From positions 1 to 64,000 of the forward strand of contig NZ_QBUD01000017.1 of NCBI RefSeq assembly GCF_003058085.1: a stretch of DNA of 64,000 bases, written 5' to 3'. Position 1 is the stretch's first letter. The number at the start of each line of letters is the position of its first letter. The stretch comes from Yoonia sediminilitoris. GTDB lineage: Bacteria; Pseudomonadota; Alphaproteobacteria; Rhodobacterales; Rhodobacteraceae. Under the pieces are notes generated by a model. It saw only the letters and a list, made by a program, of their open reading frames with translations. It made no database searches and had not been told where the DNA came from. Positions 1-64,000 of this stretch are shown in pieces. The position numbers and the translations under genes are program-made.

Positions 1-114
1 ACCGCCAGCACGCCGCATAATCAAACCAAACAGATGAGCCAAACTCTCTCTTAGGTTCGGACGCTCTTGGTCCCAAAAACCCTGACGACGGACAGGCAGC
101 ACAGTGAGATAACT

Positions 115-430
115 GTGCTGAACCGCTTGGGGCGGCCACCGTTGCGGTTTCGCGGGCACTGCCTGGCGCACCATGTTGTGACAGATGGTGATCGAGACAT
201 TGAAATTGCCTTGTGGGGCAAACCAAAGGGTGACTTCGTGCTGTCACATTCCTTGATTGCCGAAGGGTTGATTGGCACGACCGCGGTCAGCCTTCGCTCT
301 TTGAGCGATGTCACTAACAACAACTATCGACAGTTTGTACAAAGAGCGGAAGTTTCGCCAGACATTTGCCGTATTGGCGGGAGAAGCGCTGGCCTACTGG
401 GACGCTGAATATGTCACCCCAAACCGATAA
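115..430 (+). pseudogene. small unrecognised gene with an apparent frame switch
   Basis: One frame reads from a GTG at 115 (or TTG at 67) and begins VLNRLGRPPLRFRGH; it looks protein-like to about position 300. After that the convincing protein moves to the next frame: from an ATG at 308 the sequence reads LYKERKFRQTFAVLAGEALA and ends AYWDAEYVTPNR at the stop 428-430. This suggests a single-base indel near 296-305 in one gene, or two overlapping small genes. The family is not recognised. It lies 24 bases upstream of the next gene on the same strand and could share its transcript. The flanking region also contains a decayed gene, which favours the pseudogene reading. Confidence 0.4.
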
Positions 431-454
431 AACCCAACAGCAGGGGCCTTAGAA

Positions 455-1381
455 ATGAGTGAACAGAATTATCGTAGCAAGGCCCGGTCCGTGCGTGACG
501 AAGCCCGCGCGACTTTGGCCGCACTTCGCCAGGAACGCATTGACAAGCGTAGGATCGGCAAAATCGCTCGGTCAACTCACACGGTTACCGACCCGCCGGA
601 CGGCAGTCTCGATGATGCAACAGACTTGAATGCGGTGGAAGGCTTTGCCAATGCCCATATGCGGCCCGCCAAGCGTAATGCGACGACCAAGCCTGACGTT
701 GCGTTCTACCCGGAACAAGATGACGGTGCTCGTCAAGCCTGTGACCAGAAAAATGTTGCGCCACACCCGTTAACTGATCTTGGGGATGAAATCGATATTG
801 CGTTTGAAGGGGGGGCTGAGCCCTTCATCATCAAAGAAGGCTTTTCAGGCAAAGACATCGCGCCCGAAACCGAACCGCCCGGTTGCGGCACCGAAGGTAG
901 TGGCGGTCGTGCTGCCGAGGTGCTGTTACCGGCTGATGACACTGCCCAACAAGAAGCCGATACAGCGCATGACACGGGCCACGTGGTGCTGGTGGAATCC
1001 GACGCCGGGAACGGCGATGCGACCGGCTATGATGAGAACCCAGACAGCGTGAGTGACCAACATCGAAAGGGTTATCCGGACAGTTCTGGTGCGGACGCGG
1101 TCGTGGGGCGTGATGCTGGGGATCAGACGCCGGAACAAGGTGAAAGCCGTGGAGAACAGGAAACGGTCAGCGAACAGGCATCAACCAACCTGTACCAACT
1201 ACCTGGTGCGGGGGCAGGGCTGATTTGGATGCTATCCGAATGCGGAATTCATTCGCTGGAAGACTTGGCCCAGACGGATGTTGCATCATTGACAAAATGT
1301 CTCGGGCTTGTCGGACAGATCCTTGACGTCAAAGTCTGGGTGGAGTTTGCCCAATCAAAAGAGGTGTCATCAGGGGCTTGA
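455..1381 (+). CDS. hypothetical protein with acidic linker and C-terminal helix-hairpin-helix-like end
   Basis: A 308-residue protein. The first 35 residues are basic and charged (KARSVRDEARATLAALRQER) and could form a helix. The middle, residues about 45-245, is low in hydrophobics and rich in D, E, G, T and Q, so it is probably disordered. The last 60 residues change character: LYQLPGAGAGLIWML followed by CGIHSLEDLAQTDVASL and LGLVGQILDV resembles the tandem helix-hairpin-helix fold seen in DNA-binding proteins and at the ends of some ribosomal and NADH dehydrogenase proteins. No catalytic motif is visible and no function is assigned. It follows the small frame-switched gene by 24 bases. 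Confidence 0.6.
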   Translation: MSEQNYRSKARSVRDEARATLAALRQERIDKRRIGKIARSTHTVTDPPDGSLDDATDLNAVEGFANAHMRPAKRNATTKPDVAFYPEQDDGARQACDQKNVAPHPLTDLGDEIDIAFEGGAEPFIIKEGFSGKDIAPETEPPGCGTEGSGGRAAEVLLPADDTAQQEADTAHDTGHVVLVESDAGNGDATGYDENPDSVSDQHRKGYPDSSGADAVVGRDAGDQTPEQGESRGEQETVSEQASTNLYQLPGAGAGLIWMLSECGIHSLEDLAQTDVASLTKCLGLVGQILDVKVWVEFAQSKEVSSGA

Positions 1382-1710
1382 ACCATTGTTTGCGCTGATT
1401 TCAGTGTGCGCAGGTTTAAGTGAAGAAGTTTATTTTCGCTGACGTCCGAAAGCAACGAAAGGCAACCGTTTCTTTCTGGCACGCTGGCGGTGTAACGAAT
1501 GCGGGTCCCGCACCTATGAGAGTGGGTCTGCTGGCTTGCCAGCTTGTAAAAGCACGGCATGAAGGTCCGCGTGTAAATTGGATGCTGGGCTGCAATCATG
1601 ATTGGCGGATCGCGTGTCGCACCCAATAACGATTTTGAGATATCCACATCAGGGGTCGTTCTCATTCGCCCGATGCAGTGGACCGGCGGTCGCATTTGGT
1701 GAGGAAGCCG
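1382..1710. other. gene-poor gap before the ankyrin remnant
   Basis: Three hundred and twenty-nine bases without a supportable gene. Short open frames exist on both strands but none has a convincing ribosome binding site or a recognisable protein pattern. The stretch may be decayed sequence linked to the pseudogene that follows. No clear terminator was seen. Confidence 0.5.
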
Positions 1711-2974
1711 ATGGCTGACGATCTAGATCGCTCGTGCAGGCAAGCGACAAGACTTCCCAAGCAATGGGAACTTGGCATGCGCCTTGCGATTGCGCGGGTT
1801 GATCATATCAATCCACGTAGAGGCGGCCTAAAGCATGGGTATTTTCTGCGTGTCACTTCCCTCAAGCGGAATTTGAGCAGTTGGCCACAACTCAAGACGG
1901 CGTTGGCGATCCACGGAATTGACCGCGCAGCGGAATTGCGGCGTCTTAGAATATCCCTTTCCAAAATGCTGGACGTCTGGCCAGAGCAAGAAGCCGATTT
2001 GGTGGCGACGGCGGCGCTGTTGGTCCACCACGGTGCCGACGCCAATGATTGTTTCGCCGTTGAACAAGGCGGGGTGTAAGAATTGTGGGCGCTCGATCAC
2101 GCGTTGTGCCACGCGGGCATCATGTCCTTGGCGCAGTGGCTTCTTTATCATGGCGCAGGACCCAATGACGGTGAATGTCTGTACCATGCGATAGAGTTGG
2201 GGCGTCCCAACGGTTTGGGCATGATGCAGGCTGCGGAAGCGAACCCGCGTGGGACAAATGCGCTTAAGGGCGCGATGGTCAACCTTGATCTGGTAATGGT
2301 CAAGATGCTGCTGGACGCGGGGGTGGACCCGAACAAAGACGACGCATGACCGCCTTCCATCATGCAGCATGGCGTGGATGCCCATCCGAAATCTGCCAGC
2401 TTTTGCTGGAGGCCGGCGCAGATCAAACGATCATGCGCGATGGGGTCGCGATCTATTCGGCAGTTCGTGCATATCGTCACCAAGCATTGGTGGCATTGCT
2501 GTATCCATCGGCACTCAGCGATGTTGAGGAATTACCTGCGTTGGCCGCCGCAGTTACGGTACCGGGCCTGAGCTAAATCAATCCCGCCTATGTGCCCATC
2601 CGATATTGCATCTGGATGGTGAGAACCCGCATTTGCGGTCGTGGTTAGGCCTTCGGGGTGCATTGGGACAAGCCCGATGAATTGGGCTTGACACCCGCTC
2701 AGATCACCTGTTGGGAAGCCACGCGCTATTTCTTGTGCCCTAACGTGAATTTTTGCATGTCAATGGTTTAGGAGGGATGCTTCTGTCGACTATTATTCAC
2801 TGCACGGAGAACCGCCCGCTCCGAACGCGGGGCGACCATCTTGGCTGTCTGCGACTGGCGTTGGGGCAGGGGGGCGCGTTACCAGAGAAAGCGAAAAAAT
2901 CTTCAGGTTTACCAGATGTGCCGGACGGGGGAAATGCACATCCGGGCCAATTTTCGGGGCATGTTGTTGTCTGA
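1711..2974 (+). pseudogene. ankyrin-repeat protein, decayed by stops and frameshifts
   Basis: Pieces of one ankyrin-repeat protein are spread over three frames. From the ATG at 1711 the first piece contains SSWPQLKTALAIHGIDRAAE and an ankyrin-like LLVHHGADAND, and stops at 2079. The second (about 2083-2349) has WLLYHGAGPNDGECLYHAIE and MLLDAGVDPN. The third (2346-2576) has FHHAAWRG and LLLEAGADQT. A weak fourth stretch follows, and the end piece (2753-2974) reads HVNGLGGMLLSTIIH and ends HPGQFSGHVVV. Order and spacing agree with a single ancestral gene of the ankyrin type common in Rhodobacterales. At least one stop, two frameshifts and an internal loss between the first pieces make a working product unlikely. 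Confidence 0.75.
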
Positions 2975-3443
2975 ATTTACAATCAATTGTCTGCCTGTCG
3001 GCAAGGGAGAATTGGCCATCACGCCGATCCCCGGACGGGCCGCGCCAGATGGCCTGGCATGGCAGCGGCTTATCGGTTGGCGTCCCACTCTGGTGATCAG
3101 CATGACAGAACAGACAGAGCTTGATCGTTCGGGGATGGCGTCGCTCGGGGCCGACCTGGCACAGCACAAGATTGCATGGATGCATGCGCCGGTGCCCGAT
3201 CTTGGCACGCCGGACGGGCTGGATTGGCCCTTGCTGCGGGATCATGCATTGGGTCAGCTGGCTTCCGGCGGTCGCGTACTTGTGCATTGTTTCGCAGGCT
3301 GCGGGCGTTCGGGTATGATGGTCCTGCGGCTAATGATAGCCGCAGGTGAGGCACCTGAAGAAGCGCTGGAGCGATTGCGCAATGTCCGCCCTTGCGCGGT
3401 TGAGACTGATCAGCAAATGGCCTGGGCGCAGTTGGGCTATTGA
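2961..3443 (+). CDS. dual-specificity / protein-tyrosine phosphatase family protein
   Basis: A 160-residue cysteine phosphatase. The signature HCFAGCGRSGM, about residues 108-118, supplies the P-loop with its catalytic cysteine and arginine, and an upstream PVPDLGTPD segment fits the general-acid aspartate loop. The start at 2961 is preferred because the conserved-looking protein begins with MLLSEFTINCLPVGKGELAI; the longer frame upstream of it is actually the end of the ankyrin pseudogene read in another frame. It therefore overlaps the dead gene's tail by a few bases. The physiological substrate cannot be told. It is followed by a long inverted repeat and converges on rsgA. Confidence 0.8.
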   Translation: MLLSEFTINCLPVGKGELAITPIPGRAAPDGLAWQRLIGWRPTLVISMTEQTELDRSGMASLGADLAQHKIAWMHAPVPDLGTPDGLDWPLLRDHALGQLASGGRVLVHCFAGCGRSGMMVLRLMIAAGEAPEEALERLRNVRPCAVETDQQMAWAQLGY

Positions 3444-3528
3444 CGCAGCATTGTGTTGCTTGAACAACCTGTTCGAATATGGGTACGCATGTCCGCGTCT
3501 CCTTGCCAATGCCACTTTCCGTCGTATG

Positions 3529-3607
3529 GGGATGGATCAAGATCCATCTTGCGGTGCTTCAAAGGGGGTCCAGATGAAAAACTGTAAGATGGGTCTTGAC
3601 CCATCCC
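3529..3607. repeat. 22-bp imperfect inverted repeat between convergent genes
   Basis: The arms at 3529-3550 and 3586-3607 are reverse complements with about two mismatches, separated by 35 bases. Each arm is itself a near-palindrome (GATGGATC/GATCCATC and GATGGGTC/GACCCATC). The element sits between the phosphatase stop and the rsgA stop and may serve as a two-way terminator or RNA-stabilising structure. Confidence 0.7.
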
Positions 3608-3614
3608 CCACTTG

Positions 3615-4649
3615 TCAATCGCGTCCTTTTTTTCGAGTGGCTGCGCGATACATCTTGCCCAACTTCCGGTTGCGATCACGGGCTTGAGCAATAGTTTCCG
3701 TCGCATGCTCGTTTTCACGCTTCAACTTTTTGAATCTTTTCAACCTCTCGGGGTCAACCGAACCAGACTGGATTGCCGCCTGAACGGCGCAGCCGGGTTC
3801 GCTTTCGTGGTCACAATCGCGAAACTTGCACTTCGCGGCCAGTTCGCTGATTTCGGGAAATGTCGTATCGATCCCATAGGCCACATCTGCGACCCCAAGC
3901 CCGCGCATGCCGGGCGTGTCGATTAACCAGCCGCCCGTGGGCAAGTGGTGCAGTGATCGTCCCGTCGTTGTATGCCGTCCGCGCGCGTCGTCTTCGCGAA
4001 TGTCTCGCGTCAGGGCGGAGCCGCCGGTGAGCGCATTCGCGATTGTCGTCTTACCGACGCCTGATGATCCGGTCAGTGCCACCGTCTGGCCTGTGTCGCA
4101 CCAGGGGCTCAGCCGCTCAGTGACATCAAGACCTTTCGCGTTTATTGCCAAAACCGCAAGGTCACGGCCCAGGGCCCGGGCCTGATCCACGAATCTGTCA
4201 GGATCATCTGTCGCATCGGCCTTGGTCAACAGGATGACTGGCGTGATCATCGCATCATGCGCAAGCGCCAGATAACGTTCCAGCCGCGCGGGATTGAAAT
4301 CATTGTTGCAGGATGTCGTGATGAAAAGCGTATCCAGATTTGCCGCGATCAGTTGTTTTTCGCCGGTGTGATATTCGGTCCCGCGGCTCAGTTCTGTCTT
4401 GCGGTCCAGCACACGGACAAGTCTGTGCTGTGCCGGGGCTGCCAATACCCAGTCACCGACGGCCACAGCGGCCGTCGTGATGCCCGGGTCAAGGGTCAAT
4501 TCCAAAGTGCCATTCTCGGATAATCCTGTCACCCGGTCGCGGTGTACCGTGCTGATCCGGATTGGCGTCAGAGCTTCAAGCTCTGCAATATCGAGTTGAG
4601 ACATGAAAAAAGGCGACCAGCCAAGGTCAACGCGTGTGATGTCTGTCAA
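3615..4649 (-). CDS. rsgA: ribosome small subunit-dependent GTPase RsgA
   Basis: A 344-residue circularly permuted GTPase that acts in the late maturation of the 30S ribosomal subunit. The permuted motif order is visible: G4 TKAD at residues 142-145, the P-loop GSSGVGKT at 194-201, then G3 DTPGMR starting at 244. An N-terminal OB-fold-like region (about 30-90) precedes the GTPase. The C-terminal zinc knuckle is present with C274, C279, H281 and C287. The length is normal for the family. The ATG at 4649 is taken as the start, but a methionine 15 codons later is possible. A terminator-like hairpin and a tiny ORF lie just upstream. Confidence 0.95.
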   Translation of the reverse strand: MTDITRVDLGWSPFFMSQLDIAELEALTPIRISTVHRDRVTGLSENGTLELTLDPGITTAAVAVGDWVLAAPAQHRLVRVLDRKTELSRGTEYHTGEKQLIAANLDTLFITTSCNNDFNPARLERYLALAHDAMITPVILLTKADATDDPDRFVDQARALGRDLAVLAINAKGLDVTERLSPWCDTGQTVALTGSSGVGKTTIANALTGGSALTRDIREDDARGRHTTTGRSLHHLPTGGWLIDTPGMRGLGVADVAYGIDTTFPEISELAAKCKFRDCDHESEPGCAVQAAIQSGSVDPERLKRFKKLKRENEHATETIAQARDRNRKLGKMYRAATRKKGRD

Positions 4650-4665
4650 GGATCAGTCCTCGTCA

Positions 4666-4699
4666 AATGGAAACAAAAGGCCGGTCGCCTGACGCGACC
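4666..4699 (-). terminator. hairpin with T-rich tail upstream of rsgA
   Basis: Read on the minus strand, GGTCGC and GCGACC (4694-4699 and 4683-4688) form a 6-bp stem with a 5-base loop, followed by GGCCTTTTGTTT. It lies between the 12-codon ORF and rsgA, so it could end an ffs/leader transcript or act as an attenuator. Confidence 0.5.
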
Positions 4700-4731
4700 A
4701 GCGTGAACCGGACGAGATAACGGAAATACTT

Positions 4732-4770
4732 TCAGCGCACCCAAACCGGGAGGGACAGTTTTACAATCAT
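4732..4770 (-). CDS. possible 12-residue leader peptide
   Basis: The reading frame MIVKLSLPVWVR followed by TGA is preceded by a perfect AAGGAGG (4777-4783) six bases from its ATG, stronger than the ribosome binding sites of most genes in the window. It lies 65 bases downstream of the SRP RNA gene and about 33 bases upstream of the hairpin before rsgA. The peptide has no run of one amino acid that would point to classical amino-acid attenuation. Translation is inferred only from the Shine-Dalgarno sequence. Confidence 0.4.
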   Translation of the reverse strand: MIVKLSLPVWVR

Positions 4771-4835
4771 TTTTGTCCTCCTTCGTTCTTATCGGTGCCT
4801 TTTACACAGTCCTGCAATGCAGAACCATTTAAGGT

Positions 4836-4929
4836 GAGAGGCTGACAACGACCCAAGCGGGGCTCGTTATGGCTGCTTCCTTCCGGACCTGACCAGGTTG
4901 GCGAGGCGCTCGCCCGCGCCAACCTCTCA
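4836..4929 (-). ncRNA. ffs: signal recognition particle RNA (4.5S type)
   Basis: The minus strand carries the hallmark SRP RNA apical core, with GGTCAGGTCCGGAAGGAAGC followed by AGCC, which is the Ffh (SRP54) M-domain binding loop. The ends GAGAGG and CCTCTC pair to close a rod-like hairpin of about 94 nucleotides, the size of the small bacterial form. Exact ends are estimated from the terminal stem. Confidence 0.95.
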
Positions 4930-4967
4930 GTTTTGATATAGGCCGCCCGCGGCGTCAGTGCAAGACG

Positions 4968-6842
4968 TCAGAATGTAATCCGAAAAAGATCAAAACCGTC
5001 CGTGCCGGGGCCAATGTGACTGATCCCGTCGACCAGGTGATGTTTGGCTGCCGGCGCGGAGTTGAAAACCGCACTTGTGTTCGGCAAATGCGCAAAGCTC
5101 CATGTGTGGCTTTCTCGAATTCTGATTGTGTCGCTGCGTTGAAGATACTCAATCAGAATGTCGCGTGTCGACTGACTTGTTTCAAAGACGATATCTGCCT
5201 TTGGCGCGCCTTCAAAGCCGCCGCCGCCGTTGGTGCGATAGCTGTTGGTTGCAACGATAAAGCAATCATCGGCTTTGACAGGCATGCCGCCATAACACAG
5301 GTTTCTGATCCGCTTGGTGTCTGACCCGGTGCGCGCGCCGTCTGCGGTATAGGCTGCGGGGCTGGACAGATCGATTTCGTAGGTTAACCCGACAAGCGTG
5401 TCACTATTATAGCCTGCACGGTCACAATCGAGAAGCGCCTGGTCGTGCCTTCCGGGCACAATCTGACTGTAGTATGATGCGGCCCGTTCCAGCCACTCCT
5501 GAATTTGAGCACCATTGCGCTTTACGGCGCAAAGTTTGTTGGCAAATGGATAGATCGCAGCTGCGTCGCGCAATGTGAGCGGGCCGGGCGGGATATGGAT
5601 GAAATGTCCCGGGCCAGCACGGCCGCCAAAGCGGTATGGTGCCGTCGCGGACAGAACTGGCGTGCCGGCGTGTGCTGTTCTCTCAAGGGCAGTGGTGACA
5701 AACGCGCGCTGCGCATCCGACAAAAGCCTTTGCGCGCCATCCGGTCCGATATTTGCAAAATAGCTGTGGATCGCTTCACTTGTCTGGGCGATTGGCCGAC
5801 GGATATGCGCGACTGTCGCCGCGTGGGCGCTCTCGACTAAACCGCTTAGCTTTTCCTGCAATGGGCCAGACGTTTTATCCGAGCCGTTGCACGGACGCAA
5901 ATAGCATTGATGGTCTTTGATGTGCCATGTGTTCTGGTCCCAGCCCAGCATCAGATCAATGACACCGAGCCATTTGCCAAAAAAACCGGCCATCACTGCT
6001 GGTTTGCCATGCAATGTTCCGGCTTTGGCATCGACGGCGGTGCTGCGGTGTTCATTGTTGCCGGGGAAAAGTTCATGCGTATGGCCGGTCATGACGACAT
6101 CGATGCCTGCCACCTCTGCCAAGGGGACAGCCGCATTTTCCATTCTTGGCGTGTGGTCCGCGGCTCCGATGCCAGAGTGACAAAGAGCTACTATTATATC
6201 GGCACCAGCGGCCTTTATCCGGGGCACGACGGCGCGGGCTGCATCCACGATGTCTGTCGTCTCAATCTGGCCGGCCAGGTTGGCATTGTCCCAATCCGTG
6301 ATTTGTGGAGTAACGAAGCCGGTCACGCCGATCCGGATGGTGCGGGTCTGCCCATCGTCACAGGCAAGCTCTCGAGCGATAATGCTGAAATCTGTTGCGA
6401 TTCGGGGCGGTGTTAATTCAGCGACATTGGCACAGACCACCGGAAATTCGGCGTTTTTCAAAGCGTTTTGCAGGAATTGCAGCCCGTAGTTGAATTCGTG
6501 ATTGCCCAAAGTCACCGCATCGTACTGTAACGTGTTCAGCGCCGCGATCATCGGATGCGTGGTCATAGTTGACTCGCTTTCCACAAGGAAATCAGCGAGT
6601 GGATTGCCTTGTATGAAGTCGCCATTGTCGAACAGCAAGCAGGGCATCGCAGGGTCGTTCTTGTACGCGCTGATGGTCTCGGCAAGCTGGACCAGGCCGG
6701 AGCGATAATCAGGCGCATCAGAGAAGTAGTCATAAGCCAACAACTGCATATGCAGGTCGGTTGTTTCAAGCAGTCGCAGCCGCGCTGTCGGACATCCATC
6801 AACCCGGGCTGACTGTCCCGAGAGGACCAATTCACTCACCAT
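4968..6842 (-). CDS. bifunctional 2',3'-cyclic-nucleotide phosphodiesterase / 5'-nucleotidase family protein
   Basis: A 624-residue two-domain metallophosphoesterase. The N-terminal calcineurin-like domain has D29 and H31 in DLHMQL, GNHE at 113-116 and GHTH at 253-256, all metal ligands. The C-terminal half carries the substrate-binding 5'-nucleotidase domain, with YPFANKLCAVKRNG and an NSYRTNGGGGF-type motif. Members such as E. coli CpdB are normally exported, but here the protein starts MVSELVLSGQSARVDG with no hydrophobic signal segment. It may therefore be cytoplasmic or exported by another route. It is transcribed towards ffs and diverges from nudC. The exact nucleotide substrate is not determined by sequence. 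Confidence 0.85.
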   Translation of the reverse strand: MVSELVLSGQSARVDGCPTARLRLLETTDLHMQLLAYDYFSDAPDYRSGLVQLAETISAYKNDPAMPCLLFDNGDFIQGNPLADFLVESESTMTTHPMIAALNTLQYDAVTLGNHEFNYGLQFLQNALKNAEFPVVCANVAELTPPRIATDFSIIARELACDDGQTRTIRIGVTGFVTPQITDWDNANLAGQIETTDIVDAARAVVPRIKAAGADIIVALCHSGIGAADHTPRMENAAVPLAEVAGIDVVMTGHTHELFPGNNEHRSTAVDAKAGTLHGKPAVMAGFFGKWLGVIDLMLGWDQNTWHIKDHQCYLRPCNGSDKTSGPLQEKLSGLVESAHAATVAHIRRPIAQTSEAIHSYFANIGPDGAQRLLSDAQRAFVTTALERTAHAGTPVLSATAPYRFGGRAGPGHFIHIPPGPLTLRDAAAIYPFANKLCAVKRNGAQIQEWLERAASYYSQIVPGRHDQALLDCDRAGYNSDTLVGLTYEIDLSSPAAYTADGARTGSDTKRIRNLCYGGMPVKADDCFIVATNSYRTNGGGGFEGAPKADIVFETSQSTRDILIEYLQRSDTIRIRESHTWSFAHLPNTSAVFNSAPAAKHHLVDGISHIGPGTDGFDLFRITF

Positions 6843-6931
6843 TTAACAACTATAAGCTGAATGGGGACGATTGCCACAGACATCACCGGGAAAAAATTGA
6901 ACTCTTTCTTTGAACATGTCATTTGCTCGGG

Positions 6932-7882
6932 ATGAAAATTGCAGAATACGTTACTTTTGGTGGCTCCAACCTAGATCGCGCAGCGGAATGCCGGGGTCAA
7001 GCCACTGAGTTGGCCCTTGATCCGGAGGCAAGGGCCATCGTGCTTTGGCGCGGTAAGGTGCTGACAAAAAAAGATGAATTGGTGCGTGTCTCGTTGGACC
7101 ATCCGGTGCTTGATGACGCCAGTCCTGATCAGGTTTTTCTGGGACGTGACGAGAGCGGTCCAATTTTCGGGGCAGACCTATCCGGGTGGACACCGCCTGA
7201 CATGGATGATGCCGCATTTGACAGTTTTCTGGATGCGACACATCAGCGACATCCTGCGGTGGCAGACGATGCCGTGTTTGCCGAATTGCGTACGATTATG
7301 ATCGCGCTCAGCCTTCGCGATGCTGAGTTGGCTGCAACCGCAAAGGCCGTTTTGGGCTGGCACTTGTCGCACAAATATTGTTCGCGTTGCGGTGCCTTGT
7401 CGGATTTCTCGATGGCAGGTTGGCAACGCAATTGCACTGCATGTGGTGGCCATCATTTCCCACGTACTGACCCGGTTGTGATTATGCTGATTACACATGG
7501 CAACGCGGTCTTGCTGGGCCGATCGCCGGGTTGGCCCGATGGGATGTATTCCTGCCTTGCCGGTTTTGTTGAGCCGGGCGAGACGATTGAAGCCGCCGTG
7601 CGCCGCGAGGTGTTTGAAGAGGCAGGGGTACGTGTCGGGGCGGTGACTTATCTGGCCAGCCAACCATGGCCGTTTCCGGCGTCGCTGATGATCGGATGCG
7701 CAGGGGACGCACTGGGCACCGACCTGACGATTGATCCTGATGAGATTGAAGATGCCCGGTGGGTCAGCCGAGAAGAGCTGGCACAGGCGTTTTCGGGGCA
7801 TCACCCTGACATTCTTCCGGCCAGAAAGGGCGCAATTGCGCATTTTCTTTTGCAGAATTGGCTGGCCGATACACTGGATTGA
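6932..7882 (+). CDS. nudC: NAD(+) diphosphatase / RNA decapping Nudix hydrolase NudC
   Basis: About 316 residues. A four-cysteine zinc ribbon (CSRCG followed by CTACGG, around residues 145-165) precedes the Nudix domain. The Nudix box reads GFVEPGETIEAAVRREVFEE followed by AG, with the metal-binding REVFEE core. The NudC-specific SQPWPFPAS motif follows, which separates it from other Nudix enzymes. Family members split NADH or NAD into NMN and AMP and remove NAD caps from RNA. The ATG at 6932 is chosen; a TTG three codons earlier is in frame. It is divergent from the nucleotidase gene, so both neighbours act on nucleotides. Confidence 0.93.
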   Translation: MKIAEYVTFGGSNLDRAAECRGQATELALDPEARAIVLWRGKVLTKKDELVRVSLDHPVLDDASPDQVFLGRDESGPIFGADLSGWTPPDMDDAAFDSFLDATHQRHPAVADDAVFAELRTIMIALSLRDAELAATAKAVLGWHLSHKYCSRCGALSDFSMAGWQRNCTACGGHHFPRTDPVVIMLITHGNAVLLGRSPGWPDGMYSCLAGFVEPGETIEAAVRREVFEEAGVRVGAVTYLASQPWPFPASLMIGCAGDALGTDLTIDPDEIEDARWVSREELAQAFSGHHPDILPARKGAIAHFLLQNWLADTLD

Positions 7883-7925
7883 AACCGTTTGATGTTAGGT
7901 CGCCACAAAGTCAGAAGGTCTTGAG

Positions 7926-8390
7926 ATGAAATTCAGCACGCGTGAGGACGTCGAAGCGCCGATTGACTATGTCTATCAACAGGTTAGTGATTTTGCCGGA
8001 TTTGAACGGCGTGCGCTGCGACATGGCGTGAATATTTCAGCGCATCAGGGGGGCCAGATCGATGTTGGGTCCAGCTGGGATATCGCCTTTCCATTTCGTG
8101 GGAGAGAACGGCGGATGCAGGCAAAGATAGCGACCATTGATCCTCCCAGCGGTTACAGGGTCGATACCGAATCGGACGGAATGACTGTTGTGACAACGGT
8201 GGATCTTGTGGCGCTTTCGCGGGGCCGCACCCGACTGTTGGTCGCGATGGACCTGCGCGCCCGGTCATTGACCGCGCGGCTGTTGCTGCAATCTATGAAG
8301 CTGGCCAAGACGAAACTGACGAAACGGTTCAAGGTCCGCGTTCTTGAGTTCGCCGAAGACATTGAAGATGATTTTCGTCGGGACATATAG
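7926..8390 (+). CDS. SRPBCC (START-like) domain protein
   Basis: A 154-residue protein with the layout of the polyketide cyclase/START-like fold: an N-terminal MKFSTREDVEAPIDYVYQQV helix-strand start, a central beta-rich part and a long C-terminal helix (about 115-150) rich in K, L and E. No catalytic residues can be named. It lies 43 bases downstream of nudC on the same strand and may be co-transcribed. The ligand is unknown. Confidence 0.75.
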   Translation: MKFSTREDVEAPIDYVYQQVSDFAGFERRALRHGVNISAHQGGQIDVGSSWDIAFPFRGRERRMQAKIATIDPPSGYRVDTESDGMTVVTTVDLVALSRGRTRLLVAMDLRARSLTARLLLQSMKLAKTKLTKRFKVRVLEFAEDIEDDFRRDI

Positions 8391-8411
8391 CCGCAAGCTC
8401 GGGTCCTGATC

Positions 8412-9260
8412 CTAGCGCGCGCCGCTCTTCATTCTGCGCGCTGCGGCGGGGTAGACGCCCATGACGTGCAAGTGATCCGTGAAATAATCAAGTTCTTCCA
8501 GCGCACGTTTTACGCCTGGATCGTCAGGGTGGCCCTCGATTTCCGCATAGAATTGAGTCGCCTTGAAGGTGCCGCCGACCATGTAGCTTTCAAGCTTGGT
8601 CATGTTGACACCATTTGTGGCAAAACCGCCCATTGCCTTGTAAAGGGCGGCCGGAATGTTGCGTACCCGAAAAACAAAACTGGTCATCATGCCGTGTTCA
8701 CCCCGATGCCGGTAATCGGGTTCGCGGGCCATCACCAGAAAACGCGTGGTATTATTGTCGACGTCCTCGATGTGCCGCGCAACCACATCCAACCCATAGA
8801 TTTCCGCGGCCAGTTCAGAGGCCAGCGCGCCGACCGTCATGTCAGTGCCTTCCGCCACATCGCGCGCTGCCTTTGCGTTGTCGGAACTTACATGAGGCGC
8901 AATGTTGTGATCGCGCAGGAATTTCCCGCATTGCGGAAGAATCACCACATGTCCGTATGCGTCCGTAATCCGGTCCAGCGAAGCCCCCTTGCGGGCGAGC
9001 AGGTTGATATGCACACGTACGAAACTTTCGTTCACGATATGCAAGCCACTTTCAGGCAGAAGCGAATGCACGTCGGCCACCCGCCCGTAGGTGGAGTTTT
9101 CGACAGCAATCATGCCAAGGTCGGCCGCGCCGTTGCGCACGGCTGTAATGGCATCGTGAAACGTGGGGCAAGGCAATGGATCATACGCAGGGCAGGTCTC
9201 TACGCAAGCCTCGTGACCATAGGCGCCTAATTCCCCCTGGAATGCGATTCTTGCCGTCAT
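8412..9260 (-). CDS. pheA: prephenate dehydratase
   Basis: A 282-residue monofunctional prephenate dehydratase, converting prephenate to phenylpyruvate in phenylalanine synthesis. The start IAFQGELGAYGHEAC matches the family's typical FQGxxGAYS-like opening, and GAADLGMIAVENSTYGRVAD is the conserved catalytic-domain segment. DNNTTRFLVM closes the catalytic domain, and an ACT regulatory domain follows (about residues 195-275), with MTKLESYMV in the place of the phenylalanine-binding ESRP-like motif. There is no fused chorismate mutase. It diverges from the cytochrome c gene. Confidence 0.93.
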   Translation of the reverse strand: MTARIAFQGELGAYGHEACVETCPAYDPLPCPTFHDAITAVRNGAADLGMIAVENSTYGRVADVHSLLPESGLHIVNESFVRVHINLLARKGASLDRITDAYGHVVILPQCGKFLRDHNIAPHVSSDNAKAARDVAEGTDMTVGALASELAAEIYGLDVVARHIEDVDNNTTRFLVMAREPDYRHRGEHGMMTSFVFRVRNIPAALYKAMGGFATNGVNMTKLESYMVGGTFKATQFYAEIEGHPDDPGVKRALEELDYFTDHLHVMGVYPAAARRMKSGAR

Positions 9261-9380
9261 GATCCCGTGTCCCTGCTGCTACAACATAAAAATGGGCGTT
9301 AGGTCGCGCCACTACACCTTGCAACCCGACGTGGGAAGCGGATAGATAACCGCAAAACTTTGAACGGAATGGAACGCGAC

Positions 9381-9902
9381 ATGTTCGACACAATGACGAT
9401 GACCAAAACTGTGGGCGCTCTCTGCGGGTCGCTTCTGGTTTTCCTTTTGGGCGGCTGGATGGCTGAACTGATTTATCATAGCGCCGAAAGTCACGATGGT
9501 GAACATGCGCAAGCGTATGTCATCGAAGTCGCTGGCAGCGAAGCGGACGAAGAAGAAGTTGTCGAAGAAGTCGATTTTGCCGTGGTCATGGCATCTGCCA
9601 GTGTGGAAGATGGCGAAACACTGTGGCGCAATTGCCGGTCCTGCCACGCGCTTGAGGCTGGCAAACACGGCACAGGCCCCGCGCTATACGGTGTCGTGAA
9701 CCGTCCTGTGGCGCAATATGACGACTTCAACTATTCAGGTGCGCTTGCTGCGGTCGCTGAAGTTTGGACACCTGAAAATCTCAACGGTTTCCTCGAAGAT
9801 CCAAAAGGCTGGGCGCCTGGTACGGCCATGGGCTACAACGGGATGCGCAAGATCGAGGATCGCGCAAACCTGATCGCCTATCTGGAAACCGTTGGCGACT
9901 AA
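9381..9902 (+). CDS. membrane-anchored c-type cytochrome (c-552/CycM type)
   Basis: About 173 residues starting from the ATG at 9381. A single hydrophobic segment near residues 9-31 (VGALCGSLLVFLLGGWMAEL) acts as an uncleaved anchor. A very acidic linker (EADEEEVVEEVD) then leads to a class I cytochrome c domain with heme motif CRSCH near residues 86-90 and a methionine ligand probably in GTAMGYNGM. This layout is that of the electron carrier linking the bc1 complex to terminal oxidases in alphaproteobacteria. An in-frame ATG seven codons upstream is less likely. A strong terminator follows. Confidence 0.88.
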   Translation: MFDTMTMTKTVGALCGSLLVFLLGGWMAELIYHSAESHDGEHAQAYVIEVAGSEADEEEVVEEVDFAVVMASASVEDGETLWRNCRSCHALEAGKHGTGPALYGVVNRPVAQYDDFNYSGALAAVAEVWTPENLNGFLEDPKGWAPGTAMGYNGMRKIEDRANLIAYLETVGD

Positions 9903-9924
9903 TTAACTTGGTTAACCGATGATG

Positions 9925-9955
9925 AAAGGGCCGCTCGTATCGAGTGGCCTTTTTT
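9925..9955 (+). terminator. rho-independent terminator after the cytochrome c gene
   Basis: AAAGGGCCGCTCG and CGAGTGGCCTTTTTT form a stem around a three-base loop (TAT), followed by a T run. It starts 22 bases after the stop codon. Confidence 0.85.
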
Positions 9956-10072
9956 GTGAATTGTTACAGTCTGATCACTGCCAAATGACGCAGTATTGGG
10001 TTGAATGTTTGCCATCCTGTCTCGTAGCTTCATCTATAGGATAAATCGTTACGCCTAGACCCGGAGAGATTG

Positions 10073-11992
10073 ATGAAGAATCGTCACACATCCACTGCTT
10101 TCGCACCGTATCGCAACAAGCAGATCAGACAATTTCTACAAGGGTCTCTGCTTGGACTCGGGGCTTTTTTTGCCGCTTCCGCACTCTTTGCAGAAGGGCA
10201 CGAGACGATCATTGAAACCCACGCCTTTTCAAATTTTGGAGAGGTGAAGTACCCCGCTGACTTTCCGCATCTGGACTATGTGAACCCTGATGCGCCCAAG
10301 GGCGGTGAAATCGCGCAATGGGCGCAGGGGACATTCGACAGTTTCAATAATTTTTCGCGCAAGGGCGTGGCGGCGGCGTTGAACAGCCTGCCTTACGAAG
10401 GAATCCTGACGGGAACCGCAGACGATCCCTACGGTGCCTATTGCTACATGTGTACAACGATGGAGTATCCGGAAAGCCTTGACTGGGTGATCTTCAATCT
10501 GCGTGATGACATCACCTTTTCCGATGGTCGGCCACTGACGGCCGAAGACGTGAAGTTCACCCACGAACTCTTCATGGAACAAGGGATTACCGAGTATCGC
10601 AATGTCGTCCAGACATTTGTCGAGAGTGTCGAGGTGCTTGGCCCCTATGAGGTCAAGTTCAATTTTGCCCCCGATGCCCCCCGCCGCGATGTGATTGGCG
10701 TGGCCGGTGGTGGAAGCGCGCTCTTCTCCAAATCGTGGTTCGAGGAAACTGGCACCCGTTTGGATGAACCCAGAACAGAGCCGTTTTTGGGCACAGGTCC
10801 CTATGTGCTGCAAAGTGTCGATATCGGCCGCCAGATCATCTATGAGCGGAACCCGAACTGGTGGGCCAGTGATTTGCCGATCAATGTTGGTCGGAATAAC
10901 TTCGACACGATCCGTGTCGAGTATTTCGCAGATAGCGCTGCCGCCCTCGAGGGGTTCAAGTCCGGAGCCTATACCTTCCGCAATGAAAACTCGTCCAAGG
11001 AATGGGCGACCAGCTATGATTTTCCGGCGATGCAAGACGGGCTGGCTGTCAAGAAGGAACTGCCCGACGGTTCGATTGGCTATGCGCAAGCTTTTGTTTT
11101 CAATCTTGATAGCCCGAAATGGCAGGATCGCCGCGTGCGGCAGGCAATCGGCCTGATGTTCAATTTTGAATGGTCAAACCAAACGTTGTTTTACGGGCTC
11201 TACGAGCGGGTGAATTCCTTCTGGGAAAACTCTGATCTTGAGGCGACGGGCGTGCCAACCCCGACAGAAGTCGCCATTCTTAAGCCGCTGGTCGATGAAG
11301 GTCTGCTCGACCCGTCCATCCTGACTGATGAACCGGTGATGGCCCCGACATCAAGCTCTGCGGACCGACCGCTTGACCGGCGCAACCTGCGTGCGGCGTC
11401 TGCTCTGCTGGACGAAGCCGGTTGGGTGGCCGGTGATGACGGGATGCGGGCAAAGGATGGTGTGCCGTTGGATATGGTGATCTTGTCGACCAGCCCCGCT
11501 TTTGACCGGATCATCAATCCTTATGTCGAAAACCTCAAACGGCTTGGCGTGAATGCGATACTCGACCGGGTTGACCGGTCGCAATATGTCGACCGCCGCC
11601 GCAGTGGTGACTTCGATATGGTGGGCCATGGGTTCGGTATGGGTTTTGAGCCGGGCACAGGCTTGCGCCAATGGTACGGGTCTGAAACGGCTGACGACAG
11701 TTCACGCAATCTGATGCGTTTGCGCAGCGAAGCCATCGACAGGCTGCTCACCGTGGTGATTGAAGCGAAAACGCTGGCCGAATTGAAGCCAGCGGTCCAT
11801 GCACTGGACCGTGCCTTGCGCGCTGAAGGATTCTGGGTCCAGCAATGGTTCAAGAACAAACATACGGTGGCCTACTACGATATGTTCCGTCACCCCGAAG
11901 AATTGCCGCCCTACGCCTTGGGAGAGCTGGATTTCTGGTGGTATGACGCAGAAGCGGGCGAGGCGTTGAAAGCCGCTGGCGCGTTCCAGTAG
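10073..11992 (+). CDS. yejA: peptide ABC transporter substrate-binding protein (YejA type)
   Basis: About 639 residues. A signal sequence with hydrophobic core [20 protein letters not shown] ends in an AxA-like site before EGHETI. The rest is an SBP family 5 (dipeptide/oligopeptide) binding protein with LNPNWW-like and [18 protein letters not shown] segments. First gene of a four-gene run yejA-yejB-yejE-yejF with only 11 bases to the next gene. The start at 10073 is supported by GGAGAG a few bases upstream. YejABEF systems import oligopeptides and, in other bacteria, affect tolerance of antimicrobial peptides; the substrate here is inferred from that. Confidence 0.9.
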
Positions 11993-12003
11993 GGCCAAAG
12001 AAG

Positions 12004-13080
12004 ATGGGCGCCTATATCCTCCGACGGCTGCTGCTGGTCATTCCGACCTTGCTAGGCATCATGATTGTCAATTTCTCGCTGATCCAGTTCGTGCCCGGTG
12101 GGCCGATTGACCAGATCATCGCGCAACTGGAAGGTGGCGGTGATGTGTTCGAGGGGATTGCCGGCGGCGGCTCTGAACTGACCGGAGGCACTGAGGACAG
12201 TAACTATGTCGGCGGCCAAGGACTGCCCAAGGAGTTCATCGAAGAACTCGAGCGTGAATTCGGTTTCGACAAGCCACCGCTCGAGCGTTTCCTGACCATG
12301 ATGGGCAACTACCTGCGCTTTGATTTCGGTGAAAGCTGGTTCCGCAAGATCAGCGTGTTTGATCTGGTGATGGAAAAGATGCCCGTGTCGATCACGTTGG
12401 GGCTATGGTCCACGCTAATTGCCTATCTGGTGTCGATCCCGTTGGGTATCCGGAAGGCTGTGCGCGATGGTACGCCCTTTGACACATGGACCTCGGGGGC
12501 CATCATCGTCGGCTACGCGATCCCTGGTTTCTTGTTTGCGATCCTGCTGATCGTCCTGTTTGCGGGCGGTTCCTACTGGCAGTGGTTCCCCCTGCGCGGC
12601 CTGACCTCAACCAACTGGGAAGACCTCAGCCTGTTTGGCAAGATCATCGACTATTTCTGGCACATCACGCTGCCTGTGCTGGCCTCGACCATCTCTGCCT
12701 TTGCGGTTTTGACCCTGCTGACCAAGAACAGCTTTCTGGATGAAATCAAAAAGCAATATGTCATTACAGCCAAAGCCAAGGGGTTGTCAGAACGGCAGGT
12801 CATGTTCGGTCATGTGTTCCGCAACGCCATGCTGATCGTGATTTCGGGCTTTCCGGCGCTTTTCATTGGCGTGTTCTTTGGTGGATCGCTGATCATCGAG
12901 ACTCTGTTTTCGCTCGATGGCTTGGGGCGTCTGGGGTTCGAGGCCGCGGTTGCGCGCGACTATCCGGTTGTGTTTGGCACGCTCTTTGCCTTTTCGCTGA
13001 TTGGGTTGATCGTCAGCATCCTGACCGACCTGACCTATGTGTTCATCGACCCGCGTATTGATTTTGAGGCCCGCGGATGA
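12004..13080 (+). CDS. yejB: peptide ABC transporter permease YejB
   Basis: A 358-residue inner-membrane permease. A first membrane segment (about 9-31) precedes a long periplasmic loop containing a glycine-rich stretch ([19 protein letters not shown]), as usual for YejB. Five further hydrophobic segments follow, with the cytoplasmic EAA-type loop [20 protein letters not shown] that contacts the ATPase. The stop overlaps the yejE start by four bases (ATGA), pointing to translational coupling. Confidence 0.92.
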
Positions 13081-14270
13081 TGCGCTTGTCCCCCCTGAAC
13101 AAACGCCGCTGGCGGAACTTCAAACGCAATCGGCGCGCCACATGGTCGCTGATCATCTTCGGTATCCTGTTCGGCCTTTCGCTCTTTGCGGAGTTCATCG
13201 CCAACGATAAACCTATCCTTGTCAGCTACCGCGACGAATTGCGGATGCCGATTTTCAGCTTCTATTCCGAACAGGACTTTGGCGGGGATTTCCCGACCGA
13301 GGCAGGTTATAAGGATGTCGAAGTCGAATGTCTGATCGTAACCGGCGGTCTGGTTGACTGCTTTGATATGCCAGAGGAACTGATCGCCGCAGTCGACGCG
13401 GGCGAAACCATTGATATCGATGGGTTTGAAGCGGGATGGGTGCTGTGGCCAGTGATCCCCTATTCCTACAATACCATCGTTGATGTGGGCGGCGTGGCCC
13501 CGGCCCCCCCGTCGGAAACAAACTGGCTCGGCACCGATGACACCAAACGTGATGTCGTCGCGCGGGTGATCTATGGCTTCCGACTGTCGGTGATGTTCGC
13601 GCTGATCGTTACGGTCGCCTCTTCGATCATCGGCATTATGGCGGGCGCTGTGCAAGGTTATTTTGGCGGCTGGACTGACCTGATCTTTCAACGGTTCATC
13701 GAGATTTGGACAGGCACGCCGTCGCTTTATGTGATCATCATTGTCTTCGCGATTTTGGGGCGCAGTTTCTGGCTGCTTGTATTCTTGACAGTGCTGTTTG
13801 GTTGGCCCGCGCTTGTGGGGGTCGTCAGGGCGGAATTCCTGCGTGCCCGCAATCTGGAATATGTACGCGCGGCCAAGGCGCTGGGCGTGCGCGACCGTAC
13901 GATCATGTTCCGGCACATGTTACCCAACGCGATGGTGGCGACGGTCACGATGCTGCCATTCCTTGTGACAGGGGCAATCGGCACGCTGGCATCGCTTGAC
14001 TTTTTGGGCTTTGGCTTGCCGTCCTCTGCGCCGTCGCTGGGTGAAATGACATTGCAGGCAAAGCAAAACCTGCAAGCCCCCTGGCTTGGCTTCACCGCCT
14101 TCTTCACCTTTGCGATTATGCTGTCATTGCTGGTTTTCATCTTTGAAGGGGTCCGCGATGCATTTGATCCGCGCAAGACGTTCGTGGCGGATGGCAAGGT
14201 TGAAGAAGACCCGAGCGCGTTTGCAGACCAGACAGCCGAAGTTGCCGCGACAGGAACCGACCAAAGATGA
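13077..14270 (+). CDS. yejE: peptide ABC transporter permease YejE
   Basis: A 397-residue second permease of the Yej system. The N-terminal [20 protein letters not shown] is the typical basic leader and first membrane helix. A periplasmic region of roughly 110 residues follows, then the permease core with the [20 protein letters not shown] coupling loop. The C-terminal tail is charged and hydrophilic. It overlaps yejB at its start and yejF at its end by four bases each. Confidence 0.92.
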
Positions 14271-15865
14271 GTGATCCTTTGTTGAAAGTGACTGATCTGC
14301 GCGTCGGATTCCGGCAGGATAGCCAGACCACCCATGCGGTGCGCGGGGTATCGTTCGAGGTTGCGCGCGGGGAAACTGTTGCCCTTGTCGGTGAATCCGG
14401 GTCCGGCAAGTCTGTGACGGCCTTGTCCACAGTCCAGCTGCTTGCCGATAGCGCGGTCATGGCCGGGTCCATCACCTATGACGGGGCTGAGATGGTCGGC
14501 GCGGACGACGCGGAATTGCGCCGGGTGCGCGGCAATGACATCAGCTTTATCTTTCAAGAGCCGATGACCTCGCTCAACCCGCTGCACACGCTGGAAAAGC
14601 AATTGGCGGAAAGCATTGAATTGCACCAGGGGATTCGTGGCCCGGCCGTACGCACACGCATCATTGAACTGCTTGAAAGGGTCGGGATCCGCGACGCTGA
14701 AAGCCGCCTTGGGTCTTATCCGCATCAGTTGTCAGGCGGTCAGAGACAGCGCGTGATGATCGCTATGGCACTGGCAAACGGGCCGGATTTGCTGATCGCG
14801 GATGAGCCGACAACCGCACTGGATGTCACCATTCAGGCCCAAATCCTTGACCTGCTGGCGGACCTCAAATCCAGCGAACAGATGTCGATGTTGTTCATCA
14901 CCCACGATCTGACCATCGTGCGCAAGATTGCCGACAGGGTCTGTGTGATGAAAGATGGTGAGATCGTCGAAACTGGCCCCACCGCAGAGATTTTTGGAAA
15001 CCCGCGGCATCCTTACACGCAAATGCTCTTGGCTGCGGAATCTACCGGGGTACCGACAGCAGTACCGCAAGATGCGCCAGTCGTGCTGGAAACCGAACAG
15101 GCAAAGATATGGTTTCCCATTCATGCGGGTCTTTTGAAGCGCACCGTTGGGCATGTGAAGGCTGTCAACAGTGCCACCCTGACGGTTCGTGCTGGTGAAA
15201 CGCTGGGCGTGGTGGGCGAAAGCGGATCAGGCAAGACCACACTGGCTTTGGCGGTGATGCGGCTGATTGCGTCCGAAGGGCGGATCGTGTTTCAAGGAAA
15301 TGATATCCATGCGTTGAATCAACGCCAGATGCGGCCGCTGCGCAGTGAAATGCAGATCGTGTTTCAGGACCCGTTTGGATCGCTGAGCCCGCGCATGACT
15401 GTGGCTGAAATCATTGCCGAAGGACTTGGCGTGCATGGTGTGGAGCCGGGGCGCAACCGGCGTGACATGGTGGCCGAGATCATGGGCGAGGTAGGGCTTG
15501 ATCCCGACATGATGGACCGTTACCCGCACGAATTCTCGGGCGGTCAGCGCCAGCGGATTGCGATTGCGCGTGCGATGATCCTGCGGCCCAAGCTGCTGAT
15601 TTTGGATGAGCCGACCAGCGCGCTGGATATGACCGTGCAAGTCCAGATCGTACAGCTTCTGCGTGACTTGCAGCAGAAATATGCGCTGGCCTATCTGTTT
15701 ATCAGCCATGACCTGAAGGTCGTACGCGCGCTGTCACACAAGGTGATGGTGATGAAGCAGGGCGATGTTGTCGAAGCAGGGGATGCGGCGATGATCTTTG
15801 ATAATCCGCAGACAGATTACACCCGTGCACTCATGGCGGCCGCCTTTGAAGGCGAGGTTGCTTAG
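14267..15865 (+). CDS. yejF: peptide ABC transporter dual ATPase YejF
   Basis: A 532-residue protein with two complete ABC ATPase domains. The first has Walker A GESGSGKS, signature LSGGQRQR and Walker B LLIADEP; the second (from about residue 290) has GESGSGKTT, FSGGQRQR and LLILDEP. This tandem arrangement supplies both nucleotide sites for the YejBE permease pair. The stop codon lies inside the left arm of a 19-bp perfect palindrome that separates it from the convergent carboxypeptidase gene. Confidence 0.93.
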   Translation: MSDPLLKVTDLRVGFRQDSQTTHAVRGVSFEVARGETVALVGESGSGKSVTALSTVQLLADSAVMAGSITYDGAEMVGADDAELRRVRGNDISFIFQEPMTSLNPLHTLEKQLAESIELHQGIRGPAVRTRIIELLERVGIRDAESRLGSYPHQLSGGQRQRVMIAMALANGPDLLIADEPTTALDVTIQAQILDLLADLKSSEQMSMLFITHDLTIVRKIADRVCVMKDGEIVETGPTAEIFGNPRHPYTQMLLAAESTGVPTAVPQDAPVVLETEQAKIWFPIHAGLLKRTVGHVKAVNSATLTVRAGETLGVVGESGSGKTTLALAVMRLIASEGRIVFQGNDIHALNQRQMRPLRSEMQIVFQDPFGSLSPRMTVAEIIAEGLGVHGVEPGRNRRDMVAEIMGEVGLDPDMMDRYPHEFSGGQRQRIAIARAMILRPKLLILDEPTSALDMTVQVQIVQLLRDLQQKYALAYLFISHDLKVVRALSHKVMVMKQGDVVEAGDAAMIFDNPQTDYTRALMAAAFEGEVA

Positions 15866-15890
15866 GGTCACGACCCTAAGCAACCTCGCC
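15851..15890. terminator. perfect 19-bp palindrome between yejF and the carboxypeptidase gene
   Basis: The arms 15851-15869 and 15872-15890 are exact reverse complements with two bases between them. The left arm includes the yejF stop codon, and the right arm ends one base before the stop of the convergent gene. It is probably a two-way terminator. Confidence 0.8.
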
Positions 15891-17375
15891 TTAGCTTTCG
15901 GACCCAAGCATAAAGCAGGTCGTGCCGCGGGCTTGCAGTCTGCGACAGGCCAGGTCGGCACCCTCGCGCGAAAGTCCCATAAAGTTCGCGTCAAACCCGC
16001 CCGACCGCTGCACGACACGGCGGAGTGATCCGTCAAGTGTGCTCATCTCGTTCAGTGCCACCCGCAGTAAAACGCGTTCTGCGTCATAGCGGCTGTTGTA
16101 GCGGCCAACATTGATCCCCCAATGACGTCCACCGGATGTAGAGACACGGGTGATAACCTCAGGCTCGACCGGCGCGACATTTGTAGGAAGCTCTGCCGCG
16201 GCAAAAGTCTGCGGGGCCTGTGCGGGGCGTACCTGTGGCTTGACTGCCGGAGCAGGGCCCGCGTCAGCCATCCTGACTGGTGTGACGGGCGCGCTGACTG
16301 ACTCTCCCAGTGCCTCTGCGATGGCAGAATCAACGGCCTCTGCAATCACGGCGTCGATGATGCCTGGATCAACAGCGGCAACCAAGGCGGCATCTGCCGG
16401 GGCTTGCGGGGATGGTCGGGCGACCGGACGGATACTTGTCTTGACCAGTCCGCTGACGCGCACGGTTTTGCCAACGGCCCGCGCGCTGGATGCGCTTGCA
16501 TTGTCGGACGGGGTGGCGGCAGGCGGGTTTGGACGCCGGATGCGCGCCTGTGAGGGTGCACGGTTAAAGCCCATGTCCATCAGTTCAGTAATGCGGGCAT
16601 TGCGGGAGCTTGTTGATTTGCCCCCGAATACTGTGGCAATGACACGTTCTTGCCCGCGTTGGGCGGACGCGACAAGGTTGAAGCCCGCCGCGCGGGTATA
16701 GCCGGTTTTGATCCCGTCACCACCTTCATAGCTGTCCAACCAGCGGCGGTTGGTGTGACGCACGGTGGCAATTCCGGCATTGGCCTGACGTCGTGAAAAC
16801 AAGTTGTAATACTGTGGAAAGTCGTAAATCACGTGACGCCCCAGAATGGACATGTCTCGCGCGGTCGACATATGGCCCGATTGGGTCAGTCCGTGTGCAT
16901 TGCGGAACGTGGTATTGCGCATACCCATTGTAACGGCGGTCCGGTTCATGCGTGTGGCAAACGCGGCCTCGGACCCGGAGATGGCTTCGCCAATGGCCGT
17001 GGCCGCGTCATTGGCAGATTTGACCGCCGCCGCGCGCAGCAGATAGCGCAGGGCAATCGACTGACCAGCGCGCAGGCCCAGTTTCGAAGGCGGCTCTGAC
17101 GCGGCATTGCGCGAGATTTTCACCTGCGTGTCCAGCGTGATTTCGCCCCGCTGAACCGCCTGAAACGCAATGTAGAGCGTCATCATTTTCGTGAGAGACG
17201 CAGGGTGCAGGCGGGTATCGGCATTGCGCGAATGCAGAACCTCGCCGGTGCGGGCGTCCATCACCATTGCGGCGTAGGGCGCCGCTTGTGCGCCAATAGG
17301 CGCGACAAAACAGGTTAAAAGAAATGCGAATAAATACAGCCCGCGTAGGGCCAACTGTCCCGGACGACTTGCCAC
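15891..17375 (-). CDS. D-alanyl-D-alanine carboxypeptidase (S11 family) with SPOR domain
   Basis: A 494-residue exported penicillin-binding protein. A signal peptide (LALRGLYLFAFLLTCFVAPI followed by GAQA) is followed by the peptidase S11 domain with SxxK in SLTKMM, the SxN motif in KSAND and the KTG box in IKTGYT. An alanine/proline-rich linker of about 130 residues leads to a C-terminal SPOR-like domain (GGRHWGINVGRYNSR) that binds denuded peptidoglycan at division sites. The enzyme trims the terminal D-alanine of muropeptides in the periplasm. It converges on yejF. Confidence 0.9.
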   Translation of the reverse strand: MASRPGQLALRGLYLFAFLLTCFVAPIGAQAAPYAAMVMDARTGEVLHSRNADTRLHPASLTKMMTLYIAFQAVQRGEITLDTQVKISRNAASEPPSKLGLRAGQSIALRYLLRAAAVKSANDAATAIGEAISGSEAAFATRMNRTAVTMGMRNTTFRNAHGLTQSGHMSTARDMSILGRHVIYDFPQYYNLFSRRQANAGIATVRHTNRRWLDSYEGGDGIKTGYTRAAGFNLVASAQRGQERVIATVFGGKSTSSRNARITELMDMGFNRAPSQARIRRPNPPAATPSDNASASSARAVGKTVRVSGLVKTSIRPVARPSPQAPADAALVAAVDPGIIDAVIAEAVDSAIAEALGESVSAPVTPVRMADAGPAPAVKPQVRPAQAPQTFAAAELPTNVAPVEPEVITRVSTSGGRHWGINVGRYNSRYDAERVLLRVALNEMSTLDGSLRRVVQRSGGFDANFMGLSREGADLACRRLQARGTTCFMLGSES

Positions 17376-17657
17376 GTCGTATGCCTCTTTTTCTGCCTCT
17401 GGTCCCGAATTTTTTCGGTGACCTTATTGTTATGAAAATAGTTTAGCACAGGTCTGCTATTCAGAAAACATCTTAAATTCAAAGGTTTTCAGGGTGATCG
17501 TAAAGCAACGCCACCAGATATGGTGGCAAACCACCTGTCATACACATATATGCGCATGCCATTTGCTCACAATGCTGTGGAGACGCTTTCTTAATCTATG
17601 GGCTTTTCACTAGGGGTGTGTGCCTTATATATACCGCTAATCAGATAGGGCGATTTG

Positions 17658-17999
17658 ATGTTGGCAGAAATCTACATGATGGCAGACAAGAAGGGCGACG
17701 ATGACGGCGACGTCGGTGTCGTGCTTGAGACGAAGCCGAAGACAAAGCGACCGCCGCTTTACAAGGTGATGATTCTGAATGACGACTTCACCCCGATGGA
17801 GTTTGTTGTGCATGTGTTGGAACGATTCTTTGGTTTATCACATGCACAGGCGTTCGAGTTGATGTTGACCGTTCACAAAAAAGGTGTCGCCGTTGTTGGT
17901 GTCTTCAGTCACGAGATCGCGGAAACCAAAGTGGCGCAGGTGATGGACTTTGCCCAGCGGCACCAGCATCCGCTGCAATGCACGATGGAGAAAGAATAG
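17658..17999 (+). CDS. clpS: ATP-dependent Clp protease adaptor ClpS
   Basis: About 113 residues. An N-terminal acidic and basic extension precedes the ClpS core: [20 protein letters not shown] contains the conserved NDD, and [20 protein letters not shown] plus [11 protein letters not shown] complete the fold that binds ClpA and N-degron substrates. The start at 17658 has AGGG about eight bases upstream; ATG codons at 17676 and 17679 are alternatives. A methyltransferase gene starts 22 bases downstream. Confidence 0.92.
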
Positions 18000-18021
18000 C
18001 GTATCGGCTATTCACCCCGAC

Positions 18022-18987
18022 ATGTCCCAATCCCGCTTAAGCACCGCGATCCAAGACGGCCAGTTGTCGCTGCCTGCGGGTCGCGTCAAACTGATGCGTC
18101 CGCCTGCGACCTATGATGTCACTGCGTTGCCGCGTGATGCGATAATGATTGATCACGGGTTTTATCCTGACTACCGCGCCTGGCAAAATGCGGCTTACCC
18201 ACAGGCAGATGGGCGTGCCGCAACTGCAATTGTGGTTGTGCCCCGCGCCAAGAAACTGGCCCGTGCAATGATACATGACGCCTGTGCGACCGCCGATCTG
18301 GTGATCGTTGACGGACAAAAGACCGATGGCGTTGACGGGCTTTACAAGGATTGCCGCAAGCGGCTGGGCAATCTGCCCACAGTCACCAAGGGGCACGGGC
18401 GGTTGTTCTGGTTTGATGCCAGCGACGCATTTGCCGATTGGGCCGCACCGCAAGCCACCAAAGGACCGCATGGTTATTACAACCTGCCGGGCGTGTTTTC
18501 GGATGGTGCCGTGGACAAGGGGTCGGCATTGCTGACCGATTGTCTGCCGCCGAAACTGCCAAAGCGAATGGCAGATCTGGGCGCGGGCTGGGGTTATCTG
18601 GCCGGCGGAATTCTGGCCCGCCAAGGTGTTCAGTCGCTTGATTTGATTGAGGCCGAGAAGCTTTCGCTTGCGTGTGCGCGATTGAATGTGACCGACCCGC
18701 GGGTCGCGTTTCACTGGGCCGATGCGACGGCATTTGAGGCTAATCCTGCCTACGACGGGATTGTGATGAACCCACCGTTTCATACAACCCGGGCAGCTGA
18801 CCATGGGCTGGGGCGCGCCTTTATTCAGGCCGCAGCGCGCCTGTTGACCCCGCAAGGCAAGCTGTGGATGGTTGCAAATCGCCATCTACCCTACGAAGGC
18901 ACATTGGCTGAATCTTTTCGCAACGTGGACATGATTGCCGACAATGGTGCGTTCAAGGTATTTCGCGCGACAAAGCCCCAACGCTGA
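18022..18987 (+). CDS. class I SAM-dependent methyltransferase, RsmC-like
   Basis: About 321 residues starting from the ATG at 18022. The second half holds a Rossmann methyltransferase domain: MADLGAGWGYLAGGIL is the SAM-binding motif I and IVMNPPFHTTRA is the NPPF motif of N-methyltransferases acting on nucleobases. The N-terminal half resembles the degenerate domain of RsmC, the 16S rRNA G1207 N2-methyltransferase. RsmC is the most likely role, but RlmG-like enzymes share the pattern. It sits between clpS (22 bases) and an SDR gene (18 bases). Confidence 0.8.
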   Translation: MSQSRLSTAIQDGQLSLPAGRVKLMRPPATYDVTALPRDAIMIDHGFYPDYRAWQNAAYPQADGRAATAIVVVPRAKKLARAMIHDACATADLVIVDGQKTDGVDGLYKDCRKRLGNLPTVTKGHGRLFWFDASDAFADWAAPQATKGPHGYYNLPGVFSDGAVDKGSALLTDCLPPKLPKRMADLGAGWGYLAGGILARQGVQSLDLIEAEKLSLACARLNVTDPRVAFHWADATAFEANPAYDGIVMNPPFHTTRAADHGLGRAFIQAAARLLTPQGKLWMVANRHLPYEGTLAESFRNVDMIADNGAFKVFRATKPQR

Positions 18988-19005
18988 CGAACAAGGAGAA
19001 CGGAC

Positions 19006-19809
19006 ATGTCTTTTTCCATTGCAGGCAAAACGGCCATCGTGACGGGGGCGGCCAATGGTGTCGGGCTCGCCATTGGACGCCATTTCGTGAAGATGGGGGC
19101 CAATGTCGTTTTCGCCGATATGGACGAAAAGGGGCTGTGCCACGAACTGGCGGACGAGGCCGGGAAAGATGAAAACGTGCGTAAGTTCGCAGGTGATCTG
19201 CGCAAGAAGCTGACGATTCGCAATCTCCTGTCCGCGACGGTTGATGCGTTTGAACGGGTGGATATTCTGGTCAATGCATCGCGGCAGGTGATCACGACAG
19301 ATCCGCTTGACCCTGACGATAACTCTGTCGAGGAACTGCTGCAGCAGAACACCCTGACCGCCATGCGGATGAGTCAGGCCGTTGCACGCCGCATGATCAA
19401 ACAGGCTGGTGACAATCCGTCGGGTTCTATCGGGTCAATCGTGAACATCAGTTCGATTGCCGCATGTCGCGCCCATCCCGATTTGCTGGCCTATTCGGTC
19501 AGCACGGCCGCTTTGGAACAAATGACGCGCTCAATGGCGGTGGCTCTTGCGGCGAATGGCATTCGGGTCAATGCCGTTGCATTCGGTAGCGTCATGAGCG
19601 CGAGCCTGAAAGGATCCTTGAAAGATCAGGACGAAACCCGCGAGGCGATTCTCGAAAACACACCGCTGCACCGGATCGCCAGTCCGGGCGAAGTGTCGGA
19701 CGCGGTGCAGTATCTTGCCTCTGATGCGTCGAACTTTGTCACCGGGCAGATTATCACAGTTGATGGGGGCCGGACCCTGATTGACCCTGCGGCGGTGTCG
19801 GCACACTGA
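19006..19809 (+). CDS. SDR-family protein lacking the catalytic lysine
   Basis: A 267-residue Rossmann protein. The nucleotide-binding motif appears as TGAANGVGLAIG near residue 12, followed by an acidic residue at the end of strand 2 (FADMDE). The SS of the catalytic serine is present (NISSIAA), but the YxxxK motif reads YSVST: threonine replaces lysine. The usual NNAG is also altered (VNAS). The C-terminus has the family's VTGQIITVDGG. It may bind a nucleotide without ordinary dehydrogenase activity, or act with other residues. The AAGGAG upstream supports the start. It follows the methyltransferase gene closely and converges end-to-end with the lipoprotein gene. Confidence 0.8.
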   Translation: MSFSIAGKTAIVTGAANGVGLAIGRHFVKMGANVVFADMDEKGLCHELADEAGKDENVRKFAGDLRKKLTIRNLLSATVDAFERVDILVNASRQVITTDPLDPDDNSVEELLQQNTLTAMRMSQAVARRMIKQAGDNPSGSIGSIVNISSIAACRAHPDLLAYSVSTAALEQMTRSMAVALAANGIRVNAVAFGSVMSASLKGSLKDQDETREAILENTPLHRIASPGEVSDAVQYLASDASNFVTGQIITVDGGRTLIDPAAVSAH

Positions 19810-20196
19810 TCACTCCGGATAGGTTGCGATACATTGGCCGACGGCTTGGTCTGATGCAGCCTTGACCAGACGTTGACGTTCCAACATCGAGTTTAGCTTG
19901 TCCTGCTCGGCGTTCAGGTCAATCGCGACGGGTCGGGTTGTTGTGACAGTTTCGGTTTCATCACAGGGAAAACGGAAGGTTGATCCATCTTCATTCCGTC
20001 CGCGACAGGTCCGACTCAGCGTACGCACTTCCTGTTCTTCGACAATTGCATAGCCGCGCGCCAGATTCCCTTGGGTTTCGTTTATCAGAGCGTTCAGGAT
20101 GCGTAGTTGGCTTGTGGCGTCTCTGATACATTGTTCACGGGGCGTGGCGCAGGCGGCCAGCACAACCAAAGGAAGCAAAAAGGGGATGCGGCGCAT
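19810..20196 (-). CDS. small predicted lipoprotein
   Basis: A 128-residue protein. MRRIPFLLPLVVLAACATP is a signal sequence ending in a lipobox (LAAC), so the mature protein would be lipid-anchored at Cys16. The rest is hydrophilic, with five further cysteines and helical heptad-like parts (LNAEQDKLNSMLERQ). GGAGA six bases before the ATG at 20196 decides this start over upstream frames. The family is not recognised. Its stop abuts the SDR stop. Confidence 0.75.
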   Translation of the reverse strand: MRRIPFLLPLVVLAACATPREQCIRDATSQLRILNALINETQGNLARGYAIVEEQEVRTLSRTCRGRNEDGSTFRFPCDETETVTTTRPVAIDLNAEQDKLNSMLERQRLVKAASDQAVGQCIATYPE

Positions 20197-20290
20197 TGTG
20201 GTCTCCGGCTGTTTGGTCTGGATCATCGTGATGGCTTCGCTATGGTGCGAAAAAACACTGTTATGCAATATCAAGTGACAAGGGGCAGGG

Positions 20291-21169
20291 ATGTCAAACG
20301 GATTTGAAGCTGAAAAGGCAAAAGCATCTGCGTGGTTTCGGACTTTGCGGGATGAGATTGTCGCAGCTTTTGAAGGGCTTGAAGACAGCCACACCGGTGA
20401 AGGGACCGCTGGTCGATTTGAAGTGACCGAAACCAAACGCGCGGCAGATGATGGCTCTGACGCAGGCGGCGGCCTGATGTCCGTCATGCGTGGCGGGCGT
20501 GTGTTTGAAAAAGTTGGCGTGAATGTTTCCACAGTACATGGCCAGCTGGGGGCCGCCGCGCAGCAGGCAATGGCGGCGCGTGGCGTGCCGGGAATGGAAA
20601 ACGACCCGCGCTTCTGGGCCTCGGGCATTTCGCTGGTTGCACATATGCAAAACCCCCATGCGCCTGCCGTGCATATGAACACCCGCATGTTCTGGACGCC
20701 CCACGCATGGTGGTTTGGCGGCGGTTCCGACCTGAACCCCTGCATCGAATATGACGAAGACACTGCCCATTTCCACGCCACGCAAAAGGCTCATCTGGAC
20801 CCCCACGGTGAAGATCTTTACCCCAAGCTCAAGGCGTGGGCTGATGAGTATTTCTATATCCCGCACCGCAACCGCGCGCGCGGTGTTGGTGGCATCTTTA
20901 TGGATGATCGTTGCACCGGCGATTGGGAGGCTGATTTCAAGCTGACTCAGGATATCGGGCGCGCATTTTTGCCAGCCTATGTTCCACTGGTCGAAAAACG
21001 GCGCAATACGGCATGGTCTGATGCCGACAAAGACACGCAACTGATCCATCGCGGCCTTTATGCAGAGTATAACCTTGTGTATGACCGGGGCACGAAATTC
21101 GGGCTGGCCACAGGCCATGATGCCAATGCCGTCTTGATGAGCCTGCCACCACTTGCCAAGTGGGTCTAG
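20291..21169 (+). CDS. hemF: oxygen-dependent coproporphyrinogen III oxidase
   Basis: A 292-residue HemF, converting coproporphyrinogen III to protoporphyrinogen IX with oxygen. Family stretches are clear: GGRVFEKVGVNVSTVHG, HMNTRMFW, WWFGGGSDLNP and EYNLVYDRGTKFGLATG, the last containing active-site residues. The length is normal. It stands on the strand opposite to hemE, with a damaged-looking region between them. No HemN counterpart is in the window. Confidence 0.95.
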   Translation: MSNGFEAEKAKASAWFRTLRDEIVAAFEGLEDSHTGEGTAGRFEVTETKRAADDGSDAGGGLMSVMRGGRVFEKVGVNVSTVHGQLGAAAQQAMAARGVPGMENDPRFWASGISLVAHMQNPHAPAVHMNTRMFWTPHAWWFGGGSDLNPCIEYDEDTAHFHATQKAHLDPHGEDLYPKLKAWADEYFYIPHRNRARGVGGIFMDDRCTGDWEADFKLTQDIGRAFLPAYVPLVEKRRNTAWSDADKDTQLIHRGLYAEYNLVYDRGTKFGLATGHDANAVLMSLPPLAKWV

Positions 21170-21217
21170 GACCCGCCGAACTGCACCCATTTGGCACTGC
21201 CTGCAAGGCTGCTATCC

Positions 21218-21565
21218 GGTGTCTTGGGTGGCTTTGTCATTTATTCGAATGCGGCTCGGCTTGCCACGGGCCCCTTGGCGATCTCGCGCAGGAACATGCT
21301 GGCATATGCTAGGCGATAGTTCCAAGTTTGAGGCATCGCTGAGCATCTGTGCTGCCTTATCGGGGGCGATGTGAACCGTTATGCGGGCGATGCGAATCTC
21401 GATCAGACCATGCGGCCTTTCGATATGGGCGGGGATGCCCAATGCCGCCCGTTCTGACGCGCTTGCGCCCACCTGCGCTGTCCAGCCTACGGTCGCGATC
21501 AGAAACCCCGACCAAAGCCCGTGGAAGCCATGATAGATTAAGCGGATGGTTAGGGCAAAGGTCAC
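21218..21565 (-). pseudogene. unrecognised small gene, possibly frameshifted
   Basis: The 438 bases between hemF and hemE hold no confident gene. On the minus strand a frame from 21565 reads MTFALTIRLIYHGFHGLWSG and then a protein-like AHIERPHGLIEIRIARITVH. After DASNLEL near 21320 a neighbouring frame becomes more protein-like (AYASMFLREIAKGPVASRAA, stopping soon after). This could be a damaged small gene. No family is recognised and chance open frame cannot be excluded. Confidence 0.3.
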
Positions 21566-21607
21566 TCAGATTTGTTTGCCCGCCCTTCGCATATGATCTT
21601 GGCGAAA

Positions 21608-22642
21608 TTAGGCCCCGCGTACTGTGTCGATCATCAGTTGCACGTTTTCGGGGTCGGCATCGGGTGTGATCCCATGCCCAAGGTTAAAGATATGCGGTCC
21701 GTTCTTGAGTGCCGCACAAATGCGCCGGGTCTCTGATACCAGCGCATCGCCGCCCGTGACCATGTGCGACGACTTCAGGTTGCCCTGCACGCAACCGTCG
21801 ATTTGCACATGTTCGGCAACCCAGGCTGCATCAACCCCGTCATCGACAGCCACGCAGTCCGCGCCGGTGGCAGCATGGACACCCACGTATCTTTCACCGG
21901 CCCCGCGCGGGAAGGCGATGACAGGAATGCCAGGGTGCCGCTCTTTCAATGCGGCTGTGATCTGCTGCATGGGTTTGATAGAGAATTCTGTGAAATCATC
22001 GCCTTGCAAGGACCCGGCCCAACTGTCGAACAGCTTGACACATTCAGCACCTGCGTCGATTTGTTTGGACAGATATTCAATGGTGCCTTCAGTGATCCGG
22101 TTGATCAACCCTTCGAACACAGGGCGGTTTTCAGCCTTTAACGCGTGGGCTGGTCCCTGATCTGGCGTGCCTTGGCCTGCAATCATATAGGTCGCCACGG
22201 TCCAGGGTGCGCCGGCAAATCCGATCAGGGTGGTTTCATCGGGTAATTCGCGCGACAGGATGCTGACCGTCTCGTAGATCGGGTTGAGCGTGTCGTGGAT
22301 CGCCTCGGTAGGTTTCAACTGTGCCAGTTCATCCGCCGTCGTGATTGTGGACAAGCGCGGCCCTTCGCCGGTGACAAACCACAGGTCGGCCCCCAGCGCC
22401 TGTGGCAGCAACAAAATATCTGCAAAAAGAATCGCCGCATCAAATCCATAGCGGCGGATTGGTTGTAACGTGACCTCTGCCGCCAGTTCAGGATTGTAGC
22501 AGAGCGATAAAAAGTCCCCGGCCTGCGCCCGCGTGGCCTTATATTCAGGCAGATAGCGCCCCGCTTGCCGCATCATCCAGATCGGAGGTGTTGGAAGCGT
22601 TTCGCCCGCAAGGGCCCGGAGGATTGTTTTTTGCTGCGCCAT
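21608..22642 (-). CDS. hemE: uroporphyrinogen decarboxylase
   Basis: A 344-residue HemE, which decarboxylates the four acetate groups of uroporphyrinogen III. The two family signatures are visible: [16 protein letters not shown] near the N-terminus and [13 protein letters not shown] in the middle, with [10 protein letters not shown]-like [14 protein letters not shown] supplying the catalytic aspartate. The C-terminus [15 protein letters not shown] is also conserved. It diverges from hemC over a gap of about 95 bases, so the two haem genes may share a control region. Confidence 0.96.
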
Positions 22643-22737
22643 TTATGGGTCCTTTTTCGTGTTCCTTGTGGTCCCAATTGCGGATGATCTTGTCAAGGGA
22701 GTTGTCAGGCTAGGTTGACAGGTCTAACAATCATTTC

Positions 22738-23682
22738 ATGACAGTGAATATGCCCACACCCGCCGCACCCTTCAATATTGGCACCCGCGGATCGCCGCTT
22801 GCATTGGCGCAAGCGTACGAGACCCGCACCCGGCTGATGGCCGCCTTTGATCTGCCCCAAGAGGCGTTCAAAATCTGCGTCATCAAGGTGACTGGCGACC
22901 AGATATTGGATAAACCCCTGCGCGAAATCGATGGCAAGGGCCTTTTCACCCGTGAGATTGAAGAGGCGCTGTTAGAGGGCACGATTGATATTGCCGTCCA
23001 TTCCACCAAAGACATGCCCGTTGCCCAGCCCGCTGGTCTGGTGATGGAGACATTCCTTCCCCGCGAAGATGTTCGCGACGCCTTTGTTTCCCTGAAATAC
23101 AAGAGTTTGCATGACCTGCCGGATGGTGCTGTTGTGGGCACGTCATCGACACGCAGGCGCGCGCAACTGGCGGCAAAGTTTCCCAATTTGCAGGTCGTTG
23201 AATTCAGGGGCAATGTGCAGACCCGCCTGAAGAAACTGGCTGAAGGTGTCGCTGACGCCACATTTTTGGCGACTGCTGGCCTGCGGCGGCTGGGGATGGA
23301 AGATGTGCCCTATATGCCAATCGACGCGGAACATATGTTGCCTGCAATCGCACAGGGCGCGATCGGTATTGAACGGCGTGTGGATGATGAACGCGCAGCA
23401 GAGATGCTTGCGGCAATCCATGATGCACCAACCGGGCACAGGCTGGCTGCGGAACGTGCGCTTCTTGCCGGACTGGACGGGTCTTGCGAAACGCCGATTG
23501 GCGGGCTGGCAGAAATAGAGGGCGGTATGTTGCGCCTGCGTGGGGAAATCCTGCGCGGTGACGGGTCAGAGGTTCTGACCGACGATGCAACTGTGCCGTT
23601 GGCGGATGGTCCCAAGCTTGGCGCAGAAATGGCGGCCCGCCTTTTGGCGCAGGCGGGGCCGGGGTTCTTTGACCACTCTTGA
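22738..23682 (+). CDS. hemC: hydroxymethylbilane synthase (porphobilinogen deaminase)
   Basis: A 314-residue HemC that polymerises four porphobilinogens. IGTRGSPLALAQA opens the protein, the dipyrromethane cofactor cysteine lies in GLDGSCETPIGG, and RREDVRDAF-like LPREDVRDAFVS plus STRRRAQL bind the substrate. The first ATG (22738) and one four codons later (22750) are both possible. It ends at a hairpin shared with the convergent oxidoreductase gene. Confidence 0.95.
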   Translation: MTVNMPTPAAPFNIGTRGSPLALAQAYETRTRLMAAFDLPQEAFKICVIKVTGDQILDKPLREIDGKGLFTREIEEALLEGTIDIAVHSTKDMPVAQPAGLVMETFLPREDVRDAFVSLKYKSLHDLPDGAVVGTSSTRRRAQLAAKFPNLQVVEFRGNVQTRLKKLAEGVADATFLATAGLRRLGMEDVPYMPIDAEHMLPAIAQGAIGIERRVDDERAAEMLAAIHDAPTGHRLAAERALLAGLDGSCETPIGGLAEIEGGMLRLRGEILRGDGSEVLTDDATVPLADGPKLGAEMAARLLAQAGPGFFDHS

Positions 23683-23697
23683 TGCCCAAAGCGCCGC

Positions 23698-23715
23698 CTA
23701 GGGTCCTAACCCTAG
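23698..23715. terminator. short hairpin between hemC and the FAD oxidoreductase gene
   Basis: CTAGGGT and ACCCTAG pair around a four-base loop (CCTA) between two convergent stop codons. It resembles the larger palindrome at yejF in its AGGGT/ACCCT core. Confidence 0.5.
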
Positions 23716-25121
23716 TCTGGAATCACCTTGCCCGGATTCAATATACCTTTGGGATCAAGGGCGGCCTTGATCGCGCGCATAGCATCCAAGGCAACAGGGT
23801 CCTTGCGCCGTCGCATCGTTTCAAGTTTTGACAGGCCGATACCATGTTCGGCGCTGAATGACCCGCCGAGTTCCTGAACCACATCTTCTACGGCAGCGGT
23901 CATGGCATCATGAATGCTTGGGTCGTTGTGTTTGGTATAGGTGGTGTGGTGGATATTCCCGTCGCCCAAGTGCGCTACGATCAGTTCCCTGGCGTCGGGA
24001 TCGATCGCCTTGAGCCGCGGTGTGACTGCGGCTTCGAATGCGCCAACCTTGTCGATTGGGACCGCAACATCGGTATTCACAAAAGGTCCACCCTGAAACA
24101 CGATTTCTCCGGCTTGTTCGCGGCGCTCCCACATGGTGCGCCTTTGTGCTTCGTTTTGGGCAATCACAGCGTCAATGACCTTCCCGTTTTCGAGCATGTT
24201 GCCAAGAATGGCCTCCATTTTGCTGATAATCGGGATTTCGCCGGTCAGGGTAGGGGCTGCGTCATGCTCTGCCGTGGCACCGACTTCGAGAAGAATGTTT
24301 ATGTCGTAGCTTTCGGCAAAGGGGGCGGTGGCACCTTTTACAAGCGCCATGTGCCGGTCGATGTAGTTGCGCGGCATATATTCAAACGCCTCGACCGCGC
24401 CGCCGGTTTCGTCCTGAACAATGTTGAGCAGGTCAAGCGCATCATCAAGCGACGGAACCGCGACCATCGCGGTGCCATAAGCGCGCGGTTTGGGCCAAAG
24501 TTTCATGACCGCTGCGGTAATGATACCTAGTGTGCCTTCGGCCCCGATCACCAGTTGGCGCAGGTTCAGTCCAGAGTTGTCTTTGTGCAGCGCGCTCATC
24601 AAATTCATGATGCGACCGTCTGCCATGACGACTTCGACCCCCAAACACAGGTCGCGGGTGTTACCATAGCGAACCACATTGGACCCGCCAGCATTGGTGG
24701 ACAGAACCCCACCGATCATCGCCGACCCGCGCGCCCCGAACGTGAGCGGAAAGATCAGATCGTGCGCGTCTACCGCGTCATGCAGCGTAGACAGGATGAC
24801 ACCGGCCCCAACCGTGGCCGTACGCCCTTTGGGGTCAATCTTTGTGATCTGGCTGAGCCGGTCCAAGGACAGGATCAGCGCGTCGGTTCCCAAGGTCGCT
24901 CCGGTCAGGCCGGTGTGGCCAGAGACGGGCACGACGGGTGTGCCATTTTCGTTGGCGATCTTGAGCACGGCCGCGACCTGTGCTGTGTCGGCAGGGCGGA
25001 GCACGGCAAGAGGCTGACCACTGTAGGCGCCCGTCCAGTCAGTGACATAGTCTGCTGTGTCGCCCCCTGTCAGAACATATTTTTCACCGATTGCGGCAGT
25101 GATCTGGGGCAGAACTGACAT
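23712..25121 (-). CDS. FAD-linked 2-hydroxyacid dehydrogenase (GlcD / D-lactate dehydrogenase family)
   Basis: A 469-residue flavoprotein. The PCMH-type FAD-binding domain shows PVSGHTGLTGATLGTDALIL and GGVLSTNAGGSNVVRYGNTR, which contact the flavin. The C-terminal domain has HLGDGNIHHT and AEHGIGLSKLETM with the histidines that hold metal and substrate. Relatives oxidise D-lactate, glycolate or D-2-hydroxyglutarate; the exact substrate is not clear. There is no adjacent glcE or glcF, which argues against a three-subunit glycolate oxidase. It converges on hemC and is followed upstream by tRNA-Met. Confidence 0.88.
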   Translation of the reverse strand: MSVLPQITAAIGEKYVLTGGDTADYVTDWTGAYSGQPLAVLRPADTAQVAAVLKIANENGTPVVPVSGHTGLTGATLGTDALILSLDRLSQITKIDPKGRTATVGAGVILSTLHDAVDAHDLIFPLTFGARGSAMIGGVLSTNAGGSNVVRYGNTRDLCLGVEVVMADGRIMNLMSALHKDNSGLNLRQLVIGAEGTLGIITAAVMKLWPKPRAYGTAMVAVPSLDDALDLLNIVQDETGGAVEAFEYMPRNYIDRHMALVKGATAPFAESYDINILLEVGATAEHDAAPTLTGEIPIISKMEAILGNMLENGKVIDAVIAQNEAQRRTMWERREQAGEIVFQGGPFVNTDVAVPIDKVGAFEAAVTPRLKAIDPDARELIVAHLGDGNIHHTTYTKHNDPSIHDAMTAAVEDVVQELGGSFSAEHGIGLSKLETMRRRKDPVALDAMRAIKAALDPKGILNPGKVIPD

Positions 25122-25226
25122 GGCGACCTCTGTTAGAAGAATACTAATGCAACAGAGGTAGAGCGGCGAGCGACAGACTTAAAGTAAGATCACTCTGTCC
25201 TCAAAGATTTTTGGAGGAGAAGGTGG

Positions 25227-25303
<77 letters not shown>

Positions 25304-25361
25304 GGACCACGAGGGACCGATTACGCAATGGGTGCAGGTGTGTCAAACCGATTCTGCCCTC

Positions 25362-25383
25362 AAGATGGGTTAAAACTCATCTT
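25362..25383 (-). terminator. hairpin downstream of cydB
   Basis: AAGATGGGTT and AACTCATCTT pair with one G-T wobble around two bases, 15 bases after the cydB stop. There is no strong T run on the minus strand, so function as a terminator is tentative. Confidence 0.4.
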
Positions 25384-25398
25384 ACGGTCTGGTGCCTG

Positions 25399-26409
25399 TC
25401 AGTCGTATCGCAATTCGCGCGCTTTTCCCTTGAAGATGTAATACGACAGCACGGTATATCCCATGATGGTGGGGAGCACGAAACAGGTCCCGATCAGGAT
25501 GATGAACAGACTTTCGGGCGCACTTGCTGCTTCGTAGATCGTCAGCTTTTCGGGCACCACATAGGGGTAAAAGCTATATGCCATTCCGCCAAAGGCCATG
25601 ACCCAGAGGGCTGTCGCGGCTACGAATGGCTTCCACGACATCCGGTCTTGCGCGTAGGGCATCTTTTGCAGCATCACCCACAGCCAGACCACCAATCCGC
25701 CCGACATAAGGGGCAACGGGGCCAGATAGAGCGCAGCGGGAAAGCTGAACCATTTGTCGAATATCCGATCGCTGACGAATGGTGTAGCCAGTGAGATCGC
25801 CCCGATCCCGAGGACCAGCCCCCATATACCGCCTTTGGCCCAATCGACGGCCTTGCGTTGCAGAAATTCATCGGTCTTGTGAATGACCCATGTCGCCCCG
25901 ATGAAACTGTACCCGACTGCGAGGAACACGGCTGTGAGCAGGCCGAATCCTGCATGTGCCCACGTCCAGTCCAGACCCATGACATACATTCCCAGCATGA
26001 AACCTTGTGCGAGCGCGGTCATGAGTGATCCTGCAAAGAACAGATTGTTCCAAAGCTCCTTTTGTGGCGCCGGGGCCTTGGCCCGGAATTCGAACGCGAC
26101 CCCGCGCAAAATCAGGCCGATCAACATGATCGCCACTGGCAGATAGAGTGCCGTCAGGATCGCCCCATGCGCAGACGGAAACGCGACAAGCAGCAGCCCG
26201 ACCGCCAGAACAAGCCAGGTCTCGTTGGCATCCCAGAACGGCCCTATCGATGCGATCATCCGGTCTTTTTCTTCGTCATCTGCGAAGGGAAACAAAAGCC
26301 CGACACCCAGGTCAAACCCATCCAAAATCACATAGATCAGAATGGATAGCCCCATAAGGGCAGCAAAGACGAAGGGTAGCCAAACGGCGGGATCTCCGAA
26401 ATAGTACAT
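25399..26409 (-). CDS. cydB: cytochrome bd-type quinol oxidase subunit II
   Basis: A 336-residue inner-membrane protein with about eight hydrophobic segments. The N-terminal YVILDGFDLGVGLLFPF and FWDANETWLVLAVGLLLVAF are family hallmarks, including the conserved D-G-F-D and the W residues near the hemes. It pairs with CydA just upstream (gap of five bases). Neither cydDC nor a small cydX is seen next to the operon. Such oxidases reduce oxygen at low tension or in the presence of sulfide or cyanide. Confidence 0.94.
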   Translation of the reverse strand: MYYFGDPAVWLPFVFAALMGLSILIYVILDGFDLGVGLLFPFADDEEKDRMIASIGPFWDANETWLVLAVGLLLVAFPSAHGAILTALYLPVAIMLIGLILRGVAFEFRAKAPAPQKELWNNLFFAGSLMTALAQGFMLGMYVMGLDWTWAHAGFGLLTAVFLAVGYSFIGATWVIHKTDEFLQRKAVDWAKGGIWGLVLGIGAISLATPFVSDRIFDKWFSFPAALYLAPLPLMSGGLVVWLWVMLQKMPYAQDRMSWKPFVAATALWVMAFGGMAYSFYPYVVPEKLTIYEAASAPESLFIILIGTCFVLPTIMGYTVLSYYIFKGKARELRYD

Positions 26410-26414
26410 GTTGC

Positions 26415-27803
26415 TTACTCCGCAGGCATGGCGTTTGGTTGTTGGCGCGGTGTCGGCGCGACAGGGGTTCCGATGTCTTCACCCCTGGACATTTTCCGCG
26501 CCAGATAGAAGATCACGTAGATGTAGGCCGACAGTAGCAACAGATAGACGACCATGTAGGCGATGAAGGTTGACAGCACCATTGGTGCGGGCACGTCTGC
26601 GACCGCCTGCTTTGTCGTCATCACCCCTTGAACAAGCCATGGCTGGCGTCCGATTTCAGTCGTGTACCAGCCTGCGAGGGTGGCCAGCCAGCCGCTGAAG
26701 CTCATCCCGACAAGCGCATAGAGCATCGGCTTGGGCAATCCTTCGACGCCGCGTTTGCGCCGCAACATCATGGCGGACGCTGCCCAACTTATCACTAACA
26801 TCGCCATCCCTGTCCCGACCATCACACGGAACGACCAGAACACGGGGGCCACGCGCGGGTGTAGGATTTCACCCTCCTCAGATACAAAGTCGTTCAGCCC
26901 CTTGATTTCTCCGTCCCATTCATGGGTCAGGATGAAAGACGCCAGATTGGGAATGCCGATTTCATAGTGGTTCGTGCGGGCCTCATCATCGGGAATCGCA
27001 AAGAGCAACAACGGCACGTTGCCCCCGGTTTCCCAGTGCCCTTCCATGGCGGCCACTTTGGCTGGCTGATATTCCTTGGTGTTCAGACCATGCATGTCAC
27101 CCACGAGAATTTGTACCGGGATCAGCAAGGCCGCCGCATAAATCGCTGTCTTTAGCGCGACGCGCACGCCTTGTGTCTTGCCGCCGATCAACCAGCGGAA
27201 AGCGCTGACGCCTGCGATCAGGAAGCTGCAGGTGAGGAAGCTGGCCAGCACCATATGGCCGAAACGGTAGGGCATGGACGGGTTGAAAATAATCTCTGAC
27301 CAGTCCGTTGCATGGGCAACCCCGTCAATCATTTCAAAGCCTTGCGGCGTGTGCATCCATGAATTCAACACGATAATCCAGAAGGCCGACATCATCGTGC
27401 CAAAGGCAACAAGGAAGGTCGCTGTTGTATGCAGCCATGCAGGCACGCGGGACGCGCCGAACAACATGATCCCAAGAAAGACGGCTTCGAGGAAGAACGC
27501 AGTCATGATCTCGTAGGCAAGCAGTGGCCCCGCGATATTGCCGACCGTTTCCATGAAACCGGGCCAGTTGGTGCCAAACTGGAACGACATGGTGATGCCG
27601 GACACAACACCCATGGCAAAGGACAGTGCAAAGACTTTTACCCAGAAGCGATAGGCCTCCATCCATTTTTCCTGACCGGTCATGTTGAACCGCACGCGGA
27701 AGAACAAAAGCGCCCAACCAAGCGCGATCGTGATTGTTGGAAACAGGATGTGGAAAGAGATATTCGCCGCAAATTGCATGCGCGATAAGATAAGCGTGTC
27801 CAT
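26415..27803 (-). CDS. cydA: cytochrome bd-type quinol oxidase subunit I
   Basis: A 462-residue inner-membrane subunit carrying the hemes. SRMQFAANISFHILFPTITI contains the early conserved histidine, FQFGTNWPGF is the E/Q-binding neighbourhood, and GWYTTEIGRQPWLVQGVMTT contains the invariant GRQPW heme-proximal motif. The quinol loop looks short, nearer to the cyanide-insensitive branch than to E. coli CydA, but this is an impression from length only. It is first of the cydA-cydB pair. Confidence 0.95.
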   Translation of the reverse strand: MDTLILSRMQFAANISFHILFPTITIALGWALLFFRVRFNMTGQEKWMEAYRFWVKVFALSFAMGVVSGITMSFQFGTNWPGFMETVGNIAGPLLAYEIMTAFFLEAVFLGIMLFGASRVPAWLHTTATFLVAFGTMMSAFWIIVLNSWMHTPQGFEMIDGVAHATDWSEIIFNPSMPYRFGHMVLASFLTCSFLIAGVSAFRWLIGGKTQGVRVALKTAIYAAALLIPVQILVGDMHGLNTKEYQPAKVAAMEGHWETGGNVPLLLFAIPDDEARTNHYEIGIPNLASFILTHEWDGEIKGLNDFVSEEGEILHPRVAPVFWSFRVMVGTGMAMLVISWAASAMMLRRKRGVEGLPKPMLYALVGMSFSGWLATLAGWYTTEIGRQPWLVQGVMTTKQAVADVPAPMVLSTFIAYMVVYLLLLSAYIYVIFYLARKMSRGEDIGTPVAPTPRQQPNAMPAE

Positions 27804-28033
27804 TTTGCCCTCTGTATGAAAAGCAGATTAACTTGTTATCAAAGTATTTAGCGCGTCTGGGCGTAATGTCAGGGGGTGCGACAGCACAGCGCGATTGCCT
27901 TGTAGCTGCAGATTTGACGACAATTTTGTTCGTTATTTCAAAGCCTGGGACATCCATTCATGCCGGGGCTTGCGCGACCCTTGTTCGTCGTCGTTCCCGC
28001 ATGCACGACGCGCTGGCCAACATGGCCGATGTG

Positions 28034-28987
28034 TCAGTCAGAGGTTTGTGCGAACTGCCAGCGCGTTATCTGGTTGTAGGGCGCGTCAGGGCCAACTTTG
28101 ATTGAGGGAAAGGTTGGATTGTTCGGCGCATCGGGCCAGCTTTGCGCCTCAACCGCAAGCCCTTTGTAGGATGTGCGTCCATCATAGATTTGCAGCCCCG
28201 GTTCGGTGGTCGCCAAGCGCATGGTGACACCGGAATTGCCACGCAATGACAAAACCTCGCGCAGCGCGGTTCGCCGGTCGGACAGGCAGAAATTATTGTC
28301 AAAGGGCGGGTTCTTTACCGTGATGACCCGGGCCTGCCGAAAGTCCATTTCCGTTCCGGTGACATCGCAAATTTCGCCAGTTGGATAGTCGTCTGCAGTT
28401 GACGGTAAATAGCGGTCCGCATCAATCCAGAGCTGGTGACCGTCCCAGCGGTCGCTGCCATCTAGGTTCCAGTAGCTGTGGTTGGCAAAATTCATGGCGG
28501 TCACTTCGTCGGTGGTCCCCGTGATCGTCAAGGTAAGCATGGCGGGGGCCGCGACCTCGAACCGGGCGGTGATATGGCGGTTGCCGGGCAGGCCGCACAT
28601 CCCGTCGGGCAGCGTCAATGTCATCACGGCGTGCGTGGATGAAACTTCGGCCACGGTCCAGACTTGAAGATGTGTGCCCTCTGCCCCGGAGTGAAGGTGA
28701 ATGCGTCCGTCCTGATTGCGCTCAAGCTCGTGCATCATGCCGCCCAGTCGGATGCGCGCATTGCTGATCCGGTTTACGATAGGACCGATCAGGGAACCGT
28801 GGTGGCGCATTGCCCCTTCATAGTCGGCCAGATTGTCGGAACCGAGCGTCAGGTTGTGGTCCACCCCGGCAAGCCGCACATCCTGCAACATTACGCCCAG
28901 CGTCAAAAGCTGCACGGTCAGATCGCCAGCCTGTAGCTTTATCTGGTGCACCTCTTGCCCGCGCGCTGTCGTTCCAAACGGCCTCAA
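28034..28987 (-). CDS. galM: aldose 1-epimerase (galactose mutarotase)
   Basis: About 317 residues starting from a TTG at 28987 that overlaps the stop of the upstream beta-galactosidase (TTGA); an ATG at 29035 is in frame but gives an untypical N-terminus. Family features are GPIVNRISNARIRLGG with the substrate asparagine-arginine, the catalytic histidine in NHSYWNLDG, and the catalytic glutamate in KGLAVEAQSWPDAPN. It converts beta- to alpha-galactose (or glucose) released by the neighbouring GH42 enzyme. It is last in the sugar operon. Confidence 0.88.
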   Translation of the reverse strand: MRPFGTTARGQEVHQIKLQAGDLTVQLLTLGVMLQDVRLAGVDHNLTLGSDNLADYEGAMRHHGSLIGPIVNRISNARIRLGGMMHELERNQDGRIHLHSGAEGTHLQVWTVAEVSSTHAVMTLTLPDGMCGLPGNRHITARFEVAAPAMLTLTITGTTDEVTAMNFANHSYWNLDGSDRWDGHQLWIDADRYLPSTADDYPTGEICDVTGTEMDFRQARVITVKNPPFDNNFCLSDRRTALREVLSLRGNSGVTMRLATTEPGLQIYDGRTSYKGLAVEAQSWPDAPNNPTFPSIKVGPDAPYNQITRWQFAQTSD

Positions 28988-30885
28988 AGGGTTTCCCAAT
29001 GCACACCGGCTGCGGGGATCATCCGGTCGCCCCACTTTTGCGCCTTTGGCGCGTAGTTGAAGACAAAGCGATGCGTGGCTGTGTCGCGAATCCGCAATCC
29101 TTCAGGCAGATCATGGGCGGACAGGTCCAGTTCTGCGGCGATCGCGCGGATGATCTTGTCAAAGGTGGCGTCATCGGGCCAGCCGGCCAGATAGCGCAGA
29201 TGTGGGCCGCCCATGATCGCCGGTTGCCCGGTCTTGGTGTGCAGATGCACGTCGGCCTTCCCTTCGACATGTTCGAACCAATGGCGGAAACGGCCTTTGT
29301 CCTGTAGTTTCACCTTACTTGTCGGGGGGATGCTTTCGGTCAGGGTGACGGTCGCGTCTACACCGGGCAGATCAGGCCCGAGTGGCACAGGAATGGCCAG
29401 TTCTTCGGTTTTTGTATCGGTTCGCGGACCCAGCAGGGCGATGCCTTTAAAGTGCGCCAATGCGTCGCGCAGCTTGTCTGACAAATGCATGACCCCCGGT
29501 GCAAGGACCATAGGGTAACCGGACAGGTCGGTCGTATCGGGGGGCAGGATATCAATATTCAGACCGGCCCGCCGCAGTGCACGGTAAGCCGCGAAGGCAA
29601 GCCGGAACATGTCAAAATCCGCACCTTGCGGCTGTGTTTCCCACGCCCACGCGCTTTCATAATCAAAGATCAATGCCGCCTGCGCCGTGGCTGTGCCCAC
29701 ATCCGGGAGCGCCGCGATTTCATCGGCGACCTGACGTGCCTCTGCCAGCGCAGGGGCTGGCGCGCTATCGGGCCGCAAGAGGCCCGCGTGCATCTGTTCC
29801 TGCGCAAGCGGTGCCTGCCGCCAACGGAAATAGCAGACAGTTTCGGCACCATGGGCAAATGCTTCCCACGCCCAGAGCCGGGCCATACCGGGCAGGGGGG
29901 CAGGGTTGTAGGGCGCCCAGTTCACCGGGCCGGGTTGTTGTTCCATCACCCACATTCGTCCATGCCCAACGGCCCGGTAAAGGTCGTGGTGAAACGCTTG
30001 ATTGTCGGGGTGCCCCTGACGCAAGAAAGTTTGCTTGAAACTTGCGCTGCCTTCCAGCCGATCAGATAGGAAGCCAATAGGGTAACTATCCCACGACGCG
30101 ATATCAAGGTCGGCCCCAACCTTCCAATGATCGAAATTTGTCACCCTTCCCATATAGTTATGGATCAAAGGTGCCACAGTGTAGCGGCGCAGTTCATCCG
30201 CCTGCACCCTGTTGAAGGCAACAACCTGATCGGACGCATAGCGCCGGAACGCCATCACATGCGCCGGGTTCGGTTCGGTTACAGTCAGGTTGGGCAGGTC
30301 GATCTGGTCAAAACGATCATATTCCATCGACCAGAACACATTGCCCCATGCCCGGTTCAGCGCGTCGGTCGACTGATAGCGTTGTGCCAGCCAGTCCTGA
30401 AAGCCTCGTTGCGCTGCATCGGAGTAACTCAGCGTTGTATCGTGGCAGTCATATTCATTGTCGATCTGCCATGCAGCGATGTGCGGATTCTGCCCGTACC
30501 GCTGCCCCATCAGGCGGGCAATGCGGCGGCATTCGTCCCGGTAAGGCAGGTGGCTGAAATCGTAGTGACGGCGCGAGCCGAACTTGCGCGGGCGACCTTC
30601 CGCATCAACAGGCAGCATGTCAGGGTACTTGTCCAGCATCCAGCGCGGCGGCGTGGCTGTCGGTGTGCCAAGAATGATCTTCAGGCCTGCGCCGCCCAAA
30701 ACGTCAATCGCCTGATCCAGCCAGTCCCACGTCAGCGTGCCTGGCTGCGGTTCCATCCGGCTCCACCCGAATTCGCCAATCCGCACCCATGTCAGACCCG
30801 CATCAACCATGCGTCGGGCATCGTCGGCCCACTGGTCTTGTGGCCAATGTTCAGGATAATAGCAGACGCCGAGCGTGCGTTTCAT
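28984..30885 (-). CDS. GH42 beta-galactosidase
   Basis: A 633-residue glycoside hydrolase of family 42. The start at 30885 (MKRTLGVCYYPEHWPQDQW) gives the canonical N-terminus; a longer frame upstream is not supported. The acid/base glutamate lies in AAWQIDNEYDCHD and the nucleophile glutamate in WVMEQQPGPVNWAPYN. A trimerisation domain and a C-terminal beta domain follow. There is no signal peptide, so it acts on oligosaccharides after import, consistent with the sugar ABC genes in the same run. It releases galactose for the De Ley-Doudoroff enzymes encoded upstream. Confidence 0.92.
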   Translation of the reverse strand: MKRTLGVCYYPEHWPQDQWADDARRMVDAGLTWVRIGEFGWSRMEPQPGTLTWDWLDQAIDVLGGAGLKIILGTPTATPPRWMLDKYPDMLPVDAEGRPRKFGSRRHYDFSHLPYRDECRRIARLMGQRYGQNPHIAAWQIDNEYDCHDTTLSYSDAAQRGFQDWLAQRYQSTDALNRAWGNVFWSMEYDRFDQIDLPNLTVTEPNPAHVMAFRRYASDQVVAFNRVQADELRRYTVAPLIHNYMGRVTNFDHWKVGADLDIASWDSYPIGFLSDRLEGSASFKQTFLRQGHPDNQAFHHDLYRAVGHGRMWVMEQQPGPVNWAPYNPAPLPGMARLWAWEAFAHGAETVCYFRWRQAPLAQEQMHAGLLRPDSAPAPALAEARQVADEIAALPDVGTATAQAALIFDYESAWAWETQPQGADFDMFRLAFAAYRALRRAGLNIDILPPDTTDLSGYPMVLAPGVMHLSDKLRDALAHFKGIALLGPRTDTKTEELAIPVPLGPDLPGVDATVTLTESIPPTSKVKLQDKGRFRHWFEHVEGKADVHLHTKTGQPAIMGGPHLRYLAGWPDDATFDKIIRAIAAELDLSAHDLPEGLRIRDTATHRFVFNYAPKAQKWGDRMIPAAGVHWETL

Positions 30886-30922
30886 GGGGCAGCCTTGTTG
30901 TGTTGGTCGGAAACTGGAAAGG

Positions 30923-31750
30923 TCAGAGCAGAACCTGATGCTCCGTTTGTCCGGCGGTATCGGTGGTGACGCAAAAGGTTTTGCCATCGTCCGTGCCTGC
31001 GGGGTCCAGATCAGTGGCAGCAGACGTGCAGTACAGCGTTTTCAGGTCCTTGCCCCCAAAGGCGGGGCAACTGGTTTGGGTGGCAGGAAAACTGACGGTC
31101 TGAAGCAAGCTTCCATCCGGCGCATACTGGGCTACCCGACCGGCCCCCCATTGCGCGTTCCAAAGGTTGCCCGTGGCATCCACGACCGCCCCATCGACGC
31201 CAAAGCGTTCGCCGCTCAGATCCAGATGCACCTCTGCGACGCCGTCAGGCCAGCCGTCGGAGCCAAGCTGCCATTTCATGATCTTCCCGACCTCCGTATC
31301 AACGTAGAAGGCAGCCTGACCATCGGGGGCGAAACATATCGCATTGCTGATCGTCACGTCTGCGACCAGTTTACGTAATTCGCCTTTGTAATAGCGATAG
31401 ATCGCGCCCGCTTGCGGCTCTGCGTTAATGCCCATCGTGCCGATCCAGAACCCGCCCTGCGGGTCGGCCCGGCCATCGTTTGAGCGGGTGACCGGATTGT
31501 TCGCCTCAAGGTCGCACAGTTTTTTCTGTGCGCCGGTCTCAAGATCAAACCGCATCAACTGCTTGCTGGACGCGATCATCAGCGTGGTGTCATCCACCCA
31601 GCCCGCCGCCGAGACATATTCGTCGAATTGCCAGTGGTGTCCTTTGGTGTGCAGGCGTTTTTCCAGAATATCGAACCAGAAGAACTGTTGTCGTTGGGGA
31701 TGCCAAAGCGGGCCTTCGCCGAGTGTACAGGTCGTGTCGTCATAGATCAT
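30923..31750 (-). CDS. SMP-30/gluconolactonase family lactonase
   Basis: A 275-residue six-bladed propeller protein. CTLGEGPLWHPQRQQFFWFD has the metal-binding glutamate at the start, while RSNDGRADPQGGFWIGTMG and DGAVVDATGNLWNAQWG hold further ligands of the SMP-30 family. Placed between the beta-galactosidase and the galactonate aldolase and kinase genes, the expected substrate is galactono-lactone (or arabinono- or fuconolactone). Its ATG overlaps the stop region of dgoA's neighbour by four bases, so it is translationally coupled to dgoA. Confidence 0.85.
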   Translation of the reverse strand: MIYDDTTCTLGEGPLWHPQRQQFFWFDILEKRLHTKGHHWQFDEYVSAAGWVDDTTLMIASSKQLMRFDLETGAQKKLCDLEANNPVTRSNDGRADPQGGFWIGTMGINAEPQAGAIYRYYKGELRKLVADVTISNAICFAPDGQAAFYVDTEVGKIMKWQLGSDGWPDGVAEVHLDLSGERFGVDGAVVDATGNLWNAQWGAGRVAQYAPDGSLLQTVSFPATQTSCPAFGGKDLKTLYCTSAATDLDPAGTDDGKTFCVTTDTAGQTEHQVLL

Positions 31751-32352
31751 TGCGCGGCCTCATCATAAGCGGCGACCATGTCGCGGGCGCGCGTAGCGAC
31801 CTCGTCCACCCCAAGTCCGGGCTTGTAAAGGGCAGAGCCGATGCCAAAACCATCCGCGCTTGCCGCCATCCATTGCGCGAAATTGTCAGGGCCAGCCCCG
31901 CCCACGGCATAGACTTGCGTGCCAGGGGGCAGAACCGCGCGGATCGCCTTGATCCCCTCCGGCCCCAGCAGGCTGGCGGGAAAGATTTTCAGCCCGTCTG
32001 CCCCAGCTTTGAGGGCCGCGAAACATTCGGTGGGTGTCATGACGCCGGGCCAGCTTTCCATGCCTGCGGCCTTGGTCGCGACGATCACCCGCTGGTCGCA
32101 GTTGGGCGACACGACCAACTTGCCACCCGCCTGCGCCACGCGCCCCACATCGTCGGTCGATAGCACCGTACCTGCCCCGATCAGGGCGCTGTCCCCGTGG
32201 GCGTCGACCATCGATTTGATGCTGGCAAATGGATCGGGCGAGTTGAGGGGCACTTCGATCTTGGTGATACCCGCGTCGATCAAAGCACCGCACATGTCTG
32301 CGGCCTCGGCGGGGGTGACGCCGCGCAGGATGGCGATCAAAGGGCGAGTCAT
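31747..32352 (-). CDS. dgoA: 2-dehydro-3-deoxy-6-phosphogalactonate aldolase
   Basis: A 201-residue KDPG/KDPGal-type class I aldolase. AILRGVTPAEA has the substrate-loop arginine, IEVPLNSPDPFASI holds the catalytic glutamate, and LKIFPASLLGPEG contains the Schiff-base lysine. The neighbouring kinase for 2-dehydro-3-deoxygalactonate makes the galactonate isomer more likely than KDPG. It overlaps the lactonase gene by four bases and follows dgoK by three. Confidence 0.9.
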   Translation of the reverse strand: MTRPLIAILRGVTPAEAADMCGALIDAGITKIEVPLNSPDPFASIKSMVDAHGDSALIGAGTVLSTDDVGRVAQAGGKLVVSPNCDQRVIVATKAAGMESWPGVMTPTECFAALKAGADGLKIFPASLLGPEGIKAIRAVLPPGTQVYAVGGAGPDNFAQWMAASADGFGIGSALYKPGLGVDEVATRARDMVAAYDEAAQ

Positions 32353-32355
32353 GGG

Positions 32356-33255
32356 TTATCCTTTCAGGCGGCGATAGGCGGCCGTGAGCCCTGCCAATGT
32401 GATCGCGTCGCCTTTGACTTGTGTTGCAGGGGCCGATTGCGCGGCAAGCGCATCGACATAGCGTTTTGACAGGCCACCGGCACCGATCACGGCAATCTGC
32501 TGGCCCAGCCAATAGGGCTTGGCCGCTGCCAGTTCGGTGCCGATCAGAAGCCCCGAAAGCCGTGCTTTGGCCGCCGCCGCGGGCAGGCCATGCAACAACC
32601 CCTCGGCGCGCAGGGAGAACAGCCGCGCTGCAATCCGCTCGGGGCGGGCCATACCGTCTGCCAACCCGGAGTCAAACGCAGCGCCATCCCAGTCGTCGGA
32701 CGCGACGGAGTGGCGCAGTACGCTATGTTGCGAAAGCAGCGCGAACAGCTCGCCCGTCATGAATGTCTGAAAGCTGACAACCTCATCGGCACTGACATGA
32801 ACCCATTTTGTGTGGGTGCCGGGCAGGCAGATGATGCCATCCCACTTGGGATTCAGTTCCAGAAAGCCAGCGATTTGCGTTTCTTCGCCGCGCATTACGT
32901 CGGCGGGGCTTTCCTGTTTGATACCGGGAATGACATGCACGGTCAGGTCGGGGGTCTTGCAGGGGGCCTGCGCGAACGCCTCTCGTGCGACGGGACATGG
33001 CACGGCCGCATAGGGCGCCTCGACCCAGCCTTGGCGGGATCCGACCATGCCGCAGGCAAGGACTGTGGTCGGTCCTTGCATCCATGGGCCGATCACATCC
33101 AGCAGCGCAGGTTCGAACTGCTCTGGGGTGAGCTTGCTCATGCCATTGTCTGACGCGCCTTCCGCCAAGACAGTGCCAGAGCCTGACATCGCCCAGGCCC
33201 GCATGTTGGTTGTTCCCCAATCAACAGCGATCCAGTCTGGCTGTATGTCCGTCAT
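32356..33255 (-). CDS. dgoK: 2-dehydro-3-deoxygalactonokinase
   Basis: A 299-residue kinase of the DgoK family. IAVDWGTTNMRAW is the N-terminal phosphate-binding motif, IICLPGTHTKWVHV the family's central motif, and the C-terminal part has IGAGGLSKRY. The start at 33255 gives the correct N-terminus; a longer open frame is only read-through into the upstream gene. It overlaps the SDR gene by four bases. The product is substrate for the DgoA aldolase encoded next. Confidence 0.93.
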   Translation of the reverse strand: MTDIQPDWIAVDWGTTNMRAWAMSGSGTVLAEGASDNGMSKLTPEQFEPALLDVIGPWMQGPTTVLACGMVGSRQGWVEAPYAAVPCPVAREAFAQAPCKTPDLTVHVIPGIKQESPADVMRGEETQIAGFLELNPKWDGIICLPGTHTKWVHVSADEVVSFQTFMTGELFALLSQHSVLRHSVASDDWDGAAFDSGLADGMARPERIAARLFSLRAEGLLHGLPAAAAKARLSGLLIGTELAAAKPYWLGQQIAVIGAGGLSKRYVDALAAQSAPATQVKGDAITLAGLTAAYRRLKG

Positions 33256-34010
33256 CCTGTTGTCACCACACCGCCATCGATTACAATTGTCTGCCCCGTC
33301 ATCATGGCTGATGCATCCGAGGCCAGAAACAAGGTCCCGCCCACCATATCTTCGGGTTGCATGAATTCTGCAAGACACTGGCGGTCCAGATGGGCCGCTT
33401 TGGCCTTTGGTTCGGCCCAAAGCGCAAGCTGTTTTTCGGTCATGACCCAGCCCGGTGCAATGGCATTGACCCTGATTCCCTTTGGGCCAAAGGCGCGGGC
33501 CAAAGACCGTGTCATGCCCGAGATACCTGCATTTGCAGTCGTGTAGGGGACCAGATTACCCATCCCCAACATGTAAGACGTTGAGGAATAGTTGATGATC
33601 GACCCTTTCGCGGCCATCCGTTCAGCCGCTTTCTGACAACTGAAGAAATAGGCTTTGAGGTTAACCGCCTGCATGTCATCCCAGATGTCGGGGGTCACGG
33701 CAGCAACGTCATAGCGCATGTCATTGGCGGCATTGTTGACGACCGCCTTGAATGGCCCGTGCGCGTCGGCGGCCCTGTCCATGGCATCATGCATTGCACT
33801 TGTATCTGTCACATCGCACTGGGTGAAAAGCGGCGGGTGCGCGGCTGTTGCGCCAAGCTCATCTACGAAACCCGCGGCATCGACAAAATCGACAAACGCG
33901 ACCTTGGCCCCTTGTGCGCAAAAAGCGGCGGTCAGTGCTGCCCCGATACCGGTGCCACCGCCGGTAATGAAAACCGATGCATCGGCGAGATCATGAAAAG
34001 TGGCAGTCAT
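33252..34010 (-). CDS. SDR-family sugar dehydrogenase, YxxxN variant
   Basis: A 252-residue Rossmann protein with TGGGTGIGAALT for the nucleotide and FVDFVD at the end of strand 2. The catalytic tyrosine is in VPYTTANAGISGMTR, but the expected lysine of YxxxK is asparagine. The rest (VNAIAPGWVMTEKQ and MMTGQTIVIDGGVVTTG) is ordinary. By position it should supply the first oxidation of the pathway, galactose (or another aldose) to lactone. The substitution makes activity uncertain. GTG/ATG alternatives upstream were rejected because MTATFHDLADASVFITGGGT is the natural start. Confidence 0.82.
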   Translation of the reverse strand: MTATFHDLADASVFITGGGTGIGAALTAAFCAQGAKVAFVDFVDAAGFVDELGATAAHPPLFTQCDVTDTSAMHDAMDRAADAHGPFKAVVNNAANDMRYDVAAVTPDIWDDMQAVNLKAYFFSCQKAAERMAAKGSIINYSSTSYMLGMGNLVPYTTANAGISGMTRSLARAFGPKGIRVNAIAPGWVMTEKQLALWAEPKAKAAHLDRQCLAEFMQPEDMVGGTLFLASDASAMMTGQTIVIDGGVVTTG

Positions 34011-34029
34011 TATCGCTCCGTTGTGGGTT

Positions 34030-34878
34030 TTACTTGACGGCGCCAAGGGTCAAACCCGCGATGAAATGCTTTTGCATCAGAAAGAACATCGCAACAGGGG
34101 GCAAAGCGGCAACAATCGACCCCGCGCTCATCAGGTGATAGGCAGCGCGGAATTGCGAGTTGAATTCGGTGATGCCTGCGGTGACGGGCTGCGCACCTGG
34201 TCCTTGGGTCAACACGACGGCCCAGAAATAATCGTTCCAGATGAAGGTAAAGATCAGCACGGCGAGTGCCGCCAGCGCGGGCTTCATCAATGGCAGGACC
34301 ACGAACCAGAAGATGCGCCATTCCGCGACCCCCTCGACGCGCGCGGCCTCGATCAATGGAAAGGGCAGGGCCCGGATAAAGTTGCGCATGAAGAGCGTGC
34401 AAAATCCGGTTTGAAAGGCGATGTGAAACAGGATCAGCCCGGTTTTCGTATCATAAAGGTTCAGACCGATGGTCAGGTCACGCACCGGGACCATCAGAAT
34501 CTGGAACGGCACGAAGTTGCCTGCGATGAACATGAAAAAGATCAGCAGGTTGCCCTTGAACTTGTAAACGCCCAACGCAAACCCGGCCATGCAGGACAGG
34601 GCCACTGCGCCGATCACGGTGGGGATGGTGATGAAGAGTGAGTTCATCAGATAGCGCGGCATGTTGGATTCAAAGAATACCTTGCCGTAGTTGGTGAACC
34701 CCTCAAAACTGCTGGGTACGCCCCAATAATTGCCGTTGGTAAAATCGGCATCAGGCTTGATGGAAAACAATGCGACAGCCAGTAGCGGCAGAAGCCACGC
34801 AATCAGGACAAGCGGCAGGATAATCTGATAAGAGATTTGCCACTGCCGTGACGATTTTTCGATAGGTGTCGGAAACAT
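34030..34878 (-). CDS. sugar ABC transporter permease (MalG type)
   Basis: A 282-residue inner-membrane permease of the CUT1 class. Six hydrophobic segments and the coupling loop EAARVEGVAEWRIFWFVVLP (EAA motif) are visible. MFPTPIEKSSRQWQISYQII is the start, overlapping the stop of the MalF-type permease gene by a few bases (ATGA). It works with that permease, the binding protein upstream and the ATPase gene across the divergent region. Confidence 0.92.
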   Translation of the reverse strand: MFPTPIEKSSRQWQISYQIILPLVLIAWLLPLLAVALFSIKPDADFTNGNYWGVPSSFEGFTNYGKVFFESNMPRYLMNSLFITIPTVIGAVALSCMAGFALGVYKFKGNLLIFFMFIAGNFVPFQILMVPVRDLTIGLNLYDTKTGLILFHIAFQTGFCTLFMRNFIRALPFPLIEAARVEGVAEWRIFWFVVLPLMKPALAALAVLIFTFIWNDYFWAVVLTQGPGAQPVTAGITEFNSQFRAAYHLMSAGSIVAALPPVAMFFLMQKHFIAGLTLGAVK

Positions 34879-35807
34879 CAGCGCGCTCCCTTTTCGTCTT
34901 GATACATCGACCACAGGAAGTAGACGATGAAGCCAAGCATGATGAAGAACAGGACCACGGCGATGGCCGCACCATAGCCCATGCGGAACCCGAATTCGGA
35001 CAGCGATTCCTCGAACATGTAAAATGACAGGACGCGCGTTGACCCGAACGGCCCGCCGTTGGTCATCACACTGATCAGGTCGAACGACCGCAGCGCGCCG
35101 ATGATGGTGACGACAAAGGCAATGAATGTCGCGGGTTTCAACTGCGGCAGGATCACATACCACAGCATCTTGTAGCCCTTGGCCCCGTCAAGCCGCGCGG
35201 CCTCGACCTGTTCGGGATCAACGGCGTTGAGTCCGGTCAGATAAAGGATCATGCAATAGGCCGTCTGCGGCCAGAGCCCGGCGGCGATGATGCCGTAGGT
35301 GGCGGTGTTGGGGTTCCCCAGAACGCCGCCTTTGATATCCAGCCCAAAGAAGCCGATGATGATTTCAAACAGACCCACATTGGGCAGGTAGAACCATGAA
35401 AACACCAGCCCGACAACGACCTGTGAAATCACGAAAGGAAAGAAAAACAGCGACTTGTAAAGCCGGATGCCGCGCACTGTCTGGTTCAGGAAAAGCGCTA
35501 TGAACAGACCCGCCGGGATCGCCAACAGATAAAGCACCAGCCAGCGCAGGTTATTCCAGAAGGACACTTCGAACTTACGGTCGATGCTTTGGTCGCCGAT
35601 GCCCAGCAGGCGTTCGTAGTTCGCTGTGCCGACCCATGTTTTTTCCCCCAGACCGTCCCATTCGTGCAGGGAGATCCAGAAAGACTGGCCAATGGGAATG
35701 ATCACATAGACGGCAAAAAACAGCATGGCAGGGGCCAGAAACAGCCATGGCGTAATGGCAATTTCATTGCGCTTGTACCAGCTGCGATGGGTGTCGGCGG
35801 ATGCCAT
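34878..35807 (-). CDS. sugar ABC transporter permease (MalF/UgpA type)
   Basis: A 309-residue CUT1-class permease. ITPWLFLAPAMLFFAVYVII is the first membrane helix, and VEAARLDGAKGYKMLWYVIL is the EAA coupling loop. It is translationally coupled to the MalG-type gene. The 128 bases before it contain two stem-loops that follow the binding-protein gene and may lower permease expression relative to the binding protein. Confidence 0.92.
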   Translation of the reverse strand: MASADTHRSWYKRNEIAITPWLFLAPAMLFFAVYVIIPIGQSFWISLHEWDGLGEKTWVGTANYERLLGIGDQSIDRKFEVSFWNNLRWLVLYLLAIPAGLFIALFLNQTVRGIRLYKSLFFFPFVISQVVVGLVFSWFYLPNVGLFEIIIGFFGLDIKGGVLGNPNTATYGIIAAGLWPQTAYCMILYLTGLNAVDPEQVEAARLDGAKGYKMLWYVILPQLKPATFIAFVVTIIGALRSFDLISVMTNGGPFGSTRVLSFYMFEESLSEFGFRMGYGAAIAVVLFFIMLGFIVYFLWSMYQDEKGAR

Positions 35808-35879
35808 GATTTGCCTCCCCTTGGGTCAACACATGCGAAAGACCCTTCATGGTCTTGCGGATGCGTTGGAGCGTGGATT

Positions 35880-35929
35880 GCACCCACCCTTTGCGCAGGG
35901 TGGGTGCTGGCAGGCGGGGAAACCCCGCC
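35880..35929 (-). terminator. two stem-loops between binding protein and permease genes
   Basis: GCACCCACCCT/AGGGTGGGTGC (35880-35907) forms an 11-bp stem with a 6-base loop, and GGCGGGG/CCCCGCC (35913-35929) a 7-bp stem. There is no U run, so partial termination or mRNA stabilisation at the 3' end of the binding-protein message is more likely than complete termination. Confidence 0.65.
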
Positions 35930-35935
35930 AAGCCG

Positions 35936-37201
35936 TTATTGATAGATGCGCTGGCGTGTCTCTTCGAGACGGGCAAGGATGTCATCAAGGTTGTCTGGGA
36001 ACACCATGAACTCCTGCAGACCTTCCATGCCGACGGATGCCATTTCCGCATCAAAGTCGCGGTCAAAGAACTGCATGATGCCGCCTGTGGCGTTGGTCGA
36101 CAGCATGTTGAAGCCCTGTTCAAGGAACTTGTCGTTGTCGATGGAGGCGTTTGCATTCACTGGCAACTGACCCAGCGCATCACCGGCGTTGATCTTGGTC
36201 TGCACGTCGGCAGATGTCACAAACCGCAGGAATTCCTTGGCGGCGTCCATGTTCTGCGCGCCAGATGCGATGTGGAAAGTATCCGTTGGCGCATCTTCGG
36301 CATAAGCCACGTCAGGATTGATCGTTGGGAACTGGTAGAAGTCCAGTTGATCATCTGTCAGCCCGCCTTCGCGCATGGCGGCGACGGCAAAGTTACCCAT
36401 CAGATAAGCGGCTGCTTCGCCGTTCAGCATGAAGGGCAGGGCTTCCTGCCAGCTGTAGTTCTGGTGGTCGTCGATAAAGGCGCCCATGTCGATCAGCTGA
36501 CGCCAGTTGGCGAATGTCTGGCGAACGCGGTCATCTGTCCATGCGACTTCGCCACGTGCCAGTGCCATATGGAAATCATAGCCATTGGTGCGCGAGTTGA
36601 TGTAGTCAAACCAGCCGCCGGCGGTCCACAGGAACTTGGTGCCGATGGTGTAGCATTTGACGCCATTGTCCAGAAGGGTCTGGCAGTTGGCCATCTCTTC
36701 TTCCCATGTGGTGGGCTCGGACAGGCCGTATTGGTCAAACAGGTCTTTGCGGTAGTAAACGCCCCACTGGTAGTAGGTGTAGGGCACGCCCCACTGTTTG
36801 CCATCCAATGTCATCGCACCTTTGGTCGATGCCAGTGCTGCCATTTCTTCCTCTGCCCACAGGTCAGAGATATCGGCAAAGAGACCAGCGTCCACGTAGG
36901 GGCGCATCCGGTTGGCGGCGTACCAGTTCACCACGTCGGGCGGGTTCGCACCCAACGCGTTACGGATTTGTGTTTTCCACGCCTCGCGGTCAACAACAGT
37001 CAGTTCGATGTTCAGGTCAGGGTGAAGGGCGCTAAAATCAGCGACAAGCCCTTCCATGACTGCGCGCGGCGCAGGGTTCGACATGTCTGATGTAATCTTC
37101 AGGTCGCCGGACAGCGCGGCATGTGCATCGGCAAAAGCAGCAGATGCTGCAATACCCGATGCAACCACCGCCGCGAGCGACGTTTTCAAAATGGAATGCA
37201 T
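35936..37201 (-). CDS. sugar ABC transporter substrate-binding protein
   Basis: A 421-residue extracellular family 1 binding protein. The ATG at 37201 has GGGAGGA four bases upstream, and the product begins with a signal peptide (TSLAAVVASGIAASAAFADA). LKITSDMSNPAPRAVMEGLV opens the mature protein. Length and pattern suit binding of mono- or oligosaccharides; a galactoside is inferred from the neighbouring GH42 and dgo genes. It is first in the leftward sugar operon and divergent from the IclR regulator. Confidence 0.9.
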   Translation of the reverse strand: MHSILKTSLAAVVASGIAASAAFADAHAALSGDLKITSDMSNPAPRAVMEGLVADFSALHPDLNIELTVVDREAWKTQIRNALGANPPDVVNWYAANRMRPYVDAGLFADISDLWAEEEMAALASTKGAMTLDGKQWGVPYTYYQWGVYYRKDLFDQYGLSEPTTWEEEMANCQTLLDNGVKCYTIGTKFLWTAGGWFDYINSRTNGYDFHMALARGEVAWTDDRVRQTFANWRQLIDMGAFIDDHQNYSWQEALPFMLNGEAAAYLMGNFAVAAMREGGLTDDQLDFYQFPTINPDVAYAEDAPTDTFHIASGAQNMDAAKEFLRFVTSADVQTKINAGDALGQLPVNANASIDNDKFLEQGFNMLSTNATGGIMQFFDRDFDAEMASVGMEGLQEFMVFPDNLDDILARLEETRQRIYQ

Positions 37202-37362
37202 GGTGTCCTCCCAATATGCTTCCGTGGTCAAAACAGTTTCATTATTTGAAACATGGTTTTGGATATTGATACTAAAGCGTGACTCGGCTAGGCTTGTCAA
37301 CAGTCCAGGGCGTCACCGGGTGGGGATCGGTGGCAAAGCCCCGCTGGACAAAGGGAGGATAC

Positions 37363-38166
37363 ATGGCTCATGTGACCGGTGACGGCACAGTCGGAAAGGC
37401 GCTGGAAGTGCTGGATCAGGTGGCAGCCTTTGGGCGGCCTGTCCGGTTCAGCGAATTGCTGGCGCAGTCGCCGTTTCCCAAGCCCACGCTTTACCGCTTT
37501 GTGCAGACGCTCACCAACCAGCGTATGCTGGCCTATGATCCTGACAGGCAGACCTATACGCCGGGGCTGCGGCTTGTGCGGCTGGCCCATGCCGCATGGG
37601 AACAATCCACATTGGCCCCGATTGCCCGCCCGCATATAGAGGCGCTGAGCAGTCAAGTGGGTGAAACGGTGCATCTGGCGCAGTTGGATCATGCGCATGT
37701 GCTTTACGTGGACAAGGTCAACGCAGCCCAGCCGGTTGAGATGTACAGTCAGGCTGGCAAGATCGGACCGGCCTATTGCACTGGCGTTGGCAAGACCATG
37801 CTTGCATTTATCGCGTCTGACCGGGTTGAAGAGTGCATCGCACAGCAATCGTTTCATATTTTCACGCCGCATACCCTGACCGGACCAGAGGCATTGCGGG
37901 AGGAGTTGCGCGACATCCGTACCCGTGGCTATGGGTTCGACCGTGAAGAGCATGAGCCCGGCATTATTTGCGTCGCGATGCCGATCCTGTCGGAAAGCGG
38001 GCGCGTGCATGGGGCTATCTCTGTGACTAGCACAACAGAACGCAACGATCTGGCAGGCCTCGAAGCGCAGGTGCCTCTCTTGCGAGAAACGGCAACCAGT
38101 ATTTCAAGGGATATCCATAACTGGAGCTTCCCTGACCATGACAAGAAACAAGCAACGGGGGGATAG
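37363..38166 (+). CDS. IclR-family transcriptional regulator
   Basis: A 267-residue regulator. An N-terminal winged helix-turn-helix (residues about 8-70, with FSELLAQSPFPKPTLYRFVQ) is joined to the IclR effector domain (GETVHLAQLDHAHVLYVDKV and GYGFDREEHEPGIICVAMPI). The strong AGGGAGGA before the ATG at 37363 decides the start. It lies between the divergent binding-protein gene and the ATPase gene, so it is the likely local regulator of the galactoside operon. The effector is unknown. Confidence 0.9.
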   Translation: MAHVTGDGTVGKALEVLDQVAAFGRPVRFSELLAQSPFPKPTLYRFVQTLTNQRMLAYDPDRQTYTPGLRLVRLAHAAWEQSTLAPIARPHIEALSSQVGETVHLAQLDHAHVLYVDKVNAAQPVEMYSQAGKIGPAYCTGVGKTMLAFIASDRVEECIAQQSFHIFTPHTLTGPEALREELRDIRTRGYGFDREEHEPGIICVAMPILSESGRVHGAISVTSTTERNDLAGLEAQVPLLRETATSISRDIHNWSFPDHDKKQATGG

Positions 38167-38169
38167 GCC

Positions 38170-39231
38170 ATGTCAGGTGTGACACTGAACAAGGTAATCA
38201 AGAAGTATGGCGATGTGCAGGTCATCCATGGGATTGATCTGGAGATCAACGATGGTGAATTCTGCGTCTTTGTCGGACCGTCCGGCTGCGGAAAATCCAC
38301 ATTGCTGCGCATGGTCGCAGGGCTTGAGGAAACGACCGATGGTCAGATCAATATTGGCACCCGGGATGTCACCCGCATGGACCCGTCCCAGCGCGGGGTT
38401 GCGATGGTGTTCCAGACCTATGCGCTATATCCGCATATGACAGTCAAGGATAACATGGGGTTTGGCCTGAAAATGAATGGCCACCCCAAGGCCGAGATTG
38501 CCGAAAAGGTCGCCGAAGCGACCCGTATTCTGAAACTTGAACAATATCTTGACCGCAAGCCTTCTGCCTTGTCGGGGGGGCAGCGGCAGCGGGTGTCCAT
38601 CGGGCGCGCCATCGTGCGCGGGCCCGAGGTGTTTTTGTTCGATGAACCCCTGTCGAATCTGGACGCCGAACTGCGGGTTGAAATGCGTGTCGAGATCGCG
38701 CGCCTGCACAAGGAAATCGGCGCCACGATGATCTATGTGACCCACGATCAGGTCGAGGCGATGACGTTGGCCGACAAGATCGTCGTGCTGCGCGCGGGCA
38801 ATATCGAACAGGTGGGCGCGCCGATGGAGTTGTACCGTGACCCCGATAACAAGTTTGTGGCTGGTTTCATCGGATCACCGGCGATGAATTTCCTTGAAGG
38901 AGTCGCCAACGATGGCGCGGTGACAGTGCCCGGCATGAAGGCCAGTTTCGACGGGGTGATCGCGCCAGCCTACAGCGGCAAGAAAATCACCGTGGGTATG
39001 CGGGCCGAACATCTGATGGTGGACCCAGGCGGTGACACGCACACCGTTGAAATGACAGAAAGCCTTGGCGGCGTGTCCTTCGTTTATCTGACCGGTGACA
39101 CAGGCGAGAGGATCGTGATCGAGGAACGCGGCGACGAACGCTCGGCCGAAGGGGCGCGTGTTGGCGTGAGCATCGACAAAAGCCGCCTGTATCTGTTTGA
39201 CGCCGAAACAGAGGCGCGTATTCGGACCTAG
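38170..39231 (+). CDS. sugar ABC transporter ATP-binding protein (UgpC/MsmK type)
   Basis: A 353-residue ATPase. Walker A GPSGCGKST, Q-loop VFQTYALYPHMTV, signature LSGGQRQRV and Walker B VFLFDEPLSNLD are all present, and a C-terminal TOBE regulatory domain (about 240-350) follows. It starts 3 bases after the IclR stop and completes the CUT1 importer whose membrane parts are encoded on the other strand. Confidence 0.93.
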   Translation: MSGVTLNKVIKKYGDVQVIHGIDLEINDGEFCVFVGPSGCGKSTLLRMVAGLEETTDGQINIGTRDVTRMDPSQRGVAMVFQTYALYPHMTVKDNMGFGLKMNGHPKAEIAEKVAEATRILKLEQYLDRKPSALSGGQRQRVSIGRAIVRGPEVFLFDEPLSNLDAELRVEMRVEIARLHKEIGATMIYVTHDQVEAMTLADKIVVLRAGNIEQVGAPMELYRDPDNKFVAGFIGSPAMNFLEGVANDGAVTVPGMKASFDGVIAPAYSGKKITVGMRAEHLMVDPGGDTHTVEMTESLGGVSFVYLTGDTGERIVIEERGDERSAEGARVGVSIDKSRLYLFDAETEARIRT

Positions 39232-39324
39232 TACCCGCAGGTTCGGGGCGCTGCGCAATCGCATTGCGGCACGGCCAATTCTGCGAGAGTGTGGCGACAG
39301 CCCGCATCTGGCAAGGAGAATACC

Positions 39325-40536
39325 GTGGAGCTCGACGTCGAACAGATCAAAGCCGTCTACGAGACGATCAAACCCGCGACCATACGCACGCCCATGGTGC
39401 CCGCGACCCGGTTGTCGCACCATCTGGGCATTGATCTGTCGCTCAAGCTGGAAAACCTGCAACACACCAACGCCTTCAAGGCGCGTGGCGCGCTGGCCAA
39501 GCTGCTGACCCTGACGGACGACATGCGCAAAACCGGCGTGATCGCCTGTAGCGCGGGCAACCATGCGCAGGGTGTTGCCTATCACTCAAACCGGCTTGGT
39601 ATTCCGGCAACAATCGTGATGCCGGAGGGGACACCTTTCAACAAGATCAAACGCACGAGCGATCTGGGGGCAGAGGTGGTTATCCATGGCCAAGGCTTCG
39701 ATGACAGCGTGCAGTTCACGCTTGATCTGGCTGCGCAAAAGGGCCTGACATTTATCCATCCGTTTGACGACCCGATGGTTGTGGCGGGCCAAGGCACTGT
39801 CGCGCTGGAGATGCTCGAACAGGACCCTGATCTTGATACAATTGTTGTACCGATTGGCGGCGGTGGCCTGATCGCGGGCATGGCTATCGCGGCCAAAGGC
39901 GTCAAACCCCAGATCGAGATCGTGGGCGCGCAGGCGCATCTGTTTGATGCGGCCAAGGCTGATTTTGACGAGGCCGCGCCCAACTTTGCAGGCGCAACAC
40001 TGGCCGAAGGCATTGCGGTGCGCCAGCCTGCGGATGCAAATCTTGACGTGATCCGCCGCCTTGTCGACCGTATCGACAGCGCGACAGAGGCCGAAATCGA
40101 GAATGCGATCTTTGATCTGCTATCCTACGAAAAGCTGGTCGCCGAGGGTGCCGCAGGCGCCGGGCTGGCCGTGATAGAAAAGCATCTGGACCAATATAAA
40201 GGCAAAAAGGTGGGCCTTGTGATTTGCGGCGGGAATATCGATTCCCGCCTGCTGTCCACGCTGATCCTGCGCGGCCTGATGCGCGATGGCCGGATCACGC
40301 GGCTGACGTTTGAAATCAGCGACACGCCCGGTCAACTTTCCAAAATATCGCGGATCATCGGGGACGCGGGGGCCAACGTGATTGAAGTGATCCACCAACG
40401 CATGATGCAAAGCGTATCGCTGAAACAGGCCGAACTTGAGGTCGTCATCGAAGCTCGCGACCAGACCCATGTGGATGAAATCGTTGGCGCATTGCGGGAA
40501 AACGGGCTGACAGTCCGCATCCCCCAAGACGTATGA
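39325..40536 (+). CDS. ilvA: threonine ammonia-lyase (threonine dehydratase)
   Basis: A 403-residue PLP enzyme making 2-oxobutanoate for isoleucine or degrading threonine. The PLP lysine is in NLQHTNAFKARGAL, the glycine-rich phosphate loop is VPIGGGGLIAGMA, and a C-terminal ACT-like domain (about 325-403) begins ITRLTFEISDTPGQL. The GTG at 39325 is chosen because AAGGAGA lies seven bases upstream; earlier ATG gives a poor start. The short single-ACT form resembles catabolic or alphaproteobacterial types. Confidence 0.92.
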   Translation: MELDVEQIKAVYETIKPATIRTPMVPATRLSHHLGIDLSLKLENLQHTNAFKARGALAKLLTLTDDMRKTGVIACSAGNHAQGVAYHSNRLGIPATIVMPEGTPFNKIKRTSDLGAEVVIHGQGFDDSVQFTLDLAAQKGLTFIHPFDDPMVVAGQGTVALEMLEQDPDLDTIVVPIGGGGLIAGMAIAAKGVKPQIEIVGAQAHLFDAAKADFDEAAPNFAGATLAEGIAVRQPADANLDVIRRLVDRIDSATEAEIENAIFDLLSYEKLVAEGAAGAGLAVIEKHLDQYKGKKVGLVICGGNIDSRLLSTLILRGLMRDGRITRLTFEISDTPGQLSKISRIIGDAGANVIEVIHQRMMQSVSLKQAELEVVIEARDQTHVDEIVGALRENGLTVRIPQDV

Positions 40537-40648
40537 TCACCTGTTCGGCCCCGCCGATAACTGGAATTCTCAGAAAATCAATTGGATAGTAGCACGTCCG
40601 CAAAGAGCCCACTTAGACCAATGGTGCGTGCTGCACGAATGTCGGTTC

Positions 40649-41233
40649 TTATTGGTCGTCGCATCCGTTGTGGCGTTGCCACAATGTTGCATCGTGCCCA
40701 TCTGGAACAGATGAACACGGGTCCGAAGCGTAGCCTCGCAAGACAGCGTATGCGGCGACCTTCTCTGCGCTCAAAAGCTCCGTTGTCATCAAATGGCGTG
40801 ATAGATGAACATATCTTAGATCAGCGCGCGCAGCTTCCGCTTCATCAATGAGGTGCCTCAGCTGATTTGCATCCAAACTGGTCGATCTAAATCCCTCGTC
40901 CAGACTGCGCTCTGCCTCTATTAATGCTTCGCCCTTTGCGATGGCATCGACACGCATCTCTTTAAATATCATGGATATGCGTTGTTGCTGCCCGTCAGAA
41001 AGGTCGAGTTCATCAGCGAGTTCGAGAACATGAGCCGGACCCGGATAACCATTGAGTTCAGCAGGCAAGGCAAGGCCCCAACCTGACCCTTCCCGCAAAG
41101 CTTCGATGTCTTGTTCAGACAGGCTTGTGATCTCACGCGTTTCAAAGCCCTGATATGGCTGATGCGTCTCGTCGGCTGCCGCAATAGATGAGAAAGCGAC
41201 CGAAGCGATGAGGAAAGCGAATAATCTTGTCAT
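40649..41233 (-). CDS. Spy/CpxP-like periplasmic protein
   Basis: A 194-residue exported protein. The signal peptide LFAFLLIA-like LFAFLIASVAFSSIAAADE is cleaved near residue 20. The mature part is helical and charged, with a LELADELDLSDGQQQRISMI region that resembles the LTxxQ repeats of Spy/CpxP chaperones and periplasmic metal-resistance sensors. A pair of cysteines lies near the C-terminus (DPCSS and HNGCDD). It diverges from a Crp-like regulator over 50 bases, so the two may form a regulator-target pair. Confidence 0.7.
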   Translation of the reverse strand: MTRLFAFLIASVAFSSIAAADETHQPYQGFETREITSLSEQDIEALREGSGWGLALPAELNGYPGPAHVLELADELDLSDGQQQRISMIFKEMRVDAIAKGEALIEAERSLDEGFRSTSLDANQLRHLIDEAEAARADLRYVHLSRHLMTTELLSAEKVAAYAVLRGYASDPCSSVPDGHDATLWQRHNGCDDQ

Positions 41234-41283
41234 GTAAATCTCCTTCTTTCCTTAACATCTGGCGCAATCTAGTCTGATTCCAT

Positions 41284-41820
41284 ATGATACCTATCATGTG
41301 GCGGGATTTTCCGATCTTTGAAGCCAAGACGGTTCGGCAATTTGGTCCTGGCGATATCGTCTTTCGATCTGAGTCCGAGGTGACGCAGGTATTTCTGGTA
41401 TGCAAAGGTCACACCGCGCTGGTCCGGCCACTGGCGTCAGGACAACAAGCAGTTTTGCAGCGTGCATCATCCGGACATATCATCGCTGAGGCATCCGTGT
41501 ATGCGCGCAGATATCATTGTGATTGTATAGCGGTGGAACCGTCTGAGCTCGCATCTATGCCGCGCGAGTCCTTTCTAGATGCGCTTCGATCCAATCAGCC
41601 CCTATCCGAAGCTTGGGCTTCGTATCTGGCGCATGGCGTCCAACAAGCACGGATGCGTGCTGAAGTCCGCAGTCTGAAAACTGTTGCAGAGCGACTTGAT
41701 GCGTGGATGGCTGAGTACGGCAATCTTCCCCAGAGAGGTAAGTGGCAAGGCTTAGCAGATGAATTGTCTGTAAGCCGCGAAGCCCTATACCGCGAGTTGG
41801 CGCGACGTCGAATTTCGTGA
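41284..41820 (+). CDS. Crp/Fnr-family transcriptional regulator
   Basis: A 178-residue protein with an N-terminal cyclic-nucleotide-binding-like beta-barrel (residues about 15-95, QFGPGDIVFRSESEV) and a C-terminal helix-turn-helix (GLADELSVSREALYRELARR). No cysteine cluster of the FNR type is visible at the N-terminus, so an oxygen-sensing cluster is unlikely. It is shorter than Crp by about 30 residues. A start at 41299 is possible. It diverges from the Spy-like gene, and the gap to soeC on the right (158 bases) holds nothing recognisable. Confidence 0.82.
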   Translation: MIPIMWRDFPIFEAKTVRQFGPGDIVFRSESEVTQVFLVCKGHTALVRPLASGQQAVLQRASSGHIIAEASVYARRYHCDCIAVEPSELASMPRESFLDALRSNQPLSEAWASYLAHGVQQARMRAEVRSLKTVAERLDAWMAEYGNLPQRGKWQGLADELSVSREALYRELARRRIS

Positions 41821-41978
41821 CATGCATTGCTGCAAAAGCCGACATTCAAATTGGAACCCTAAACGGCAGCAAAGTGCGCACAACATTCATCGATATTAAG
41901 CTCTGCAATTGCTCGAGTGGCCTCATCTCCAGTCCCGTGCCACTTGTGCGTCACAGGCCATGCCTTGCGAACTGGCGA

Positions 41979-42851
41979 CTACCTCTTCCCGTAATACAGC
42001 CCCACCACATGTTCGGCCTGTGCAAAGAACAGCCAGCGCAGGGCCAGCATGCCGGTGAGGTGGCTGAGCACGGCCAGAACGGCAAGCAGGTGACTGAACG
42101 GCAAGAGCAGCAGAATCACAGGCACGACAAAGCCAAGGCCCAACGCCAAAATCCGCAATTGTTGCGCATGTTTGCGCCCCACTTCGTGGATGAATTCACG
42201 CATCAGATAGTTGGTGCCGGTGTGCGGCGGTTCGAACGCGCGGACCTTGCCTATGTGGCCAAGGCCTGTGGCGGTTTCCATATTGGTGCCGGATGCAGCC
42301 AGCCGCGTATCGCCGCTAGTCCATGCGTAGAATTGTAAGCCGCCTGCGATGAGGAACAGAATAATGGTCAGCCATATCTGGCCTGTCATCAAGGCTCCGC
42401 CGCCGATGGACAGCGTCAGAAACAGGGCAGGGGTTGTCCAGTGTTTCCAGCGCGGCACGGTTTTCAACTGTGCATAGATCATCGCGGTCGTGAACACTGT
42501 GCCGAGTGATCCCACGGCCCCCAGAAAGCCCAACAGGCCAAGCCTCGTGCCCGCAAACACCAGCCCGGCCCCGTAGATGGCCATGATAAACAGTGTTGCG
42601 ACGGCACAAATGCCCTCACGGCTGAGCCAACTTGTTTTCCACTGACTGAAAGCCTTGACCGCCCGTTCGGGGTGCCCGAGGTGAAAGGTCGAGGCCAGCA
42701 AGCCACCAACGGCAAACAGATATGCGATGGCAAACCAGATGAAGGCCCCGAAGCCCGTGGGCACAATCGCCCCCAGACCCAGCCAGAATAACATGCCAAA
42801 ACCGATGCCGGAAAAGACAGTGAATACGATAACGGATGGTGCTGGATGCAT
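41979..42851 (-). CDS. soeC: sulfite dehydrogenase membrane anchor SoeC (DmsC family)
   Basis: A 290-residue integral membrane protein with eight or nine hydrophobic segments, of the DmsC/NrfD-like anchor group. It starts MHPAPSVIVFTVFSGIGFG, as in roseobacter homologues, and contains the GGLLASTFHLGHPERA motif. It passes electrons from the iron-sulfur subunit to the quinone pool. The start overlaps the soeB stop. The name soeC rests mainly on context: the cytoplasmic molybdenum subunit, the four-cluster SoeB and the taurine genes in the same run. DMSO reductase anchor is the alternative. Confidence 0.78.
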   Translation of the reverse strand: MHPAPSVIVFTVFSGIGFGMLFWLGLGAIVPTGFGAFIWFAIAYLFAVGGLLASTFHLGHPERAVKAFSQWKTSWLSREGICAVATLFIMAIYGAGLVFAGTRLGLLGFLGAVGSLGTVFTTAMIYAQLKTVPRWKHWTTPALFLTLSIGGGALMTGQIWLTIILFLIAGGLQFYAWTSGDTRLAASGTNMETATGLGHIGKVRAFEPPHTGTNYLMREFIHEVGRKHAQQLRILALGLGFVVPVILLLLPFSHLLAVLAVLSHLTGMLALRWLFFAQAEHVVGLYYGKR

Positions 42852-43612
42852 TATTTGGCTCCTCCGGGCAGGGCAGACAGGGCTTTGTCAAGCCACGCGG
42901 CAAAGCCTTTGCCGTCTTGGGCGATAGGTTCAAGATAGGGGGCGAGCACGTCAAATTCAGGCATCTCGTCCTTTGGGCGCGGCGGCAGGTATTTGTTGAC
43001 CGGCTTGGTGCCCTGTTCGGGCATCAGGTCAAACCCGCCGCGTTCGGCCACCAGTTTGGACACGTCGCTGTCCGCATCGCCCAGATCGCCAAAGTGGCGG
43101 GCGCCAGCGGGGCAGGTGCGTACGCAAGCAGGCTGGCGGTCTTCTTCGGGCAGGTTTTCGTTATAGATACGGTCAACGCAAAGGGTACATTTCTTCATCA
43201 CCCCTTCGGCAGCGTCCAGTTCGCGCGCACCGTATGGGCAGGCCCATGCACATAACCCGCAGCCAATGCAGTCGCTTTCATTGACCAGCACTATTCCGTC
43301 TTCGCTGCGTTTGTAGCTGGCACCGGTTGGGCAGACGGTGACACAGGGGGCATCCTCGCAATGAAGACACGACTTGGGGAAATGGATCAACTGGGCTGCA
43401 CCGGCATCCGGTTGCACTTCGTAGGAATGCACGCGGTTCAGGAAAGTCCCCGTCGGGTCGCCGCCGTAGGGGTCCTGGTCAGACAGCGGCGCGCCGTAGT
43501 TTTCGGTGTTCCAGCCCTTGCAGGAAATCACGCAGGCGTGGCACCCGACGCAGGTATCCAGATCAATGACCAGCCCTAGTTTCTTGGTGGATGGCGGTGG
43601 CAACTGGGTCAT
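42851..43612 (-). CDS. soeB: sulfite dehydrogenase iron-sulfur subunit SoeB
   Basis: A 253-residue protein with four 4Fe-4S binding motifs: CVGCHACVISC, CEDAPCVTVCPTG, CIGCGLCAWACPYG and CTLCVD with the later CVRTCPAGA. There is no Tat signal, so the subunit stays in the cytoplasm with SoeA. It relays electrons from the molybdenum subunit to SoeC. It overlaps the small upstream ORF and soeC by a few bases at each end. Confidence 0.82.
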   Translation of the reverse strand: MTQLPPPSTKKLGLVIDLDTCVGCHACVISCKGWNTENYGAPLSDQDPYGGDPTGTFLNRVHSYEVQPDAGAAQLIHFPKSCLHCEDAPCVTVCPTGASYKRSEDGIVLVNESDCIGCGLCAWACPYGARELDAAEGVMKKCTLCVDRIYNENLPEEDRQPACVRTCPAGARHFGDLGDADSDVSKLVAERGGFDLMPEQGTKPVNKYLPPRPKDEMPEFDVLAPYLEPIAQDGKGFAAWLDKALSALPGGAK

Positions 43613-43758
43613 GTGGTGGCCCTTTCGATAGGTGCTGGCGCAAGCTGGCCAATGGGTTGTTCTTTGGCGCTATCCCACGTGGCGATAAACCAGATGAAGC
43701 TGCCAAGTGTCAGGGTGATGAAGGCTGCGATCAGCATGAGAATATGCGCCTTTTTCAT
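43609..43758 (-). CDS. 49-residue single-pass membrane protein between soeA and soeB
   Basis: A short frame that overlaps both flanking genes by four bases (ATGA at each junction) and so must be coupled to them. It reads MKKAHILMLIAAFITLTLGS and then FIWFIATWDSAKE, followed by a hydrophilic tail ending PAPIERATT. The first 28 residues form one membrane helix; two lysines at the front favour an N-in orientation. The tight coupling on both sides and the sensible composition support a real gene. It could be an accessory or assembly subunit of the molybdenum enzyme, like small subunits of other oxidoreductases. No family is recognised. Confidence 0.75.
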   Translation of the reverse strand: MKKAHILMLIAAFITLTLGSFIWFIATWDSAKEQPIGQLAPAPIERATT

Positions 43759-46583
43759 TTTCTGACCTTCCACTCCAAATGGGTGGGGGCGTCAGGGACC
43801 GGCGATTTGATGGCGGGCATCGCGGGCTGGGCTTCGTTCGGGATCGCGGATTTTTCGATTTTGACCCGCAAGTCAAACCAGGCCGCCTGACCGGTTACAG
43901 GGTCAGAGTTCGCCCATCGCAGCCCGTCGCCCTTGGGCGGCATCAATTCATGGATCAGGTGATTGAGCAGGAAGCCCTTGGTCGCCTCGGGCGCGTTCTT
44001 GTCCAATGCCCATGCGCCTTTGCGTTTGCCGATGGCGTTCCATGTCCAGACCGTATTTTCGTTAAGGCTGGCCTGATGCGCGACCGGCACAACGATGGAC
44101 CCGTGGACCGACGACACCTTCGCCCAATCGCCATCTGAAAAGCCGTTCGCTTCCCAGATTTTGGTTGGCACATATAACGGGTTATGCCCGTGGATTTGCC
44201 GCAGCCATGCGTTCTGGGTGCCCCATGAATGGTACATCGCCATCGGCCGCTGTGTCAGCGCATGGATCGGGTATTCGTTCAGATCGACGGCGGTATCTTC
44301 GAATGGTTCATACCAGATCGGCAGCGGGTCCATCGTAGACATCAACCGGTCGCGCAGGTGTTCGGGGGGCTGGCGGGTGCCGATGCCTTCGGCGGCTGCC
44401 TGAAACTTGCGCAGCGGTTCGACATAAAGCTGGAAGATGTAGGGCTGGACCACATCGTAAAAGCCCATTTTGACAGCCCAATCCTGATAATCCATGCTGA
44501 ACGGTTTGTAGTAGGCGGCGTTCTCGGGGACATGCTCGATCCAGAAACCGCCGTTGTCGATATAGCTCTGCAACTGGTCGGGGTTCACGTCACCGCGCCC
44601 GCCTTGGGGGCCGTTGTCACCTTTGCGGAAACCGGCCAGCGGGCCGATGCCGGGGCGCCGGATGTGGTTGGTGATGTAGTCGGCATAGTCGGCGTATTTC
44701 TGGCTGCCATCGTCATTCACAAACCCCGGCAAGCCCAGCATGCCGCCCAGTTCACACAGCACCGACTGAAACCCGCGCACGTCGCGGTCAGGTTCCACCA
44801 CGGGCCAGCGGATCGCATCGGCAACGCCGTCAGCCTCACAAATCGGCCGGTCCAGCAGGGAGATACAATCGTGCCGTTCCAGATACGTCGTGTCGGGCAG
44901 GATCAGGTCAGCATAGGCGACCATTTCAGACGAATAGGCATCGGAATAGATGATATGCGGGATCACATAGTCGCCATTTTCATCCTTGTCGGTAAGCATC
45001 TTGTGGACGCCACCGACGTTCATCGATGAATTCCACGACATGTTCGCCATATACATGAACAGCGTGTCGATTTTGTAGGGCACACCGGCATGGGCGTTGG
45101 AAATGACCATATGCATCAACCCGTGGGCCGACATCGGGTTTTCCCATGAATAGGCCTTGTCGATGCGGGTCGGATTGCCGTCATCATCCAGCAGCAGGTC
45201 TTCGGGGCCGTGGGTATAGCCAAGGTGTGGCCCATCGAGTGCGGCACCCGGCGTAACCTTGCCGTGCGGCTTGGGGTGGGCGGTCGCGGGTTTGGGGTAG
45301 GGCGGTTTGAACCGCATCCCGCCGGGGGTTTCCACAGACCCAAGCAGGATTTGCAGCACATGCAGCGCGCGGCATGTCTGGAATCCGTTGGAATGTGCTG
45401 AAATCCCCCGCATCGCGTGAAAACTGACCGGGCGTCCGACCATTTTGGCGTGCTTCTTGCCCCGGAAGTCGGTCCATTCACGATCAAGCTCAATCGCTTC
45501 GTCAAAGGCCACGCGAGCCAGATCGGCAGCAATAGCGCGGATGCGTTCGGCGGAGATGCCGCATTTTTCGGCCACTGCCTCTGGCGCGTAGTCGTCCTGC
45601 AGATAGCGGTCAGCCATCAGGTGGAACACGGGCCGATGCGTGACGCCCTTGTCGCGGTAGGTGGCGGACAAGTCAGGCTCGACCCCTTGACCGTTCCATG
45701 GGGCCAGCTTGCCGGTGTTGCGGTCAATCACCTGCGGCTGGCCGTCGCTGTCGCGCAAAAACAGGCCAAACTGGTCGCTGTCGGCGTCTTCGTTCACCAG
45801 AACAGAGGCATTGGTGAAACGCGCCAGATAGTCCAGATCAACCTTGCCCGCCTTCATCAGGCAGTGGACAATCGCAAGGATAAACAGACCGTCTGTGCCG
45901 GGCGTGATGCCGACCCAATCGTCGGCGACGGCGTTGTAGCCTGTGCGGATAGGGTTTACCCCGATCATCCGCGCGCCGCGCTTCTTGAGCTTGCCAATGC
46001 CCATCTTGATCGGGTTGCTGTCGTGGTCCTCGGCCACGCCGAACAGCATGAACAGCTTGGTGTTGTCCCAATCGGGCTGTCCGAATTCCCAGAACGCCCC
46101 GCCCATCGTATAGATGCCCGCTGCTGCCATGTTCACCGAACAGAACCCGCCGTGCGCGGCATAATTCGGGGTGCCGAATCCTTGCGCCCAGAAGCTGGTG
46201 AAAGATTGTGACTGGTCTCGGCCTGTAAAGAACGCCAGCTTTTCGGGGTGCTTTTCACGCACGGGTTTGAGCCATTCAACGGCCTTTTTCAGGGCCGCGT
46301 CCCAACTGATTTCGACGAATTCACCCGAACCACGCTCGCCCACCCGCATCAGGGGCGCGCGCAGACGGGACGGCGCGTTATGCTGCATGATCCCGGCGGA
46401 GCCTTTGGCGCACAATACGCCCTGGTTCACCGGATGGTCTTTGTTGCCTTCGATATAGGCGACCTTGCCGTCCTTCATATGCACGTTGATGCCACAGCGG
46501 CAGGCACACATGTAGCAAGTGGTTTTGCGCACCTCGTCCGAAACCTTGGGGGATGTATCAATGTTTGGCTGATCTAGTGACAT
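43755..46583 (-). CDS. soeA: sulfite dehydrogenase molybdopterin subunit SoeA
   Basis: A 942-residue molybdopterin oxidoreductase of the DMSO reductase superfamily. The N-terminal 4Fe-4S motif is CYMCACRCGINVHMKDG with a later GVLCAKG, followed by domains binding bis-MGD (FFTGRDQSQSFTSFWAQGFG, GVNPIRTGYNA) and a C-terminal dinucleotide-binding domain (HALTQRPMAMYHSWGTQNAW). There is no twin-arginine signal, unlike periplasmic DmsA or thiosulfate and arsenite enzymes. This agrees with the cytoplasm-facing SoeABC sulfite dehydrogenase. The same run encodes Xsc, which releases sulfite, so sulfite is the favoured substrate. A 103-base gap to the TSUP gene is the largest in the run. Confidence 0.8.
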   Translation of the reverse strand: MSLDQPNIDTSPKVSDEVRKTTCYMCACRCGINVHMKDGKVAYIEGNKDHPVNQGVLCAKGSAGIMQHNAPSRLRAPLMRVGERGSGEFVEISWDAALKKAVEWLKPVREKHPEKLAFFTGRDQSQSFTSFWAQGFGTPNYAAHGGFCSVNMAAAGIYTMGGAFWEFGQPDWDNTKLFMLFGVAEDHDSNPIKMGIGKLKKRGARMIGVNPIRTGYNAVADDWVGITPGTDGLFILAIVHCLMKAGKVDLDYLARFTNASVLVNEDADSDQFGLFLRDSDGQPQVIDRNTGKLAPWNGQGVEPDLSATYRDKGVTHRPVFHLMADRYLQDDYAPEAVAEKCGISAERIRAIAADLARVAFDEAIELDREWTDFRGKKHAKMVGRPVSFHAMRGISAHSNGFQTCRALHVLQILLGSVETPGGMRFKPPYPKPATAHPKPHGKVTPGAALDGPHLGYTHGPEDLLLDDDGNPTRIDKAYSWENPMSAHGLMHMVISNAHAGVPYKIDTLFMYMANMSWNSSMNVGGVHKMLTDKDENGDYVIPHIIYSDAYSSEMVAYADLILPDTTYLERHDCISLLDRPICEADGVADAIRWPVVEPDRDVRGFQSVLCELGGMLGLPGFVNDDGSQKYADYADYITNHIRRPGIGPLAGFRKGDNGPQGGRGDVNPDQLQSYIDNGGFWIEHVPENAAYYKPFSMDYQDWAVKMGFYDVVQPYIFQLYVEPLRKFQAAAEGIGTRQPPEHLRDRLMSTMDPLPIWYEPFEDTAVDLNEYPIHALTQRPMAMYHSWGTQNAWLRQIHGHNPLYVPTKIWEANGFSDGDWAKVSSVHGSIVVPVAHQASLNENTVWTWNAIGKRKGAWALDKNAPEATKGFLLNHLIHELMPPKGDGLRWANSDPVTGQAAWFDLRVKIEKSAIPNEAQPAMPAIKSPVPDAPTHLEWKVRK

Positions 46584-46686
46584 AACAGTTACCTTTCGGG
46601 TCGGGCATTCAGTGACGAGTTAACCCCGGCGGGGGGCAAAATGGCAATGGAATTAGGCCAAGTTGCGTATGATATTAACCTGCGGC

Positions 46687-47445
46687 TCATGACAGTTGCG
46701 TCCTGACAAGCCCCGATACCGCCAGCCCGCTTAGCAGCAGCAGGCAGAAGGGACGGTAGAAAGGGGCAAATCGCGGGATGAACAGCTTTTGTCCGGCAAA
46801 CACCCCCGCACAGGCAAAGGCAGATAAGGCAAGGCCGCGCGTTGCGGCCTGCGCATTCATGACGCCCGTAGCCAAATAGGTGATAATGGTGGTGAACAGG
46901 CTGATGAATAGAAACAGCACAAGGGCGGCCCGCATCTTGGCGGCAGGCGCGTCTTGCGACAGCACATAAAGGGCGACGACCATGCCGCCGACTGACGCAA
47001 GCCCGGTGACAATGCCTGCGACAAAACCGGCTGCATAGACGCCAGCTTTGGTGGCGAGGAACGCGATCCTGATCCGGGCCAGTTGGGTGAGTGCCAAGAT
47101 GATGATGACCGTCAGGACAACAGCCTTTGACGCCTCTACCGACAGTGCCTGCACCGCCAGCACCCCAAACGGCACGCCAAGCGTGGACCCGATGACCAGG
47201 CCCATGACGATGCGGCGGTCAGCCTCTTGCCAGCCGCCCCGCGCCATGAGGACAGACGCGGCCATTTCCAGACACCAGCAGATCGGGATCAACTCGATTG
47301 GCGGCAGGATCAGCACGCCAGAGGCCATGACCAGCGCGGACAGGGCAAAGCCGGAAAAACCGCGCACGACCCCGGCGATCGTGACGATCAAGGCGAGGGC
47401 TGCGAACTCCGGCGCTGTCAGATTGATGAGTGTCAGCGCGTCCAT
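46687..47445 (-). CDS. tauE: TSUP-family sulfite exporter (TauE/SafE type)
   Basis: A 252-residue inner-membrane protein with about eight hydrophobic segments and the paired TSUP repeats: VVRGFSGFALSALVMASGVL in the first half and FVAGIVTGLASVGGMVVALY in the second. Family members export sulfite, sulfoacetate or related anions. Its ATG shares bases with the ackA stop (TAATG). Placed between ackA and soeA, it probably relieves sulfite stress from Xsc. A second TSUP gene lies in the same run. Confidence 0.85.
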   Translation of the reverse strand: MDALTLINLTAPEFAALALIVTIAGVVRGFSGFALSALVMASGVLILPPIELIPICWCLEMAASVLMARGGWQEADRRIVMGLVIGSTLGVPFGVLAVQALSVEASKAVVLTVIIILALTQLARIRIAFLATKAGVYAAGFVAGIVTGLASVGGMVVALYVLSQDAPAAKMRAALVLFLFISLFTTIITYLATGVMNAQAATRGLALSAFACAGVFAGQKLFIPRFAPFYRPFCLLLLSGLAVSGLVRTQLS

Positions 47446-48509
47446 TACTGCCCCTTGGCTATCAGGGTCAGCGCATCGCGGGCGATTTGCTTTTCTTCGT
47501 CGGCGGTGACGATATGCACGGGTACATCACCAAAGCAGGCCAGCAGTTCCATGATCCGGTCGCGCACGGGGGTTGCGTTTTCGCCGATGCCGCCGGTAAA
47601 GGCGACGGCATCCAACCCGCCCATTGCAACCAGCGCAGACCCTGCGTGCCGGGCCGCCCAATAGCAGAAATGCTCGACCGCGAATTTCGCGTCAGGATCA
47701 TCGCGCGCCAACAGCGTTTTCATGTTGTTGTCGCCTGCTAGCGCCTTGAGCCCCGAGGCGTTGTTGAGCAGCCGGTCTGTTTCGTCTTCGCCAAAGGCTT
47801 TGGACATGCGCAGGACTGCTGCACCGTCGATATCGCCTGACCGCGTGCCCATTGTCAGGCCGGACAGAGGCGAGTAACCCATTGATGTCGCATAGGACTT
47901 CCCGTCCAGAATGGCACAAAGGCTGGCCCCATTACCCAAATGAAAAGCCAGCAGGCGATGCGGCAGGTCAGCGCCGAACTCTGCCACCATATTGGCGTAT
48001 GAAAGTCCGTGAAACCCGTAGCGGCGAATACCTGCATCATGTTGGGTTTTGGGGATGGCATAGCGGATGGCGACTTCGGGATTGGCGGCATGGAACGCCG
48101 TCCCGAAGCTGCAGTATTGCGGCAGGTCGGGGGCCGCGTGTTGCAGGGCATAGATGCCCGCCAGATTGTTGGGATTATGGAGGGGTGCCAGCGGCACCAC
48201 GCTTTCAATGGTCTTGATGACGGATGTCGTCAGGCGCGCCGGTTGCGTCAAGATTGTCCCGCCATGCACGACGCGGTGTGCTGCGGCATCCAGTGCGCTG
48301 ATCGGATGCCCGGCCTTGTCCAGCGCGCCCAGCATCGCGGCAAGTGCCGCCGCATGATCGACAGCCGTGACCTCTTGCCGGGCATCGCCCAGCTTCAATT
48401 CACCCTGTGTGCCGATATTGGTCACGGCCCCGCTCACCACTGACGTCAGCCCATGATCGAAAAGCTCGATCTTGAGGGATGAAGAACCGGCGTTGAGGAC
48501 AAGGATCAT
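47445..48509 (-). CDS. ackA: acetate kinase
   Basis: A 354-residue ASKHA-fold kinase. ILVLNAGSSSLKIELF holds the first phosphate motif, and GFHGLSYANMVAE and MGTRSGDID the active-site histidine and arginine region. FTGGIGENATPVRD is the adenine-binding motif. It is shorter than the usual 400 residues but all motifs are present. Acetyl phosphate from Xsc can be turned to acetate with formation of ATP, which adds an energy-yielding branch beside Pta. It overlaps the TSUP gene and starts 10 bases after pta. Confidence 0.9.
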   Translation of the reverse strand: MILVLNAGSSSLKIELFDHGLTSVVSGAVTNIGTQGELKLGDARQEVTAVDHAAALAAMLGALDKAGHPISALDAAAHRVVHGGTILTQPARLTTSVIKTIESVVPLAPLHNPNNLAGIYALQHAAPDLPQYCSFGTAFHAANPEVAIRYAIPKTQHDAGIRRYGFHGLSYANMVAEFGADLPHRLLAFHLGNGASLCAILDGKSYATSMGYSPLSGLTMGTRSGDIDGAAVLRMSKAFGEDETDRLLNNASGLKALAGDNNMKTLLARDDPDAKFAVEHFCYWAARHAGSALVAMGGLDAVAFTGGIGENATPVRDRIMELLACFGDVPVHIVTADEEKQIARDALTLIAKGQ

Positions 48510-48519
48510 GCTGATTGCC

Positions 48520-49455
48520 CTATTTCGGCAGTGCGCATTTGATCGACGCGAGTGCGGCAGATGCAAGCCGCGCGGCGGGCGGATCTGCGCGTGAGGTCAG
48601 CAGGATAGGTACCTTTGCCCCCGTCACCACGCCAGCCGCACAACCGCCGCCGATGTAGACAAAGGCTTTGAACAGGGCGTTGCCCGACACAATGTCGGGC
48701 ACGATGATCGCATCTGCCTGACCTGCGACCGGATTGTCGGTCAGCCCCTTTGTGGCGACGGCATCGGGCGACAGGATCAGGTCAAGCGCCAAAGGGCCGG
48801 ACACATCGGCGTTGCTGATGTGCGTTGCGGCCCAATCAGCCAGCGCCTTGCCATCCATGGAACTGGGGACCGACGGAATGGCACTTTCGGTCGCGGAGAG
48901 AATGGCGATTTTGGGACGGTCATTGCCCAAGCGGTGCAGCAGGTCATTCACCTGCGCGATGCAGGTCTGGCGGGTTTCCAGATCGGGGGCCACGTTGACC
49001 GCAGCGTCGGAAATCAAAATCGGTTTGCCCCCATCAGGATGGGTGATGTGGAAAATGTGCACAAAGCGCGCCCCCGTGCGCAGCCCCGCATCGCGGCTGA
49101 CAGCAGATTTCATAAAGACATCCGTGTGCAGGTTGCCTTTCATCAGCACGTCGGCTTCGCCCGCTCCGCAAAGGGCGGCGGCGGTCTGGCCCGCCTCGGC
49201 CTCGCCATTGGTGTCGTGGATGGCGTAGCCGGAAATGTCCCATTCCAGCTTTGCTGCCTCGGCCCGGATTTCATCAGCCTCACCCACAAAAACCGGGATC
49301 ATGATGCCCGCTTTGGTCGCGTCCTCTGCCGCTTCCATCGGCAAGGGCGCACCAGCGCGGGCAATCGCGACCCGTGGTGGTGCGAACTTCTGCGCGCGTG
49401 CGATCAGCTCTTGCGGTGCAACAGCTTCGCGTTTGGACAGGAACGGTGATGACAT
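48520..49455 (-). CDS. pta: phosphate acetyltransferase
   Basis: A 311-residue single-domain PTA/PTB protein, the short type typical of xsc operons. ILSATESAIPSVPSSMDGKA and RTGARFVHIFHITHPDGGKP are characteristic, and QADAIIVPDIVSGNALFKAF contains the CoA/phosphate site. It converts acetyl phosphate released by Xsc to acetyl-CoA. One base separates it from the upstream TSUP gene, and 10 bases from ackA. Confidence 0.88.
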   Translation of the reverse strand: MSSPFLSKREAVAPQELIARAQKFAPPRVAIARAGAPLPMEAAEDATKAGIMIPVFVGEADEIRAEAAKLEWDISGYAIHDTNGEAEAGQTAAALCGAGEADVLMKGNLHTDVFMKSAVSRDAGLRTGARFVHIFHITHPDGGKPILISDAAVNVAPDLETRQTCIAQVNDLLHRLGNDRPKIAILSATESAIPSVPSSMDGKALADWAATHISNADVSGPLALDLILSPDAVATKGLTDNPVAGQADAIIVPDIVSGNALFKAFVYIGGGCAAGVVTGAKVPILLTSRADPPAARLASAALASIKCALPK

Positions 49456-49456
49456 A

Positions 49457-50203
49457 TCAAACCTCAGTAATCGCGCGCAAAAGGCCCAGCAGAGCCAGCG
49501 CTAGAAGGAGCATAACCGCAAAGCGGCGAAAGGTCGTTGGGGACGCGGCAAGAAACTGACGCCCGCCCAGCCAGACCCCCAATCCGAGCAGCGGAAAGGC
49601 CAGACCCAGCCCGGCGGCTGTGTCCCACGTTATCAATCCGCCCGCCCACAGCAAGGGCATGGTGATAAGATCCAGACCGGTCAGAAAGACGATCATCGTG
49701 GCGCGAAACCGCTGGGGTGCCATGGGTTGCGCGGTCATGAAAGCAGCCACCGGCAGCCCCCCGATGCCTGCGCCGTTGCATAGACCCGACAAGATGCCCA
49801 CACCGAAATGCCCCGGCGCGCCAATCGTGCGTCGCAATGTCCAGCCTGACAGCAACACCAGCGACATGGCAAGAACGATCAGCGAAACGGTCAGTCTGAC
49901 CGCGCTTTCGCCCAGCGAAAGGATGGTCCAGACTGACAGGGGCAGCATCACGGCAGCCCCGGCGAGAAGTGCAAAAACACGACGCCAGTCCACATGGCCG
50001 CGAATGCCGCGTGCCTGAAAGACTGTCATCAAGATCTCGCATGAAAACACCACCGGAATGAGGGGTAGGGGGTTTGTTATCAACGCCGCGAAGGCAATGA
50101 AAATAGCCGAAAACCCAAACCCCGAATAGCCCCGGACAAAGGCGGCGCCCAACAATGCAACTGCAAGGGCGACCGCCTGTCCGGGGCCTAGATCGAATGG
50201 CAA
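49457..50203 (-). CDS. second TSUP-family transporter (TauZ-like)
   Basis: A 248-residue membrane protein with two TSUP repeats: ALLGAAFVRGYSGFGFSAIF in the first half and GILSGLCNGAGIGGLPVAAF in the second. It begins with MPFDLGPGQAVALAVALLG. It starts two bases after xsc ends. The fold is that of TauE/SafE. The role (sulfite, sulfoacetate or acetate export) is not resolved; the name TauZ has been used for the xsc-linked TSUP gene. Both TSUP proteins differ clearly from each other. Confidence 0.8.
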   Translation of the reverse strand: MPFDLGPGQAVALAVALLGAAFVRGYSGFGFSAIFIAFAALITNPLPLIPVVFSCEILMTVFQARGIRGHVDWRRVFALLAGAAVMLPLSVWTILSLGESAVRLTVSLIVLAMSLVLLSGWTLRRTIGAPGHFGVGILSGLCNGAGIGGLPVAAFMTAQPMAPQRFRATMIVFLTGLDLITMPLLWAGGLITWDTAAGLGLAFPLLGLGVWLGGRQFLAASPTTFRRFAVMLLLALALLGLLRAITEV

Positions 50204-50205
50204 GC

Positions 50206-51978
50206 CTATTCGGCAGCCATGTCGGAAGCAGAGATACCCGCAACTTCAACAGGTTTCTTCATGGCGTCACGGCGGAACGGTTCACCCAGTTCCTGATTGA
50301 GGATGACCTCGATCAGGGTCGTGGTGTTGTTTTCCATCTGATCCTTGATCGCTTCGTTGAGGGCTGCGGTCAGTTCGTCCATCGTGCGCGCCTGCACACC
50401 CTTCAGACCACAGGCGTTGGCGATCCCGGCATATGACACTTTCATGTCCAGTTCGGTGCCGACGAAGTTGTCATTGAACCACAGGGTAGAGTTGCGCTTT
50501 TCAGCACCCCACTGGTAGTTGCGGAAGACGATCTGCGTGATGGCAGGCCATTCGTCGCGGCCAATCGCGGTCAGTTCGTTGACCGAAATCCCAAAGGCGC
50601 CGTCGCCTGCGAAACCGATGACAGGCACATCGCGCTGGCCAATCTTGGCACCGATGATGGATGGCAGGCCATAACCACAAGGTCCAAACAGACCCGGTGC
50701 CAGATATTTGCGCCCTGTGGGGAAGCTGGGGTAGGCGTTGCCAATCGCGCAGTTGTTGCCGATGTCGGACGAGATGATCGCATCCTCTGGCATTGCGGAC
50801 TGGATCGCGCGCCATGCCATGCGTGGCGACATCCAGTCAGGACGGGCTGCGCGTGCGCGTTCGTTCCATGTGGTGCCCGGATCATCCTCTTCGTGGTCAA
50901 GCGATGTCAGTTCCTGCGCCCATGCCGATTTGGTCTGTGCGATTAGCGCCTTGCGGTCTGCACGGCCTGCGTCACCGGCACCATCGGCCAGTTGCTCTGT
51001 GATGCTGGTGGCCACTTTGGCGGCGTCGCCGACGATACCCACGGTGATCTTCTTGGTCAGGCCGATGCGGTCGGGGTTGATGTCTACCTGAATGATCTTG
51101 GCGTCCTTGGGCCAGTAGTCAATGCCGTAGCCGGGCAGGGTCGAGAAGGGGTTCAAGCGTGTGCCCAATGCCAGAACGACATCAGCCTTGCTGATCAGCT
51201 CCATGCCAGCCTTGGACCCGTTGTAGCCCAACGGCCCTGCAAACAGCGGGTGGTTGCCGGGGAAGGCGTCATTGTGCTGGTAGCCCACGCAAACAGGCGC
51301 ATCCAGCTTTTCAGCCAACAGGCGCGAGGCTTCGATGCCACCTTCGGCCAGAACAACGCCAGCACCGTTCAGGATGACAGGGAACTTCGCTGTGGACAGC
51401 ATTTCAGCCGCCTTTGAGATTGAAGTCGCGCCACCGGGGCTGACTTCGAATTCAATTGGTTCAGGCAGTTCGATATCGATGACCTGGGTCCAGAAATCAC
51501 GTGGAATGTTGATTTGGGCGGGGCCGGACAAACGCTTGGCCTTTGCAATCACGCGGGCCAGCACTTCGCAGATGCGGGACGGGTCGCGGACTTCTTCCTG
51601 ATAAGCCACGCAGTCGGCGAACAGGTTCATCTGTTCCATTTCCTGAAAACCGCCCTGACCGATGGTCTTGTTTGCTGCCTGTGGTGTGACCAGCAGGCAG
51701 GGGGTGTGGTTCCAGTAGGCGGTTTTGACAGATGTCACAAAGTTCGTGATGCCCGGGCCGTTCTGGGCGATCATCATCGACATTTCGCCTGTGACGCGGG
51801 TGTACCCATCCGCCATCATGCCAGCGGTCATTTCGTGGGCGCAATCCCAGAATGTGATGCCCGCCTTGGGGAAAATATCAGAGATCGGCATCATGGCAGA
51901 GCCGATGATCCCGAACGCATGGCGGATACCATGCGCTTGCAGTGTTTTGACGAAAGCCTCTTCAGTGGTCATCTTCAT
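50206..51978 (-). CDS. xsc: sulfoacetaldehyde acetyltransferase
   Basis: A 590-residue thiamine-diphosphate enzyme of the Xsc family, cleaving sulfoacetaldehyde with phosphate to acetyl phosphate and sulfite. The N-terminal HGIRHAFGIIGSAMMPISDI and MIAQNGPGITNFVTSVKTAY mark the pyrimidine-binding domain. The ThDP motif begins VPVIGFAGDGAFGISVNELT, and NYQWGAEKRNSTLWFNDNFV is typical of Xsc rather than acetolactate synthase. It is first in the leftward run to soeC. A TauR-like repeat pair lies about 90-125 bases upstream. Confidence 0.96.
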   Translation of the reverse strand: MKMTTEEAFVKTLQAHGIRHAFGIIGSAMMPISDIFPKAGITFWDCAHEMTAGMMADGYTRVTGEMSMMIAQNGPGITNFVTSVKTAYWNHTPCLLVTPQAANKTIGQGGFQEMEQMNLFADCVAYQEEVRDPSRICEVLARVIAKAKRLSGPAQINIPRDFWTQVIDIELPEPIEFEVSPGGATSISKAAEMLSTAKFPVILNGAGVVLAEGGIEASRLLAEKLDAPVCVGYQHNDAFPGNHPLFAGPLGYNGSKAGMELISKADVVLALGTRLNPFSTLPGYGIDYWPKDAKIIQVDINPDRIGLTKKITVGIVGDAAKVATSITEQLADGAGDAGRADRKALIAQTKSAWAQELTSLDHEEDDPGTTWNERARAARPDWMSPRMAWRAIQSAMPEDAIISSDIGNNCAIGNAYPSFPTGRKYLAPGLFGPCGYGLPSIIGAKIGQRDVPVIGFAGDGAFGISVNELTAIGRDEWPAITQIVFRNYQWGAEKRNSTLWFNDNFVGTELDMKVSYAGIANACGLKGVQARTMDELTAALNEAIKDQMENNTTTLIEVILNQELGEPFRRDAMKKPVEVAGISASDMAAE

Positions 51979-52070
51979 TAGATGGGTCCTTCCCCTCTTG
52001 GTATCAGTAAAAGCAGCCTGGCCATGCCCCCGGCCGTTGGGGCGACATTATGTGCGACGGCTGTGTCGCG

Positions 52071-52103
52071 TTAGGTCCAGTTGACGCGGTGTATTAAGGC
52101 CAG
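52071..52103 (-). promoter_or_regulatory. candidate TauR operator upstream of xsc
   Basis: On the minus strand CTGGCCTTAA (52103-52094) and CTGGACCTAA (52080-52071) are direct repeats 23 bases apart, about 93 bases before the xsc ATG. The second copy fits the CTGGACYTAA consensus I recall for TauR of Rhodobacter capsulatus. MocR-type regulators typically bind such direct repeats. Confidence 0.7.
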
Positions 52104-52201
52104 CGGATTCAAAAATGAGACTTTTAGTCTCAAAATGTAAGGCTATCCTTTTAGCTGTTCTGTCAGAATAATCAACGATTATTCGCAGCAGCCAGCCTGA
52201 G

Positions 52202-53701
52202 TCATGCTGATGCAGAGGCGATATGAGGCCTTCCGTTTTTTTGGTAGGAGCGGATCGCCCTTGCAACCAAATCGACACCTTCTGCAATGCGACCGGATGA
52301 GATCGATGAATAGGCCAGTCGAAAATAGGCGCTGTGGCCCTGCGGATTCGCAAAAAAGGGCGCACCTGCTTCGATCAGGACGCCATCCGCCCGCAGCGTT
52401 TCGGCCAATTGAGTTGCATCAATCCCATCCGGCGCGCGCAGCCATACCGATGAACCGCCGTAAGCGCCTTCTCCGGCAACGGTCAGTTGGTTCTTCTCCA
52501 GTGCGGCATCCATGACTTTGCGCCTTTCGTGATAGGCTTTGCTCATCCGGCGGACCAGCGCATCATAATGTCCCAAAGAGAGGTAATAGCTGACCGTGCG
52601 TTGGATGTGGCCCGGCGGATGGCGCAGCACCGACGCGCGTAGCGCGCGGGCTTCGCGGATGAACGGCTCTGGCCCCACAAGATAGCCAAGGCGCAAACCG
52701 GGAAACAGCGATTTCGAAAACGAGCCCACATAGATCACGCGCCCGTTCTGATCGAGCGACTTCAAGGAAGGGGACGGTGATTTGAGAAATGACATTTCAA
52801 ATTCATAGTCGTCCTCGACGATCAGGAAATCATCCGCATCCGCCCGTTCAAGCAAGGCGCGGCGCCGGTGCAACGGCATGGTCGCTGTTGTGGGGCATTG
52901 ATGGCTAGGCGTTGTAAACACAACATCTGTTTCATGGGGGAGCGCGTCAGGAGGCAGCCCATCGGAATCAACGCTGATGTTATGCAACTGGCAACGCGAT
53001 TGTGTAAGGATATTGCGCAGCGCCGGATAGCAAGGGTCTTCGATCGCCGCATGTCGGCGGCTGTTCAGCAAAACCTGCGCGGATAGCCAAAGCGCGTTTT
53101 GCGCCCCCATCGTCACCAGAATTTCATCCGTATTGGCCAGAATGCCGCGGCGTGGCAATGTTTGCCGGGCGATGAATTCGATCAGTTGAGGATCGTCGCC
53201 ATCGTACAGATCGGACGTCATCGCCGCAAAGTCGCGCATCCCAAGCGCTTGCAACGCACACAGCCGCCAGTTTGCGCTGTCAAAAAGGGTCTTGTCGGCC
53301 TGCCCGTAAATGAACGGGTAACGATAACTCGCCCAATCGGACGGCTTTTTCAGGCTCAGTCCCGGACTGTGCCTTTGCGCGATCGCGCGGTTCCAATCCA
53401 CCGTGCCCGCCCCAAATCGCCGGGCGGGAAAGGCAGGTGGTTCGGGTGCGTTGTCAGATACGAAGTACCCAGACCGCCCGCGCGAGACCAGATAATCATC
53501 GGCTACAAGTTCGGTATAGGCCAGCGTGACCGTGATCCTGCTGACCCCCAGATGCACCGCCATTTTTCGCGAGGATGGCAAGCGTTCACCACGCCGAAAC
53601 CGGCCTTCGAGAATTCCTTGGGCCACCATCTGTTGAATCCGCGATTGCAGCGTCCCTTCTGCGTTCGGATCAAGAAAGAAAGTCTCGATATTGATGGACA
53701 T
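52202..53701 (-). CDS. tauR: taurine-responsive MocR/GntR-type regulator TauR
   Basis: A 499-residue MocR-type protein. The N-terminal GntR winged helix (residues about 15-85, GRFRRGERLPSSRKMAVHLG) is joined to a class I aminotransferase-like domain with the PLP lysine in YVGSFSKSLFPGLRLGYLVG. No enzyme partner domain is missing. Position between xsc and the tpa/tauABC genes, and repeats upstream of all of them, support the name TauR. It is separated from xsc by 223 bases that hold the xsc operator, so it is probably transcribed independently. Confidence 0.88.
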   Translation of the reverse strand: MSINIETFFLDPNAEGTLQSRIQQMVAQGILEGRFRRGERLPSSRKMAVHLGVSRITVTLAYTELVADDYLVSRGRSGYFVSDNAPEPPAFPARRFGAGTVDWNRAIAQRHSPGLSLKKPSDWASYRYPFIYGQADKTLFDSANWRLCALQALGMRDFAAMTSDLYDGDDPQLIEFIARQTLPRRGILANTDEILVTMGAQNALWLSAQVLLNSRRHAAIEDPCYPALRNILTQSRCQLHNISVDSDGLPPDALPHETDVVFTTPSHQCPTTATMPLHRRRALLERADADDFLIVEDDYEFEMSFLKSPSPSLKSLDQNGRVIYVGSFSKSLFPGLRLGYLVGPEPFIREARALRASVLRHPPGHIQRTVSYYLSLGHYDALVRRMSKAYHERRKVMDAALEKNQLTVAGEGAYGGSSVWLRAPDGIDATQLAETLRADGVLIEAGAPFFANPQGHSAYFRLAYSSISSGRIAEGVDLVARAIRSYQKNGRPHIASASA

Positions 53702-53717
53702 GGCTTGCTTTCGCTGA

Positions 53718-53750
53718 ACTGGCCTTATTGCCTGCGTAGACTGGCCTTAA
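53718..53750. promoter_or_regulatory. candidate TauR operator upstream of tauR
   Basis: ACTGGCCTTA occurs twice on the plus strand, at 53718-53727 and 53740-53749, start to start 22 bases. The pair begins 17 bases before the tauR start (53701), suggesting autoregulation. The repeat orientation points away from tauR, towards the hypothetical gene at 53877. Confidence 0.65.
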
Positions 53751-53876
53751 CTGGGGCTGGTTGCAAGTACTGCCATTAACCAACGGGAAAGAAACGGCGT
53801 AACTGTTAAGCCGGTGTTAAGACTGCGAGTGTTTTTTTGTCCTTGGGTGAAAGTGTAGGAACAAGGTGTCTCGATC

Positions 53877-54257
53877 ATGATCGATACGTTGATGAATAAT
53901 AGCGCGGCGGCGTCTTTGCTGCCGACAGGCTCAACCGTCTTGCAGAGCAAGGATCGGGCGCAAAAGGCAGGCACCGAAGGGCCGCCGGAAACAGCTGTAA
54001 CCAGATCCGCTGAAACGGAACGTCCGTCAAATCTGCCTGAACGCATCGCAGACAAGAAAGAACGTGACGCTGTGGTCGGGTCTGAAGTCATGCGCAGTAC
54101 TGTTGAGGTGCGCAGTCAGGACGCGGACAAAGCCGACGATGACGCAGCGTCGCGCAAGCTAAAGGCAAAGATGGCAGATGATGCCTATCAACAGACCATG
54201 CTAATGACCCGCCAGGCCGAAGAGGTTCGCGCGGAAAGGATGCGCATCGCGGCCTAG
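53877..54257 (+). CDS. hypothetical protein, helical and charged
   Basis: A 126-residue protein without a signal peptide. It is rich in A, E, K, R and D; the C-terminal 40 residues (SRKLKAKMADDAYQQTMLMT) should form a long helix. GGAACAAGG lies upstream of the ATG. It lies 175 bases from tauR in the opposite direction and next to a TauR-like repeat, but nothing shows a link to taurine. The family is not recognised. Confidence 0.55.
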   Translation: MIDTLMNNSAAASLLPTGSTVLQSKDRAQKAGTEGPPETAVTRSAETERPSNLPERIADKKERDAVVGSEVMRSTVEVRSQDADKADDDAASRKLKAKMADDAYQQTMLMTRQAEEVRAERMRIAA

Positions 54258-54613
54258 GCCAATTTGCTCGCGCATTATATTGCTGGGCCAAGTCTGCAAA
54301 TCGTCTTGGTTCGCCGTACAAAACGGGACTATCGCTGGCTGCGCGTTTTTCAGTTCTTGGCCAGAATTGGCAGAAGCAATCCCCACCCTGTTTCCTGAGG
54401 CGGTTCAGGTCGTTCGAAACCCGGGGTCTAGAAGGGGTCCTTGAATACTGGACAGTAAGCCAAGCTGTATTCCAGACTTCACAGATCAGCTTAAGGCCAA
54501 GCTTGCATTGGAAGTGCTGCGAGAGATCGCAGCCAATCTCATTCGTGTCACCCGGCCTGCCTCGCCTGAGCGCCACGCGGGCTTTACTCGGCAGGCCCTA
54601 AGCCCAGACTAAA

Positions 54614-54656
54614 GCGTTTCGCCTTTAACCTGAGGCATCAGGTAAAGGTGAAACGC
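54614..54656. repeat. palindromic element, GCGTTTC...GAAACGC type
   Basis: GCGTTTCGCCTTTAACCTGA and TCAGGTAAAGGTGAAACGC pair, with one mismatch and one bulge, around a four-base loop (GGCA). No poly-T tail follows. A second hairpin with similar ends lies 25 bases to the right, suggesting a small dispersed repeat family. Confidence 0.65.
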
Positions 54657-54680
54657 CCACAACATATAAACGTTGCATGA

Positions 54681-54720
54681 CGTTTCCTGAAAAGCTTTGG
54701 ATCAGGTTTTTCGCGAAACG
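54681..54720. repeat. second GTTTC...GAAAC palindromic element
   Basis: CGTTTC at 54681 and GAAACG at 54715-54720 flank an imperfect stem (CCTGAAAAGC against GGTTTTTCGC). Its ends match those of the element at 54614-54656, so both may be related copies. Confidence 0.5.
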
Positions 54721-54956
54721 CTGTAGTCGACAGAAAGAAAAAGGAACGGATTGTGCTCCTGAACGGCATGAAACCAAGGGCCGGGTCAGAAGCCGCGCGT
54801 TTTGCTATAGGGTTTCGCTGATGGCTCAGGCCAAAGCCGCAGCCTGGTTTGCCGCCGCCTCATCGCGCGATACGGAAATTGGCGGTTTGTTGTGGCAACT
54901 GCGCCGGAATTCTGTTGCTGCCCCGTATAACCCCTGCGTCAATTAAGGGGATTGCC

Positions 54957-55151
54957 ATGAACTTGTTTCATCTCGTCATTGTGCTTGCCATGGGTGCAGC
55001 CAGTCTTGCCACTTTCGCAACATCCCAGACACTCCATGTTTGCGTTTTTGCGCTACCATCCGAGCAAGTGGCAGGTGATCTGATTGTCCCGGAACGGGTG
55101 TTGGCCGAGGAAGACCCCGGCCAATCATGTGTTAGCCCAAGACCCGTGTGA
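54957..55151 (+). CDS. small exported or membrane protein
   Basis: A 64-residue product. AAGGGG lies six bases before the ATG. MNLFHLVIVLAMGAASLATF is a clear hydrophobic N-terminus, either a signal peptide or one membrane helix. The rest has two cysteines and an acidic region. The stop overlaps the end of the convergent tpa gene by about 20 bases. The family is not recognised; the good Shine-Dalgarno makes it more than a chance frame. Confidence 0.5.
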   Translation: MNLFHLVIVLAMGAASLATFATSQTLHVCVFALPSEQVAGDLIVPERVLAEEDPGQSCVSPRPV

Positions 55152-56514
55152 TCGCTTGATCAACGGCGTCGGTGATCTGGTCCAGATCATCCTTTGTCGC
55201 GATCAGGGGCGGGGCAAATAGCAGCGTGTTGTTGTATCCGGGCAATGACCGGTTTGTTGCCCCGATGATGATCCCCTGTTGCATACAGTCCGCAACAATG
55301 GCTGCAACCTGCTTTTCATTCACGGGGTCTTTGCTATCGCGATCTGTCACCAGTTCCGCACCAGCGAACAGGCCCATGCCACGCACATCACCAATCCAGC
55401 GGTGCTTTTCCATCAGCCCCAGCAAGTTGTTTTGCAGGTGCTCTCCCATGCGGGTGGAATTGCCGCGCAGGTCTTCTTCTTCTATAATCTTCATGTTTTC
55501 GATGGCTGCGGCGGGCCCTGCCGTGCAGCCGCCAAACGTCGATATATCGCGGAAATATGACAGGTGGTCGGTGTCGTCCTTGAACATCTCGAAAACAGCG
55601 TTTGTCGTCACGCAGCACGAAATCGCAGCGTAGCCGGAAGCGACGCCCTTGGCCATTGTCACGATATCAGGCTGCACGCCGAACTGCTGATAGCCGAACC
55701 ATGTCCCTGTGCGGCCCAGACCGCAGACGACCTCGTCAATATGCAAAAGGATGTCGTATTTCTTGCAAATCTCCTGCACGCGGTCCCAGTACCCCTTTGG
55801 CGGCACAATGATGCCGCCACCGGCGGTGATGGGCTCAAGACACAATGCGCCGATCGTATCGGGTCCTTCGGCAAGGATCACATCCTCAATCGCTTGCGCG
55901 GCCTTTGCGCCATATTCTTCGCCAACCGACCCGTCTTGCGACCGGTATTCGAGGCAGTGCGGGACCCGCACAAAACCGGGCGTAAACGGTCCATATTGTG
56001 CGTTGCGCTCATCCTGACCGCCAGCCGAGAGCGCAGAAATGGTCGTGCCGTGATAGTCGCGTTCACGATAAAGGATCTTGTTCTTTTTGCCGCCATAATG
56101 CTTGTGGCTGATCTGGCGGACCATCTTGAAGGCCTTTTCGTTCGCCTCTGATCCGGAGTTGGCGTAATAGACCCGGTCCAGACCCGGCATCTTGTCGATC
56201 AGCATTTCAGAAAATTGCGCCCCGGGGATTGTGCCAAGGGTGCCGCCGAAGAAACACATCTTGGTCAGTTGCGCGCCGACTGCATTGGCGATGCGTTCGC
56301 GACCATAGCCCACGTTCACCGTCCATACGCCGCCTGACACAGCGTCGAGATGTTCCTTGCCCTTGATGTCCCAAACGCGCATGCCCTTGCCTTCGACGAT
56401 GATGCGTGGGTCAATTGTTTCGTAGGGTTTGTGCTGGCTCAGATGGTGCCAGACATGGGCGCGGTCCGCTTCCACGATCTGGTCTGGGTCATTTGCAAAG
56501 GCATGGGTGTCCAT
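55132..56514 (-). CDS. tpa: taurine-pyruvate aminotransferase
   Basis: A 460-residue class III PLP aminotransferase. DILLHIDEVVCGLGRTGTWF holds the PLP-binding aspartate and IVTMAKGVASGYAAIS the Schiff-base lysine. YYANSGSEANEKAFKM binds the cofactor phosphate. Tpa converts taurine and pyruvate to sulfoacetaldehyde and alanine, giving the substrate for Xsc. It is divergent from tauA and has its own TauR-like repeat. A related aminotransferase with another amine substrate cannot be excluded by sequence alone, but the neighbourhood makes taurine very likely. Confidence 0.92.
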   Translation of the reverse strand: MDTHAFANDPDQIVEADRAHVWHHLSQHKPYETIDPRIIVEGKGMRVWDIKGKEHLDAVSGGVWTVNVGYGRERIANAVGAQLTKMCFFGGTLGTIPGAQFSEMLIDKMPGLDRVYYANSGSEANEKAFKMVRQISHKHYGGKKNKILYRERDYHGTTISALSAGGQDERNAQYGPFTPGFVRVPHCLEYRSQDGSVGEEYGAKAAQAIEDVILAEGPDTIGALCLEPITAGGGIIVPPKGYWDRVQEICKKYDILLHIDEVVCGLGRTGTWFGYQQFGVQPDIVTMAKGVASGYAAISCCVTTNAVFEMFKDDTDHLSYFRDISTFGGCTAGPAAAIENMKIIEEEDLRGNSTRMGEHLQNNLLGLMEKHRWIGDVRGMGLFAGAELVTDRDSKDPVNEKQVAAIVADCMQQGIIIGATNRSLPGYNNTLLFAPPLIATKDDLDQITDAVDQAITRVLG

Positions 56515-56612
56515 CCGGGGAACTCCGTTGTTTGAGAAGGGCTATGCAATTCGAATCCAGTTCGTTCGATGCACATATTGACCTCAGTTTGCCTCTACGC
56601 TGAGCAATCTCA

Positions 56613-56645
56613 ATAGGGCCAGTTGGGCTGCATGAATATAGCCAG
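56613..56645 (-). promoter_or_regulatory. candidate TauR operator upstream of tpa
   Basis: Minus strand CTGGCTATAT (56645-56636) and CTGGCCCTAT (56622-56613) form a direct repeat 23 bases apart, about 100 bases before the tpa start. The geometry is the same as upstream of xsc. Confidence 0.55.
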
Positions 56646-56778
56646 AAGTCGGGGCGCCTCTGGACTGTTTGTCGCGGTGTTCAATGCCAAGATATTGTAA
56701 ATAAGGACAAAAGAAGAAATCCCGCGTCTTCTTTCGGCAGTCCATGCGGATTTCGCGAGATTTTCTTGCGATTGACCG

Positions 56779-56811
56779 CTGGCCCTGAATTGCCTTGGCT
56801 ACTGAATAATC
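56779..56811 (+). promoter_or_regulatory. weaker TauR-like repeat upstream of tauA
   Basis: CTGGCCCTGA (56779) and CTGAATAATC (56802) are 23 bases apart on the plus strand, about 140 bases before the tauA ATG. The second copy is degenerate, so the call is tentative. The rest of the 438-base tpa-tauA gap holds no gene. Confidence 0.4.
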
Positions 56812-56952
56812 TGCTCCGCCCGGCAGGCGTTTGACCGAACGCCGGGCTGTAGTGGTGATAATATATTGCGGCTGGGCAACGGTAAAAAACCATGTTCATC
56901 TGCAGTATCGCGGCAGGGGCGACCTTGCTTACGACAACATGGGAGAACAAAA

Positions 56953-57951
56953 ATGAAGATCAAAACAACGCTGATGGGGGCTGTTGCCGGTGCTGCAATG
57001 CTGACAGGCATGCAAGCGACTGCGGACGGGCACGGCGAAATTACAGCTGCTTATTTCCTTGAGTGGCCAATGCCGTTTCTGGCGGCCAAAGCATCGGGCG
57101 CCTATGATGAGGCACTGGGCATGAAGGTGAACTGGGTGTCTTTTGAGACAGGCACCGCGATGTCAGCTGCAATGGCGTCCGGCGACGTGCAGATTGCCGT
57201 GAGCCAGGGTGTGCCGCCATTTGTTGTCGCGGCCTCCGGCGGGCAGGATTTGCAGGTTGTTGATGTTGCCGTCAGCTATTCCGACAATGACAACTGCGTC
57301 GTAGCGGCGGGGCTGGAAATCGACAAAGACAGCGCCGGTGAGTTGGCGGGCAAGAAAGTTGCCGTGCCGTTGGGAACCGCTGCGCACTACGGCTTTCTGC
57401 GCCAGATGGACCACTTCGGTGTGCCGCTTGATTCCCTGCAAATCGTTGACATGGACCCGCCAACAGGTGCGTCAGCACTGGCACAGGGCGATGTGGACTT
57501 TGCATGTGGCTACGGTGGTGGCCTGACATCCATGAAGGAGTATGGCAACGTCCTGCTCACAGGTGATGAAAAGGAAGAACTCGGCATTCTGGTGTTTGAC
57601 GTGACATCTGCACCTGCATCCTATGTTGCCGAAAATGGTGATGTCGTCGCAAAGTTCCTGGCGGTGACTGCAGCGGCCAACGCGGAATGGAACGCGGGTC
57701 AGCCTGACGAGATGCTGGCCGTGATTGCGGAACAGTCCGGCATGGATGTTGACGCCGCCAAAGCGTCAATCTCGACGATGAAGTTCCCGGATGTCGAAAC
57801 GCAGCTTTCCGACGCGTGGCTGGGGTCAAATGCAGCAACCTTTATGAAGGGTGTGGCGGACGTGTTCGTTGAAGCGGGCTCAATTGATAGCGCACTTGAA
57901 AGCTATGAGGACGCTGTGAACACCGGACCTCTTACGCAGGCCGCAAACTAA
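56953..57951 (+). CDS. tauA: taurine ABC transporter substrate-binding protein
   Basis: A 332-residue periplasmic binding protein. The ATG at 56953 has GGGAGA upstream, and the product starts with a signal peptide (TLMGAVAGAAMLTGMQATAD). ITAAYFLEWPMPFLAAKASG opens the mature protein, a pattern shared with TauA/SsuA. FETGTAMSAAMASGDVQIAV forms a ligand loop. It is first of tauABC; a stem-loop separates it from tauB. Confidence 0.93.
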   Translation: MKIKTTLMGAVAGAAMLTGMQATADGHGEITAAYFLEWPMPFLAAKASGAYDEALGMKVNWVSFETGTAMSAAMASGDVQIAVSQGVPPFVVAASGGQDLQVVDVAVSYSDNDNCVVAAGLEIDKDSAGELAGKKVAVPLGTAAHYGFLRQMDHFGVPLDSLQIVDMDPPTGASALAQGDVDFACGYGGGLTSMKEYGNVLLTGDEKEELGILVFDVTSAPASYVAENGDVVAKFLAVTAAANAEWNAGQPDEMLAVIAEQSGMDVDAAKASISTMKFPDVETQLSDAWLGSNAATFMKGVADVFVEAGSIDSALESYEDAVNTGPLTQAAN

Positions 57952-57958
57952 GACACCT

Positions 57959-57986
57959 GGGTTGGCGTGCCGGTGCGCGCCAACCC
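57959..57986 (+). terminator. stem-loop between tauA and tauB
   Basis: GGGTTGGCG and CGCCAACCC form a 9-bp stem with a 10-base loop just after the tauA stop, without a T run. It probably sets the excess of binding protein over transporter by partial termination or mRNA protection. Confidence 0.65.
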
Positions 57987-58053
57987 TTGCCTTTGGTTTT
58001 TCCTGAAAAGACCCGCGCGCAGGCCTTTTCAAGAGAAACAAGAGGGACAGAGG

Positions 58054-58860
58054 ATGTCGGGACTTCAAATAGACAAACTTTCCATGCGGTTCGACTTGCC
58101 AAATGGATCGTCGGTACAGGCGCTTCAGGACGTCACTCTCAATCTGCAAGCAGGAGAGTTGCTGTCGGTGCTGGGGCCGTCCGGCTGTGGCAAGACCACG
58201 CTGCTCAATATCGTGGCAGGGTTTCTGGCACCCACCGATGGACAAATCATCCTCAATGGCCATCAGGTCACCGGGCCCGACGCCGAACGTGGCATGGTGT
58301 TCCAGCAGGGTGCACTGTTTGAATGGATGAGCGTGCGCGAAAACGTCGGGTTCGGCCCCTCCATGAAAGGGATGGCAAAGGCGGAAAAGCACAAGATTGT
58401 CGATCATCTGCTTGATGTCGTGGGCTTGCAGGATTTCAAGGAAAAGGCCGTTTATGAACTGTCGGGCGGGATGCAGCAGCGCGTGGCACTGGCCCGTTGT
58501 CTGGCCAATGACCCCGATGTCATCTTGATGGATGAACCGCTGGGCGCGCTGGATGCGCTGACCCGCGAAAAGATGCAGGGGCTGGTTCTGAAACTCTGGA
58601 AAGAGACGGGCAAGACGATCATTCTGATTACCCACTCCGTCGAAGAGGCGTTGCTGCTGGGTGAGCGACTGATCGTTATGGCCCCGCGTCCGGGTCGCAT
58701 CCACAAGGAATACCGTCTGCCATTTGCGGAAATGGGTGTTGATCAGGACCTGCGCGAGGTCAAGAAGCATCCTGATTTCGGTCAAACCCGAGAGGAAATC
58801 CTCAGCATGATCTGGGACATGGAAGAAGAAATCATGGGCCGTTCGGAGGATGCAGCATGA
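58054..58860 (+). CDS. tauB: taurine ABC transporter ATP-binding protein
   Basis: A 268-residue ATPase. Walker A GPSGCGKTT, Q-loop MVFQQGALFEW, signature LSGGMQQRV and Walker B VILMDEPLGALD are all present. The AGAGGGACAGAGG before 58054 selects this ATG rather than upstream frames. It overlaps the tauC start by four bases. Confidence 0.93.
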   Translation: MSGLQIDKLSMRFDLPNGSSVQALQDVTLNLQAGELLSVLGPSGCGKTTLLNIVAGFLAPTDGQIILNGHQVTGPDAERGMVFQQGALFEWMSVRENVGFGPSMKGMAKAEKHKIVDHLLDVVGLQDFKEKAVYELSGGMQQRVALARCLANDPDVILMDEPLGALDALTREKMQGLVLKLWKETGKTIILITHSVEEALLLGERLIVMAPRPGRIHKEYRLPFAEMGVDQDLREVKKHPDFGQTREEILSMIWDMEEEIMGRSEDAA

Positions 58861-60125
58861 TCCCCCTTCTGATTTATGTAGCGATCTTCATTCTGGCCTA
58901 TGTGCTGGTCACCAAAGTGGTCCACCGCGCCGTTGCAAAGGACTACACATCGCTCAAGACCGTGACGTTCGGTGATGAAAGTGCTGTGCGGCCCAACCGG
59001 GTGGCCGGGGTCATCTCGGTCTTTTCGATTTTTGTCTTGTGGGGCATGTTTACGGGGTCCAGTCTGCTGCCCGGTTTTCTGCATGCACCGGCCCCGTTCG
59101 AGGGCACATCAACCTTTGACTACACCGCAGAAGTCGATGGGCAAGGCACGGATGATGCCACCGTGACCGTCGTCGTGCATCCGCGCGAAGTGCCGACGGA
59201 TGCGCCCGAAGTGGAACCGGGCGATGGTTTTGCCAAGAATGATTCAGCGACCGTTGCACAATGGCGCACAGGCCTGATCAATGTTGCCGCGAACGATGAT
59301 TTGACCAAGAGCGATGGCGCGCGGGTCATTGCGATCAACGGACAGCCCATCGCGCCCGGTGAAACAGTCAAGGTTGAGGGCGGCAGTGTGACCCTGTCTG
59401 ACAAGGGCACGCCAAACTTTGCCCCGTCGCGCGGCTGGCAGATGGAGCCACTCTACCTACCGGCGCCGGAGGCCGTGTGGGACCGAACGATAAAGATAAC
59501 CCAGGAAGGTTTCCGTAACTTCAGCCTATGGCAGCATTTGGGCTATTCGCTCTTCCGCGTCATTGCCGGTTTCCTCCTGGGGGCACTGGTTGGCATCCCG
59601 CTGGGCTACGCCATGGGGCTGAGCAACTGGTTTCGGGGCTGGTTCGACCCGATTGTCGAATTCATGCGCCCGGTGCCGCCTTTGGCCCTGATCCCGCTGG
59701 TGATCATCTGGGCCGGTATCGGTGAGGCAGGCAAGATCATCCTGCTGTTTCTTGCAGCCTTGTGGATCATGGCAATTGCGGCCCGTTCGGGCGTCTCTGG
59801 CGTGCGGATTTCCAAGGTCCATGCAGCCTATTCGCTGGGTGCATCCAAATGGCAGATCATGCGCCATGTGATTATCCCCAATTCCCTGCCTGAGATATTT
59901 ACCGGTGCGCGGGTCGCAATGGGGGTATGCTGGGGTACGGTGGTTGCTGCCGAACTTGTCGCCGCCGAACAGGGCGCTGGCATGATGATCATGACTGCAT
60001 CGAAGTTTCAGAACACCGATATCGTGATCATGGGCATTATCCTGATCGGTGTGATCGGCTTTGGCATCGACATGCTGATGCGCTGGGCCGAGCGGGTGCT
60101 GGTGCCTTGGAAGGGTAAGGGCTGA
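58857..60125 (+). CDS. tauC: taurine ABC transporter permease with extra N-terminal region
   Basis: A 422-residue permease; E. coli TauC has 275. The last 240 residues are an ordinary TauC/SsuC-type permease (RPVPPLALIPLVIIWAGIGE and HAAYSLGASKWQIMRHVIIP-like VHAAYSLGASKWQIMRHVII). The first 150 residues add a membrane segment at residues 2-22, a second near 45-70, and a soluble part (about 75-195) with a charged, beta-rich composition (YTAEVDGQGTDDATVTVVVH). This part should be periplasmic. The overlap with tauB and the terminator after it close the operon. Confidence 0.9.
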   Translation: MIPLLIYVAIFILAYVLVTKVVHRAVAKDYTSLKTVTFGDESAVRPNRVAGVISVFSIFVLWGMFTGSSLLPGFLHAPAPFEGTSTFDYTAEVDGQGTDDATVTVVVHPREVPTDAPEVEPGDGFAKNDSATVAQWRTGLINVAANDDLTKSDGARVIAINGQPIAPGETVKVEGGSVTLSDKGTPNFAPSRGWQMEPLYLPAPEAVWDRTIKITQEGFRNFSLWQHLGYSLFRVIAGFLLGALVGIPLGYAMGLSNWFRGWFDPIVEFMRPVPPLALIPLVIIWAGIGEAGKIILLFLAALWIMAIAARSGVSGVRISKVHAAYSLGASKWQIMRHVIIPNSLPEIFTGARVAMGVCWGTVVAAELVAAEQGAGMMIMTASKFQNTDIVIMGIILIGVIGFGIDMLMRWAERVLVPWKGKG

Positions 60126-60164
60126 CAGAGGCCCACTCGTACCTATAAGGCGCTGCAAAAAAAG

Positions 60165-60197
60165 AGGGCAAAGGACATCTTATCCTTTGCCCTTTTT
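60165..60197 (+). terminator. rho-independent terminator of tauABC
   Basis: AGGGCAAAGGA and TCCTTTGCCCT pair in an 11-bp stem with a short loop, followed by TTTT. It starts 40 bases after the tauC stop. Confidence 0.88.
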
Positions 60198-60236
60198 GCT
60201 TTTCGGATGGTCCTACGATTTTTGATCTCGCCCCTC

Positions 60237-60267
60237 TTGACCTTCCCATAACTGGAACCCCTATGTT
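60237..60267 (+). promoter_or_regulatory. CueR-type promoter of copA-cueR
   Basis: A -35 element TTGACC (60237-60242) and a -10 element TATGTT (60262-60267) are separated by 19 bases, longer than usual, as in promoters controlled by MerR-type activators. TTCC and GGAA in the spacer form a dyad (TTCC-N7-GGAA). CueR is encoded downstream. Confidence 0.7.
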
Positions 60268-60287
60268 AGCGGAAATAAGGGGAAAAC

Positions 60288-62519
60288 ATGACCAAACATT
60301 CTGAAATCAGGCTCGCCGTAGACGGGATGAGTTGCGCGTCATGCGTTGGACGGGTCGAGACGGCGCTAAAGAACGTGCCGGGCGTGGAGTTCGCGCAAGT
60401 GAACCTCGCCGATGGAACAGCGCGTATTGTATCGCAGGCGGACGCTGATGCTAATGCATTAAAACGCGCCACCGCTGCGATTGGCTATGATGCGACAGTT
60501 CTCGGTGCCGACGAAACGACCGATGAAGCGCAGGCAACCGAAGCCGAGCATCTGAAACGCTCTTTTCTGGTCGCGATGGGCCTGACGTTTCCGGTTTTCC
60601 TGCTGGAAATGGGCGGGCATCTTATCCCGGCGCTACACGACTTAATCATGCGGACAATCGGCATGACGGCGAGTTGGACAGTACAATTCATTCTGGCCAC
60701 GCTGGTAATCGCTGGGCCGGGCCGGATTTTCTACGTCAAGGGGATAGCTTCGCTGCGGCACTTATCGCCTGATATGAACGCGCTTGTTGTGCTGGGCACG
60801 GCGGCGGCGTGGACATATTCGACCTGTGCCCTGTTCCTGCCGGGCGTATTCCCCGCAGGTACGCTGGCTGTCTATTTCGAGGCTGCCGCCGTCATTATCA
60901 CGCTCATTTTGCTGGGCCGTTGGCTGGAAGCACGCGCCAAAGGCCAGACGGGTGCCGCGATCAAGCGGTTGATCGGCCTGCGTCCGGCGACGGCAACGGT
61001 CTTGCGTGACGGCGATGCGCGCGACATCCCCATCAATGAGGTAGTGCAGGGCGACATGCTGCTGCTGCGCCCCGGTGCGCGGATTGCCGTCGATGGTGTG
61101 GTCGTCAAAGGGCAATCCTTTGTGGACGAAGCCATGATCACTGGTGAACCGATGCCGGTGGACAAAGCCGAAGGCGACAGGCTCACCGCCGGGACTGTTA
61201 ATGGTAATGGTGTGATCGAAATGCGCGCCACAGCCGTGGGAGAGGATACAATGCTGGCGCAGATCATCGCCATGGTGCAGGACGCGCAAGGCGCGCGCTT
61301 GCCAGTGCAGGACCTGTTGAACCGGGTGACAGCGTGGTTTGTGCCTGCGGTTATGGCGGTGGCAACATTGACCGTACTGGTCTGGCTGACCATCGGGCCT
61401 GATCCGGCCTTGTCCTATGCATTGGTTGCGGGCGTATCGGTGCTGATTATCGCATGTCCCTGTGCGATGGGACTGGCCGCGCCCACGTCAATCATGGTGG
61501 GGACCGGGCGTGCAGCGGACCTTGGTGTTCTGTTTCGGAGGGGTGACGGGTTGCAAGCTTTGCAGTCCGTTGATGTCGTGGCCTTTGACAAGACCGGTAC
61601 GCTGACGTTGGGCAAGCCGGCCCTGACCGATGTGGTTGTCTTGAACGGGGACGAAGAAACATTGCTGCGGTTAGCCGCCGCTGTTGAGAAGACATCGGAA
61701 CACCCTCTGGCGCAGGCTATTGTCGATGCAGCGACCGCGCCACTGCCATCGGCAACGGATGTGCAGGCGGTGCCGGGGTATGGGATCAAGGCGCAGGTTT
61801 CTGGCAGCACGGTGGTCGTCGGTGCGCAACGTATGTTGCAGGCCGAAGGGATTGACAGCGCGGCCTTGGCAGAGACAGCTGCGAGGTTTTCCAAGGTCGG
61901 CAAGACCTCGATCATGGTGGCCGTGGATGGCAAGGCCGCTGGCGTATTGGCTGTCGCTGATCAGCTCCGCCCAAACGCCGTTGCGACCGTCCGGATGTTG
62001 CAGGCCAATGATGTCAAGGTTGTGATGATCACCGGCGATGCCGCGCAGACCGCGCAGGCGACTGCCGACGATCTTGGTATCACTGATGTCATTGCCGACG
62101 TTCTGCCTGGCGGCAAGAAAGACGCGATCGCGCAATTGCATAGTGGGGGCAAAAAGGTCGCATTTGTGGGCGACGGGATCAACGATGCACCTGCTTTGGC
62201 CGCTGCCGATGTTGGCATCGCGATCGGTACTGGCACCGACGTCGCGGTGGAGGCGGCGGACGTTGTGCTGATGTCGGGTGACCCCGCAGGTGTCGCCAAT
62301 GCCATCGCGGTAAGCAAAGCGACAATGGCCAATATCCGGCAAAATCTGATGTGGGCGTTTGGATACAACATTCTGCTGGTGCCAGTGGCTGCCGGTGTGC
62401 TTTTCCCGGTCTGGGGGATGCTGCTGTCGCCCGCTTTGGCAGCGGGAGCCATGGCGCTCTCCAGCGTGATCGTCGTCAGCAACGCCCTGCGACTGCGCGG
62501 CGCAAAGGGTGTCCTATGA
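60288..62519 (+). CDS. copA: copper(I)-translocating P-type ATPase
   Basis: A 743-residue P1B-ATPase. An N-terminal heavy-metal domain carries GMSCASCVGRVE (CxxC), the membrane metal site is CPC in IIACPCAMGLAAP, the phosphorylated aspartate lies in FDKTGTLTLG, SEHP holds the HP signature and MITGDAAQT follows. It exports Cu(I) from the cytoplasm. AAGGGG precedes the ATG. Its stop overlaps the cueR start by four bases, so pump and regulator form one operon. Confidence 0.96.
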   Translation: MTKHSEIRLAVDGMSCASCVGRVETALKNVPGVEFAQVNLADGTARIVSQADADANALKRATAAIGYDATVLGADETTDEAQATEAEHLKRSFLVAMGLTFPVFLLEMGGHLIPALHDLIMRTIGMTASWTVQFILATLVIAGPGRIFYVKGIASLRHLSPDMNALVVLGTAAAWTYSTCALFLPGVFPAGTLAVYFEAAAVIITLILLGRWLEARAKGQTGAAIKRLIGLRPATATVLRDGDARDIPINEVVQGDMLLLRPGARIAVDGVVVKGQSFVDEAMITGEPMPVDKAEGDRLTAGTVNGNGVIEMRATAVGEDTMLAQIIAMVQDAQGARLPVQDLLNRVTAWFVPAVMAVATLTVLVWLTIGPDPALSYALVAGVSVLIIACPCAMGLAAPTSIMVGTGRAADLGVLFRRGDGLQALQSVDVVAFDKTGTLTLGKPALTDVVVLNGDEETLLRLAAAVEKTSEHPLAQAIVDAATAPLPSATDVQAVPGYGIKAQVSGSTVVVGAQRMLQAEGIDSAALAETAARFSKVGKTSIMVAVDGKAAGVLAVADQLRPNAVATVRMLQANDVKVVMITGDAAQTAQATADDLGITDVIADVLPGGKKDAIAQLHSGGKKVAFVGDGINDAPALAAADVGIAIGTGTDVAVEAADVVLMSGDPAGVANAIAVSKATMANIRQNLMWAFGYNILLVPVAAGVLFPVWGMLLSPALAAGAMALSSVIVVSNALRLRGAKGVL

Positions 62520-62902
62520 ATATCGGTGAGGTCGCAGAGCGGACCGGATTGCCCGCAAAGACCATCCGCTATTACGAAGATATCGGGCTGGTGACACCAG
62601 CGCGGGAGGCCAATAGCTACCGTGTTTTCAGTGAGATTGACGCCCATAAGCTGCAATTTCTGGGGCGCGCCCGCGCCCTTGGCTTCTCGATCGAGGATTG
62701 CCGCAACCTGCTGGCCCTATGGGAGGATCAGGACCGCGCGAGCGCAGATGTGCGGGCCATCGCGCAGGAACATCTGGATGAGATCGAAGCCAAGATCAAA
62801 GGTCTGACCGAAATGCGCAACACGCTGGCCGATCTGGTGCAAAGTTGCGCCGGGGACAAACGGCCCGATTGCCCGATCCTCAAAGGGCTTGAAGGGCCAT
62901 AA
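62516..62902 (+). CDS. cueR: copper-responsive MerR-family regulator CueR
   Basis: A 128-residue MerR-type activator. MNIGEVAERTGLPAKTIRYY is the winged helix-turn-helix, followed by a dimerisation helix. The Cu(I)-binding loop has the two cysteines of CueR spaced C-x7-C in CAGDKRPDC. It binds the spacer dyad upstream of copA. The overlap with copA supports coregulation. Confidence 0.93.
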   Translation: MNIGEVAERTGLPAKTIRYYEDIGLVTPAREANSYRVFSEIDAHKLQFLGRARALGFSIEDCRNLLALWEDQDRASADVRAIAQEHLDEIEAKIKGLTEMRNTLADLVQSCAGDKRPDCPILKGLEGP

Positions 62903-62977
62903 AATTACCCCGATCATGCCATCCGCTTGCACCCATTGCGTGTATGCTGGCTTCAGGCGATCACTCCGGGTGGACCA

Positions 62978-63610
62978 ATGCGCATTTTGAAAGGGATCAT
63001 TGTTTGGCTGCTGGGCCTCATGCTGCTCTGTGCTGTTGTCCTGCCCGAAACGGCCGACAAAGCCCGGATCATTGATGGGATCGGCAAGGGCGTTTTCACT
63101 GTTTTTGGGCTCATCTGCCTGTGCTATCTGGTGCGGCTTCGCCGTTGGCGGCGCAGCAAACCGCAAGCCCCCAAGACGACCGGCGCGCTCGGAAATCCGG
63201 TCATTGTTGATGGCTCCAACGTTATGCACTGGGGCGGTGACCCATCGATCAAGGTGCTGACGCGGGTGTTGCAGGAATTGCAGGCGCGGGGCTATACACC
63301 GCTGGTCTTTTTCGATGCCAATGTGGGCTACAAGCTTTTCGACAGGCATGTGGCTCCCAAAGAACTCGCCCGGCATTTGGACCTGCCCCCAGACCAAGTG
63401 ACATTGGCCCCAAGCGGGACGGCGGCCGATGAGATCCTGCTGGACCGTGCGGTGGCAGACGGCCTGCGCGTTGTGACCAATGACCGTTTTCTGGACTGGA
63501 AACAAAAATTCCCGAAAGTGGGCGAAAAGGGGTTTCTGGTCAAAGGTAAATGGCAGCAGGGCAGCGTGATCTTGCTTGGTCTTGGGCGCGGCCTGCCCGT
63601 GGCAGCTTGA
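62978..63610 (+). CDS. membrane-anchored NYN/PIN-like RNase (Zc3h12a type)
   Basis: A 210-residue protein. Two membrane segments (residues about 5-22 and 32-52) are followed by a basic linker (RLRRWRRSKPQ). The soluble part begins GNPVIVDGSNVMHWGGDPSI, with the metal-binding D-G-S-N, and continues with PLVFFDANVGYK and VVTNDRFLDWK, the further acidic residues of Zc3h12a-like NYN nucleases. RNA cleavage near the membrane is inferred from the fold. A longer frame upstream was rejected because the ATG at 62978 leads directly into the membrane helix. Confidence 0.78.
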   Translation: MRILKGIIVWLLGLMLLCAVVLPETADKARIIDGIGKGVFTVFGLICLCYLVRLRRWRRSKPQAPKTTGALGNPVIVDGSNVMHWGGDPSIKVLTRVLQELQARGYTPLVFFDANVGYKLFDRHVAPKELARHLDLPPDQVTLAPSGTAADEILLDRAVADGLRVVTNDRFLDWKQKFPKVGEKGFLVKGKWQQGSVILLGLGRGLPVAA

Positions 63611-63665
63611 CCTTTGATATCGGTCCCCCACATGGATGAGGAAGCCAGTTAAGGAGACAGAGCCA

Positions 63666-63935
63666 ATGAAATGCCCGATTGATGGAACAACCCTCGTCAT
63701 TACTGACCGCAGCGGCATCGAGATCGACTATTGCCCGCAATGTCGTGGCATCTGGCTGGATCGGGGCGAATTGGACAAGATCATCGAGCGGTCAGAGGCC
63801 GCCATGCCGCCACCGCCGCCAGCGCAGACCTATGCCGAGCCGGAGTATTACGACGACGATCACGATGACCGTGGCGGACGCCGCCGCAAGAAACGGGGCG
63901 GGTTTCTGTCGGAAGTGTTTGATATCTTCGACTGA
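63666..63935 (+). CDS. zf-TFIIB-domain protein
   Basis: An 89-residue protein. The N-terminal zinc ribbon has C3 in MKCPIDG and CPQCRGIWLDRGELDK, the pattern of zf-TFIIB proteins common in bacteria. A proline-rich spacer (PPPPPAQTY) and a region with clusters of D and then K/R follow, ending in a hydrophobic tail (FLSEVFDIFD). AAGGAGA before 63666 fixes the start. Function unknown. Confidence 0.8.
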   Translation: MKCPIDGTTLVITDRSGIEIDYCPQCRGIWLDRGELDKIIERSEAAMPPPPPAQTYAEPEYYDDDHDDRGGRRRKKRGGFLSEVFDIFD

Positions 63936-64000
63936 TCAGAGGTCGTCCGGCCCCAGTCGGTATGCCTTTCCGAACCCGCCGTTCAGGTGAATCGCATCGG
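63936..64000 (-). CDS. 3' end of a gene, truncated by the window
   Basis: The minus strand frame ending at 63936 reads AIHLNGGFGKAYRLGPDDL before its stop. It looks like a genuine C-terminus. The rest lies beyond the window and no family can be named. It converges on the zf-TFIIB gene with no gap. Confidence 0.5.
   Translation of the reverse strand, partial: DAIHLNGGFGKAYRLGPDDL

Follow-up and report, generated by a model that had tools for sequence, protein, structure and literature searches.

The window analyzed here, a 64,000-nucleotide stretch of the Yoonia sediminilitoris genome, carries a locus that we interpret, with a probability of roughly 0.8, as a TauR-controlled system for taurine dissimilation that combines sulfite oxidation by SoeABC with Pta, TSUP export, and a small protein as likely SoeABC accessory. 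The gene of this small membrane protein, merely listed as a 49-residue ORF in the first-pass annotation, is the least ordinary part of the locus and is apparently undescribed. Taurine is a marine source of carbon, nitrogen and sulfur, and its sulfur can be given back as sulfate by roseobacters.

As the gene families and the literature suggest, TauABC would bring in taurine, Tpa would pass its amino group to pyruvate, and sulfoacetaldehyde would be cleaved by Xsc to acetyl phosphate and sulfite. Acetyl phosphate would be converted to acetyl-CoA by Pta, and sulfite would be oxidized to sulfate at the membrane by a cytoplasmic, quinone-linked SoeABC, with sulfite and/or sulfate exported by the two TSUP proteins. 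The same kinds of evidence underlie the predicted direction of electron flow.

Gene content and the predicted route

Based on the ORFs and family matches, all of the genes named earlier were found at their claimed positions (Table 1). The measured junctions from soeC to xsc are -1, -4, -4, 103, -1, 10, 1, and 2 bases; the earlier description of gaps of 0–10 bases with one of 103 is thus right, with overlaps at four of the junctions. The tauR gene is located 223 bp upstream of xsc on the same strand and 1430 bp from tpa; tauABC, read rightward, span about 56953–60125. No RNA gene was detected in the 1.43-kb gap between tauR and tpa at Rfam gathering thresholds. The gene arrangement is not a matter of chance, as its conservation across 80 loci from related genomes shows.

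Table 1 Features of the taurine locus in the window
Feature	Position	Strand	Evidence
soeC, membrane anchor subunit of sulfite dehydrogenase (predicted)	41979..42851	-	PF04976 DmsC 34.2 bits (cut-off 22.3)
soeB, iron-sulfur subunit (predicted)	42851..43612	-	Fer4_11 and related Pfam matches; exactly 16 Cys
Small ORF, 49-residue single-helix membrane protein	43609..43758	-	Conserved beside soeA; without good family match
soeA, molybdopterin catalytic subunit, predicted cytoplasmic	43755..46583	-	PF00384 and PF04879
TSUP family exporter gene 2	46687..47445	-	PF01925 63.3 bits (cut-off 32.6)
ackA, acetate kinase homologue; Gly in place of Asp148	47445..48509	-	PF00871 280.6 bits
pta, PTA/PTB-type phosphotransacylase	48520..49455	-	PF01515 97.1 bits
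TSUP family exporter gene 1, TTG start	49457..50203	-	PF01925 60.8 bits (cut-off 32.6)
xsc, sulfoacetaldehyde acetyltransferase	50206..51978	-	TIGR03457 913.9 bits (cut-off 676.4)
TauR-type box CTGGACCTAA, upstream of xsc	52071..52080	-	Exact match to published consensus CTGGACYTAA
TauR-type box CTGGCCTTAA, upstream of xsc	52094..52103	-	One mismatch to consensus; direct repeat, 23 bp from CTGGACCTAA
tauR, MocR/GntR-family regulator	52202..53701	-	PF00392 and PF00155
TauR-type box pair CTGGCCTTAT and CTGGCCTTAA, upstream of tauR	53719..53750	+	22 bp apart, directed away from tauR
tpa, class III aminotransferase, probable taurine:pyruvate aminotransferase	55132..56514	-	PF00202 297.2 bits; synteny in relatives
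tauA, periplasmic substrate-binding protein; start probably 56953	56866..57951	+	PF09084 51.1 bits
tauB, ABC ATPase; actual start probably further in	57967..58860	+	PF00005 122.9 bits
tauC, ABC permease	58857..60125	+	PF00528 100.8 bits

The first-pass annotation had proposed a route from taurine through sulfoacetaldehyde and sulfite to sulfate. At the level of sequence, this route is well supported by the gene families and by synteny, with the score of Xsc over its NCBIfam equivalog cut-off, the features of SoeA, SoeB and SoeC, and the TauR-type boxes upstream of xsc in its favor. Three other proteins fell below the cut-offs of their nearest or top NCBIfam models, i.e., Tpa (PRK07678, 461 vs 488), which is conserved beside tauR-xsc in relatives, Pta (PRK08190, 274.9 vs 282), and AckA (TIGR00016, 275 vs 293.4).

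The ackA product is the sole PF00871 match in the genome, and it lacks the metal-binding Asp expected of an active acetate kinase, reading FGTAFH, not FDTAFH (Asp150 in the S. typhimurium AckA, as given in the available text of PMC3475010). At this position, Gly was found in the window and 14 relatives and Asp in 23, with one not read. Because characterised acetate kinases have the metal-binding Asp where this protein has Gly, the energy recovery by AckA that had been suggested appears doubtful. A tie between Gly and the Pta type was also considered, given Gly in 13 of 14 AckA-bearing loci with the Pta type of the window vs none of the 20 other readable loci; this was not significant (two changes needed on the AckA tree, two independent pairs, p = 0.5).

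The subunits of SoeABC, a predicted sulfite:quinone oxidoreductase, have the features expected of such an enzyme. SoeA has no RR in residues 1–45 and no hydropathy segment, as in a cytoplasmic protein without a Tat signal, and contains the N-terminal [4Fe-4S] motif (Cys23/26/30/58). Its closest solved chain in the PDB set is 2vpw, a thiosulfate/polysulfide reductase, in which a Cys that we take to be the Mo ligand aligns with Cys148 of SoeA. Among 130 homologues, the loose, unanchored Cys pattern was detected in all 130 and the strict cluster in 108. The Cys count and Fer4_11 match of SoeB point to four [4Fe-4S] clusters. SoeC, with seven hydropathy segments and a PF04976 score over the cut-off, appears to be a polytopic DmsC/NrfD-like protein, and had no NCBIfam match. 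SoeA is 78% identical to the putative SoeA of Ruegeria sp. L082, with synteny kept.

Linkage of soe to xsc and putative TauR boxes

The physical linking of SoeABC to Xsc had been put forward as the notable point of the locus, along with a comparison of gene order across Rhodobacterales. The comparison revealed that the linkage is common: xsc is upstream of soeA in 66 of the 72 relatives with enough flank (tauR in 55 of the 72), and the two genes are within 10 kb of each other in 79 of 97 sampled genomes, among the matches listed for both. The linkage is thus ordinary in the order, and its special status did not stand; these counts and the published precedent in Ruegeria pomeroyi rule it out as a novelty. 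It adds little here, because the operon is already known.

The regulator is of the MocR type and exceeded the NCBIfam cut-off for PdxR (NF052282, 344.5 vs 320), with no TauR model passed, so the name TauR rests on its position and on the boxes. The consensus was taken from the available text of PMC5320631, and the pattern was widened to CTGGMCYTAA after the second box was noticed, with the identical pattern used for the control. With one mismatch allowed, 59 of 64 loci have a box in the 250 bp upstream of xsc, compared with 3% of random windows; for two boxes spaced 18–26 bp apart, the figures are 27 of 64 and 0.5%. The 23-bp-spaced pair upstream of xsc recurs in relatives. A search of the whole window alone was not significant (5 matches vs 2.6 expected); the case for the boxes rests on their position and conservation upstream of xsc, not on the whole-window count.

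The small ORF between soeA and soeB

The small ORF starts on the stop of soeA and ends on the start of soeB, with a four-base overlap on each side. It was detected in 37 of the 80 loci of close relatives and in 45 of 292 Rhodobacterales genomes, and it adjoins soeA in all 41 genomes in which this could be checked. It is missing from 43 of the 80 soe loci and from 177 of the 222 SoeA-bearing genomes, among them G084, a member of the same genus. SoeABC must work without the small protein elsewhere, because most soe loci do not have the ORF. On the SoeA tree, its presence shows 15 label changes, 13 of them forced by supported branches, with one of the 130 rows mislabelled.

The small ORF has the character of a coding gene. 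Three residues, a Gly, a Phe, and a Trp, are identical in all 38 sequences (the protein of L092, outside this set, has Thr in place of the Gly), the core reads GSFIWFIATWD, and the entropies of the three codon positions are 0.87, 0.67, and 1.35. Counting unsaturated pairs, as saturated values are undefined, dN was lower than dS in 278 of 284 for the core, indicating purifying selection, and in only 36 of 141 for the C-terminal tail, which is without constraint. Known small-protein families were considered and dropped, as the matches in Pfam (best E 0.0029, one of 20 members), NCBIfam (best E 0.0091, one of 20 members), and PDB (best E 0.55) were all weak and mostly unrelated. No description of a small SoeABC protein or soeD was found in the open-licence literature, and one may be published elsewhere; the SoeABC and SoeA text available from PMC10100899 describes no small protein.

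The junction was then compared among loci. Direct overlap of soeA and soeB was observed in 10 of the 80 loci. Among the 24 short-gap loci that lack the membrane ORF, 19 retain an open frame with exact overlaps but no sequence conservation, against expectations of 4.0 if length is left free and 11.0 if the observed lengths are used. Both observations are consistent with the small ORF being a translational bridge that carries ribosomes onward from soeA into soeB, its peptide being incidental and without protein function. We consider this rather unlikely, given the conserved core with its near-invariant residues, the codon-position entropies, the purifying selection on the core, and the constant position of the membrane ORF beside soeA.

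RNA structure was rejected as a general cause of the soeA-soeB gap, as fold z scores gave no general signal (median -0.56 in the 24 short-gap loci that lack the membrane ORF and -0.10 in 19 of the 37 that carry it; 0.35 in the window). Separately, strong palindromes were observed at single junctions (L063, z -5.3; L038, z -3.7).

Most likely, the small protein would serve the SoeABC complex as an accessory component with a single helix, with soeA, the small ORF, soeB, and soeC translated as one coupled chain. We infer its membership in the complex more weakly than the pathway, at about even odds. Alternatively, the peptide could act in sulfite stress or membrane integrity, or could help to assemble the complex without staying in it; this would suit the patchy distribution expected of an optional helper and the unconserved tail, but the adjacency to soeA and the coupling to soeB make such a role improbable. 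A bolder, combined reading, to which we give somewhat less than even odds, is that in some Rhodobacterales SoeABC has a fourth, so far undescribed component in this single-helix protein, and that the junction is selected for unbroken translation, being filled by direct overlap, the small protein, another gene, or a relay frame with an unconserved peptide. A small membrane gene coupled to both soeA and soeB offers a direct handle on the assembly or anchoring of sulfite dehydrogenase, and the relay frames offer a testable case of translational coupling maintained without a conserved peptide.

Comparison with known systems

SoeABC of Allochromatium vinosum, which is not known to have a fourth small gene, was reportedly described by Dahl et al. 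in 2013. In the available text of a review (PMC10100899), SoeA is cytoplasmic with a Cys ligand and is placed in the bSreA/SoeA lineage; compared by this description only, the A. vinosum enzyme resembles the predicted one in being a cytoplasmic, Cys-ligated molybdoenzyme.

In R. pomeroyi DSS-3, SPO3557-3562 are annotated as soeC, soeB, soeA, pta, xsc, and tauR in the text available from PMC4334477 and PMC9870897. Judged by locus tag, soe, pta, xsc, and tauR have the same order as in the window, whereas tpa and tauABC are elsewhere (SPO0673-0676) and not beside soe-xsc. Ruegeria sp. L082 differs from the window in its Pta type, in another membrane protein before soeA, and in having no membrane ORF between soeA and soeB.

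According to the available text of PMC5320631, the TauR regulon of Rhodobacterales includes tauABC, tpa, xsc, pta, ackA, tauE, and in some cases bisC/dmsC/hybA; the gene set and the direct repeats like CTGGACYTAA are common to the window. Our data bear on this 2016 paper in two respects. The soe-like genes were assigned there to TauXY rather than to sulfite oxidation, and the genome studied here has a second xsc next to an FAD amine-oxidase-type gene, as might suit such a role. We regard it as very improbable for this locus, since the FAD gene is on another contig, no TauXY-like gene was detected among the scanned locus genes, which include an aminotransferase instead, and SPO3557-3559 of R. 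pomeroyi were annotated as SoeABC already in 2014 (PMC4334477). The same 2016 text states that Pta and AckA never occur together in one TauR regulon, whereas a Pta-type gene and ackA do co-occur in the window and in at least 19 of the 66 xsc-linked relatives.

Locus layout and the linkage of soeABC to xsc

The window, from contig 17 in a genome of 4.67 Mb, carries a leftward run of nine genes, xsc through soeC. Their junctions, read from soeC to xsc, measure -1, -4, -4, 103, -1, 10, 1 and 2 bases, bearing out the close packing with one wider gap described in the first-pass annotation. tauR lies on the same strand 223 bp upstream of xsc, and beyond it, across a 1.43-kb gap, are tpa and tauABC. 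Two ORFs scanned in this gap had no Pfam match, and an Rfam search of it returned no match. The gap spans only 0.25–0.6 kb in four related loci (L009, L010, L011 and L013) and is longer in others, e.g., L012. The route previously read from these genes, from taurine via sulfoacetaldehyde and sulfite to sulfate, is a sound reading, and the arrangement is already known.

Coordinates of features in the window and in related stretches
Feature	Sequence	Position
SRP RNA gene	window	4832-4929
Cyclic-nucleotide-binding (Crp-like) regulator gene	window	41284-41820
Small membrane ORF, between soeA and soeB	window	43609-43758 (-)
ackA	window	47445-48509
tauR-tpa gap	window	53702-55131
Heavy-metal P-type ATPase gene	window	60288-62519
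Second xsc	C2	145247-146980
Second xsc, beside the FAD amine-oxidase-type gene	L089 (G000:C2:137000-156000)	8203-11403
MocR regulator gene	L089	12077-13564
Polytopic membrane protein gene	L082 (Ruegeria sp.)	8945-9976

Gene order was compared using a SoeA search of named species genomes; the 80 loci sampled were the best of at least 594 matches and thus favour close relatives. Among the 72 with at least 6 kb upstream of soeA or with xsc visible, xsc was upstream on the same strand in 66 (all except L018, L040, L041, L043, L054 and L067) and tauR in 55. Another sample covered 292 Rhodobacterales genomes, including the window's own; SoeA was detected in 222 and Xsc in 197. The two were within 10 kb in 79 of the 97 genomes that occur among the 150 matches listed for each, and some of the other 18 perhaps reflect contig breaks. 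The linkage, earlier singled out as notable, is thus ordinary within this order. Outside the order, all 20 stretches inspected (L120-L139, 12–19 kb; L123 with only 0.8 kb upstream of soeA) contained soeA, soeB and soeC, and no Xsc match above 26% identity. Given linkage within the order and no good Xsc match in these stretches, having the two modules together seems to be a trait of Rhodobacterales. In the Ruegeria locus L082, a 343-residue membrane protein, YeiH-type by eye and perhaps TauZ, is encoded ahead of soeA.

The molybdoenzyme and the fate of acetyl phosphate

The closest named relatives of the window SoeA are from Yoonia and Loktanella (84–91% identity). It scored far under every NCBIfam cut-off touched, with 192 bits for the best model, thiosulfate reductase PhsA, and 124.6 for the DmsA/YnfE model; its closest solved chain is 2vpw. 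Inspection of the sequence found no RR motif; the cluster cysteines are present, with Cys at the molybdenum position, and SoeB has 16 Cys. These features agree with a review that places SoeA as cytoplasmic and Cys-ligated (PMC10100899). Assignment to SoeABC, which rests on features and synteny, remains putative.

Both pta and ackA are present, as in at least 19 of the 66 relatives with linked xsc. In 14 of these the Pta is at least 60% identical to the window's and in five it is 42–47% identical, the only Pta types counted. AckA, the sole acetate kinase match in the genome, has Gly at the position of a metal-binding Asp, Asp150 in S. typhimurium (PMC3475010). This residue corresponds to Asp148 in M. 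thermophila, which fits the spacing from the conserved His. Because of this Gly, Pta would be the likelier acetyl phosphate route. Gly was also found in 14 relatives (L009-L013, L015, L017, L019, L032, L034, L047, L057, L062 and L083) and Asp in 23, with one unread. On the AckA tree two changes (about two origins) suffice for Gly, both with the window's Pta type, an association that is suggestive only.

The genome has a second xsc, 75% identical to the first. This copy adjoins an FAD amine-oxidase-type gene; a MocR regulator is encoded close by, and the opposite flank holds histidine-utilisation genes. Since this copy is present, sulfite can probably be formed from sulfoacetaldehyde at two places.

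The soeA-soeB junction

The small ORF encodes 49 residues with a single hydrophobic segment (2.29 over 19 residues) and the core GSFIWFIATWD; searches against families gave no good match. A similar ORF was found in 37 of the 80 loci; in 31 its start overlaps the soeA stop by four bases (ATGA, some GTGA), and in 35 its end overlaps the soeB start by four bases. A 20-member profile detected it in 45 of the 292 genomes (E ≤2e-12, excluding three weaker matches at E 0.001–0.008), including G237 with a stop codon within the matched stretch; it was adjacent to soeA in all 41 of these with a SoeA position among the matches listed. No membrane ORF was found between soeA and soeB in 31 loci outside the order (L108-L118 and L120-L139). 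Of the unsaturated pairs, 278 of 284 had dN below dS in the core, where the median ratio was 0.45, but only 36 of 141 did so in the tail. Presence of the ORF required 15 changes on a SoeA tree (FastTree, 130 rows), a count slightly off since L092 was scored absent although it has the ORF, with TSF replacing GSF. Repeated loss or transfer likely underlies this distribution.

By a loose criterion, the membrane ORF spanned the junction in 31 of its 37 loci. Elsewhere the two genes overlapped directly (10/80), or the junction was spanned by a short non-membrane frame (23/80) or a longer gene (7/80); three loci fell into none of these types. Where the gap was short and the membrane ORF absent (24 loci), 19 had a frame running exactly from soeA stop to soeB start; dinucleotide shuffles give 11.0 when the observed lengths are kept and 4.0 when length is free. 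The loci are related, so they do not count as independent trials. The pattern is most simply read as selection on the junction for coupled soeA-soeB translation, the membrane protein being one of its occupants. The small coupled gene and these relay frames merit bench testing.

Other genes occupy the junction in L041, L043, L048, L065, L068, L072, L075 and L011; they include a frame of ~280–335 residues that by eye resembles an alpha/beta hydrolase and, ahead of the small ORF in L011, what by eye is a LysE-like transporter. Palindromes or repeat-like hairpins occur within bridging frames (L033, L038, L052, L063, L082 and others), which remain open across them.

Regulation and comparison with known systems

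Upstream of xsc are the boxes CTGGCCTTAA and CTGGACCTAA, spaced 23 bp, and a second pair upstream of tauR is spaced 22 bp and oriented away from it. The published TauR consensus is CTGGACYTAA (PMC5320631). Searching with CTGGMCYTAA and one mismatch within 250 bp upstream of xsc, at least one box was found in 59 of 64 loci (random windows, 3%) and two boxes 18–26 bp apart in 27 of 64 (random windows, 0.5%). The window regulator exceeds the NCBIfam PdxR cut-off, which counts against the TauR name, and the MocR protein beside the other xsc likewise exceeds it.

PMC5320631 states that pta and ackA never occur together in one TauR regulon, which the window and the at least 19 relatives contradict. 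The same paper includes bisC, dmsC and hybA in some Rhodobacterales TauR regulons and suggests that they serve TauXY; from the family names, we infer that they correspond to soeA, soeC and soeB, respectively. The FAD amine-oxidase-type gene near the second xsc resembles the COG665 oxidoreductase described there. According to PMC4334477 and PMC9870897, R. pomeroyi SPO3557-3562 has the same gene series as the window, with SoeABC and Xsc linked alike.
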